From Lentilactobacillus sp. Marseille-Q4993 (GTDB taxonomy: Bacteria; Bacillota; Bacilli; Lactobacillales; Lactobacillaceae), in NCBI RefSeq assembly GCF_951230165.1, contig NZ_CATNVB010000019.1:1-44425 (forward strand): 44,425 bases of DNA, given 5' to 3'. The notes under the pieces are model-generated. The model had not been told where the DNA came from, searched no databases, and saw only the letters and a program-made list of their open reading frames with translations. Shown one piece after another: positions 1 to 44,425 of this stretch (position 1 is its first letter; every line of letters begins with the position of its first letter). A program made the position numbers and the translations under genes.

Positions 1-3000
1 CACTAGTGGCGGCTTCGTTTGCTTTAGCAGCATCCGACTTAGCATTCGTGACTGCAGCTGCTTGATCCTTCTTATTGTTGTAATCAGCTTGAGCTTGGCT
101 TGCAGCTTGCTTACCAGCTTCAGCACTAGCTTGAGCCTTAGTAGCATCACCATGTGCATCAGCAGCAGCGCTTGCAGCATCGTGAGCTACTTTAGCAGCG
201 GAGGTAGCATCTGTTGCATTCTTTGCATCTGATGCATCCTTTGCTGCCTTTGTTGCATCACTGGCAGCTGAAGTTGCTTTACCAGCAGCTGTGGCGGCAT
301 CACTAGCAGCACTGGCGGCTGAGGTGGCGGCTGAGGTGGCGGCTGAAGCAGCACTGGCAAGGTCGATGTCCTTTGGATCCTTGGCAGCATCACTATTCAA
401 CTTATCAGCAGTTCCTGCGGCACTCTTAGCGGCATCAGCGGCACTAGCTGCAGCATTTGCGGCACTCTTAGCGGCATCGTTTGCCTTTGCGGCATCCGAG
501 TTAGCATTCTTAACTGCATCGATTACATCTTGCTTAGCATGATAATCAGCGTTAATTGTATTTACATTGTTATTAGCAGAAACAGCATTATCTCTACCAG
601 CTGCAGCACTCTTCGCTGCATTATTTGCAGCAGCAGCATTATCAGCAGCGGTCTTCGCATCTTGAGCGGCATTCGATGGGTTCTTTACTGCATCTGATGC
701 AGCAGCTGATGCTTTGTCAGCTGCTGCCTTTGCATCACTCGCTGCACTGGCTGCTGAGTTTGCTGCAGAAGTTGCCTTATCTGCCTCTACTTGAGCAGCG
801 GCAACGGCACTCGCAGCATTCGAATTTGTCTTATCTTTTGCTGCTTCCTTCAAGTCATTTAATGTGCTTGTAGCATTATCAGCAGCAGTCTTCGCGTCGT
901 GAGCAGCATTCGATGCATCCTTATATGCTGAATTTGCTTTATCTGCTGAAACAGCAGCATCACTTGCACTGTTCTTATTATTGAAATCATTTAGCAAACC
1001 ATTTGCAGTATCAGCAGCTTTTTGAGCTTCACCTGCATGGCTGGTTGCATTTGTTAAAGCTGTATTCGCATCTGTCTTTGCATTTTGAGCTTTCTTGAGA
1101 TTGTCAATTGACGTTTCAGGCTTAGCCTTTGCATCACTATTGGCATCTGCGGCTGTTTTAGCTGCATCTGATGCATCTTTGTAAGCATCACTAGTGCTTA
1201 CTCTCTCGGTTTCAGCTGTTTTAGCAGCATCTGAAGCGCTCTTATATGCAGCAAGTGCTCCTGGCTTTTCAGCATCTGCAGCATCTGATAGTGCGTCCCG
1301 TGCCGACGCAGCACTTGCAGCAGCAGTACTTGCAGCAGCATATTGATCCGATGCTTTATTGGCAAGATCTTCGGCTGAACTTGCTGCAGCACTTATGTCG
1401 GGTGCGGCCTTTGCAGCTGCCTTTTCTTGAGCCTTAGCAGCATCAGAAACAGCATCATTCGCATAACCCGTAGTATCAGTCAAAGCTTTTTGAGCTTTTC
1501 CTAAAGCATCCGAAGCTGCACTTGTCTTATCTTGAGCAACAACCGCATCCGAAGCATAGTTATCTTTTGAATCCGATGCAGCACTTGTTGCCTTACCGGC
1601 ATCACTTGCAGCTGTACTTGCTTCTTTTGCTGCAGCAACTGCACTAGCATACGCATTGCTTGCATTTGTTCTATCAGTACCGGTAGCAGTTACGTCAGAA
1701 TTTGCATCCGCACCCACATAGTTTTGGGCCTTGACTGCTGTATCATATGCATCACTAGCTCGTTTGTACTGATCGCTAGCTTGATCCGCTGCATCACTAG
1801 CTGCCTTATATGAACTTGTAGCTAAAGCAGCATCTGAATTCAACGCATTTACGATGGCGGTGTGAGTATTAGCAGCATACCCATCTTTGAAAGCAGTACC
1901 GGAAGGCTGACCATTCGTAACAGGTTGTGATAATGTGGCACTATTTCGATTGTTATAATCAGAAGCTGTTGTATCGTTAGTTGCTGTGTAGGTGACATCT
2001 CCGACCTTAGTAGTAACACCAGCTGAATCTGGTAATGTACCCTGCTTTCTGAACGTGTCCGACTTAGTCTGCTCAGTAGCAGCTTTTTCACCGGCAGCGT
2101 ATGCAGCGTTCAGTAAATCAACTTCATTATTATAAGAATTTACATATGCTTGTTGTAAAGTACCTGAATCTGAAGAACCAGTTGTGATAACACCAACTAA
2201 CTTCTTAAGTCCACTATATGGATCAGAATCATTTGGGTTAGCTTTAACATTTAAATTGTTTGAGCCAGCTAATATCGAATCCTTACCACCTACAACACCT
2301 ACTTTAAAGTTATCAGGCTTTTTCGCTAACTTTCCACCGTTCCCTTTTGCTGCTGCATCGTGGGCATCATCATCAGCGTCTGCTTGAGCTTGGATACCAA
2401 CTGGAGAAGATTGTAGGTAGTTCATGACAACTTGATAGTCGTTAGCAGCAACTGTAAATGGGTTAGTGGCTTCAGTGTTTAGAGACTTAGTATCAGTGTT
2501 ATAAACGGTTCCTGGTTCAGCAGAGCTACCTTGGTTAACAAAGTTAACTTTTTTCTTTGAATAATCACCTGTAGGATCTTTCAAATAATCACTAAGTGCC
2601 GCCTGAATTGCAGTGATTTCAGTGGTATAAAGACTAAGAATGGTATTCTTTGCACCAGTTGCGTCAGCCGTGTAGTCGAGGAATGCAGATCCATCTTTAT
2701 GGCCATCCTCTGTTAATTGAGCATACTGAGTATCATTAAGATTACCATCGGTGTGTAATACATCAATTATAGCTTTGGCATCGGTTTTTTGCTTACCAGC
2801 AACAGCATCGGCAATTGCCATTTTAACGATTGGTTGGCCAATTTGGTATCCATAGTAATAACCAACAGCTTCAACAAAGTTACTTGTATACTTAGCATCT
2901 TGTTTTTTATTAATAAAGTCTTGAATTGAATTGTAAGATTTATTTGGATCTTGACCAACACCAACAGTAGCTAATCTAGCACCAAAGCCTGTAGTACTAT

Positions 3001-3424
3001 CAAATTTTCCTCCGTTTAACGCAAGGCCAAACGCTTCATCCATTCCTTGCTGGAAGTTGAATGCAATTTCATTTCTAATACCATTGGCAATTGAAGTATA
3101 TACGTCATTAATGATACTTGATGTCGCAGTACCTGTTAGTCCAAAAAGTCCAATTAATTTCTTTAAAGAGGCGTTTAACCCAAGGGCATCATTAATATTT
3201 GCTGGCAAAGTTATTGAGCCACTTTGAAGTCCACCAATTGATCTGGCATCAGACAAAGCCTGTTTCATAATTCCGTTTTGAATCTGGTTAAGAGCGTAAC
3301 TAATAAGAGTATTGACAGACGAAATGGAGCTCGTGGCATTATCCTTTAAACCAGTAAATGAAAATTGTCCTTCAACACCTAAATCTGAAGCCCATTTGCT
3401 AGAAGGATAGGCAAAGATCTTACT
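1..3424 (-). pseudogene. Frameshifted downstream part of giant Ala/Ser/Asp-rich surface protein (partial)
   Basis: An open frame of about 1,140 codons runs without a stop from the end of the KxYKxGKxW protein to the window edge. It has no convincing start of its own and is read naturally as the continuation of the upstream ORF after a +1 shift. The first ~525 codons encode a non-repetitive, probably folded region (for example NSKIFAYPSSKW near the junction). From about position 1850 to 1 the product is almost only Ala, Ser, Asp, Lys, Asn and Thr, with recurrent ASDAAKSA- and KTAADNA-like blocks, as in stalk or coiled-coil regions of LAB adhesins. The C-terminal anchor lies outside the window. 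It could be a true pseudogene, a phase-variable gene or a sequencing error. The coding frame itself is clear; its status is inferred. Confidence 0.8.
315..350 (-). repeat. 12-bp tandem repeat in the Ala-rich coding region, three copies
   Basis: GCGGCTGAGGTG occurs twice in tandem, followed by a diverged third copy (GCGGCTGAAGCA). In the minus-strand coding frame it adds Ala/Thr/Ser units to the stalk. It is the most regular part of a region otherwise made of interspersed, degenerate Ala/Ser/Asp blocks. Confidence 0.7.
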
Positions 3425-5039
3425 ATTTTTCCCCAATCACAGAATTGCCAAGTTGACTGCCAAACCAGTTAGAAACTAAATCACCAACAGTGCCTAAATC
3501 TCCCCATATATTACTTGTGTTAGCTAAGTCACTTGGATCATAAGCGATAGTATTAATTAATGCCTTTGCATTATCCGGAACTCTTACCATATTTGCTACT
3601 TGATTTAGATATTCATCGATATGGCTTGCATATCCGTTCAAATATGCAACGTATCCCGCATTGTACTCAGCATTTTTTTCAGCGGTAATTGTCTGCGCTG
3701 TCAACTTATTTCTGTTAGCGGTAGCAATTCCTGAACTTCTAGTCCATCCACCAACTTTGATTCCATTTTCTGGAAATAACGTGAGTTGATAAATTTTGTT
3801 GTTACCTGAGCTTGAAGAATAAATAGCCCCTTGCGCCCAAAGTGGTCCATGGCTATCAGTACCATTATCCAAAGTATCGTTGTTGTTTTGATATAATTCC
3901 AAAATTTTAGCAATTGTAGTAATATCAGTTGCAACTTTAGAAACGTCAGCATAAGCATCGTTCAACCCGGCTTTATAGAAATCACTACCTGTATTAAATT
4001 GTCCACTTAATACAGAAGCCGCTTTAGTAGTCGATACTAGAACCTGTTGATTAACAGCATTCGTTGTTGCAGTAGTTGGTGTGTCCACCTTCAACAACTG
4101 CGATGCATTCAAAAACACGTTAGTAGCATCCGAATTATCCTGAGCTGCAGCACTTGCTACGGCTTGACTTGTCTGGACATACTTAACAGAATCACTTGGT
4201 GCGGCTGAAGCGTCACTTGTTGATTGTGAGCTTGCAGCACTTTCTACCAACGGGTTGTTGTCAGTTGCACTTTGTGATCCTGCTTTTGTCTTGTTATCAG
4301 CATTTTGAGTTAAAGAATCTGATGACAAGTCAGTTTTGTCTGTCTTGAGATCATTTGTTTTACTATCAGAATTCTTTGTAGCATCTGAGTATGAACTAGA
4401 TTGGGCGTTACTTTCAGATTTACTACTAGAATTCGTATCAGTACTTGATGAATTGGTGGTTGAAGAACTAGTCTTTGAATCACCGTTTGTACTGTTGCCA
4501 TTGGTAGTTGATGACACACTTGAGCCTTGTCCATTAGAACTTGAACCAGTGGTGGTTGAACTACCTTGGTTATTACTTACAGAATTAGTCGATGAACTTG
4601 AAGTAGTGGTCGACGAACCCTGATTTGAACTGCTAGTCGTAGGTGCCTGTTTAGGCGTTGTAGTAGTTGTAGTAGACGATTGAGTTTGCTGTGCTTGTGG
4701 CGCACTAGCTTGAGAACTAGGCGTACTAGTCATCGAGCTACTATCCTCCGGCTTTGATACAGAAACCAATTGTGATGATCTAAGTACGTTATCTCCGAGT
4801 TGAGACTGTGTGTCGGCCTTTACGGTCGAGCCTGAGCCCATGAGAAATGCTCCAACAGAGAGCATAAACATGCTGGCAAACACCCATTGCTTACCAGACT
4901 TGTACATTTTATAGTGCAAATCAGATTTGTTTGATTTACCCCATAAATTGTTACGGGAAACATTTTTTCCTTTCATTGGCGAAGCCCCCAAATATTTTCT
5001 AGATTCAAAAATTCCGTAACACATATGACCGATACACAT
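3423..5039 (-). CDS. KxYKxGKxW signal-peptide surface protein, N-terminal part (ends at frameshift)
   Basis: This is the N-terminal part of a large secreted adhesin-like protein. The sequence HYKMYKSGKQW, followed by a hydrophobic segment (VFASMFMLSVGAFLMGSG) and the likely cleavage region VKADTQ, matches the KxYKxGKxW signal used by accessory Sec export in lactobacilli. A Ser/Thr/Asn/Gln-rich, probably glycosylated region of ~200 residues follows, then a region with more normal composition. The ORF ends abruptly with NSVIGEK. Removing one base from the GGGGAAAAA run would give NSVIGKNSKIF and continue for over 1,100 codons. The ORF could start at 5039; the ATG at 4976 (MKGKNVSRNN) is an equally good start for this signal type. 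A TATAAT at 5088-5093 precedes both. Standing alone, the product would be secreted but unanchored. Confidence 0.8.
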   Translation of the reverse strand: MCIGHMCYGIFESRKYLGASPMKGKNVSRNNLWGKSNKSDLHYKMYKSGKQWVFASMFMLSVGAFLMGSGSTVKADTQSQLGDNVLRSSQLVSVSKPEDSSSMTSTPSSQASAPQAQQTQSSTTTTTTPKQAPTTSSSNQGSSTTTSSSSTNSVSNNQGSSTTTGSSSNGQGSSVSSTTNGNSTNGDSKTSSSTTNSSSTDTNSSSKSESNAQSSSYSDATKNSDSKTNDLKTDKTDLSSDSLTQNADNKTKAGSQSATDNNPLVESAASSQSTSDASAAPSDSVKYVQTSQAVASAAAQDNSDATNVFLNASQLLKVDTPTTATTNAVNQQVLVSTTKAASVLSGQFNTGSDFYKAGLNDAYADVSKVATDITTIAKILELYQNNNDTLDNGTDSHGPLWAQGAIYSSSSGNNKIYQLTLFPENGIKVGGWTRSSGIATANRNKLTAQTITAEKNAEYNAGYVAYLNGYASHIDEYLNQVANMVRVPDNAKALINTIAYDPSDLANTSNIWGDLGTVGDLVSNWFGSQLGNSVIGEK

Positions 5040-5087
5040 GTGATACGCCCAAGGTGAAAATTACACTCTTTGCAAGTGTTCGAAAGA

Positions 5088-5093
5088 ATTATA
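5088..5093 (-). promoter_or_regulatory. -10 element of the surface-protein gene
   Basis: TATAAT on the minus strand lies about 50 bp upstream of the first possible start codon. No good -35 hexamer is found at 16-18 bp. The interval 5094-5260 is AT-rich and shows no gene. Confidence 0.4.
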
Positions 5094-5260
5094 ATACACA
5101 ATTTAAAATAAATCACTAATTACGTCAAACTTTATTCACAATTTCTTCATATTTCTTCAATTGCATGGCTTATGCCATCTTCAGCGTTAATTTATGTATA
5201 AATATAATCAACCCCATAACAAATAGATTATTTCAACTAATTGATTTATCCCATTACAAA

Positions 5261-5283
5261 AGGCCTCGCATTTAGCAAGGCCT
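5261..5283 (-). terminator. Hairpin terminator after the lacI-type gene
   Basis: The arms AGGCCTTGC and GCGAGGCCT are separated by a 5-nt loop and lie just after the LacI stop codon. Only a short T-run (TTTTG) follows on the minus strand. Confidence 0.6.
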
Positions 5284-5287
5284 CTTG

Positions 5288-6229
5288 TTATTCACCCTCC
5301 ACAAACTTCACCGGCAACGGCTCGGTTTCCGAAAGGGTTTCATTATTCATTTGGGCCAACAGCGTTTCAATCAACCGGTCAGCAATTGCCGAAATCGGTT
5401 GAACAATTGTTGGTAGGCGTGGCGATAACCGCCGCATTAGCTCACTGCCATCATAACCAGTGATCAAAAAGTCATCGTATGGTTTGCGTCCCGCCGCAAG
5501 AACGGTTTCCGCTATTTCGGTAGCTGCCATATCGTTACTGGCAATTACAGCATCAAAGTCACCTGGAAATAGGGACTGAATAGTTTCTCTATGCAAATCC
5601 ACCGGAGTGTAATCAATTCCAGCCGCGGTGAAAACATCCACCGCTCCTTGCACTCTCATTAGGGTTGGTGACGTTGATGTATCTTCGTCGACCATAACGG
5701 CAACCCGTTTCATCCCCCGTTTGACCATAAACTCCGCAGCTAACTTACCACCAGCGTAGTTATCGGCCGACACGATGGGAATATTATCGGCCAGGTAGCG
5801 ATCAAACGACACAATGGGAGCAGTAATTCGCTGGTACTCGTCAATGCCGAGATTATGAGAACTGGAAATAATTCCGTCAACTTGGTTTGCCTGCAGCATC
5901 CCCAGATACTCATGCTCAATCGTCTCGTTCTCAGCGGATGAAGCGATAATCGTTTTATAGCCCTTCTCAAACAGCTTCAACTGAATTGCGTTAACCAGCT
6001 CGGCAAAGAACGGATTGGTCAAATTGGGAATAATCAGGCCAACGAATTTCGATGACTTCCCCTGCATCGCCCGGGCAAGCGCATTCGGATGGTAGTTAAG
6101 TTCGGCCATCGCATCATGAACCTTTTTAATTGTTTTGTCGCTAAGTGAACCGTAGTTATTGATCACCCGGGAAACGGTGGTAACGGAAACTCCCGCCAGC
6201 TTAGCCACATCTTGAAGTTTAACAGCCAT
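5288..6229 (-). CDS. LacI-family repressor of the adjacent sucrose genes
   Basis: This is a 313-residue LacI/GalR-type regulator. The N-terminal helix-turn-helix is LQDVAKLAGVSVTTVSRVIN (residues 5-24), the hinge YHPNALARAMQGK follows at ~47-59, and a periplasmic-binding-protein-like effector domain fills the rest. The start is well placed behind GAGGTG. The gene is the last of a minus-strand cluster with sucrose phosphorylase and an MFS transporter, and two LacI-type palindromes sit in the promoter of that cluster, so it probably represses them and responds to sucrose or a derived sugar. A TATAAT at 6258-6263 may give it its own promoter. Family assignment is firm; target and ligand are inferred. 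Confidence 0.92.
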   Translation of the reverse strand: MAVKLQDVAKLAGVSVTTVSRVINNYGSLSDKTIKKVHDAMAELNYHPNALARAMQGKSSKFVGLIIPNLTNPFFAELVNAIQLKLFEKGYKTIIASSAENETIEHEYLGMLQANQVDGIISSSHNLGIDEYQRITAPIVSFDRYLADNIPIVSADNYAGGKLAAEFMVKRGMKRVAVMVDEDTSTSPTLMRVQGAVDVFTAAGIDYTPVDLHRETIQSLFPGDFDAVIASNDMAATEIAETVLAAGRKPYDDFLITGYDGSELMRRLSPRLPTIVQPISAIADRLIETLLAQMNNETLSETEPLPVKFVEGE

Positions 6230-6257
6230 ACGCGCACCTCAAAGTTCTTTTTCTACT

Positions 6258-6263
6258 ATTATA
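6258..6263 (-). promoter_or_regulatory. Possible -10 element for the lacI-type gene
   Basis: A minus-strand TATAAT lies ~30 bp upstream of the start. The -35 region (TTTGTT or TTGTTC) is weak. Confidence 0.35.
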
Positions 6264-6271
6264 TATGCAAC

Positions 6272-6306
6272 AGGCCGACGAACAAAATTGAATTTGCCAT
6301 CGGCCT
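6272..6306 (-). terminator. Weak hairpin between sucrose phosphorylase and lacI genes
   Basis: The arms AGGCCGA and TCGGCCT are 21 nt apart and no T-tract follows. It may partially terminate or process the transcript. Confidence 0.3.
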
Positions 6307-6321
6307 ACTGATTATCTGGTT

Positions 6322-7776
6322 TTAGTTTGCAAAGAATTGCTTACCATTTTCTGAAACGGTGAACTTCTTAGTAGCAGCATCTGCCTCAAGCACAGCCACG
6401 TTCTTGCCATCCTTATCCTTCCGGGTAACGGTAATGGTAGTTTCCGTTGGGGTTGCCACTTCGATTGAACCGTCAAGGTCAAACGCAGCAAACTCATTAC
6501 GCCATGCCAACAGCTTCAATAAGTTTGCAACTACTGGCCGTTTTACTTCTTCAGCTACTTCTTCCTTTGAATAGTAGTGACGATTGATGTTCCGACCTTC
6601 CTTGGTGCTTTCTAGCAAGTCGATATCATTAGCGCCGGCTAACAAACCAACGTAGTAAATTTGCGGAATTCCGGGAGCGAAAATTTGAATTGCCCGACTC
6701 AACAAGTAAGCATCATCATCGTTACCAAGGGCTGAATAGTAAGTTGAGTTGATTTGGTAAATATCAAGGTTGTTGTAGGCAGCTGAAGAATAAGTCTTCT
6801 TCACGTTAGCGCCAACCTTGTACAATTCGTCTGAAGCGTAGTCGATTTCTTCATCAGTCAAGATATCGCGAGCATCCACGACTCCGATTCCATCATGGGT
6901 ATCAAGGGTGGTAAATTGCTTCATTGGGGTCATTTGTAACCACTTGGCAAGGCGGTTGGTCTTACCTGAGTACATGGTGTAAAGCGTGGTCATTGGTAAG
7001 GCAAAGTCGTAAGTATAGTAACCATGATCAGAAATCTTCTTTGGAATTGAGTAGTGTTCGTGGATTTCTGGAAGAATTTCCGCATTCATTGGGGCTAAAA
7101 TTTCGCGAACTTCGTTTAATAAGTCCCAAATCTCTGGTTCCACGAAGAAATCATTAGTATCGATCTTCTTGATAGCGTAAGCAAAGGCATCCAACCGGAT
7201 TAAGTCTGCGCCGTGGTCAACCATTCCCTTGAGCGTATCGCGAACAAATTGCATTGCGACCTGTGACTTCACGTTGATGTCGATTTGTTCCTCACCAAAC
7301 GTGTTCCAGAGGTGTTCTTTACTTCCATCGTCGAATTCAATCTCTTGGATTGGAGCCCGGTCTTTTCGTTTGTAAATCAAGTCAACATCTTCTTGGGTTG
7401 GGCGGCCATCACCGGCAGCTTCCCAGAACTTTTCCCACCGAATGAAGAAGTCGTTATACTTAGAATCATCGTGGTTCTTCTTGAAGTCTTGGTACATAAC
7501 CGAATCACGAGAAATGTGGTTAATCATGAAATCAAACATCATGTAGTAGTCCTCGCCAAGCGCCTCAACATCGTTCCAGTCACCAAAGGCTGAGTCGACA
7601 GTGGTGTAATCTGAAGGGGCAAACCCACGGTCACCGGCTGATGGGAAGAATGGAAGTAAATGAACACCACCGATGGCGTCACCAACGTTTTCCTTTAATA
7701 CTTGGTGGAGTTCCTTGATGTTTTTACCCATTGAGTCTGAGTACGTAATTAACATTGCTTTGTTTTTAATTGGCAT
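6322..7776 (-). CDS. gtfA: Sucrose phosphorylase (GH13)
   Basis: The 484-residue protein has the length and sequence of sucrose phosphorylases (GH13 subfamily 18), cytoplasmic enzymes that convert sucrose and phosphate to alpha-glucose-1-phosphate and fructose. Visible family residues are the nucleophile Asp196 in [10 protein letters not shown], the acid/base Glu237 in ILPEIHEHY and the third acidic residue Asp295 in DTHDGIG. The N-terminal [13 protein letters not shown] motif is typical. No signal peptide is present. It begins 2 bp after the upstream MFS gene ends, so the two are probably cotranscribed. The transporter likely brings in the sugar that this enzyme splits, saving one ATP compared with hydrolysis. 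Confidence 0.95.
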
Positions 7777-7778
7777 AA

Positions 7779-9008
7779 TTATTTTTCCTCACTTGTTTTT
7801 TGTTTTGATGAAGCTGCTTTTTGGGAGAAGAAGATTCCAACTGCAATCAGCAGGAGAATCGCACCGTATACGGGGAATGGTACGGCTAGGGATAAACCTT
7901 CACTTGGTTTACCAAACACACTGTTGATCAACGCTGCCATACTTGGTGACAAGAACGAGCCGAGATTGAAGCCAATCAAGACCAGCGAAGTTACCAGCGA
8001 TTGTTGCTTGAGGGGGGCAAACTTGGGTAGCAGATTGAAGATGAACGGTGATACTAACTGGAGGGGGAATCCGATTAATAGCAAACCAACAACCATAACG
8101 GTGAAGTTAGTACCAGCGAAGCCAAACATGAAGCTTGAAATCGCCATCAGAACTAATCCAATGTACACTGTGGCGAAACCGAATGCCTTTTGGAACCAAC
8201 CATAAGTCATTCCGCCAAGGGTTGCCCCTACCAGCATTAGTGACAAGAACATTGAAGCACCGCTGTAGCCATTGCCATTGATTGCGACGGCTAAACTAGA
8301 GAACCGGTTTTCCATTCCAACGAAGTCGACAACCAGGAAGAAGGCAAACGCAACGAGGAGCCAGACCGCTGGGTTGATTTTTGAGGGGTAGTTGTCAGTA
8401 GCAATTGGTGCATCATCCACATCGGCTGTTTCTTCAACGACCTCCTCTTCATTATCATCCGGAACCCTTAATGAGAAGAACGCTAAAGCTGCAAAGGCCA
8501 AGGCGTAAACCAAGAATGGTGTGTGCCAGCCAAACATTAAGAGTGAACCAGCGACTAGCAAGGTACCAGCCTGTCCGAGTTGTTCAGCAGCTGCCCGCCA
8601 CCCTAACATCTGGGACCTTGTGTTACCGTCGTACCAGATTGAGATCAGGGCAATGGCTTGGGAGTTATAGATACCAAGTCCGACACCAAGAATTAATCGG
8701 GAAGCTAAGATAACCCAGTAATTACTGATAAAAAACGGAATTATTCCGGCAATACCAACAATCGTAAGACCGATTTGAATCATTCGTTTATCAGACAATT
8801 TGAACGCCTGAGAAATAATTGGGGAGAGAATTACGAAGATCGTAACGGCAAACGATGGAACGGTGGCCAAATATTCAACTTGGGTTTGACTAACACCAAG
8901 GGCAGCTTTCAATTGGGGGAGAGCGCCTTGGATGGCATACGCACTGGTCAGTAATAGGGAGACTGACAGGAATGCGGCTTTAGTCAATAAACTGTTTCTA
9001 CTTTTCAT
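7779..9008 (-). CDS. MFS transporter, probably for sucrose or a related sugar
   Basis: This is a 12-TM major facilitator of ~409 residues. The start is placed at the ATG at 9008 ([13 protein letters not shown]) because AGGTG lies 5-6 bp upstream; an in-frame extension to 9053 has no ribosome-binding site. [14 protein letters not shown] is the TM4 motif, and a charged, acidic loop ([16 protein letters not shown]) links the two halves. It is first in the operon with sucrose phosphorylase, which makes a sugar substrate likely. It resembles the MFS at 23193 (RALLGAGLGMYNS at the same position), so the two belong to one subfamily. Substrate is inferred from context only. Confidence 0.85.
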
Positions 9009-9060
9009 ATCGACACCTATGCGGGGAGCATATCCTTTCCTAAAGACAAACACATTCTAA

Positions 9061-9080
9061 ATTGTTAAACGTTTATCAAT
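9061..9080. promoter_or_regulatory. LacI-type operator O1 (downstream of -10)
   Basis: ATTGTTAAACGTTTATCAAT is a nearly perfect palindrome around the central CG typical of LacI/GalR operators. It lies just downstream of the expected transcription start, where a bound repressor would block initiation. Confidence 0.8.
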
Positions 9081-9092
9081 TCGATTGATGTA

Positions 9093-9121
9093 AATATAAC
9101 ACCGCTTACATTAATTGTCAA
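9093..9121 (-). promoter_or_regulatory. Sigma-A promoter of the sucrose operon
   Basis: The minus strand has TTGACA (9116-9121), a 17-bp spacer and TATATT (9093-9098), a near-consensus promoter. The -35 lies inside the upstream LacI-type operator. A cre-like sequence, ATGTAAGCGGTGTTAT (9096-9111), fills the spacer with two deviations from consensus. Confidence 0.85.
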
Positions 9122-9133
9122 ACGTTTAACAAT
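9114..9133. promoter_or_regulatory. LacI-type operator O2 (overlaps -35)
   Basis: ATTGTCAAACGTTTAACAAT is the second copy of the same palindrome, 53 bp from O1 (about five helical turns), so the two sites face the same side of the helix. Confidence 0.8.
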
Positions 9134-9145
9134 TATAAATAAAAA

Positions 9146-9180
9146 AGGCTGAACCCCTTGGTGGTTAAGAGGTTCAGCCT
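9146..9180 (-). terminator. Intrinsic terminator of the fic gene
   Basis: The arms AGGCTGAACC and GGTTCAGCCT form a 10-bp stem, followed on the minus strand by TTTTTT. It begins 4 bp after the fic stop codon. Confidence 0.9.
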
Positions 9181-9183
9181 ATG

Positions 9184-10437
9184 TTATTCAACTAATCCTT
9201 GTTCAATAACATGTTGTAAAGGCCGTCCCTTAACCTTAATTAAGTCGCCAGTCTTTTCCATTTCTTTAATTATCTCTTTAATTTTATTTTTCTTATAAGT
9301 GCTAGCATCCTCATTGTTCATAAATTCGATCAAATCATTATCAATGATGCCAGTTTCAACAGACTCAGAAAAAATATATGACTGAGCAAAGATATACATT
9401 ACGCTTCGTTGAATTTTATCCTCATAACGAATTGTCATTTTGTTATTCACAAAATTAAGTCTCTCAATAAGCTTTGACATATCCTCAATAACCTCTGACT
9501 GTCCCTGTTCGATTATTTCCAGGAGCTTTGATACAAACAGAGTTACATCAGCTCTATTTTCAGCAGCATCAGCCTGCTTAAATGCCTTGTAGTAGCTTGA
9601 ACGTTCAGAATGAATAGATCCTGAAATTGACAAACCGGTAAACGTATCAAGTTTGCTTGCTAAATAAGACGCTAATAGATACCTACCAGTTCGTCCATTA
9701 CCATCATAAAAAGGGTGAATATTTTCGAACATGAAATGAGTAACAACAGCTTTCAAAATATCCATTACTATATGATCATTCATAAATGAAATAAGCGAAA
9801 CCAATTTCTCCTGAATTTCATTCTCATTAACAGGCGGGGTATGAACCTTGTTTGTTTCATTCCCTATATAAACTAACCTATTCCTAAACGTTTTTCCATC
9901 TGGTAGCTTATCCTTTGCAATCTCACCCTTTAACAACTCATCATAAACTTTCCGTATATCATTCAGTGACTTTATCTGATAAGTTTTACCCAAAATGGTA
10001 TTACTGTACATTCTAACCGTGGATGATAGGCGGGTATCGGCATCATGGTTCGAGGACATTTCACTGATCACAGTTCCGATTTCTCGCTTAGTTGTTTTTA
10101 CTCCCTCGATTTCATTAGTAAAATAAATTTCCCTGGTCAGTAACTTTCTTATGTAGCTATTCTTTGCTACCCCTGGAAGATTATTTGCAATTTCTGTAAT
10201 TCTCTTTGAATTTCTAGTTATTGTATTTAATAGTGCGTTTATTTTAACCGTCTGAACAAAAAACAGGGGGTATTGAGACGTCTGCTTGTATTCATCGATA
10301 TCAAGAATAGGAAACAGATTTGTAACAACCGTCGAAAAACCTTTGAGCCTTCTCTGATATTCATTATCAACTTCTTCATGACTCCTGGAAGGACCACTTC
10401 CATTATACTTATAGGTTTTTAAATCTTGATAATCCAT
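9184..10437 (-). CDS. Fic-domain protein, class II-like (likely AMP-transferase)
   Basis: The 417-residue protein carries the Fic core motif HPFYDGNGRTGR (residues ~241-252), with catalytic His, the phosphate-binding DGNGR loop and the final Arg all intact. Upstream, TNEIEG (~107-112) fits the inhibitory (S/T)xxxE(G/N) motif, which places it among self-inhibited class II Fic proteins that transfer AMP to target proteins. An N-terminal Fic_N-like region precedes it; the C-terminal ~120 residues look like a helical or winged-helix extension. The ATG at 10437 is chosen because AAGGGG lies ~9 bp upstream; a GTG at 10446 is the longer alternative. It stands alone, without an antitoxin partner. Codon use is more AT-rich than neighbours, suggesting acquisition. 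The target is unknown. Confidence 0.9.
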   Translation of the reverse strand: MDYQDLKTYKYNGSGPSRSHEEVDNEYQRRLKGFSTVVTNLFPILDIDEYKQTSQYPLFFVQTVKINALLNTITRNSKRITEIANNLPGVAKNSYIRKLLTREIYFTNEIEGVKTTKREIGTVISEMSSNHDADTRLSSTVRMYSNTILGKTYQIKSLNDIRKVYDELLKGEIAKDKLPDGKTFRNRLVYIGNETNKVHTPPVNENEIQEKLVSLISFMNDHIVMDILKAVVTHFMFENIHPFYDGNGRTGRYLLASYLASKLDTFTGLSISGSIHSERSSYYKAFKQADAAENRADVTLFVSKLLEIIEQGQSEVIEDMSKLIERLNFVNNKMTIRYEDKIQRSVMYIFAQSYIFSESVETGIIDNDLIEFMNNEDASTYKKNKIKEIIKEMEKTGDLIKVKGRPLQHVIEQGLVE

Positions 10438-10522
10438 AACTATCACCCCTTACTTCAAAAGTATAATGGATAATAAATTGAAAAACAAACGAAAAACCGG
10501 TTTTTGTTGCTCAATCTAACTT

Positions 10523-10557
10523 TGATTATTAAAAAAACGGCCTTTTTTCAATAATCA
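10523..10557. terminator. Near-perfect palindrome in the fic-gap interval
   Basis: TGATTATT pairs with AATAATCA, and an inner A6/T6 stem encloses a CGGCC loop. It may terminate gap transcripts, about 180 bp past the gap stop. The rest of 10447-10737 is very AT-rich and shows no gene. Confidence 0.45.
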
Positions 10558-10737
10558 GAGCAAAATCCAGTTCTATTTATTTAAAAAACGGCTAGAATTA
10601 AAATAACATCTAATTTTTACTGTATGAATTTGCGAAATAAAGGAAAAATAGAGCAATAAAAAATACAGTAATAACTTTAAAAAATAAAATTATCACTGCA
10701 TACTTTTTAGATAGCTAATTCTACTGAATAACTATTT

Positions 10738-11748
10738 TTACTTTTCACCATAAACCTTAGCCGTTCTCACCATGTTAGACACAAAGCCATACTCGTTATC
10801 GAACCAAGTTGCGGTTTTGATCACTTGGAAGTCACCATTCGTAGTCACTTCCGTCAGAGTTGGGTCAAAGACACCACCGTGGGTATCACCAATAATATCT
10901 GATGAAACGATTTCGTCTTCATTCCAACCAAATGATGGATTGGCCTTTGTATAAGGTTTAATTGCTTCATTAACTTGATCTGCCGTTACACCCTTTTGTT
11001 TGAAAACGGAAACCAATTCGCAAACTGAGCCATCAACAACGGCTACCCGCTGAGCATGACCCTTTAAATGGCCATCAAGCTCTGGAATTACCAATCCAAT
11101 TGCGTTGGCAGCCCCGGTTGAGTGCGGAATCGTATTAGCAGAGGCGGTCCGGTTAGGGCGTGCTTTCTTACCCTTCGGACCATCTAGAATCATTTGGGAA
11201 CTAGTAAATGCGTGAATAACGGTCATTGTTCCAACTTCAACGCCAAATTCCTTGTTAAGGAAGTAGGCCATTGGAGCAAGAGCGTTAGTCGTGCATGAAC
11301 CAGCCGAGATGATTTGGTCATTGGCATCGATTGAATCGTGGTTAACGTTGTAGACAATCGTTTTCATTGGTCCTGCTGGAGCGGAAATCAGAACCTTTTT
11401 CACACCCGCATCAAGATGGGCTTGCGATTTTTCTTTGGAAGTATAGAAGCCAGTACATTCTAACACCAACTCCACACCTTCATTTTTTGCCCACGGAATT
11501 TGAGATGCATCCCTTTCCGCATACACCGGAATCTTCTTGCCGTTAACCACCAATTCAGTATCGGTTGAATCAACTTCACCCTTGAAGGTGCCGTGAGTTG
11601 AATCATATTTAAATAGGTAAGCCAGCATCGAAGGTGTTGTCAGGTCATTGATTGCCACGACTTCTAATTCCGGATCGTTAACCTCTAAAATTCGGCGTAA
11701 AACTAACCGACCAATGCGACCAAATCCATTAATTCCAAGTTTAACCAT
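10738..11748 (-). CDS. gap: Glyceraldehyde-3-phosphate dehydrogenase, NAD-dependent type
   Basis: This 336-residue enzyme oxidises glyceraldehyde-3-phosphate to 1,3-bisphosphoglycerate in glycolysis. It shows the Rossmann motif NGFGRIGR (8-15), the catalytic Cys152 in SAGSCTTN and the general base His179 in VIHAF. Length is normal. AGGGGGA gives the ribosome-binding site for the ATG at 11748. In many lactobacilli gap is in a cggR-gap-pgk-tpi operon; here it is separated from those genes and follows an NTF2-like gene by 44 bp, so it may be read from the upstream genes or from its own unrecognised promoter. Whether it is the only gap in the genome cannot be told. Confidence 0.95.
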
Positions 11749-11792
11749 TAGTAAAATCCCCCTGTGTTTGTCTGTAAAATACGTCGATTTCG

Positions 11793-12158
11793 CTACATGA
11801 TCTCTCTACTAGTAAATTGCCAGCGCTCACCCCCTTTAATGAGTTTGTGGCTCACTTGAAACACCTGAAAAGAGTTACTGTGCCGATTGATTAAAACGAG
11901 GACTGACCGAGCAGTTGCCTCATCGCCGCTAATTTCATCCACCAACGGATTGGCACAGATGTGAACCGTTCCCTTGGGTTCGTTTTGCCAAGTAGCGTTG
12001 ATAAACGCCCGCAGGTTTTCGGAATCATCTGAATGACCTACCTCTCCGTAAATCGTCGCATCGTCAGTAAACAGCTCTAAATAACGGTCCACATTCCGGT
12101 CCGTAGCCGCACTATCGGCATCAATCATCAATTTAACAATTTGTTCATAGTTCCCCAT
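11793..12158 (-). CDS. NTF2-like (SnoaL-like) protein
   Basis: The 121-residue protein fits the NTF2/SnoaL-like alpha+beta fold: an N-terminal helix ([21 protein letters not shown]), then [12 protein letters not shown], and a later beta-rich part ending in WQFTSREIM. Members serve as small binding proteins or enzymes of many kinds, so no reaction is assigned. It overlaps the acetamidase-like gene by 14 bp, suggesting translational coupling and a related role. Fold assignment is by pattern recognition. Confidence 0.7.
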
Positions 12159-13146
12159 CGTCTTTCCCCCGAATAAACTCTAAAACTGCTTCCCGTATCT
12201 GATTACCTAGTGACTGCTTAGCAATTACCGCTTGCATCACCTTTGGTGGTTTTGTATTGTAGTTGGTTGCCAACTGGCGCGAATACTGCCCAATGTTGAA
12301 GTCTACCGCAACGGAAGTAAATGAGTATGCCTCCTCTTCGGTCAGATCACTTGCTTCCCCCAGCATTTGAACGACCCGTTTTGTAGCGATTTCGATTGCT
12401 TCGTCCAGCGTGTCACCAGTCCCAAACAGAACCAATTCAGTTTCCGTTTCAATAACCGGAAACCTAACCCCGGAATGGTGACGAAGTGTGTATAAAACAT
12501 CTAACCGTTTGGCAGCTGTCTCAATTGCCGTCTGGTCAACCACCCCGTTACCCTGTTTGGCATGAATATCTCCCAGCCAAACCCGACCACCTTCCTTGGC
12601 GACTGGTAAATAAACCGTAGCCCCGGTGGTGAGGTAGTTACTATTGAGGTTCCCCCCATAGTCACCGACTAGAATCCCACTGATCTTATCAGTACCACTT
12701 GGTTCAGTAGCAATCACCCCAACTAACGGCTTGAGCTGATAACGAATTCCCTTTACAAAATCCGCTACCTGATTACCTTCCGCAAACTTGAAATAGTGAA
12801 TATAAGGCTTATCAAAATAGTCAGGAATCGCGCCTTCTTGAGGTGGAAATGAATTCCAACCCCAGTCAATGAGGTCGAGATTTAGAATCTTCATTGCCAA
12901 CACATCCCCAGGTTTAGCACCCTTGATTTCGACTGGACCGACTAATGAGTATGGACCATTCGGATATTCCTTTCTGATTTGGCTCCGCTCGTTCGCGTCC
13001 ATTTCATAAGAGGTCCGATTTGCCCAGTGCGTCCACATGTCAACGTAGGTTAGGACTTCGCCGGAATTGATTGTCGTTGCTGCCGGGGCAGTTGAATCCA
13101 TGTAGCCGACCCGGACTGTATCATCGTTTGATTTTAAGACTGTCAC
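12145..13146 (-). CDS. Acetamidase/formamidase family protein
   Basis: The 333-residue protein matches the FmdA/AmdA family, cytoplasmic amidases that release ammonia from formamide or acetamide. Typical segments are TGPYSLVGPVEIKGA-like (here NGPYSLVGPVEIKGA, then GDVLAMKIL), GDIHAKQGNG and the C-terminal YSFTSVAVDFNIGQ. The start is GTG at 13146 behind GGGGGG. It is first of a likely unit with the NTF2-like gene. Lactobacilli seldom depend on such amides, so the substrate may differ. Family is fairly sure, substrate is not. Confidence 0.8.
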   Translation of the reverse strand: MTVLKSNDDTVRVGYMDSTAPAATTINSGEVLTYVDMWTHWANRTSYEMDANERSQIRKEYPNGPYSLVGPVEIKGAKPGDVLAMKILNLDLIDWGWNSFPPQEGAIPDYFDKPYIHYFKFAEGNQVADFVKGIRYQLKPLVGVIATEPSGTDKISGILVGDYGGNLNSNYLTTGATVYLPVAKEGGRVWLGDIHAKQGNGVVDQTAIETAAKRLDVLYTLRHHSGVRFPVIETETELVLFGTGDTLDEAIEIATKRVVQMLGEASDLTEEEAYSFTSVAVDFNIGQYSRQLATNYNTKPPKVMQAVIAKQSLGNQIREAVLEFIRGKDDGEL

Positions 13147-13299
13147 TTCGAACCCCCCATTCGATATCTAGTCAACTTAATCTGAATATGACAGAATTAT
13201 ACTATGAAAAACCAAGTAAGTCGCAGATAAGAACTCGCCCTTGAAATAGCAACGTTTCAAGCAAGACAGCGGTTTCAAAAAATCGTGATTCTGGCGTGA

Positions 13300-13305
13300 T
13301 ATAAT
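13300..13305 (+). promoter_or_regulatory. Extended -10 promoter of the EamA permease gene
   Basis: TGATATAAT is an extended -10 (TGnTATAAT), 33 bp before the start. The -35 region is poor, as is common for this promoter type. Confidence 0.6.
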
Positions 13306-13337
13306 GGTTATTGTTATTTTTAGAAAGAGATGATCGA

Positions 13338-14234
13338 ATGAAAAAACTCGCCCCAATATTTGTCGCCATTGGTGCAATTAGTTACGGAATCCCCAGGTCA
13401 CTGTTCAAAATGGCTCACCACGGTGGCGTTACGGATGGTCTGTTACTATGTATGACGTTTACCATCGCCTTCATTGGCTTTAGTATAGTTAGATTTACCA
13501 TGTCGGCTCCTAATCGTAGGGTTACCAATCGCAAACTAAAATGGTTGGTGATTGCCTCCGGAACGTCAATGGGCTTCACCAACACATTTTATATTCTATC
13601 TTTGAATTACGTTCCCGTCGCAATTGCCGCGGTGATGATGATGCAGTCAGTCTGGCTATCAATCGTCATTTCATGTCTGTTCAATCGCAAACTGCCAACC
13701 ATCACTCAAGCAGTGAGTGTCGTTACGATTCTAATTGGAACTATTCTGGCTACGGGACTGTTTCCACTCCACCAATCCGTGTCCTGGCAAGGAATGGCGT
13801 TGAGTTTTCTGTCGGCGTTAGCCTATGCACTAACAATCCAATTTACTGGTAACATCGGTTCGACACTTCATCCGATGACAAAGGCGCAGTTGATGAGCGG
13901 TGGTGCTTTGATTGTTGTCCTATTGATCTGGGTACCAACGCTGTTTCCAATTCACAATTTAGCGATGGGCATAAGTTGGGGAGCAATCACGTCGTTCTTT
14001 GCGATGCTCTTACCACTGACCTGCTTTTCAATCTTTATGCCAAAATTGGCGATGGGGATTGGACCAATTATTTCATCGCTGGAGTTGCCGTCATCGGTGG
14101 TGTTTGCGTTTGCCTTGTTGGGTGAAACGGTGACGGGGAGCCAGGTGATGGGGGTTGGCCTGATTATTGTGGCGGTAATTGTTACCAATGTGCTACCGAT
14201 GAGGATGGGTAGAAGGTATGGTGGTATGTCATAA
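13338..14234 (+). CDS. EamA/DMT-superfamily permease
   Basis: The 298-residue protein has about ten hydrophobic segments in two similar halves, as in drug/metabolite transporters of the EamA type. Examples are the first segment (LAPIFVAIGAISYGIPRSLF) and the late GPIISSLELPSSVVFAFALL-LGE motif, typical of the second EamA repeat. The start is the ATG at 13338 behind GAAAGAGATG; the longer frame from a TTG at 13311 has no ribosome-binding site. It is transcribed divergently from the acetamidase gene. Substrate is unknown. Confidence 0.8.
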   Translation: MKKLAPIFVAIGAISYGIPRSLFKMAHHGGVTDGLLLCMTFTIAFIGFSIVRFTMSAPNRRVTNRKLKWLVIASGTSMGFTNTFYILSLNYVPVAIAAVMMMQSVWLSIVISCLFNRKLPTITQAVSVVTILIGTILATGLFPLHQSVSWQGMALSFLSALAYALTIQFTGNIGSTLHPMTKAQLMSGGALIVVLLIWVPTLFPIHNLAMGISWGAITSFFAMLLPLTCFSIFMPKLAMGIGPIISSLELPSSVVFAFALLGETVTGSQVMGVGLIIVAVIVTNVLPMRMGRRYGGMS

Positions 14235-14249
14235 AGGATTGATGAGAAT

Positions 14250-14288
14250 ATTCATTTGCGACACAATACGTAATCATCTTTTAAGCAT
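14250..14288 (+). repeat. 39-bp direct repeat, copy 1 (left end of structured element)
   Basis: This sequence recurs 60 bp downstream at 14310-14348 with a single difference (TTTGCG versus TTTGCA). It contains TAATCATCTTTTAAGCAT, the left outer arm of element A, but the rest of the element is missing after copy 1. It is thus a truncated or duplicated left end. Confidence 0.85.
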
Positions 14289-14309
14289 TAGTATTAGCTT
14301 AGTGAGTCC

Positions 14310-14348
14310 ATTCATTTGCAACACAATACGTAATCATCTTTTAAGCAT
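14310..14348 (+). repeat. 39-bp direct repeat, copy 2 (joined to element A)
   Basis: This is the second copy of the direct repeat. Its last 18 bp are the left arm of the complete element A. Confidence 0.85.
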
Positions 14349-14477
14349 ACTATTGGAACGCCGTGGACATCGGTTTGAACTTCTCAAAGACAGAGAATTT
14401 CAAACTCGAGTCTTATTGTAGGGAGTAAACTCCCAACAATAACGACACGGCTGAATAGTATGCTTTTTTGATGATTA
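14331..14477 (+). repeat. Structured palindromic element, copy A (complete)
   Basis: This 147-bp sequence folds as a branched structure. P1 is TAATCATC / GATGATTA and, after a T4/T4 internal loop, AAGCATACTATT / AATAGTATGCTT. P2 is GCCGTG / CACGGC. Inside P2 are two hairpins: P3 (GTTTGAACTTCTC / GAGAATTTCAAAC) and P4 (TTATTGTAGGGAG / CTCCCAACAATAA, loop TAAA). GGAAC lies between P1 and P2. Copies B and C share the core and architecture but have different stem sequences. It could act as an RNA or as a DNA hairpin. It lies between two convergent genes. I do not recognise the family. Confidence 0.85.
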
Positions 14478-14552
14478 CTCTGGCCACGTTTGTTCTTACA
14501 TATATGTATAGTCCAGGATTAAAAATTGATACGTAAACCAACAGTCAATATA

Positions 14553-14578
14553 AGATAATGACTATCAGCCATGAAATG
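14553..14578 (-). repeat. Fragment of the structured element (3' end, copy D)
   Basis: The sequence around CTATCAGCCATGAAAT matches the 3' end of copy B (minus orientation) at about 22 of 26 positions. The rest of this copy is lost. Confidence 0.6.
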
Positions 14579-14624
14579 TAGTAGTAGCATGACTGATCCA
14601 CCAAAAAAAGCAAAACTCAAACCC

Positions 14625-14772
14625 AATAATCACAAAAAGATAACACCTATCAGCCATGAAATTATTGTTAGTGGTTTACCACTTACAATAAGGCTAGTAT
14701 TTGAAACTCTTTCATAGAGGTTCAAATCTATGCCCATGGCGTTCCATAGGTGTTATCAAAAAAGTGATTATT
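14625..14772 (-). repeat. Structured palindromic element, copy B (complete)
   Basis: This 148-bp copy is on the minus strand. Read in that sense it has P1 AATAATCAC / GTGATTATT and GATAACACCTAT / ATAGGTGTTATC around a T6/T5 internal loop, GGAAC, P2 GCCATG / CATGGC, P3 ATTTGAACCTCT / AGAGTTTCAAAT and P4 TTATTGTAAGTGG / CCACTAACAATAA. Compared with copy A, most differences in P1, P2, P3 and P4 occur in pairs that keep base pairing. Confidence 0.85.
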
Positions 14773-14797
14773 TGGTTGCTAATTTTGGATTCTTAAC

Positions 14798-14848
14798 AAT
14801 CTCAAACCTTTGTCCACCACGTTCTAATAGCATGTCAAAGAGTGATTA
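14798..14848 (-). repeat. Fragment of the structured element (left half, copy E)
   Basis: Read on the minus strand, TAATCAC, an inner arm ending TGCTATT, then GAACGTGGTGGACA and GGTTTGA match the left half of the element. The right half is absent. Confidence 0.65.
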
Positions 14849-14860
14849 CACTACTTACTC

Positions 14861-14886
14861 ATAGGTGTTATCAAAAAGTGAGTATT
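14861..14886 (-). repeat. Fragment of the structured element (left arm, copy F)
   Basis: ATAGGTGTTATCAAAAAGTG repeats the left outer arm of copy B (14748 region) almost exactly, without the core. Confidence 0.6.
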
Positions 14887-14919
14887 GATCTGGCTAAACG
14901 CATTTTTTATAAGGCAATC

Positions 14920-14944
14920 AATAGCATGTTAAAAAATGATTATT
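14920..14944 (-). repeat. Fragment of the structured element (left arm, copy G)
   Basis: AATAGCATGTTAAAAAATGA resembles the left arm of fragment E (AATAGCATGTCAAAGAGTGA), again without the core. Confidence 0.5.
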
Positions 14945-15007
14945 AGTTTGCATTAATTTATTTTTATTAGATAATTCTATTTTAAGTCACCCTTAAGCTA
15001 ACCTCCC

Positions 15008-15013
15008 TATACT
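15008..15013 (+). promoter_or_regulatory. Possible -10 for the 19-codon ORF transcript
   Basis: TATACT lies 36 bp before the start of the small ORF. The -35 region is weak, so this is tentative. Confidence 0.3.
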
Positions 15014-15048
15014 ACAGTTATTCAATAAGCAAAGGAGGCGCCACCACA

Positions 15049-15108
15049 ATGAAAAGCCAACCACAATTCATTACAGAAAGGATGACCGCCACACCACTAA
15101 ACAACTAA
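15049..15108 (+). CDS. Possible 19-residue small protein or leader peptide
   Basis: A 19-codon ORF (MKSQPQFITERMTATPLNN) starts 9 bp after a perfect AAAGGAGG ribosome-binding site. It is followed after ~70 bp by a strong hairpin terminator, and no larger gene follows on the same strand before it. The arrangement suggests a short transcript of about 200 nt with one tiny ORF. It is hydrophilic with no membrane segment. It matches no family I know. It may be a small protein or the translated part of a small RNA. Confidence 0.45.
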   Translation: MKSQPQFITERMTATPLNN

Positions 15109-15180
15109 TAACTGGCAATCAATTTCATTAACCAAACAACTCCTAATAATCTAACTACATCTATAAAAATTATAATTAGT

Positions 15181-15219
15181 AAAAAATGGATCAGCTTCTG
15201 TGAGGGCTGGTCCATTTTT
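15181..15219. terminator. Hairpin terminator, both orientations
   Basis: AAAAATGGATCAGC pairs with GCTGGTCCATTTTT (one G-T wobble). A/T runs flank both sides, so it can end the small plus-strand transcript and minus-strand transcripts from pyrD. Confidence 0.8.
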
Positions 15220-15337
15220 AAAACTCTTTTCTCGCTTTTTCTTCATCATATTCGTCGGCATTTGATTCATGACCAAGATTCTTCATTTCTTCCTCAATGG
15301 TTGACTTACGAAATACAAAAAAAGATCCAGATTTCAC
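15218..15337 (-). CDS. Possible 39-residue hypothetical protein
   Basis: A minus-strand ORF from a GTG at 15337 encodes a charged, acidic C-terminal half (NADEYDEEKARKEF). It lies 32 bp after pyrD and stops at the terminator hairpin. No proper ribosome-binding site precedes the GTG; an internal ATG would leave only 22 residues. It may be the remnant of a longer gene. Family unknown. Confidence 0.25.
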   Translation of the reverse strand: MKSGSFFVFRKSTIEEEMKNLGHESNADEYDEEKARKEF

Positions 15338-15369
15338 CCTTCGAAATCCAAATCTCTCTTTTCTACCTA

Positions 15370-16314
15370 TTATAGAGTCTTTAGTTTGCCTCTGAATTCA
15401 TCCAGTGACTTGTAACCCTTTTGGTCCATAATTTCTTCAAGTTCGCGACTGATTCGTTCGAAAATGGCTGGGCCTTCTGGGCCAAACGCAGTTCCGATTT
15501 GAACAAGGTCAGCACCACAGAGAACGTGTTCGAATACGTCCATTCCGCTCTTGATACCACCAGTACCGATAATGCCGATTTCTGGGTTCAAACGAAGGCG
15601 GAAAGCCCGAACGTTTGCAAGTGCAGTTGGCTTTACGTATTCTCCACCGATTCCACCGAAACCACCCTTAGGCTTGATGATAACTGCTTCGGTCTCTGGA
15701 TCGATAACCAAGCCGTTTCCGATTGAGTTGATTGAGTTAACGTAAGCAAGTGGGAACTTGTTCAATACGGCTGCAATTTGGTCAAATTGAGTAAGGTCAA
15801 AGTAAGGTGGCAACTTGATACCAAGGCGTTTGTTATAGAAACTAAATGCTTCAGTAAGTACTTGGTCAACGGCGTCAAAGTCGTAACCAACTTGAGGCTT
15901 ACCCTTAACGTTAGGGCATGAGAGGTTAAGTTCTACCAAGCCATCGAAGTCACTGGCTTGCAAACGGTGGAGCATTTCAATGTTTTCATCGATAGAAGTA
16001 CCGGCGATTGACATGATGATGTTGTTATTGCCAGCTTCTTGTTGTTTCATAACGTAATCTAAATAGTAATCAAAGCCGTGGTTTGGCAAGCCCATTGAGT
16101 TAATGCTTCCAAGGGGAAGGCCTTGCATCCGGGGACTTTCGTTTCCTTCACGAGGTTCGATTGTTGCACTCTTGGTGATGGCACCACCAGCAGATGAAAC
16201 CATGATCTTGTTAAGGTCAACGACTGATGAACAACGAACACCCGCTGCGTTCATCATTAAGTTATCAAAGTGAATTCCAGCTAATTCTGATTGTAAAGAT
16301 ACTTTAGTTTGCAT
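15370..16314 (-). CDS. pyrD: Dihydroorotate dehydrogenase, class 1A
   Basis: The 314-residue flavoenzyme oxidises dihydroorotate to orotate in pyrimidine synthesis. The catalytic Cys is in [13 protein letters not shown], the signature of class 1A enzymes, which are cytosolic homodimers using fumarate. FMN-binding GTGGIKSG and the GFGGIGGEY loop are visible. The start is the ATG at 16314 ([10 protein letters not shown]), inside the end of pyrE, behind AGGAGG; the open frame extends 69 codons further but that part is pyrE out of frame. It overlaps pyrE by 11 bp and is the last gene of the pyrFED unit. Confidence 0.93.
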
Positions 16315-16951
16315 TTGCTTCCTCCTGTTTTGTCCAATCCCAAGGTGCTTTGTGCCAAGTTGATAAGTAATCGAATTGTTCTTTGGTAAACTGACCTTCA
16401 TCGTAACCCTGTTTGATAACGTCTGAGTAGGTAAGTAGCGGATGAAGTTGCGTACCGGCTTCCTCAAAGTTCTTAGTTGAATCTGGGAACTCATAAGTGT
16501 AGATTGAGGCAACCCCATCAACCGTGTAACCAGCGTTGCGAACCGCGTCCACAGCCTTCAAAACACTACCACCGGTTGAAATCAAATCATCGATCAGGAC
16601 TACGTGGTCCGTGCCCTTAATGCGACCTTCAATTTGCTTTCCAGCCCCGTGATCCTTTGGCTTTGAGCGAACGTAGATGAGCGGCAATCCTAGTTTTTGA
16701 GCAACCCATGATGCGTGGGGAATTCCGGCAGTGGCAACCCCACCGATAACCGTTGCGTCTGGGTAGTTAGCCTTGATGACTTCTGCTAATCCCTCGGCAA
16801 TCATCTCCCGCAGGTCTGGAATTGAAATTGTCAGTCTGTAATCGGTGTAGATTGGAGCCAAGATTCCGCTGGCGTATCTAAATGGTTTGTTAAGGTTGAT
16901 GCTGATGATTTTGTTATCGATCAATGATTGAATAATCTTATCTTTTTGCAT
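16304..16951 (-). CDS. pyrE: Orotate phosphoribosyltransferase
   Basis: The 215-residue enzyme joins orotate and PRPP to form OMP. The PRPP-binding motif [13 protein letters not shown] is present, as are the N-terminal substrate region [20 protein letters not shown] and the flexible loop ([14 protein letters not shown]). It overlaps both neighbours (14 bp with the pyrF end, 11 bp with pyrD), indicating coupled translation. Confidence 0.95.
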
Positions 16952-17660
16952 TGTTCCACTCCTCTGACATTGTGTGATAGGCGGCTACTGGGTCGTCTGC
17001 TTTGATGATTGGCCGGCCGACTACTAGTGCGGTACTTCCAAACTGCGCCGCTTCAGCAGGGGTTGCGGTTCGCGATTGGTCATCCTTTGGATAGCCAGAA
17101 GGTCTAATTCCTGGAGTTACATACCAGAAGTCATCCCCAACTTGTTCGCGTAATGCCTTAACCTCAAGTGGCGACGTGATAACGCCGTCTGCGTTTGACC
17201 GCTTAGCTAGTTTGGCAAGGGCGACCACTTGGTCAACCATATCAAGCCGACTGTTCTGCTCATTTTTCAAAACTTCTTCGGTGATTGAAGTCAATTCCGT
17301 AACGGCAAGCAACTTAGGGGTTTGCACTCCGGCTTCTTCGCTACCTTCAATCAAGCCTTGTTTGGCAGCCTTTATCATCTCTGAACCACCGAGGGCGTGA
17401 ACTGTAACAAACGTTACACCGAGGCGGCCGATTTGGCGCATCCCACTTTTAACCGTGTTAGGAATATCGTGAAGTTTTAAATCAAGGAAGATGTCATATC
17501 CCCGGTCTAAAATGTCCCGCACGATTTGGGGACCCTCACCGTAAAACAATTCCATGCCGATTTTAACGGTTAGTTTGTCATCCTTTGGAAATTTGTCGAT
17601 CAGTTCAAACAAATCAGCGCGATCTGCAACGTCTAGCGAAACAATAAGTGGTCCTTGCAT
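16938..17660 (-). CDS. pyrF: Orotidine-5'-phosphate decarboxylase
   Basis: The 240-residue TIM-barrel enzyme decarboxylates OMP to UMP. The N-terminal MQGPLIVSLDVAD and the catalytic DLKLHDIPNTV (DxKxxD) are typical, as is the C-terminal phosphate-binding TPGIRPSG and VGRPI. The ATG at 17660 is chosen because GGAGG lies 6 bp upstream. It is the first gene of pyrFED and follows a PyrR-type attenuator. Confidence 0.95.
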   Translation of the reverse strand: MQGPLIVSLDVADRADLFELIDKFPKDDKLTVKIGMELFYGEGPQIVRDILDRGYDIFLDLKLHDIPNTVKSGMRQIGRLGVTFVTVHALGGSEMIKAAKQGLIEGSEEAGVQTPKLLAVTELTSITEEVLKNEQNSRLDMVDQVVALAKLAKRSNADGVITSPLEVKALREQVGDDFWYVTPGIRPSGYPKDDQSRTATPAEAAQFGSTALVVGRPIIKADDPVAAYHTMSEEWNNAKR

Positions 17661-17689
17661 TTCATACCTCCGAAAAGTGAGCATAAAAA

Positions 17690-17752
17690 AAGTCCGAGAA
17701 TTCAGCGCAGGCTACATTTGTTCAGTTGAACAAACTACCTCCGCATTATCAC
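17690..17752 (-). terminator. Attenuator terminator in the pyr leader
   Basis: On the minus strand GTCCG pairs with CGGAC across an inner stem (TTTGTTCA / TGAACAAA) and is followed by TTTTTTT, just before the pyrF ribosome-binding site. This is a Rho-independent terminator inside the leader. Confidence 0.8.
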
Positions 17753-17826
17753 GGACATTATTATTAACTCGTCCGCTTTTGGCTTCTCTGAACCAAATTA
17801 AAGCTTTGTATTTGATAATTACTTTA
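17753..17826 (-). promoter_or_regulatory. PyrR-binding leader of the pyr operon
   Basis: The minus strand holds TTTGGTT-CAGAGA-AGCCAAA (17778-17797), a hairpin with the CAGAGA loop seen in PyrR binding sites. GCGGAC downstream can pair with GTCCG of the terminator to form an antiterminator. In PyrR systems UMP-bound PyrR stabilises the hairpin and lets the terminator form. The elements are visible; the mechanism is inferred from the family. Confidence 0.75.
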
Positions 17827-17848
17827 TCACGATGACGGGAGTTGTCAA
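17821..17848 (-). promoter_or_regulatory. Promoter of pyrFED
   Basis: TTGACA (17843-17848) and TAAAGT (17821-17826) are separated by 16 bp on the minus strand, giving a leader of about 150 nt that carries the attenuator. Confidence 0.65.
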
Positions 17849-17931
17849 GATTTTTCGAAGATAACAATTTACGGATTTCTAGTTTTTTCAGTCCCTTTAT
17901 AGGAAACGACCTGATTTTTATTTTCGACCCC

Positions 17932-17960
17932 TTGTTTTTTATCGCCATTCGTGGAATAAT
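17932..17960 (+). promoter_or_regulatory. Possible promoter of the MFS gene at 18014
   Basis: TTGTTT (17932-17937), 17 bp, AATAAT (17955-17960). Confidence 0.4.
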
Positions 17961-17978
17961 CTACTTTAGCAAAAATAA

Positions 17979-17996
17979 AGAGTGCCCGTGAGCACT
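17979..17996 (+). promoter_or_regulatory. Small hairpin in the 5' leader of the MFS gene
   Basis: GAGTGC and GCACTC form a 6-bp stem with a CCGTGA loop, ending 4 bp before the TGGAGG ribosome-binding site. It may affect mRNA stability or initiation. No T-run follows. Confidence 0.4.
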
Positions 17997-18013
17997 CATT
18001 TGGAGGAACGAAA

Positions 18014-19246
18014 ATGGAAAATACTACTGTAAACACGCACACTCATGGCTTAACGACTAAGCAGAAATGGACGATTGCATCAACGAGTTCAGGCTTTGCT
18101 TTGGAAAACATGGATGTGCTTTTTCTTTCGTTTGCAATGAGTTCCATGATCGCTGACCTTCACCTAAGTGGTGGAGCTGCCGGCATGATTGGTTCAATTA
18201 CAAACCTGGGAATGCTCTTTGGCGGAATCTTATTTGGAATCATCGGTGACAAGTTTGGGCGGGTCAAAACATTTACCTACACCATCTTCATCTTCGCATT
18301 CGCAACCGCAATGATGGCTGTTGCCAACAACATCTTCATCGTGTACGCATTACGGTTCCTTGCCGGAATCGGTGCTGGTGGTGAGTACGGCGTTGGAATT
18401 TCACTGATTGCCGAATCATTTCCTAAGAAACAAATCGGAAAGATGACTTCAGTTGCTGCAGTTGGTGGTCAAATCGGGGCCATCCTCGCAGCGGTTATCG
18501 CAGCCTTCGTTCTCCCAAGATTCGGCTGGCACGGATTGTTCCTATTTGGAATCGTTCCAGTTGCCCTCGCCTTCATCGTTCGTCGCAACTTAACGGAAAC
18601 TACTGAATACGTTGAAGCCAAGAAAACGGAAACCGAATCTACTGGAAAAGCCGTGTTCGAATACATGTTTAGCACTCCAAAGGTAGCCTACCAAAGTTTA
18701 GCATTGATGATCATGACCACCGTTCAAATCGCTGGTTACTTTGGCTTGATGAACTGGTTACCAATCATCGTTCAAAAACAACTTGGTCTTAACGTGTCTG
18801 GTTCATCTCTCTGGATGATTGCCACTATCGTTGGTATGAGCCTAGGAATGATGACATTTGGCTCAATCCTCGACTTCTTCGGTCCAAGAAGAGCATTTGG
18901 AATCTTCCTAATTGCATCAGCATTGATGGTGTTCACGATTACCCTTGCCCATAACACCGTTACCTTACTTATCATCGGTGCCATCGTCGGATTCTTCTCA
19001 AACGGTATGTTTGGTGGTTACGGGGCGGTTATCTCCCGCCTCTACCCAACTGAGATTCGGTCAACCGCAAACAACATCATCGTGAACGTTGGCCGCGCCG
19101 TTGGTGGTTTCTCATCAGTAGTAATCGGAATCTTGATGGACCACTACTCACTGACAGTTGTAATGGCATTCCTTTCAATCCTGTACATCATCAGTTTTGT
19201 AGTAATGATTACATTGCCAGGAATGAAAAAGTTAGCAAATGAATAG
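18014..19246 (+). CDS. MFS transporter (sugar/organic-acid type)
   Basis: This 410-residue, 12-TM facilitator carries the loop 2-3 motif GIIGDKFGRVK and, in TM4-5, RFLAGIGAGGEYGVG, which resemble the sugar/aromatic-acid:H+ symporter group. Loop 8-9 has SILDFFGPRRA. GGAGG precedes the ATG. It is monocistronic: a leader hairpin upstream and a bidirectional terminator right after. No enzyme gene nearby indicates the substrate, so it stays unassigned. Confidence 0.85.
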   Translation: MENTTVNTHTHGLTTKQKWTIASTSSGFALENMDVLFLSFAMSSMIADLHLSGGAAGMIGSITNLGMLFGGILFGIIGDKFGRVKTFTYTIFIFAFATAMMAVANNIFIVYALRFLAGIGAGGEYGVGISLIAESFPKKQIGKMTSVAAVGGQIGAILAAVIAAFVLPRFGWHGLFLFGIVPVALAFIVRRNLTETTEYVEAKKTETESTGKAVFEYMFSTPKVAYQSLALMIMTTVQIAGYFGLMNWLPIIVQKQLGLNVSGSSLWMIATIVGMSLGMMTFGSILDFFGPRRAFGIFLIASALMVFTITLAHNTVTLLIIGAIVGFFSNGMFGGYGAVISRLYPTEIRSTANNIIVNVGRAVGGFSSVVIGILMDHYSLTVVMAFLSILYIISFVVMITLPGMKKLANE

Positions 19247-19250
19247 ACAC

Positions 19251-19293
19251 AAAAAGAGTTATCGTCGAAAATCAGACGGTAACTCTTTTTTTT
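19251..19293. terminator. Bidirectional terminator between MFS and ABC exporter genes
   Basis: AAAAAGAGTTATCGTC pairs with GACGGTAACTCTTTTT, then TTT. It serves the plus-strand MFS gene and, with its A/T symmetry, the convergent ABC exporter gene. Confidence 0.9.
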
Positions 19294-21067
19294 ACTTATA
19301 CTCATCCGCTTGAATATTGTAATAATCCCGATAATATTCATTTGATTTCATCAGATTTTCGTGAGTATCAAAACCAACTATTTTGCCATGATCCAACACC
19401 AATACCCGATCCGCCAGTTTTACAGCAGCCATTCTGTGAGTGATAAAAAATGTCGTCTTATCTTGCGCCATACTGATAAATCGTTTATAAATATCAGCTT
19501 CACTTTTGGGATCCAGCGATGCCGTTGGCTCATCAAGAATCAAAATCTTTGAATCCGCAAAAAACGCCCTTGAAATAGCCAACTTTTGCCATTGACCTCC
19601 CGACAAATCAATTCCATTGGTAAATTGTTTTCCCAACTGGGTCTTTAACGTTAATCCCTTCGATTTGAAATCGTCATAGAAGCCCCCATTTTGCATAGCT
19701 AATTCTATTCTTTCTGTATCGCCACTCTTTTTAATATCTCCTAATGAAATACTATCTCGAATAGTCAAAAAGAATTTGGAATAATCCTGGAAAACGGTAC
19801 CTAAATTCGAACGAAAATTATGAATATCATACTCTTTTATATTTTGATTATTAACTGAGATGCTCCCATTGTTTGGATCATAAAATCGCATAAGCAATTT
19901 AACTAGGGTCGATTTTCCAGAGCCATTTTCCCCAACAATGGCAATTTTTTCACCACCCCGAACCACAAAATCAACATTTTTAAGAGCTAATTCCTTTGAA
20001 TTTGGATATGAAAAGTTAATGTCTTTAAAAGCTATCGTTTGAATGCTGTCAGGAAATGTCATCTTCCCAGTGAAGTCAGAATCTTCTTCAATTGAAATGA
20101 ATGTAAAGTACTTTTTCATATATAAAAGGGTGTCTAATAGTAGGCTTGAGCTTTCAATCAACGAGTAAACACTATTGGCAGTTGCCGTTATGGTAGAAAC
20201 AAAGACCAGAAAAATTCCGGCGGATAGTTTCCCATCTCTTATGGAAACAACTACCCATACTAAACTCCCGAAACTGATCAACGTGCTGACCAAAAGCAGA
20301 ATTAAGGACACCCACATCTGTTTAACTCGGGTGTCAGTAACTTTCCGGTGCATACTAAGATATGTACTGTGATACAGATTGATAAAGTAATCAAACATAT
20401 TGAACAATCTGACTTCTTTTGCATCCCTTGAAGTCAGCAAAACCTCGCTATAATACTGTGCTTTTCTTGCGTCAGGACTTCTGGTAACCATTGTTTCAAA
20501 CGAATCTTGCTGAATTTTATAACTAACCAAACTCTGTGGAATAATAGCCAAAAGGACTAACAGGCCAATTAGCGGATTATATTTTGATAGTAGAAACACC
20601 ATCGAAATAACCGTTATCGCTTCCCGAATCACACTTATTCCAAAGACAATCAAATTAACTGGTCGCCATGAAGCCTCTGAACTAATTATCTGCAATTGAT
20701 CGTAAAAATCCGCATTTTCAAATAGCTCAAGTCCTTGAACTGACTTTGATTTATTCATCAATCTGATATTGACGAAGGCGATTAACTTATCTGTTAAAAC
20801 CCCTTGCACAGAAGTATTTACAGGGATAGTTGCGGCTGACAAAAAGAATGTTATTCCCCAAAATGTTAGTAGCGTTACCGATAACTGTTTTTTTAGTAAC
20901 GAGTCAATTATCATTTGGGATATCTGAATTAATACCGCTGGAGACAGAGCTTGTATCGGAATTAAAAAAAGCAGTAAGGTACTACTGCTTCTAGATGATT
21001 TCCAAAAGAGGCCAAAGCTTTTAAAGTAAAGCGATATGTATTCACGAAAATTAGTCAAGGCTTTCAT
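19292..21067 (-). CDS. ABC exporter, fused permease and ATPase
   Basis: The 591-residue protein has an N-terminal six-helix exporter domain (~25-310) and a C-terminal ATPase with Walker A GENGSGKST (379-387), signature LSGGQ (~495), Walker B ILILDEP and the switch His in FITHRMA. There is no C39 peptidase domain, so it does not process double-glycine leaders itself. It starts 3 bp after the FecR-like gene behind GGAGG, and the two share one promoter. Related fused exporters move peptides, lipids or drugs, often in bacteriocin or RiPP loci; no precursor peptide or modifying enzyme is seen here. The pair is AT-rich relative to its surroundings, consistent with transfer. Substrate unknown. Confidence 0.88.
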   Translation of the reverse strand: MKALTNFREYISLYFKSFGLFWKSSRSSSTLLLFLIPIQALSPAVLIQISQMIIDSLLKKQLSVTLLTFWGITFFLSAATIPVNTSVQGVLTDKLIAFVNIRLMNKSKSVQGLELFENADFYDQLQIISSEASWRPVNLIVFGISVIREAITVISMVFLLSKYNPLIGLLVLLAIIPQSLVSYKIQQDSFETMVTRSPDARKAQYYSEVLLTSRDAKEVRLFNMFDYFINLYHSTYLSMHRKVTDTRVKQMWVSLILLLVSTLISFGSLVWVVVSIRDGKLSAGIFLVFVSTITATANSVYSLIESSSLLLDTLLYMKKYFTFISIEEDSDFTGKMTFPDSIQTIAFKDINFSYPNSKELALKNVDFVVRGGEKIAIVGENGSGKSTLVKLLMRFYDPNNGSISVNNQNIKEYDIHNFRSNLGTVFQDYSKFFLTIRDSISLGDIKKSGDTERIELAMQNGGFYDDFKSKGLTLKTQLGKQFTNGIDLSGGQWQKLAISRAFFADSKILILDEPTASLDPKSEADIYKRFISMAQDKTTFFITHRMAAVKLADRVLVLDHGKIVGFDTHENLMKSNEYYRDYYNIQADEYK

Positions 21068-21070
21068 AAG

Positions 21071-21727
21071 CTACCTCCAAAAGACCGGAGAAACCCAATC
21101 TGTATATAGTTCCGTGATTTCATCATCAGTCAAATCATGTTTACTTAATGTTGTATACTTTTTTCGCATAGGCATAGAATCGTCGAAGGATAATTCAAGC
21201 TTAGTGTATTGGTCAGCATGATCAATAAAGAACTGTCTACCGTTTTCGTCAAACTCAACTATGTTAATGTCATAATTCAACACATAATAACAATCTATCG
21301 TATCAGTTACAGGCTTTATTAAGAGATTAGTATGACCCGGAACATAACAGCTAGTTCTATACTTACCACCACCCAGTACTTGTTGCCCTTCATCGTTACT
21401 TATAAAAACATTCCCGTAATAAACTGGACATTCGCCAGCAATTGTTTTTTTAATAGAAAAGCTCGAGTGTTTTCCTAATCTAAATACAACTCCGGTACTC
21501 GACCGTATTTCAACACGACCATTTCCCGTCCTTATTTCATAGTCCATCCCAATAAGCGTTCCTGATGTCAATTCAGTCATATATCCTAAAGGAGAAATTG
21601 AGCAAACATCATCCCCTGACAAATATGTAACCACATAGCTACAGGTTGACGGCAAGCCTTCTTGGCGAATTAGATAACTTTCATTATCATCAAAAAAAGT
21701 ACCACTTTGTTTAATCATATTATCCAT
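21071..21727 (-). CDS. Unknown protein with a FecR-like beta domain, partner of the ABC exporter
   Basis: I do not recognise this 218-residue protein with certainty. Its middle part (TSGTLIGMDYEIRTGNGRVE, then IRSSTGVVFRLGKHSSFSI) resembles the FecR domain pattern GTxIxxGDxIRTGxxGxAEL-xxxDGSxLRLGxxS. It has no signal peptide or membrane segment. Five Cys residues are spread along the chain. Start: the ATG at 21727 behind AGGAGG. It is cotranscribed with the ABC exporter and precedes it, so it may sense or deliver the exported molecule or build it. FecR-like domains are normally found in Gram-negative sigma-regulator systems or surface proteins, so a cytoplasmic version here is odd. Confidence 0.6.
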   Translation of the reverse strand: MDNMIKQSGTFFDDNESYLIRQEGLPSTCSYVVTYLSGDDVCSISPLGYMTELTSGTLIGMDYEIRTGNGRVEIRSSTGVVFRLGKHSSFSIKKTIAGECPVYYGNVFISNDEGQQVLGGGKYRTSCYVPGHTNLLIKPVTDTIDCYYVLNYDINIVEFDENGRQFFIDHADQYTKLELSFDDSMPMRKKYTTLSKHDLTDDEITELYTDWVSPVFWR

Positions 21728-21750
21728 AACTATACGCCTCCTATAACATT

Positions 21751-21777
21751 AATCTAATTTTAATGTAATTAGATTAA
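21751..21777. promoter_or_regulatory. Palindromic operator before the FecR-like gene
   Basis: TAATCTAATT and AATTAGATTA are perfect 10-bp inverted arms, 7 bp apart, located just downstream of the -10 element. A dimeric repressor encoded elsewhere probably binds here. Confidence 0.65.
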
Positions 21778-21781
21778 CAGT

Positions 21782-21810
21782 AAGATAGTCCCGTTTAATG
21801 CGTTTGTCAA
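21782..21810 (-). promoter_or_regulatory. Promoter of the FecR-like/ABC exporter pair
   Basis: TTGACA (21805-21810), 17 bp, TATCTT (21782-21787) on the minus strand. Confidence 0.75.
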
Positions 21811-21907
21811 CAGAGATTCTAAAAAATAAAATAACATCCTTTTTTAATTTCATTAAAAAATACAGTTTTATACCTCGTTAGCTATTCGTTTTTCACCTGA
21901 CGAAGAA

Positions 21908-21913
21908 TATAAT
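21908..21913 (+). promoter_or_regulatory. -10 element of the aldo/keto reductase gene
   Basis: TATAAT lies 38 bp before the ATG; the -35 is weak. Confidence 0.45.
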
Positions 21914-21950
21914 AAAACCAACCCTATTAAAAAAGGAAGCGGATATCCCG

Positions 21951-22916
21951 ATGAAATATAGACGATTAGGCAAACAAGGCCTTAAAGTCAGCGAACTAGC
22001 CCTAGGAAGCTGGATGACTGATGTTAGTAGTGAAGATAAACAAGAACTTGCAGCTCAAAGTATCAAGGAAGCCTACGAAAACGGCATTAATTACTTTGAT
22101 TGTGCTGATGTATACAGTCGAGGAGCAGCCGAACGTTTTTTGGGCAAAGCCTTGAAACAATTTCCGCGCAAGGAACTGGTAATTTCCAGTAAGGTGTTCT
22201 TCCCATCCGACACCGGAGTCAACGACCACGGTTTGTCTAGAAAGCACATCATGGAGTCAGTAGATCAATCACTTGCAAACTTACAAACTGACTACCTTGA
22301 TTTGTACTTCTGTCATCGATTTGACCCTGACACACCCCTTGAAGAAACATTGACCGCCCTTAGTAACTTGGTAGATCAAGGCAAGATTCTCTATTACGGG
22401 GTGAGTGAGTGGCGACCAGTCCAAATTCTAAAGGCTCAGTTAGTGATCGAACGGTTAGGTTTGCACCCAATGAGTGTGGTTCAGCCTGAATACAACATGT
22501 TTGACCGTTACATCGAACACGAACTGATGGATGTTTGTGAAGAACTCGGATTGGGTATCGTACCGTTCTCACCACTGGCTCAAGGACTGCTCAGTGGTAA
22601 ATACCGACTTGGTCAACCAATTCCAGCTGGCTCAAGAGCCACATTCCAAGAGGACCTCAAGGCAATGATTACGGATGACAACCTCAAGAAAGTCGATGAG
22701 TTGGATAAGATGGCCAAGGAATTAAACACCGACTTGGCAACCTTTGCCCTCGCTTGGGACATGAGAGATCCCCGAATTTCCAGTTTGATTACCGGGGCAT
22801 CAAAGCCAGAACAATTGGCTAACAACCTAAAGGCAATCGACTTGGAAATTCCAGCCGAATACTTCGATAGAATTGATAAGTTATTTGGATTTAAGAAGTT
22901 TGAAAGAGAAATATAG
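21951..22916 (+). CDS. Aldo/keto reductase (Kv-beta/YghZ-like)
   Basis: The 321-residue TIM-barrel oxidoreductase uses NADPH to reduce aldehydes or ketones. The N-terminus KYRRLGKQGLKVSELALGSW, the catalytic Asp/Tyr in YFDCADVYSRGAAE, Lys in VISSKVFF and His in DLYFCHRFDP are all in place. PFSPLAQGLLSGKY and the late cofactor-binding SLITGASKPEQL match the Kv-channel-beta-like group. Start behind AAGGAAG. It ends with its own terminator. Physiological substrate is not predictable. Confidence 0.9.
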   Translation: MKYRRLGKQGLKVSELALGSWMTDVSSEDKQELAAQSIKEAYENGINYFDCADVYSRGAAERFLGKALKQFPRKELVISSKVFFPSDTGVNDHGLSRKHIMESVDQSLANLQTDYLDLYFCHRFDPDTPLEETLTALSNLVDQGKILYYGVSEWRPVQILKAQLVIERLGLHPMSVVQPEYNMFDRYIEHELMDVCEELGLGIVPFSPLAQGLLSGKYRLGQPIPAGSRATFQEDLKAMITDDNLKKVDELDKMAKELNTDLATFALAWDMRDPRISSLITGASKPEQLANNLKAIDLEIPAEYFDRIDKLFGFKKFEREI

Positions 22917-22946
22917 TCAACTAGTAAAACAGTAGCCAAAAATATT

Positions 22947-23009
22947 GCTTCGGGCGTGAGACGACAAAAACATCTTCATATGCTTTTTGTCTCACGGCCG
23001 AGCTTTTTT
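22947..23009 (+). terminator. Terminator of the aldo/keto reductase gene
   Basis: GCTTCGGGCGTGAGAC pairs with GTCTCACGGCCGAGC (one bulge), an inner AAAAA/TTTTT extends it, and TTTTTT follows. Confidence 0.8.
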
Positions 23010-23098
23010 AATTTGGTGCAGATTTCAACTTACCAGTGATATTGATACGAAATAGATACCACTACTACACTTTTTAGTAAAACAACCAAAAATTAGCT

Positions 23099-23114
23099 AA
23101 AAAAGCGTTTACAA
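23099..23114 (+). promoter_or_regulatory. Weak cre-like site
   Basis: AAAAAAGCGTTTACAA matches the catabolite-control consensus WTGNNARCGNWWWCAW with two deviations. Confidence 0.3.
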
Positions 23115-23142
23115 AGAAGGCAAAACGGGCGAAAATAACAAG

Positions 23143-23158
23143 ATAAAAGCGTTTTCAT
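23143..23158 (+). promoter_or_regulatory. cre-like site before the MFS gene
   Basis: ATAAAAGCGTTTTCAT differs from the cre consensus at one position (A for the conserved G). It lies 35 bp before the start codon, where CcpA would block transcription. Confidence 0.55.
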
Positions 23159-23192
23159 AAAGCTGTCATCATTCACAGAAAGGCCCTCAATC

Positions 23193-24380
23193 ATGCCCAC
23201 GCCAACTCAAAAGCTATTCGAACCCAAATCGCTCGGAATTTTGTCACTTTCCTTACTGACAATGGCTACCGGAATCGTCTCCCCAACCATTCCTGCCATC
23301 GCCAGAGAATACCCTCACGTGTCAGAAAGTCTGATTGAACAAGTATCGACCATCCCTTCATTCTTGATGGCCATTTTTATCCTGATCAGCGGAATAATGG
23401 TAGCGAAAATCGGCACCAAAAAGACCGTCTTAACTGGCCTCTGGCTGGTAGTTATCTCAACGGGTCTATCACTAATAGCTCCCAACATTACCGTTTTGCT
23501 GGTTGCCCGAGCACTATTAGGGGCAGGGCTAGGTATGTACAATTCACTTGCGGTCAGCTTAATCACCGTATCGTACTCCGGCAATAAGCAATCAAAATTG
23601 CTTGGCTGGCAAAACGCATTTCAGGGAATTGGGGCATTAGTCGGCTCATTGCTAGTATCAGCACTACTGCTAATCAGTTGGCGAGCTAGTTTTGCAATTT
23701 ATGCGGTCGCAATCGTTATCCTTTATCTGTACCAGCGAAACGTTCCCGAAATATCAATGACCAGTTCAAAAACGAAAACCGCAACATCCACTACGCAAAC
23801 TAACTGGAAAATCATCGCCGCAGCCGGCATCACCTTATTCTTCTTGATGGTCGCCTACATGATTGCCATCGTAAAGATTCCAACTTATTTACTCGAAAAC
23901 CATATCTGCTCAACCAGTACCAGTAGCTTACTAATCGGCTTAGTTTCCCTTCTAACGATCGTTGCTGGAATCACGTTTGGCGATATCTATAACCGATTAC
24001 GTTACTGGCTACTACCAATGGCAGCAGGCCTCATGGCGGTATCGTTTGGCATGCTAACATTTAGCCCCACTATGGTTACGGGGATCATTAGTACGAGTTT
24101 AATTGGCCTATCATTTGGACTCTACGTTCCGTTTATTTTTCGAGTCGTTAGCGATGCAGCCGCCCCTTCCCAATCTGACATCGTTGCTAAGTGTATGATG
24201 GTAATGTCAAATTTAGCCAACTTTAGCTCACCGTTCTTTGCCAGTGCCCTTAGTGGTGGTAATCATGGGACGATAGCAATTTTTAATGGCGGATTTATCG
24301 GCTTAGTGATTGTTTTAATCGCAACTATTGCGGTTGGATTCACATCCCAACTAACTCAAGAAGAAAAAACAGAAATTTAA
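23193..24380 (+). CDS. MFS transporter, paralogue of the sucrose-cluster MFS
   Basis: The 395-residue protein has 12 predicted TM helices. It shares motifs with the MFS at 7779: both have a STIPSF/ATVPSF segment early, RALLGAGLGMYNS versus [14 protein letters not shown] in TM4, and KLLGWQNA versus QMLGWRAA. The family resemblance suggests a sugar or small-metabolite carrier, and the cre-like sites upstream suggest carbon catabolite control. Start behind AGAAAGG. A terminator follows directly. Confidence 0.83.
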   Translation: MPTPTQKLFEPKSLGILSLSLLTMATGIVSPTIPAIAREYPHVSESLIEQVSTIPSFLMAIFILISGIMVAKIGTKKTVLTGLWLVVISTGLSLIAPNITVLLVARALLGAGLGMYNSLAVSLITVSYSGNKQSKLLGWQNAFQGIGALVGSLLVSALLLISWRASFAIYAVAIVILYLYQRNVPEISMTSSKTKTATSTTQTNWKIIAAAGITLFFLMVAYMIAIVKIPTYLLENHICSTSTSSLLIGLVSLLTIVAGITFGDIYNRLRYWLLPMAAGLMAVSFGMLTFSPTMVTGIISTSLIGLSFGLYVPFIFRVVSDAAAPSQSDIVAKCMMVMSNLANFSSPFFASALSGGNHGTIAIFNGGFIGLVIVLIATIAVGFTSQLTQEEKTEI

Positions 24381-24387
24381 AGTTATT

Positions 24388-24418
24388 AGTGGCTGAGACA
24401 TATCTAGCCACTTTTTTT
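24388..24418 (+). terminator. Terminator of the MFS gene
   Basis: AGTGGCT and AGCCACT form the stem, followed by TTTTTTT. It overlaps the stop codon of the convergent DUF389 gene by design or by compaction. Confidence 0.85.
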
Positions 24419-25639
24419 GGTTGCAAAATATACCCGTAGATTAATATCGTCTTTTTCAGCCATAGCTAATGCCGCGGCTTTTATCCCGTCAGTCTGAGAT
24501 TTGGTTGGCGTTTTTAATTGAATCAGCAAAGCATTCTTAGCATCACCACTGCCATCCCCTAACTTACCAATCAAACTCAAATCAATGGCTGACTTATATT
24601 TTGCTTCAATTTTAGACTGAATATCTTGTAGTTTATCTTCATCACCGTTATTAGTAATAGGGACCTCACTAGCGTTTGTTCCCTTCATAAACTGCTTGAA
24701 TTCCTTAACGGTGATGTAATTGCCACGACTCATTTGGTCAATATTCAGCTCATAGCCATCTAAATTGTAGTCACTCAGTTTGGCCTTTAGCCTGCTAATG
24801 TCCTGCTTATTTAGATGACTACTGATCAATTCCAGATTGACCTTTTTATTTGATACCGATTGGTCAATAACGTACTCATCATCTAATTCCTTATCTATAA
24901 ATTCACTTAACTGGGCTTCGACAAAGGTCTGCTTAACGATTCGACTAGCGGAAATAAAACTGGGAACTGCGATAATTACTGCCACTACCATGATTGTCAC
25001 TCGGTGTTTAATGGGAAAATCAACTGACTGACCGCCCCTAGCTCTGAAAAAAAGCGTCCCAATAACTGATGCCACAATAATGAAAAAGATGTTGATCAAA
25101 AACAAGTACCCCGCGCCAATGATGTAACGACTATTGAATTGGCTGATTCCAAATCCAATTGTACAAAGCGGTGGTAGCAACGTCGTAGCAATCGCAACTC
25201 CTGGGACAACGTTGCCACCATCCTTCTTGGAAGCCCCTATAATTCCAGCGATTCCACCAAAAAAGGCCACAATAACGTCCCATAGCGTTGGTTCCGTTCT
25301 CGCAAGGAGCTGGTCGTTCAGTTCTTTGAGCGGAGAGACCCAAAAATATAAACTAGCCGCGACAATAACGATTCCAACCTCTGCTAGAAATAACCTGATA
25401 GCAGTCGCAATCAATTTCGAATCACCAATTCCCGTTCCATAACCTATCCCCACGATTGGGCCCATCATTGGTGAAATCAGCATTGCCCCAATCACAATTG
25501 GGGTAGAATCCATGTTTAAACCGACACAGGCAACCATAACAGCGCAAACCAAAATAAGCAGGTTTGGCACCTCCAAGTTAAGGTCATCCCTGACGTTCGT
25601 ATTAAGGTTCCTAATTTCAGCAGCTCTCTTAGAATCCAT
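24404..25639 (-). CDS. DUF389 membrane protein (TIGR00341-like)
   Basis: The 411-residue protein has the DUF389 core: VIGAMLISPMMGPIVGIGYG, followed by several TM helices, with GVAIATTLLPPLCTIGFG and an N-terminal short cytoplasmic part. After ~residue 235 comes a ~175-residue soluble C-terminal domain (ends VYFATKKSG). The biochemical role of the family is unknown. GTGGGGGA precedes the ATG. A short palindrome lies upstream. Confidence 0.88.
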   Translation of the reverse strand: MDSKRAAEIRNLNTNVRDDLNLEVPNLLILVCAVMVACVGLNMDSTPIVIGAMLISPMMGPIVGIGYGTGIGDSKLIATAIRLFLAEVGIVIVAASLYFWVSPLKELNDQLLARTEPTLWDVIVAFFGGIAGIIGASKKDGGNVVPGVAIATTLLPPLCTIGFGISQFNSRYIIGAGYLFLINIFFIIVASVIGTLFFRARGGQSVDFPIKHRVTIMVVAVIIAVPSFISASRIVKQTFVEAQLSEFIDKELDDEYVIDQSVSNKKVNLELISSHLNKQDISRLKAKLSDYNLDGYELNIDQMSRGNYITVKEFKQFMKGTNASEVPITNNGDEDKLQDIQSKIEAKYKSAIDLSLIGKLGDGSGDAKNALLIQLKTPTKSQTDGIKAAALAMAEKDDINLRVYFATKKSG

Positions 25640-25658
25640 AATAAAAATCCCCCACTAT

Positions 25659-25679
25659 GCTATAAGTAAAGTATAGCAT
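25659..25679. promoter_or_regulatory. Palindrome upstream of the DUF389 gene
   Basis: TGCTATA and TATAGCA are perfect arms 7 bp apart, 20 bp before the start. It overlaps a possible TATACT -10 on the minus strand, so it may be an operator. Confidence 0.4.
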
Positions 25680-25711
25680 TGAGGGAGATTCGACATAAAA
25701 TTTGGAATTTA

Positions 25712-26494
25712 CTAATTGATGAACCCATAAGCATCTAAGAACAACCACGTTGCAAGGCCAATAGCTCCAACAATTACGATGGCCTTCATCACCCGCTCAG
25801 GAATCAACCGCACAATTTTTGGCCCCAGAAAACCCCCGATAAAGAATCCAATTCCGAGGGGAATCACCTGTAACCAATAGATATGGGATTTAAACGCGTA
25901 AATAATGGCAGCTAATAAGTTAGAGGCTCCAAGTGATACGTTTTTCAGTGCATTATAAGTCGTGAACTTATACTTCCCACTTCGAGATAACAGTGCCAGC
26001 AACATGACCCCGCCGGCAGCGCCGAAGTAACCAGTATAGGCACCGACGACAACAATCATCAGGTCGAACCCAAACGAGCGTAGTTTGCTACCCTGTCTGG
26101 CTTCGATTGCGGCGTGAGAAGGTGGAAACGCCAATACTAACCCGGCCGCCAACACGAAGAACGGAACGACTTTTTCAAACGCATCAGCGGGTTGAGCCAA
26201 TAGTAAAATTGCCCCAAGAATACTTCCCAGTAGCGTGAGTGGCATCACCTTCATCAGATCACCATAATGGTGTTTCAGTTCGCGTTGTGATGATATGGTA
26301 GCTCCAGCACCCGTGAGAACCAAGGCAGCAGTGTTGGTCACATTGGCAAACACCGGCGGCATCCCAACCGCAAGTAGGGCTGGGTAGGAAACTAAGGAGG
26401 CCATTCCAGTTGTCGAACTCATTATTCCAGCCAATATTCCGGCTGGAAAAAGAATGATAATTGATTGGAGCAAGTCGATATGGATAATAATCAC
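25712..26494 (-). CDS. TSUP-family permease (TauE/SafE)
   Basis: The 260-residue membrane protein has about eight TM segments and the two-fold repeat of the TauE/SafE family: GILAGIMSSTTGMASLVSYP early and VVGAYTGYFGAAGGVMLLAL later. Members export or import sulfite, sulfoacetate or other anions. It is not coupled to a sulfur gene, so its substrate is open. Spacing to the DUF389 gene is ~70 bp in the same direction with no clear terminator. Confidence 0.88.
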   Translation of the reverse strand: MIIIHIDLLQSIIILFPAGILAGIMSSTTGMASLVSYPALLAVGMPPVFANVTNTAALVLTGAGATISSQRELKHHYGDLMKVMPLTLLGSILGAILLLAQPADAFEKVVPFFVLAAGLVLAFPPSHAAIEARQGSKLRSFGFDLMIVVVGAYTGYFGAAGGVMLLALLSRSGKYKFTTYNALKNVSLGASNLLAAIIYAFKSHIYWLQVIPLGIGFFIGGFLGPKIVRLIPERVMKAIVIVGAIGLATWLFLDAYGFIN

Positions 26495-26535
26495 TTCATT
26501 TCGTTTTGGTTTCTATTCTACTATTAAATTAAAAT

Positions 26536-26571
26536 AGAAAAAACTCCAATCTACCGGAGTATATTGGAGTT
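26536..26571 (-). terminator. Terminator of the pur operon
   Basis: AACTCCAAT and ATTGGAGTT pair, then TTTTTT on the minus strand. It lies 5 bp after the purD stop codon. Confidence 0.9.
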
Positions 26572-26575
26572 TGTT

Positions 26576-27805
26576 TTATAAATCTCGGTACCCAATATCA
26601 GGTCTAAAGTAAAAATCAGATAAATTAATTTGTGAAAGCTCAGCGTATACCTTTTGCTGGGCTTCTTTTAGTGTGGCGGCATGGTCATAAATCGTGAAAA
26701 TCCGACCACCCTTGCTAAGTAATTGGCCATCCTGCTCATGAACCCCCGCGTAATATACGTTAGCAGGTAAATCTGGCATCGGAATATCTTGCTTAGGGTT
26801 TTCAGGATAGCCCGGAGCGGAAACCACCACCCCGAGGTAGAAACTATCCATCTGAAAGTCCACATCAGGACGATGACCATTCATCAGTTCAGTAATAACA
26901 TGATAGAAATCAGTTTTTAGTTGAGGCAGTAACACTTGGGTTTCAGGATCACCAAACCGCAAGTTGTACTCAATTACCTTTGGTGTGTCACCATCCATGA
27001 TACAGCCAATGTACATAACCCCATTGAACAGTAACTGTTGCTTTTCTAACCCAGCTATGGTTGGATCAATAATCGTTTTGATGGTCTTCAATACGAGTTT
27101 ATCATCAACGTGAGGGACTGGGGAATATGCGCCCATACCACCAGTGTTAGGACCTTCGTCGTTAGCAAAAATCTTCTTGTGGTCCTGGGAGACTGGGAAG
27201 AGAATGTGGTTCTTACCACCCAGCAACACCATAACTGAGAATTCTTCGCCCTTAATGAATTCCTCAATCAGAACTCTGCCATCACTCGCGATGGCAGCTG
27301 TAACGGCAGTTTCCAATTCCGATTGGTCTTGAGCAATGGCAACTCCCTTACCCGCAGCCAAACCAGTCTGTTTGACCACAACTGGAAACGAAAACTTGGC
27401 CGCAAACTTGATTGCATCGGATTCGTTAGTAAAGGAACCAAACTGAGCTGTTGGAATACCATTCATCATCATAAAGTGCTTAGCAAAATCCTTATCGCTT
27501 TCAAGTTGAGCAGACTGTTTGTTAGGGCCAAAGGCTTTCAAGCCCGCTGATTCAAATTCATCAACGATTCCGGCAGCCAGTGGCACTTCAGGGCCAACAA
27601 AGGTTAAATCAACTTGATTTTCCTTCGCAAAATTGATCAAAGCGTCAAAATCCAGTTCTCCAATGGCGACCGTTTCAATGCCATCCCGCTTCATTCCGGG
27701 GTTGCCCGGGGCAACAAAGACCGTTTCAACTTGATCACTATCTAAAAAACTCTTAGCAATTGCGTGTTCACGTGCACCAGAACCAATTACGAGTACCTTA
27801 GCCAT
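26576..27805 (-). CDS. purD: Phosphoribosylamine-glycine ligase
   Basis: This ATP-grasp enzyme (409 residues from the ATG at 27805, behind AGGAGG; a GTG one codon upstream is unlikely) makes GAR from phosphoribosylamine and glycine, step 2 of the pathway. MAKVLVIGSGAREHAI is the family N-terminus, GLAAGKGV and the ATP-grasp GPNTGGMGAYSP and NLRFGDPETQVLLP motifs are intact. Last gene of the pur operon. Confidence 0.96.
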   Translation of the reverse strand: MAKVLVIGSGAREHAIAKSFLDSDQVETVFVAPGNPGMKRDGIETVAIGELDFDALINFAKENQVDLTFVGPEVPLAAGIVDEFESAGLKAFGPNKQSAQLESDKDFAKHFMMMNGIPTAQFGSFTNESDAIKFAAKFSFPVVVKQTGLAAGKGVAIAQDQSELETAVTAAIASDGRVLIEEFIKGEEFSVMVLLGGKNHILFPVSQDHKKIFANDEGPNTGGMGAYSPVPHVDDKLVLKTIKTIIDPTIAGLEKQQLLFNGVMYIGCIMDGDTPKVIEYNLRFGDPETQVLLPQLKTDFYHVITELMNGHRPDVDFQMDSFYLGVVVSAPGYPENPKQDIPMPDLPANVYYAGVHEQDGQLLSKGGRIFTIYDHAATLKEAQQKVYAELSQINLSDFYFRPDIGYRDL

Positions 27806-27818
27806 CACTTAACTCCTC

Positions 27819-29348
27819 CTAGTGTCTGAAGTGGCGTCTGCCAGTCATTACCATGGCGATTCCAAACTTGTTAGCCATATCGATTGAGTCCTGATCCTTG
27901 ATACTACCACCTGGTTGAACAATTGCCTTAATTCCGTGCTTAGCAGCAAATTCAACACAGTCGTCCATTGGGAAGAAGGCATCAGAAGCCAAAATAGCAT
28001 CCTCATAGCCATCCTTTGGCATTGCCTTATCGATGGCAATCTTGGTTGAATCGATTCGGTTTTGTTGGCCAGAACCGATTCCAAGGGTCTTGGTATCAGT
28101 CGTAACAACAACCGCATTACTCTTAACGTGCTTAACAACGTGTTGCCCAAATTGCAAAGCCTTAAGTTGTTTTTCAGTTGGTTGCGTTTTGGTAACTACC
28201 TTGAATTCATCAATTTGATCGACCACGTTATCAGTTTCTTGAATCAGCATCCCGCCAGAAACGGTAATCAGTTCGAAGCGGTCGGCTTTATCCTTATTAC
28301 TCAAATCAACTTGAATCAAACGAAGGTTCTTCTTCTTTGCCAATACATCATAGGCTTCATCAGTGAATGATGGGGCCAAGATAATTTCAAGGAACAGTTT
28401 GTGCATCTTTTCAGCGGTTTCAAGGTCAACTTCGCGGTTAAGGGCAATAATCCCACCGAAGATTGAAATTGGGTCTGATGCGTACGCTTCGTCCCAGGCC
28501 TCGCTGAGAGTTGGGGCAACTCCAACTCCACAAGGATTCATGTGTTTCATAGCAATAACGGTTGGTTCGTCGTATTCAGCAACCATATTAAGGGCAGCGT
28601 TAGCATCCTTGATGTTGTTGTATGAAAGCTCCTTACCATGTAGTTGGTTTGCGATAATTGAGAGTTTTGACGGAATGGCTTTTCGGTAGAAGGCCGCCTT
28701 TTGATGGGAATTTTCACCATAACGGAGTGATTGTTGTTTTTCAAACGTTACGGTCAAGTTCTCAGGAAATTCTTCCTCAGTTAAGTAGTTAGAGATAATA
28801 GCATCGTAAGCAGCTGTGTGACGGAAAACTTTAGCCGCAAGGTGCTTTCTGTATTCGTAATCATCAGTGTTATTAGTTAAAGCATCAATGACCCCATTAT
28901 AGTCAGCCGAATCAACAACGGTCAGAACGTCCTTGAAGTTCTTAGCAGCAGCTCTCAACATTGAAGGACCACCAATATCAATTTGTTCAATCGCTTGCGC
29001 CTCAGTGGTTTCTGGCTTTTCAATCGTTTGTTTGAATGGATAAAGGTTAACAACTACCAAGTCGATTGGCGTAATGCCATTTTCCTTAAGAGCAGCCATG
29101 TGGGCTGGCACATCGCGCTTTGCAAGAATTCCAGCGTGAACCTTTGGGTGTAAAGTCTTTACCCGACCATCAAGCATTTCAGGAAAACCGGTAACTTCTT
29201 CAACGCCAGTAACTGTTAAGCCAGCATCTTCAAGGGCTTTTTTAGTCCCACCAGTAGAAACCAATTCAAAGTCTTGCGCCAATAGTTGCTTAGCAAAATC
29301 CACTAAATTACTCTTATCAGAAACACTTAGTAACGCTCTTCTTGCCAT
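27819..29348 (-). CDS. purH: AICAR transformylase/IMP cyclohydrolase
   Basis: The 509-residue bifunctional enzyme performs the last two steps to IMP. The N-terminal MGS-like cyclohydrolase domain ([39 protein letters not shown]) is followed by the formyltransferase domain, with the KHMNPCGVG motif and the end [20 protein letters not shown]. Its ATG shares an A with the purN stop codon (TAATG), so the two are coupled. Confidence 0.97.
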
Positions 29349-29929
29349 TATATTTCTCCTTCTTCAACCAATTGTTTGACTACTTCTGGATATAGTTTGT
29401 GCTCGACAGCGTGAATACGGGCTTCAAGCTGGTCGAGATGGTCATCTTTATGCACCGGCACTTCCCGTTGGGCGATAATTTTACCCGAATCGATGCCGGA
29501 GTCGACCCAGTGAACCGTAACGCCTGTAACGGGGACTCCCGCTTCAAACGCATCTTCGATTCCGTGACGCCCGGGGAAGTTTGGCAACAGGGCAGGATGG
29601 ATATTGATCGTCTTGCCCTCATACTTAGACAACAACGTTTTGCCCAAAATTCTCATGTATCCGGCTAAAATAATAAAATCTATGTGTTTGGCTGCTAATT
29701 GTTCAAGAATTACTGCTTCAGCCGCAGCTTTGTTTGGATACTCCTTAAAGTTAATTACGAAAGTATCCACGTTAAATTTTGCGGCTCGGTTCAAAACATT
29801 TGCATCTTTGTGATCACAAACGAGTAATTCAATTGAAACTGGCAAGTTTTCCCGTTCAAAACTTTCAGCCAGCGCTGTGAAGTTCGTTCCCTCACCTGAC
29901 GCAAAGATTGCAATTCTTTTTTTATTCAT
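29348..29929 (-). CDS. purN: Phosphoribosylglycinamide formyltransferase
   Basis: The 193-residue enzyme transfers a formyl group from 10-formyl-THF to [16 protein letters not shown], the catalytic Asn-His-Asp set in [14 protein letters not shown] and [17 protein letters not shown] are present. Its start directly abuts the purM stop codon (TAAATG). Confidence 0.97.
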
Positions 29930-30937
29930 TTAATGATCTCCATTAATAATAACTTTTTGACTACCCTGAGTAATGCTGCCAATGACTTGAGCGTGATTGT
30001 CAGTGTTAGCGAGCTTGGCGAGGACTTCATCGACCTTTTCTGGTTTGACAACCAGTACGAACCCAATTCCAAGGTTAAACGTCCGTTCCATATCGGTTGC
30101 GGATAACCCACCTAACCGCTTTAATTCGGTCATGATAGCTGGAATCTTCCACTTACTACTGTCGACTTCAGCATTCAAACCAGTTGGTAAGATTCGAGCC
30201 ACGTTATCGAGCAAGCCACCACCGGTAATATGAGCAGCACTGACCACTAGCTTATCCTGAATCAATGGCAACACGCTGTTGACATAAATCCTAGTTGGCC
30301 TGAGAAGTTCCTCACCGTACGAGTGACCATCAATAATATCAGTTAGTTTGACGTCATTTTGATTAAACAAAATATCGCGAACCAAACTGTAACCGTTAGA
30401 ATGCAATCCATTGGAATCAATTCCAATCAAGACATCCCCTTCAGCCACGTCGTTCTTGTCTAACAGGGCACTCCGATCAGCAATTCCAACCGCAAACCCT
30501 GCCAAATCGTAATGGCCATTACCATACATGGCAGGCATTTCAGCCGTTTCACCGCCAATGAGCTTAGCCCCAGCCTGCTTAGTTCCTTCGACCACACCTG
30601 CAATCACATCGCTAGCGACAATCGTTTTCAGTGCTCCAGTGCCAAGATAATCGAGAAAGAACAGTGGCTTAGCTCCCTGAGCAAGAACGTCATTCACACA
30701 CATTGCGACTAAATCGATTCCAATCGTATTGTGTTTGTTAGCCTGATTTGCAACTAACAGCTTAGTTCCCACGCCATCGGTCCCAGAAACTAGGACTGGA
30801 TCAGGAGTCATAAAGTCTTTGAGAGGTAACATCCCGCCAAAGGCACCTAAGCCCGAATCGTGGGTCATTTCTTTGATGGAATCAACTAACTGTTCACCCG
30901 CATCAATGTCGACTCCTGCCTTCTTGTATGCATCCAT
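29930..30937 (-). CDS. purM: Phosphoribosylformylglycinamidine cyclo-ligase (AIR synthetase)
   Basis: The 335-residue enzyme closes the imidazole ring to give AIR. The motifs are LVSGTDGVGTKL, GGETAEMPAMY, HSNGYSLVR and HITGGGLLDNVARIL. It follows purF by 4 bp, behind CGAGGTAAG. Confidence 0.96.
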   Translation of the reverse strand: MDAYKKAGVDIDAGEQLVDSIKEMTHDSGLGAFGGMLPLKDFMTPDPVLVSGTDGVGTKLLVANQANKHNTIGIDLVAMCVNDVLAQGAKPLFFLDYLGTGALKTIVASDVIAGVVEGTKQAGAKLIGGETAEMPAMYGNGHYDLAGFAVGIADRSALLDKNDVAEGDVLIGIDSNGLHSNGYSLVRDILFNQNDVKLTDIIDGHSYGEELLRPTRIYVNSVLPLIQDKLVVSAAHITGGGLLDNVARILPTGLNAEVDSSKWKIPAIMTELKRLGGLSATDMERTFNLGIGFVLVVKPEKVDEVLAKLANTDNHAQVIGSITQGSQKVIINGDH

Positions 30938-30941
30938 TTAC

Positions 30942-32381
30942 TTACCTCGTTTCAAGTAATCTTGCCTGTTCAGCATCATATTCAGCTTGATAATCATAAA
31001 GTGGGGTTGGGTACTTACCATCGAAGTAAGCAACGCAGAGACCCTGGTTAGGAGCATCTGAATCAAGGTTGACCGCCTTGATCAGCGAATCGGTACTAAG
31101 AAAGCCGAGACTGTCGGCCCCAAAGATATCTCGCATTTCTTCAACCGTATGGTTAGCAGCGATTAGTTCCCGAGTTGTTTGGATATCAATCCCATAGAAG
31201 CATGGGTATCTCAGTGCTGGTGAAGCAATTCTTAGATGAACTTCAAGGGCACCAGCGTCCTTGAGCAACTTAACGATTCGCTTGCTGGTTGTACCCCGAA
31301 CGATTGAATCATCAACAAGGACGATTCGTTTGCCAGCAACAACCCCCTTAACGGCTGAGAGTTTCATGTTGACTCCCTGTTCCCGTAACTCCTGGGTTGG
31401 TTGGATAAACGTTCTGGCTGAATACTGGTTCTTGATCAAACCCATTTCATAGGGGAGACCCGAAGCCTCGGCATAACCCGTGGCCGCTGATAGTGAGGAG
31501 TTTGGTACTCCAATCACCATATCGGCATCGACGGGTTGTTCCTTTGCCAGAAATTCGCCCATTCGTTTACGTGCTGAGTGAACGTTAACGCCGTAGATAT
31601 CTGAATCTGGGCGGGCAAAGTAGATAAATTCCATTGAGCAGATAGCTAACTGGGTATTGTCCGTATATGAATCCACGGTGATGCCACTATCATCAATTTT
31701 AATCAGTTGACCAGGTTGAACGTCGAATCTAAATTCAGCACCAACTGCATCCAATGCACAGGTCTCACTAGTAACAACATAACCGCCATCAGGAAGCTGG
31801 CCAACTACAAGTGGTCGGAACCCATTTGGATCAAGAGCTGCATAGATACGGTCATTAGTCATTACCAAGTAAGCAAATCCACCTTTTACGGTGTTGAGGG
31901 CCTCTTTGACTTGGTCATCGAGGTTTGGTTTACGACTTAGGCGAATCAAGTGCATCAAGTTTTCAGTATCTGAACTTGAGTGGTAAATAGCACCGTTAGC
32001 TTCAAGTTGTTTTCTAATCGTGATTGCGTTAGTTAAATTACCGTTATGGGCAATCGCAAACTGGGAATCGCTAAAATTGAAGGGTAGTGGTTGGATGTTT
32101 TCCAACAAGTTACTTCCAGCAGTTGAGTAGCGAACGTGGCCAATTGCGGCATCGCCAGGTAGATCCTTCACATCATTTTGAGAAGTGAAGACATCAGTTA
32201 ACAGGCCAAAGCCGCGTTTTGTCTTAAGTTCGCCGTTATTATTAGCGGTAATACCAGCTCCTTCTTGGCCTCGATGTTGAAGGGCAAACAGGCCAACGTA
32301 TGTGAGTTGAGCGGCATCCTTAGAACCCCAGATGCCAAACACACCACATTCTTCATTTAAACTTTTTACTTCAGTTTGCAT
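30942..32381 (-). CDS. purF: Amidophosphoribosyltransferase
   Basis: The first committed enzyme of the pathway (479 residues) makes phosphoribosylamine from PRPP and glutamine. The ATG at 32381 gives [11 protein letters not shown] before CGVFGIWG, i.e. a propeptide that is cut so Cys becomes the N-terminal nucleophile. The PRPP motif [14 protein letters not shown] is in the C-terminal half. The C-terminal [13 protein letters not shown] has only one Cys where Fe-S-type enzymes have CxxC, so the cluster may be absent. It overlaps the purL end by 16 bp. Confidence 0.96.
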
Positions 32382-34585
32382 TCTAAGGCTCCCTTCCATG
32401 TTGCAAGAGCATCGCTAACCTTCATATCAACAACATCATCGTTCGTACGAATAAAGAGTTGGTCACTGTCGCAGACCTTACCAATCAGAGTGGCCTTACC
32501 GGCTGCTAGTTTTTCAAATTCATCCTTATGTTCAGGTGAAACGGAAACAACGAACCGTGATTGCGTCTCTGAGAATAGCTCAGCGCCAGTCATATCAAGC
32601 TTAGCCTCAATTCCCAAACCATTACCGAATGTACTTTCAGCAAGGGTGACAATTAAGCCACCTTCCGAAACATCATGGGCGCTTTGAATCAAGCCATTCT
32701 TGATTGCGGTCAAAACTAACTTTTGGTTTTTATATTCAGTGTGGAGGTCGAAGTCAAACAACTGACCGTTGATGGCTCCAGTTTGCATCTTTTGAATTTC
32801 TGAACCGTTAAAGTCAACATTAGTGTCACCAATAACGTAAACTAAGTCACCGTCGTGTTTGAAATCTTGGGTGGTAATGTGATCAAGTGATTCAATCAAA
32901 CCAACCATTCCAACCATTGGCGTTGGGTAAATAGCAACGTCATCGAACTCATTGTTAAGTGATACGTTACCGGAGATAACTGGGGTATCAAAGAGCTCGC
33001 AAGCATCAGTCATTCCCATAGCCGCTTGATCCATTTCGTAGAACTGGTCGGTCTTTTCAGGATTACCAAAGTTCAAGCAATCAGTGATTCCTACTGGAAC
33101 CCCACCTGAAGCAACGACGTTTCTAGCGGCTTCGGCAACCGCAATTTGACCACCAATGCGGGGATTCAAGTAGAGGTAGCGACCATTAACGTCAGTTGTG
33201 ATTGCAAGCGCCTTGTTGGTACCGCGAACACGAAGAACGGCGGCATCTGAACCAGGGGCAACCACGGTGTTAGTTTGAACTTGAGTATCATATGTTTCGT
33301 AAATGCTGTGTTTAGAAGCAATTGTTGGTTGGGAGAGAATTTCGAGAACCGTTTCATTAAGGTTCTTGATTTGAGGAACGTACTGGCGAGAAGTCATTGA
33401 CTTTAGTCGTTCTGGTTCTTCTGATTCACGATGGTATACGGGAGCATCAGCAGCAAGTGAGTCCACTGGCACATCGGCAACCACTTCACCATGATGGAGA
33501 AGTTTGTAGTTGTGGCCCTCAGTAACGTGGCCAATCACAACGGCTTCAACACCATAATCAGCGAATACATCCAATACTTCTTGTTCACTACCAGCCTTAA
33601 CACAGAGAAGCATTCTTTCTTGGGATTCTGATAGCATCAATTCAAATGCAGTCATCCCTTCTTCACGTTGGGGAACTAAATCAAGATCTAATTCCATTCC
33701 GTAACCACCAGCTTTTGAACCCATTTCAGCTGATGAGGATACAAGACCAGCAGCTCCCATATCCTGAATTCCAACCAAAGCATCGGCGTGGTTATTAATA
33801 ACGTCGAGGCAGGCTTCCATTACAAGTTTTTCAGTGAATGGATCACCAACCTGTACGGCTGACCGTTGACTTTCATGTTCTGAATCGAATTGCGCTGAGG
33901 CGAATGATGCCCCGTTGATACCATCCCGACCAGTCTTAGCCCCAACATAGATAATACTGTTGCCGACACCGGCAGCCTTACCAACTTTAATCTTATCGAG
34001 GTCCATCAAACCAACGCACATTACGTTGACCAATGGGTTGTGTTCGTAGGCGTCATCAAAGGCGATATCACCACCAACGGTTGGCACCCCGATACAGTTT
34101 CCGTATGCTGAAATTCCAGCAACGATTTCTGAAATAAAGTAACTATCGGCTTGAGTCTTAGGTTCACCGAATCGCAAACTATCAAGACAAGCAATTGGCC
34201 GAGCTCCCATTGAGAAGATATCCCGAAGAATGCCACCAACTCCAGTGGTTGCCCCTTGAAATGGCTCAACGGCTGAGGGGTGATTATGGCTTTCGGCCTT
34301 GAACACGATTCCCTTGCCATCACCAATATCAATAATTCCAGCACCCTCACCAGGTCCCTGAACAACCCGGTCTGAGTTAGAATAGAACTTCTTCAACACT
34401 GGTTTGGAATTCTTATAAGAACAATGTTCACTCCACATCCCTGAATAAAGACCAATTTCAGTATAGTTAGGTTCGCGACCCAACACCTTTTCGCTGATCA
34501 GTTGGTATTCATAGTCTGAAAGGCCCATGTTTTTATAGATTTTATCGTCTTTAATTGCGGTTGGCGTTACTTCGTTATTATTCAT
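32366..34585 (-). CDS. purL: FGAM synthetase, large subunit (small-type PurL)
   Basis: The 739-residue protein is the short PurL that needs PurQ and PurS. It converts FGAR to FGAM with ATP and ammonia. Visible motifs: [42 protein letters not shown] and HDVSEGGLI. The ATG at 34585, behind AGAGGAA and overlapping the purQ stop (ATGAATAA), is preferred to a TTG at 34591. Confidence 0.96.
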
Positions 34586-35261
34586 AAACAATTCCTCTGC
34601 TTACCATGCTGTTAATAATCGACTCAAACATTCCCTTACCATCGGCTGAACCAAGTAGTTCTTCGACGGCTCTTTCTGGGTGGGGCATCATACCAAGAAC
34701 GTTACCGGCCTTGTTGATGATCCCGGCAATGTTTTCAACACTCCCATTTGGGTTATCTCGGTATTTAAATACGATTTGGTTATTTGCTTCCAAGTCCTTC
34801 AAGGTTTCCTGGTCGCAGAAGTAGTTACCCTCACCGTGGGCGACTGGTAACGTAATTGTTTGACCACTTTCATATTGGTTAGTAAAAACGGTGTCGTTGT
34901 TGTTTACGTATAATTCGACTGGTTTGCAAACAAACTTAGCTGAGGTGTTTTTTTGAAGAACGCCTGGTAGTAATCCTGCTTCGGTTAGAATTTGGAAACC
35001 GTTACAGATACCAAGAACCGGTTTGCCAGTATCAGCAAACTCACCTAAAGCCTTGATGATTGGTGAGAAACGGGCGATGGCCCCGCCCCGAAGGTAATCA
35101 CCGTATGAGAACCCGCCGGGAACTAGCGCAGCATCATAATCATCAAGCGAATCCTTTTTGAATGATACTAATTCAGCTGTTTCACCCATCACATCATTGA
35201 TGGCGTGGTATAGATCCATCTCACAATTTGATCCGGGAAAACTCAAAATTGCAAATTTCAC
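34578..35261 (-). CDS. purQ: FGAM synthetase, glutaminase subunit
   Basis: The 227-residue class I glutamine amidotransferase supplies ammonia to PurL. The nucleophile Cys is in VLGICNGFQ, the catalytic His/Glu in [19 protein letters not shown] is typical of PurQ. It overlaps purS by 4 bp (ATGA). Confidence 0.97.
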
Positions 35262-35509
35262 TTGGCTGCCTCCAGTTCTTCAATCTCGTAACGGTAACTT
35301 TCCATGTTGACGTTAGCCAACAGTTTGTCACAGATTTCGTCGATTTCATGTTCAACGTTAGTGCCGTCGATTTTGACTTCAAAGTACTTACCAAGGGTCA
35401 AGTCCTTAACATCGTCATAACCCATTCGAACGACTGCATCCTTAATGGCTTCCGCCTCTGGATTCAAAATTGATTGTTTGTAAGTTACATAGACCTTTGC
35501 TAAATACAT
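35258..35509 (-). CDS. purS: FGAM synthetase, small subunit
   Basis: The 83-residue PurS ([27 protein letters not shown]) bridges PurL and PurQ in the complex. GAGGAGG precedes the ATG. It sits between purC and purQ, as in B. subtilis. Confidence 0.95.
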
Positions 35510-35511
35510 AA

Positions 35512-36240
35512 TTAAGCCTCCTCAGCTTTCTCTAAACGAGTCAAAATTTCTTCATATACGGGAACTAATTCGCCAAGCCCTTTACGGAATACGTCCTTAT
35601 CAAGGGACTTCTTGGTGTCGCGGTCAATCAACCGACAACTGTCTGGTGAGATTTCATCAGCGAGGATAACCTTTCCATCACCATCTACACCAAACTCAAC
35701 CTTGAAATCAACCAAGTCAATATTCATATCAGCGAAGATTGCCTTTAACCGGTCGTTGACCTTGAGTGCAGTCTGCTTCATGAAGTCCATCTGGGCCGGA
35801 GTAGCAACGCCAAGCGCTTCAGCTTGGGAATCGTTGATGAACGGATCATCAAGCTCATCACTCTTATAGAAGAATTCAGTGACTGGTTTTTCAAACTTCA
35901 TCAGGTGTTCTGCAGCAAATTTCCGTTCAAAACTTCCTGAAGCCATGTTTCTAACAACTGTTTCAAGGGGAATGATTTTAACCCGCTTTACAAGTTGATT
36001 GTTTGAATCAAGTTGTTTGATGAAATGGTTTTCGATTCCGTGAGCGGCAAGGTCGCTGAAAATAATGCTTGAAATTCGACAGTTAGTTTCGCCCTTTCCT
36101 TTCATCTGAACCTTTTTCTTACCGTTAAATGCAGTAACTTGATCCATGTAGTGAACCCAAACAGTTTCTGGGTCAGTGGTTGCGAACATTTCCTTTGCTT
36201 TACCTTGGTACATTAAGTCAGTCTTTGTGATTTCTGTCAT
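35512..36240 (-). CDS. purC: SAICAR synthase
   Basis: The 242-residue enzyme couples CAIR with aspartate. The N-terminal YQGKAKEMFATTDPE, the central RNMASGSFERKF and ILADEISPDSCRLID are family motifs. AAGGAG precedes the ATG. It starts 12 bp after purK. Confidence 0.97.
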   Translation of the reverse strand: MTEITKTDLMYQGKAKEMFATTDPETVWVHYMDQVTAFNGKKKVQMKGKGETNCRISSIIFSDLAAHGIENHFIKQLDSNNQLVKRVKIIPLETVVRNMASGSFERKFAAEHLMKFEKPVTEFFYKSDELDDPFINDSQAEALGVATPAQMDFMKQTALKVNDRLKAIFADMNIDLVDFKVEFGVDGDGKVILADEISPDSCRLIDRDTKKSLDKDVFRKGLGELVPVYEEILTRLEKAEEA

Positions 36241-36251
36241 GATGAACTCCT

Positions 36252-37385
36252 TTAGTTTTCGCCGGTTAACATTGCAGTTGATTTAAGTAGTTGGTCGATA
36301 TCATCACCGAGAACCGTAACGTGCCCCATTTTTCGTTGGGGTCTGATCTCAGCTTTACCATAATCGTGGAAATGCCAGTCTGGAGCTTTTGTTAGCTGTT
36401 CACGGGCTAGCGTTAAATCGGTTCCCAGTAGATTTCTCATTACTGCTGGTTGGTTCAAAGTAACGTCAGGGATTGGCAACCCACAGATACTACGAATGTG
36501 AGCTTCAAACTGAGAAACGTTGCAGGCCTCAATTGTGTAATGGCCTGAATTATGAGGCCGTGGAGCCAATTCATTTACAACAACGTGTTCGTCATCGATG
36601 ACGAATAGTTCGACGCCAAGGACTCCGTACAAGTTTAGTTTGTCAGCAATCACATTTCCGATATGGTTTGCGAGTTGATGAACCTTGGCTGAAAATCTGC
36701 CTGGAGCAATAGTGGTATGAAGAATGTGGTTCTTGTGGATATTTTCGACTAGGGGAAAGACGATTGTCTTGCCGTTACGGTCGCGGGTGATCATGATTGA
36801 AGCTTCCGCCTTAAATTGCTTGCGGGCTTCTAAAATACAAGTTGTCTTGGTGTAAAGTTCAGCAGCAGCGTCAAAGTCGGCTTCGGAATTAACATCAAAT
36901 TGACCGTGACCATCGTAGCCACCGGTTGAGGTTTTGAGGATTGCGGGCATTCCTACTGCTTTAACTGCCGCTTCAAAGCTGGCTTTATCAGTTACTAAGG
37001 CAAAATCCGTTACCGGAATTCCAACATCCTTTAGAAAACTCTTTTCGTTGAACCGATCGCCAGTGATTCGCAGTAATTCAGTTCCTTGAGGAATTTCAAC
37101 AAACTCACTCGCTTCTTTCAAGGTGTTTTCGTCGACGTTCTCAAACTCATATGTGAGAACATCAGCCTTCTTTGCGAGGTCTAAAACCGCTTCTTCGTCG
37201 TCGTACTCAGCTACGATTTGAAAATCAGAAACTTGACCAGCTGGGGCAGAAGGGGTTGGATCCAATACTCCAACTTTGTATCCCATTGCCTTAGCCGAGA
37301 GGGCCATCATTTGCCCAAGTTGCCCACCACCAACGATCCCAATGGTTGCTGGTGGTAATATTTGCTTAATTGAGGCGGCTTTCAC
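36252..37385 (-). CDS. purK: N5-carboxyaminoimidazole ribonucleotide synthase
   Basis: The ATP-grasp enzyme (377 residues) carboxylates AIR to N5-CAIR using ATP and bicarbonate. TIGIVGGGQLGQMMA, GGYDGHGQ and ELAPRPHNSGHYTIEAC are diagnostic. The start is taken as the GTG at 37385, behind GAGGAGG; it overlaps purE by 20 bp. The open frame from 37403 has no better site. Confidence 0.95.
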   Translation of the reverse strand: MKAASIKQILPPATIGIVGGGQLGQMMALSAKAMGYKVGVLDPTPSAPAGQVSDFQIVAEYDDEEAVLDLAKKADVLTYEFENVDENTLKEASEFVEIPQGTELLRITGDRFNEKSFLKDVGIPVTDFALVTDKASFEAAVKAVGMPAILKTSTGGYDGHGQFDVNSEADFDAAAELYTKTTCILEARKQFKAEASIMITRDRNGKTIVFPLVENIHKNHILHTTIAPGRFSAKVHQLANHIGNVIADKLNLYGVLGVELFVIDDEHVVVNELAPRPHNSGHYTIEACNVSQFEAHIRSICGLPIPDVTLNQPAVMRNLLGTDLTLAREQLTKAPDWHFHDYGKAEIRPQRKMGHVTVLGDDIDQLLKSTAMLTGEN

Positions 37386-37854
37386 TTTGCTTTGCCTCCT
37401 CACGTTGTTTTTCCTTAAATGCGGAAAGTTCGGATTCTACGTTCTTATCGTTCGTTGCTAAAATTTGAGCTGCTAGTAAAGCGGCGTTCTTTGCACCAGC
37501 GTCACCAATGCTAACGGTTGCTACGGGAGCCCCAAACGGCATTTGGACGATTGAAAGTAGTGAGTCCATTCCGTTTAATGTTCGGGTTTTAATTGGTACC
37601 CCAATCACTGGTAATGTAGTGTTCGCAGCAAGCATTCCAGGTAAGTGAGCGGCACCACCAGCGCCAGCAATGATGACATTAAGGCCGTTATCACGGGCAT
37701 TCTTGGAGAATTCGGTGAGTTCATCCGGCATCCGGTGTGCGGAGATAACGCGCTTTTCGTAACCAATCTTTAGACTATCCAAAACTGCGCAGGTTCGCTG
37801 CATGGTATCCCAGTCAGATACTGATCCCATCGCAATTCCAACTTGTATTGTCAT
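37366..37854 (-). CDS. purE: N5-CAIR mutase, catalytic subunit
   Basis: The 162-residue class I PurE rearranges N5-CAIR to CAIR. VGIAMGSVSDWDTM, SAHRMPDEL and AGAGGAAHLPGMLAA carry the active-site residues, including the conserved His. GAGGTG lies 8 bp before the ATG at 37854; a longer frame to 37869 lacks a site. First gene of the pur operon. Confidence 0.96.
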   Translation of the reverse strand: MTIQVGIAMGSVSDWDTMQRTCAVLDSLKIGYEKRVISAHRMPDELTEFSKNARDNGLNVIIAGAGGAAHLPGMLAANTTLPVIGVPIKTRTLNGMDSLLSIVQMPFGAPVATVSIGDAGAKNAALLAAQILATNDKNVESELSAFKEKQREEAKQSESRLN

Positions 37855-37886
37855 TGATTTACACCTCAATTTTTATTGGTGATTTA

Positions 37887-37915
37887 ATAATAATTAACAT
37901 TACAGTGAAAGTCAA
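37887..37915 (-). promoter_or_regulatory. Promoter of the pur operon
   Basis: TTGACT (37910-37915), 17 bp, TATTAT (37887-37892) on the minus strand, 33 bp before the purE start codon. Confidence 0.8.
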
Positions 37916-37920
37916 TACCA

Positions 37921-37933
37921 ATCGTTCGGATTT
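37921..37933 (-). promoter_or_regulatory. PurBox (PurR site) 1
   Basis: The minus strand AAATCCGAACGAT matches the PurBox consensus AWWWCCGAACWWT at 12 of 13 positions. In lactic acid bacteria PurR bound here activates pur genes when PRPP is high. Confidence 0.75.
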
Positions 37934-37970
37934 TTAATATTTTACTGAATAATTACTATGTAAAGTTTAT

Positions 37971-37983
37971 ATAGTTCGTGTTT
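37971..37983 (-). promoter_or_regulatory. PurBox-like site 2 (degenerate)
   Basis: AAACACGAACTAT matches the consensus at 11 of 13 positions, in the same orientation and 50 bp upstream of site 1. Confidence 0.4.
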
Positions 37984-38022
37984 TACTATTGATTATTAGT
38001 GATATCGGACATGGGGACACGA

Positions 38023-38173
38023 GGTAACCATTTATCAGCAACACTAATGGAACGCAGTGGGCACAGCTTTGAACTTTTCAAAAAGCGAAAATTTCAAAGT
38101 CAGGCCTTATCGTAATGAGTGAACTCATAACGATAACCTCACTGCTGATTAGTGTTGCTCTATAATGGTTACC
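38023..38173 (+). repeat. Structured palindromic element, copy C (complete)
   Basis: This 151-bp copy lies between the pur promoter region and the Dps-like gene. P1: GGTAACCATT / AATGGTTACC and AGCAACACTAAT / ATTAGTGTTGCT around a 4/4 internal loop. GGAAC follows, then P2 GCAGTG / CACTGC, P3 CTTTGAACTTTTC / GAAAATTTCAAAG and P4 TTATCGTAATGAG / CTCATAACGATAA. The pairing survives many paired changes against copies A and B. The sequence 38174-38390 beside it shows no gene. Confidence 0.85.
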
Positions 38174-38388
38174 GGTTTCCCGCTATACTCCGGTTGATAA
38201 ATATCCCTTCATCGTCAATGATCATCCATGACTTATACATAATTATCCAGTCGCCGATGGCCATGTGAATTTACGATTAGTTAGGTTGCTTGTGATGAAG
38301 GTACCACTTAGTCTGTTAGGGACATCATTTCACCTAACGCCATATTTTCTTAGTTTCAAATCGCTTGTACTAATATTTCTCTACAACA

Positions 38389-38423
38389 CAAAAAAGCCTC
38401 GATGCTTATTAACATCGAAGCTT
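38389..38423 (-). terminator. Terminator of the metal ATPase/Dps-like operon
   Basis: AAGCTTCGATG pairs with CATCGAGGCTT (one mismatch), and TTTTTT follows on the minus strand. Confidence 0.85.
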
Positions 38424-38458
38424 CATTTAACTTAGATCATTACTACAATCTCTCGATT

Positions 38459-39001
38459 CTAGTCCTCGTCATCCTCATCCGTCGCAATCTTCCAATCGCC
38501 AAGCATTGCACTCAACGTCTGGATATTGTGCTGATTAGCAGCGAGTAGATTAGTTAATTCCTGGGCTAACACCAGTTTATCTTCTTTTTGGGCTAACTTG
38601 ATCGCTCTCGTGACAAACATATTCTCTGTGTTGAAGTCTGCTAGCAATCCTTCCAAAACTACCTTTTCATCTTCATACTTATCCTGACCATTTTCAGTCA
38701 GCATGGTATATTCCGTAAATTCCTTGGTAGTCGATGGGGTGATCTCACCTTCATCCAGCAGTGTGGCACCAAGGGTATCAGTTTGGTATCTCGCTTGATC
38801 CAGCAACCGACTATAGAACTTCTTTAGTGTTACGGTTTCCGTTCCCTTAACGTACCACTTTGCCATCTGGAGCTTAGTAGCCAAAACAACCAAGTTGCTT
38901 ACTACGTGTGAGGTCATGGCCCCAGCAGTTGGGGTGTGGTGATCAATATCAGCTTGCTTTACTTCTTCTTCAAATAGCTCTTTCGCTGTTGCAGTTGTCA
39001 T
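38459..39001 (-). CDS. Dps-like ferritin-family protein with degenerate ferroxidase site
   Basis: The 180-residue helical protein resembles Dps (SHVVSNLVVLATKLQMAKWYVKG, then LKKFYSRLLDQAR), which forms shells that store iron and shield DNA. Canonical Dps has THW and LHxxxDE here; this protein has AKW and LKKFYSRL, so the His ligands of the ferroxidase site are missing. An acidic tail (TDEDDED) ends it. It may act without iron oxidation, or bind another metal. It lies 12 bp after the HMA gene in the metal ATPase operon. Membership in the ferritin-like fold is likely, function is not certain. Confidence 0.7.
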   Translation of the reverse strand: MTTATAKELFEEEVKQADIDHHTPTAGAMTSHVVSNLVVLATKLQMAKWYVKGTETVTLKKFYSRLLDQARYQTDTLGATLLDEGEITPSTTKEFTEYTMLTENGQDKYEDEKVVLEGLLADFNTENMFVTRAIKLAQKEDKLVLAQELTNLLAANQHNIQTLSAMLGDWKIATDEDDED

Positions 39002-39013
39002 GTTCGTTCCTCC

Positions 39014-39238
39014 CTATTCCTTAACCTTGATTGATTGCACTTCGTAACCCAAATCAGTGACAACCTTTGACAGTTGGTCTGATTGAACTTGGTCATTGTT
39101 GAATTCAGTTTTAACCTTGGCGGCGTTGAACATCACCTTTACATTTTCTACCCCTGGTTGTTGTTCGAGGGCGCCCTGAATCTTTTGCAAACATGATGGG
39201 CATGAAAGTTCGTCTAATTGCATAATTGCTTTACTCAT
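39014..39238 (-). CDS. HMA-domain metal-binding protein (CopZ-like)
   Basis: The 74-residue protein is a single heavy-metal-associated domain with CPSC in ELSCPSCLQKIQGAL, replacing the common MxCxxC. It would bind a soft metal ion such as copper or zinc in the cytoplasm and hand it over. GGAGG precedes the ATG. It sits between the P-type ATPase and the Dps-like gene, so the three likely handle one metal. Confidence 0.88.
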   Translation of the reverse strand: MSKAIMQLDELSCPSCLQKIQGALEQQPGVENVKVMFNAAKVKTEFNNDQVQSDQLSKVVTDLGYEVQSIKVKE

Positions 39239-39275
39239 GATGATTTCCTCCTCATTCGTTTTCTATACCTAAATC

Positions 39276-41186
39276 TTACTTGATTGGTTCGCTGATTGAA
39301 TTGATATCCGTCAATTTTTCATCAACTTGTTTTGGTTTAGTATTGAATTTAATCAATCTCATAGCATTGAAGATCACGACTAGAATGCTTGCTTCGTGGA
39401 CAAACATTCCACTAGCCATGTAGATAAAACCGGCAATTAACCCCATCAATAAGAATGCCACCGTTCCAATCGCAATCACGATATTTTCCTTGGTATTGAG
39501 AACCGTTTTCTTTGAAACCGCAAACCCGTGATACAGTTCGTCGTAGCTTGAAGTCATTAAAACAATATCCGAGGTGTCGATAGCGACATCAGTCCCAGTT
39601 CCCATGGCAATTCCAATGTCCGCTGTCGTCAGCGATGGGCTATCGTTGATACCATCACCAATAAAGGCGACCGTTTTTCCTTCGGCTTGAAGCTTTTTAA
39701 CTACTTCAACCTTATCTTCTGGGAGCAACTGAGCTTGAACTTCATCAATGCCAACTTGATTAGCAACTGCCCGAGCAGTCTTTTCGTTATCACCAGTCAA
39801 CATGACCGTTTGCTTGATTCCCAACTGTTTCAGTTTCTTCAAAGTTTCCTTTACGTCAGGACGAATAATGTCGGCAACACCAAGAATGGCTGCTAATCGA
39901 CCATTAATTGCCATCAAGACTGATGAATTTCCCTTTTCGTGAAGTGAACTAAGGTAATCAGCTTGGTCAGTCGTTAATTCAATTCCGGCATCAGCTAATA
40001 AACTCCGACTACCAATCAGCACTTGACGGCCATCAACTTCCGCCTTGATTCCCTTACCTTTAACCGTATCAATATCGTGAAGTGGAAGGTCATGATAATT
40101 CACATCACTATCATCGGCATAACTGACAATCGCCATTCCAAGAGGATGGTCAGATTCCGATTCCACTCTAGCTAATAGTGGCAGATATTCGCTCTTTGGC
40201 TCTACATCAAGGCTGGCCGCAACGCGCGTTTCACCCTTTGTAATGGTTCCCGTTTTATCAAATAGCAAAGTGTCGACTTTACTGAAGACATTCATCACTT
40301 CGCCACCCTTGATCAAAACGCCATTCTTGGCAGCATTCCCAATTCCGGCAACGTTTGAGACTGGAGCTCCGATGACCAAGGCCCCGGGACAACCAAGTAC
40401 CAAAACGGTGATGGCTAACCGGAAATCTCGCGTTATCAAACCAACAATCAGAGCAATTACCAAAACTCCAGGTGTGTAGTATTTTGCGAACTGGTCAATG
40501 AACTTTTCCGCAGTCGATTTTGTATCCTGAGCTTCTTCCACCAGGTCAATAATCTTGCCAAACGTGGTATCCTCACCAACCTTGGTTGCCCTAACTTTAA
40601 TTGAACCGTTATCCAAAATAGTGCCGGAGAACACTTCATCGTCGATCCCCTTTGAAACTAGTTTGGATTCACCAGTAATACTAGCCTCGTTCAAATTACC
40701 GTGACCAGAAACAATTTCACCATCAACTGGAACCTGGGCTCCCGTCTTAACGAGAACCACATCGTCAACATCCACAAAGTCAACGTCTTCTTCCTCAACC
40801 GAACCATCTTCACTAACCACCAAAGCCGTGGTGGGTGCCATTTCAGTCAGTGACTTGATCGAGTTTCTGGTTTTCTTAAGCGTCTTATTTTCCAAGTATG
40901 AGCCGAATAAGAATAGGAAGGTAACTACCGCCGATTCCTCGAACTCACCGATTGCAAACGCACCGATAACCGCAATCGATACCAGCAACTCAATACTGAT
41001 AGTTTTGTACTTCAAAGCTGACCACGCTCTTAAAATTATTGGCACCGCAGCGATAACCGAAGCAACCGCAAAGGCAGCAATCTCAACCGGTTCAACTTTA
41101 ATCAGGCGACCCATAAATCCCAGGACAATCAAGGCCCCCGTAACGCCCGTGATTTGATTAGAATGTTTCGTTATGAATTTCATCAT
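39276..41186 (-). CDS. P1B-type heavy-metal-transporting ATPase
   Basis: The 636-residue pump (start ATG at 41186 behind AAAGGAG; a longer frame has no site) has the phosphorylation motif DKTGTITKG (Asp320), TGES (171-174), SESDHPLG (HP motif) and GDGINDSP. The transmembrane metal motif is CPG (Cys276 in LGCPGALVIGAP), not the usual CPC, SPC or TPC. The last helices contain VHEASILVV; an HE pair here resembles P1B-4 pumps (iron or cobalt efflux) rather than the HD of zinc/cadmium pumps. There is no N-terminal metal-binding domain; the separate HMA protein may replace it. It likely exports a transition metal. Substrate is inferred. Confidence 0.93.
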   Translation of the reverse strand: MMKFITKHSNQITGVTGALIVLGFMGRLIKVEPVEIAAFAVASVIAAVPIILRAWSALKYKTISIELLVSIAVIGAFAIGEFEESAVVTFLFLFGSYLENKTLKKTRNSIKSLTEMAPTTALVVSEDGSVEEEDVDFVDVDDVVLVKTGAQVPVDGEIVSGHGNLNEASITGESKLVSKGIDDEVFSGTILDNGSIKVRATKVGEDTTFGKIIDLVEEAQDTKSTAEKFIDQFAKYYTPGVLVIALIVGLITRDFRLAITVLVLGCPGALVIGAPVSNVAGIGNAAKNGVLIKGGEVMNVFSKVDTLLFDKTGTITKGETRVAASLDVEPKSEYLPLLARVESESDHPLGMAIVSYADDSDVNYHDLPLHDIDTVKGKGIKAEVDGRQVLIGSRSLLADAGIELTTDQADYLSSLHEKGNSSVLMAINGRLAAILGVADIIRPDVKETLKKLKQLGIKQTVMLTGDNEKTARAVANQVGIDEVQAQLLPEDKVEVVKKLQAEGKTVAFIGDGINDSPSLTTADIGIAMGTGTDVAIDTSDIVLMTSSYDELYHGFAVSKKTVLNTKENIVIAIGTVAFLLMGLIAGFIYMASGMFVHEASILVVIFNAMRLIKFNTKPKQVDEKLTDINSISEPIK

Positions 41187-41233
41187 TTTCCCCGCTCCTT
41201 TCAACTTTACAAATTTATTGTATTTGATTAGCA

Positions 41234-41256
41234 GACGTAAATAATTGATTACCGTC
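41234..41256. promoter_or_regulatory. Palindrome between the metal ATPase operon and the SDR gene
   Basis: GACGTAAATAATT faces the inverted GACGGTAATCAATT: arms share GACG, TAA and AATT. It lies 48 bp before the ATPase start and resembles AT-centred operators of metalloregulators of the Fur/Zur type. Confidence 0.45.
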
Positions 41257-41273
41257 AAGAAAAAGTGAGTTAG

Positions 41274-41302
41274 TTGGTTGTTATCGATCAAGCCGTTATA
41301 AT
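41274..41302 (+). promoter_or_regulatory. Promoter of the SDR gene
   Basis: TTGGTT (41274-41279), 17 bp, TATAAT (41297-41302). Confidence 0.55.
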
Positions 41303-41333
41303 GTAGACATTCAATAAATAGGAGGAATATGCC

Positions 41334-41972
41334 GTGAAAATCACAGTAATTGGAGCAACTGGTAGAGTTGGTCGCACAATTATTTCAAAACTAGCTGATA
41401 ACTCAGAGGACGAAGTTTTTGCTGGTGCAAGAAAGCCAGAAAAGGTGCCAACCGGAGAAAACATTTCACCGTTTGAATTAGATCTCCATCTTTCCCCAGA
41501 AGCAATTACCAACGCCATTCCCGACAGTGACGTAATCATCTTTGTTGCTGGTTCTGGTGGCAAGGACTTGCTTCAAGTCGACCTCAACGGAGCCGTTAAG
41601 GTAATGAGGGCAGCTGAACATAAAGGAATTAAACGATTCATCATGCTTAGCTCCCGAGCATCCCTTGACCTCGAAGCCTTCAGCGAACCAGACGCATCAC
41701 CATTAACCAACTATCTAATCGCCAAACATTACGCCGACAAGTGGCTAATGAACAACACTGACTTAGACTACACAATTCTCCAGCCAACCTCTCTGACCGA
41801 AACTAAAGGAAGTGGCAAGGTTACTCTTGGTGAGTTTGCAACGAAAGAAAATAGTATTGAAAACGTAGCGGAAGTACTGATTGAATTGGCAAAAAACAGT
41901 TCATCTATCCGCCAAGTAATCGAAATGAGTGACGGGGATACCCCAATTAACAAAGCAATTGATAATCTGTAA
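41334..41972 (+). CDS. NAD(P)-binding atypical SDR (NmrA/YwnB-like)
   Basis: The 212-residue protein has a Rossmann fold with KITVIGATGRVGRTI at the N-terminus, the loop AGARKPEKV and SSRASLDL after the central beta strand. The late YLIAKHYADKWL resembles the SDR YxxxK region. Such proteins act as NAD(P)H-dependent reductases or redox sensors. The start is GTG at 41334 behind AGGAGG; an ATG 5 bp upstream is out of frame and ends immediately. It ends at a strong terminator. Confidence 0.85.
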   Translation: MKITVIGATGRVGRTIISKLADNSEDEVFAGARKPEKVPTGENISPFELDLHLSPEAITNAIPDSDVIIFVAGSGGKDLLQVDLNGAVKVMRAAEHKGIKRFIMLSSRASLDLEAFSEPDASPLTNYLIAKHYADKWLMNNTDLDYTILQPTSLTETKGSGKVTLGEFATKENSIENVAEVLIELAKNSSSIRQVIEMSDGDTPINKAIDNL

Positions 41973-41979
41973 ACTAATA

Positions 41980-42013
41980 AAGACGGCAGGGCTTTTCGCC
42001 CTGCCGTCTTTTA
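41980..42013 (+). terminator. Terminator of the SDR gene
   Basis: AAGACGGCAGGGC and GCCCTGCCGTCTT form a perfect 13-bp stem around TTTTC, followed by TT. Confidence 0.9.
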
Positions 42014-42060
42014 AAACGTAATTAGAATCGCTCTCAGACCATTTTAATAAAACTCTAAGA

Positions 42061-42077
42061 TGTCATACAAGTTAACA
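42061..42077 (+). promoter_or_regulatory. GlnR box upstream of amt
   Basis: TGTCATACAAGTTAACA fits the GlnR/TnrA consensus TGTNAN7TNACA exactly. It lies ~190 bp before the amt start and about 75 bp before the expected transcription start, consistent with nitrogen control. Confidence 0.75.
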
Positions 42078-42132
42078 CTACATTGTCCACTTGAAAATAT
42101 TTTTTTGGCAATTGTGTACCCCTTTCATTTGC

Positions 42133-42138
42133 TATATT
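42133..42138 (+). promoter_or_regulatory. Possible -10 of amt
   Basis: TATATT; a -35 at the proper distance is poor (AATTGT at 17 bp). Confidence 0.35.
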
Positions 42139-42252
42139 AATAGACTCTTAGCGAGGACTAAATTAAATGGTATATGACATGTAGAGATTTCCACTAGACT
42201 AATAAAATCGCCAATGTTAGAATTCATAACATTAAATCAAAGGAGCGGTTTT

Positions 42253-43584
42253 ATGAATCTCGCAAATACTTCATTCGTAATTTTTTCTAGTATTTTTGTT
42301 TTGTTCATGACCCCAGGTTTGGCATTTTTCTACGGGGGTCTTGTTTCCCGGAGAAACGTTGTCAATACGATGCTCTCCGTGTTTATCATGACCGGAGCTG
42401 CTATCCTACTCTGGATCATCTTTGGTTACTCACTTTCTTTCAGTGGTAATCATTTCGGGTTCATTGGGGACTTGAAAAATTTCTTTATGAATGGCGTCAA
42501 TTTGGAGAGCCTCACCGCTACCAAAATTCCTGAGGGAGTCTTCTCACTCTTCCAGATGATGTTCGCCATCATTACCCCAGCCCTATTTGTTGGAGCTGTC
42601 GTTGGTCGGATCAAGTTTAACTTCCTATTAGTATTCTTGGTTCTCTGGTCAATTCTCGTCTACTACCCAATGGTGCATATGGTTTGGAGTCCAAACGGAT
42701 TCTTAGCCTCACTAGGCACCCTCGACTTTGCCGGTGGTACCGTTGTTCATATTAACGCCGGAATTACTGCGTTTGTTCTATCCTACTTCCTTGGTAAGCG
42801 AATCAACTATGGTGATATTCCACACACTCACTATAACTTGCCTTGGGTCCTTATGGGAACCGCTATTCTATGGATTGGCTGGTATGGTTTCAACGCCGGT
42901 TCAGCCCTGGCGGTTAACTCAGTTGCTGTTTCAGCAACCATTACCACTACGGTTTCTACCGCAACAGCGATGATCACTTGGATGTTCCTTGATATGCTGA
43001 TTGATAAGAAGCCTACTCTAGTAGGTGTATGTACCGGTACTCTTTGTGGACTGGTTGCAATCACTCCAGCCGCAGGTTACGTTACCATTGCCGGAGCATT
43101 TGTGATTGGAATTCTCGGCACGCTTGCTAGCTACTTCTTCGTTACTCAATTGAAAGATCGAATCGGTGTCGACGATGCTCTTGATGCCTTCGGTTGTCAC
43201 GGAATTAGTGGAATCATTGGTAGTATCGCTACCGGATTATTCGCCACTAAGGACGTCAACCCAGTAGTTACTCATAACGGCTTGTTCTATGGCGGCGGGT
43301 TCCATTTACTCGGGGTTCAACTTCTTGCTACTGGAATCACTATCGTTATGGTTGCCGTTTTCGTTTCCATCATTATAAAAGTCCTCGCAGCAATCATGCC
43401 AATGCGAGTTGACCGCCACGAAGAGGAAATTGGTTTGGATAAAGGTGAACATGGTGAAGAAGCTGACTACACCGTTAAATTAGCGAAGGATATCGCTGAT
43501 TATCGAACCGACATGCAAATGTATTCCAAGGAATTCCGCGGTCAGTTAGGCCACCTTACTGCTACCAAGGATCACGACCTGTGA
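42253..43584 (+). CDS. amt: Ammonium transporter (Amt family)
   Basis: The 443-residue membrane protein is an Amt/AmtB channel-like transporter for ammonium, with 11 TM helices expected. The twin pore histidines are His166 (GGTVVHINAG) and the one in AFGCHGISG (~311); the gate Phe lies in FSLFQMMFAIITPA. The start is the ATG at 42253 behind AAAGGAG. The C-terminal tail of ~50 residues is longer than usual (acidic, RTDMQMYSKEF). No glnK follows, unlike in many bacteria. A GlnR box upstream suggests derepression in nitrogen limitation. Confidence 0.95.
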   Translation: MNLANTSFVIFSSIFVLFMTPGLAFFYGGLVSRRNVVNTMLSVFIMTGAAILLWIIFGYSLSFSGNHFGFIGDLKNFFMNGVNLESLTATKIPEGVFSLFQMMFAIITPALFVGAVVGRIKFNFLLVFLVLWSILVYYPMVHMVWSPNGFLASLGTLDFAGGTVVHINAGITAFVLSYFLGKRINYGDIPHTHYNLPWVLMGTAILWIGWYGFNAGSALAVNSVAVSATITTTVSTATAMITWMFLDMLIDKKPTLVGVCTGTLCGLVAITPAAGYVTIAGAFVIGILGTLASYFFVTQLKDRIGVDDALDAFGCHGISGIIGSIATGLFATKDVNPVVTHNGLFYGGGFHLLGVQLLATGITIVMVAVFVSIIIKVLAAIMPMRVDRHEEEIGLDKGEHGEEADYTVKLAKDIADYRTDMQMYSKEFRGQLGHLTATKDHDL

Positions 43585-43652
43585 TTTGCTATTCGGTTTT
43601 CTAAGCCATGAGAGTATACTGAAATCACAAAATCTAATATGAGGTGATTCGA

Positions 43653-44150
43653 TTGACATACTCACGGTCTGAACATATTGAAATGGTAAACATGTGCATG
43701 GTCTATAATCCAGAAACTCAAGAGGTTATCGTTGAGGATAAGACTGACGTTGATTGGAAGTTTGGCCATACTTTTCCCGGTGGTCACGTAGAAAAAGGCG
43801 AATCCTTATCAGACGCCATCATTCGTGAAGTGTATGAAGAAACTGGTATTACCGTTTCAAACCTTGAAATGTGCGGAACCGTTGAGTGGAACAGTGATGA
43901 TCCTGCCTACCGCAGAATTGGTTTTTTGTACCGAACTAGTTCATTCTCCGGTGAAATCACTGAGCACCCCATTGATAAGGAAGGCAAGGTGTTCTGGATG
44001 AAACTTGCCGACTTGAATCGCGAGAATACTGCTGATAGTTTTATGGAAATGTTGGAGATTTTCACTAATCCTACGGTAGTTGATGCAACTTCGCCAGTGA
44101 TGAATGGGTCATTGACTTTACAAAACGCGAAAAATACAAAATTAGTTTAA
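43653..44150 (+). CDS. Nudix hydrolase (8-oxo-dGTPase-like)
   Basis: The 165-residue protein carries the Nudix box (GHVEKGESL, then REVYEETGI), with the Mg-binding Glu residues in place. Related LAB proteins hydrolyse nucleoside diphosphate derivatives, possibly 8-oxo-dGTP; the exact substrate cannot be read. The start is TTG at 43653, 7 bp after GAGGTG; a GTG at 43644 lies inside this site and is unlikely. No terminator was recognised after it. Confidence 0.88.
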   Translation: MTYSRSEHIEMVNMCMVYNPETQEVIVEDKTDVDWKFGHTFPGGHVEKGESLSDAIIREVYEETGITVSNLEMCGTVEWNSDDPAYRRIGFLYRTSSFSGEITEHPIDKEGKVFWMKLADLNRENTADSFMEMLEIFTNPTVVDATSPVMNGSLTLQNAKNTKLV

Positions 44151-44194
44151 AGAAGTAAAATAATCAAAAAAGTGCGGCGATAATTTCGATTTCT

Positions 44195-44425
44195 TGGGAG
44201 CTACTCCGTGTCAAGCGGACAGTTAAATAATTAAAATTAGGCAATCTTATTTGAGGCATGATTTCGATATTCTATCGGAGTCATGCCTTTTAGTGTTAAT
44301 TGGCGGCGATTGAAGTTATACCAATTGATACACTCCTCAATCTCGCTATTCATTTCGTTCTTGGTTATACGGTTGTGAAATTGGAAATATTCTTCTTTTA
44401 TGTGACTCCAAAAACTTTCTATTGG
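44195..44425 (-). mobile_element. IS3-family insertion sequence, 3' end (cut by window edge)
   Basis: The end of the transposase gene is followed by a non-coding stretch and TGGGAGCTACTCCGTGTCAA, likely the terminal inverted repeat starting with TG. The outer boundary is approximate, because the other end lies outside the window. Confidence 0.6.
44237..44425 (-). CDS. IS3-family (IS150-like) transposase OrfB, C-terminal fragment
   Basis: The last 62 codons read PIESFWSHIKEEYF, INWYNFNRRQLTLKGMTP and IEYRNHA, the C-terminal end of the DDE integrase core (catalytic Glu side, ESFW, with the Asn-Arg region). The 5' part is beyond the window. Whether the element is intact cannot be seen. Confidence 0.88.
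   Translation of the reverse strand, partial: PIESFWSHIKEEYFQFHNRITKNEMNSEIEECINWYNFNRRQLTLKGMTPIEYRNHASNKIA

Follow-up and report, generated by a model that had tools for sequence, protein, structure and literature searches.

ERIC, NEMIS/Correia, EFAR and bcr1 elements are palindromic mobile repeats, and ERIC and NEMIS repeats act as RNA from either strand. Integron attC sites, which are folded at the DNA level, preserve structure over sequence and retain certain unpaired bases. A role in single-stranded DNA is considered for the covarying STAXI motif by its authors (PMC2864571). The window analyzed here, a 44,425-nt stretch of DNA from Lentilactobacillus sp. Marseille-Q4993, had been predicted to contain three branched palindromic elements of about 150 nt, and both direct reading of the sequence and a covariance model confirm that all three are real, lie where they had been placed and fold around a three-way junction (Table 1). 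The copies match the model at E values of 7e-40 to 5e-37, and at E ≤ 1 the model detects no others of full length in the window.

Table 1. Features of the palindromic modules and their surroundings in the window
Feature	Position	Strand	Basis
Full hairpin, copy 1	14329..14480	+	covariance model and fold
Copy 1, P0	14330-14338 paired with 14470-14478	+	fold
Copy 1, P1	14343-14354 paired with 14454-14465	+	fold
Copy 1, GGAAC loop	14355-14359, opposite TG at 14452-14453	+	fold
Copy 1, P2	14360-14365 paired with 14446-14451	+	fold
Copy 1, P3	14366-14412	+	fold
Copy 1, P4	14413-14442	+	fold
Full hairpin, copy 2, convergent partner of copy 1 with 143 bp between	14624..14772	-	covariance model
Full hairpin, copy 3, between purE (minus) and a ferritin-like gene (minus)	38023..38174	+	covariance model
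Direct repeat (46 nt) of the 5' arm side, its units 91% identical and starting 60 nt apart, the second running into copy 1	14243..14348	+	
Degenerate 5'-arm repeats outward (5') of copy 2, one being AGAACGTGGTGGACA	14800..14951	-	partly by eye
Fragment resembling (79%) the 3' arm side of copy 2, lying in the pair's middle	14535..14577	-	
Probable composite, pair plus outer repeats (presumed extent)	14243..14951	.	

Each module runs from an outer stem, P0, through a small internal loop, a 12-bp P1, a GGAAC/TG loop and a 6-bp P2 to a three-way junction bearing the hairpins P3 and P4. Folded as single-stranded DNA, copies 1, 2 and 3 reach -39.9, -36.8 and -39.0 kcal/mol (z of -10.1, -11.0 and -10.7), values that none of 200 shuffles of each copy equaled. 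The P2 stem sequences are as the original prediction had given them, and the copies carry no evident gene, as it had also stated; the internal loop that it reported as conserved in P1 is present in all three, but not its symmetry, the P0/P1 loop measuring 4/4, 6/5 and 4/4 nt in the folds of copies 1, 2 and 3, so that copy 2 is asymmetric. The compensatory change that it saw is genuine and extensive: among eight copies from the same genome, 96.0% of 455 cells are paired and 34 of 57 pairs have changed on both sides, against 16.6 ± 2.6 in shuffles, none of 500 being as high. Slid control structures leave 34 to 45% of cells paired with 1 to 6 two-sided pairs, a comparison that is tilted towards the true structure: the MAFFT alignment was structure-blind, but the structure came from the fold of one of its rows. 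Of 148 copies from other genomes, 135 retain the GGAAC, 142 have a C.T mismatch within P3 and 137 an A.A mismatch within P4; the pattern used to find copies fixed GGAACG and the C of C.T, so the first two counts are partly selected, and the A.A lies outside the pattern.

The covariance model uncovered further homologues both in the same genome, where 16 copies score at E ≤ 1e-16 and 12 of these have no convergent partner within 1.5 kb, and in other Lactobacillaceae. In the genus sample, 3 of 24 genomes match at E ≤ 0.01 (16 copies in the genome of the window, 3 in genome G001 and 2 weak ones in a third, G015); in the family sample, 117 of 397 Lactobacillaceae genomes, from 15 of 40 genera, match at E ≤ 1e-4; and in the order sample, all 25 matching genomes among 395 belong to one family, identified as Lactobacillaceae through genome G279, which contains the L074 stretch of Lactiplantibacillus plantarum EGD-AQ4 at 100% identity. 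Named records with matches include members of Lapidilactobacillus, Companilactobacillus, Lactiplantibacillus, Levilactobacillus, Lacticaseibacillus, Schleiferilactobacillus, Secundilactobacillus and Liquorilactobacillus. The model was needed to reach these relatives, since one copy used in a DNA search of 60 relatives returned only the genome of origin. Partial matches occur on 26 plasmid records from two genera; plasmids searched with the window pair, and phages searched with the Lactiplantibacillus element described below, gave no match, and a single pattern match among viral contigs was discarded when the model failed to confirm it at E ≤ 1e-9. Rfam 15, applied at the gathering score to the window and its relatives, places nothing on the element, which agrees with the original view that it fitted no familiar class; four matches in one of the Rfam searches, all off the element, are to a tRNA, SRP RNA, a fluoride riboswitch and rli28. 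The last is a full-length match to this Listeria small RNA (RF01492, 50.7 bits, gathering 45) at L080:5565-5746 on the minus strand, between two composites of Lapidilactobacillus wuchangensis; rli28 was considered as a known relative of the element and rejected, as the element model scores that stretch as background.

Most copies in other genomes are arranged in pairs. With a convergent pair defined by less than 1.5 kb between copies, 108 of the 148 copies form 54 pairs and 40 are unpaired, the copies being distributed over 71 of 81 stretches; the minus-then-plus arrangement occurs within 1.5 kb only twice, each time between neighboring composites (L046 and L080). The middles of the pairs span 53 to 992 bp, and 51 of the 54 have no open reading frame of 70 codons, the longest frames in the other three being 155, 94 and 76. 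The ends are oriented the same way relative to the middle in all of 62 non-independent comparisons, and a swap of the hairpins relative to the middle was rejected on this agreement. Of 45 scored pairs, 18 have convergent, 24 codirectional and 3 divergent flanking genes, so that 42 adjoin at least one gene 3' end. In two Lapidilactobacillus stretches (L072 and L147), a second hairpin-like repeat lies in or beside the composites, in L072 as GCTCTTGTTCCGGAAGC ... GCTTCCAAAACAAGAGC.

The nature of the larger unit is clearest in Lactiplantibacillus, where an element of about 970 bp recurs with terminal inverted repeats of about 50 bp that start ACGCATTGTGCTAGTTA. This 17-mer, allowing up to two mismatches, occurs 69, 80, 42 and 7 times in four genomes, versus 0 to 3 times per strand for the reversed control. 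Twenty fetched stretches with facing termini, 401 to 1060 bp from terminus to terminus, all hold the module at E ≤ 0.01, and 14 hold two; exact 8-bp target duplications are present at 9 of the 20, against 1 of 380 mismatched pairings, and duplications agreeing at 7 or more of the 8 positions at 13, against 2.1% of mismatched pairings. Ten of 12 further stretches hold the module; among the stretches, L161 is an IS982 remnant, and L152 has facing termini 210 bp apart with no module between them, so the termini also occur without it, which counts against our main reading. The Lactiplantibacillus element, with its facing termini, modules and duplications, is a MITE-like transposon. When 49 of the 54 composites, 5 of these from Lactiplantibacillus, were searched without anchoring, the flanking repeats did not exceed background length, and outside the anchored Lactiplantibacillus set the transposon reading therefore rests on homology. 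No empty site on plasmid backbones was seen among the matches listed (40 per search). At the site orthologous to that of L074 (Lactiplantibacillus plantarum EGD-AQ4), genome G361 carries the element inverted (G361:C1:2949352-2951201 versus L074:481-2313), which either an inversion in place by way of the terminal repeats or two separate insertions would explain.

The first 17 to 20 or so terminal bases resemble those of IS982-family elements. An element in L165 has the same termini, with a 9-bp repeat, ATTTGTAAT, read by eye on both sides, and an IS982 transposase broken into two pieces (133.7 and 77.9 bits, cut-off 130); in L206, from genome G353, an open IS982 frame of 287 codons is flanked by termini that differ from the 20-base query at 5 and 2 positions. 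Counting partial matches too, IS982 is matched at E ≤ 1e-10 in 34 of the 117 genomes with a match to the element and in 41 of the 280 without one, an association that is weak evidence because the genomes are related, and 38 of the 397 genomes have a match above the curated cut-off. With IS982 in only 34 of the 117 element-positive genomes, it is not a general mover, and other or past movers must exist.

In the window, copies 1 and 2 lie between genes for an EamA transporter and a dihydroorotate dehydrogenase. Between the aligned blocks of these genes there are 57 bp in G001 and 1,164 bp in the window, so the insert is absent from G001, the identity of 71 to 76% being too low for the exact junction to be read. 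A search for inverted repeats revealed no terminal repeat beyond the hairpins of the pair, no target duplication was found for the window copies, no partner for copy 3 was found in the window, and the genome yielded no IS982-type transposase; for the window, the missing terminal repeat and IS982-type match count against our main reading, as do the 12 copies without a convergent partner among the 16 of the genome. Some copies have truncated repeats of their 5' arm or 5' half on the outside. By exact motif, outer half-copies accompany the 16 copies of this genome 4 times upstream on the same strand and nowhere else, and the 148 others twice upstream on the same strand, once upstream on the opposite strand and 5 times downstream on the opposite strand, so such an array is no general feature. 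At three loci of this genome (L009, L011 and L016), 5'-half repeats occur up to 260 nt beyond the element, on its 5' side; they form an 83-bp tandem in L011 and measure about 70 bp in L009. Window positions 15020-15370, which contain no open reading frame of 80 codons, show by eye a ribosome-site-like motif, AAAGGAGG, and a terminator-like hairpin.

We give a probability of about 60% to the reading, taken as a whole with its steps concerning mover, fold and role, that the palindromes are conserved structured-DNA modules of MITE-like transposons of the Lactobacillaceae. The departures from Watson-Crick pairing bear directly on it. The 7845 pair cells of the 148 copies from other genomes comprise 7245 Watson-Crick, 472 mismatched and 128 G.T cells, G.T thus making up 21% of the departures, and the 1071 cells of the 16 own-genome and 3 G001 copies comprise 1020, 47 and 4; alignment A5 was built against the model, and pair counts from it lean towards structure. 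In minimum-energy folds, G.U accounts for 3.6% of pairs in 167 elements versus 9.4% in 378 terminator-like hairpins from the same loci, 6.1% in 7 tRNAs and 11.8% in 100 shuffled elements. The rarity of G.T where GC/AT swaps are common in the stems, together with the retained A.A, argues that the fold is kept at the level of DNA or of both strands, and the A.A further argues that shape itself is selected. Pairing is kept on DNA or for both strands, partly through block exchange, and the matched arms suggest folded DNA rather than RNA. Of the fold in RNA or single-stranded DNA proposed in the original prediction, the paired change upholds the general case, whereas an RNA from one strand is opposed by the rarity of G.T. 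For the same reason we consider it very improbable that the copies are a free-standing family of structured non-coding RNA genes, which their strong covariation would fit; the inverted pairing, and the termini and target duplications in one genus, likewise point away from it.

The module could instead work as RNA from either strand, since insertion in both orientations would require both transcripts to fold and this alone would remove G.U. The two strands do fold about equally well (means of -71.2 and -74.0 kcal/mol over 167 copies), and the scored pairs lie predominantly beside gene 3' ends; however, C.T, A.A and GGAAC would all read differently from the opposite strand, but a single set, in the module's own orientation, is kept, and Rfam has no match, so we judge this explanation unlikely. 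Somewhat less likely again is passive matching, by which template switching or hairpin exchange copies an arm or swaps hairpins with no function involved. Stems and composite middle diverge at about equal rates (0.199 and 0.230 per nt in an example of 78 comparisons), and copies that are near-identical in their outer arms differ block by block in entire P3 and P4 hairpins, so part of the paired change was not stepwise; this block exchange counts against our main reading. Passive copying would, however, be expected to repair the A.A inside P4, which is kept, and changes at a divergence of ≤ 5% are mostly one-sided (66, versus 8 two-sided), with about 80% of changes being two-sided above 15%.

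Under the structured-DNA reading, the 150-nt units would belong, as modules, to small MITE-like transposons without coding capacity, each normally carrying two of them, inverted relative to each other, close to its ends; in Lactiplantibacillus the units lie inside the terminal inverted repeats. A trans-acting IS982 DDE transposase probably mobilizes the Lactiplantibacillus elements, to judge from their IS982-like termini. The pairing suggests a DNA fold for the module, whether a cruciform or a hairpin formed by either strand, and a structure-reading protein most likely binds it, thereby keeping the Watson-Crick pairing, the GGAAC/TG loop and the C.T and A.A mismatches. Least certain of these steps, the module may act on single-stranded DNA, for example at the replication fork, helping or timing movement of the element. 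The window copies would be related members in a genome whose copies are mostly unpaired and in which the search for an IS982 transposase was negative. Mobile structured repeat is thus the best of the three identities originally guessed, although the moving unit in Lactiplantibacillus is a larger element, mostly with two inverted palindromes; the third guess, that the element is a substrate of an unknown enzyme, may also hold. It is a more doubtful proposal that a putative Lactobacillaceae protein reads the three-way-junction DNA hairpin by its shape and a few unpaired bases, and that transposons with differing termini carry the module to be moved or licensed.

No published description of the element was found in the literature, judged from titles and the openings of abstracts, and a repeat family present in 117 of 397 sampled Lactobacillaceae genomes, and partly on plasmids, is accordingly without a name in Rfam or in those sources. 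It provides a large covariation set in which the rarity of G.T indicates DNA or both strands, covariation alone being no proof of RNA, and makes the use of folded DNA inside transposon ends open to test. Like IS-moved MITEs, here of the IS982 family, the Lactiplantibacillus element is short and multicopy, with terminal inverted repeats, 8-bp duplications and IS982-like termini; unlike them, it has large covarying three-way-junction hairpins about 100 bp inside its ends, and the module is common to several genera whereas the outer sequences that were read differ between genera. As dispersed, intergenic, stable palindromes, the copies resemble ERIC, NEMIS/Correia, EFAR and bcr1 repeats in general description. 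They recall integron attC sites in placing structure above sequence, in their kept unpaired bases and in a DNA-level fold, no cassette array having been noticed; if a structure-reading protein does bind the module, it would be a DNA-structure signal separate from attC sites and from IS200/IS605 ends. They share with STAXI a covarying motif with a possible single-stranded-DNA role but, going by description, are set apart from it, since STAXI consists mainly of repeated pseudoknots (PMC2864571).
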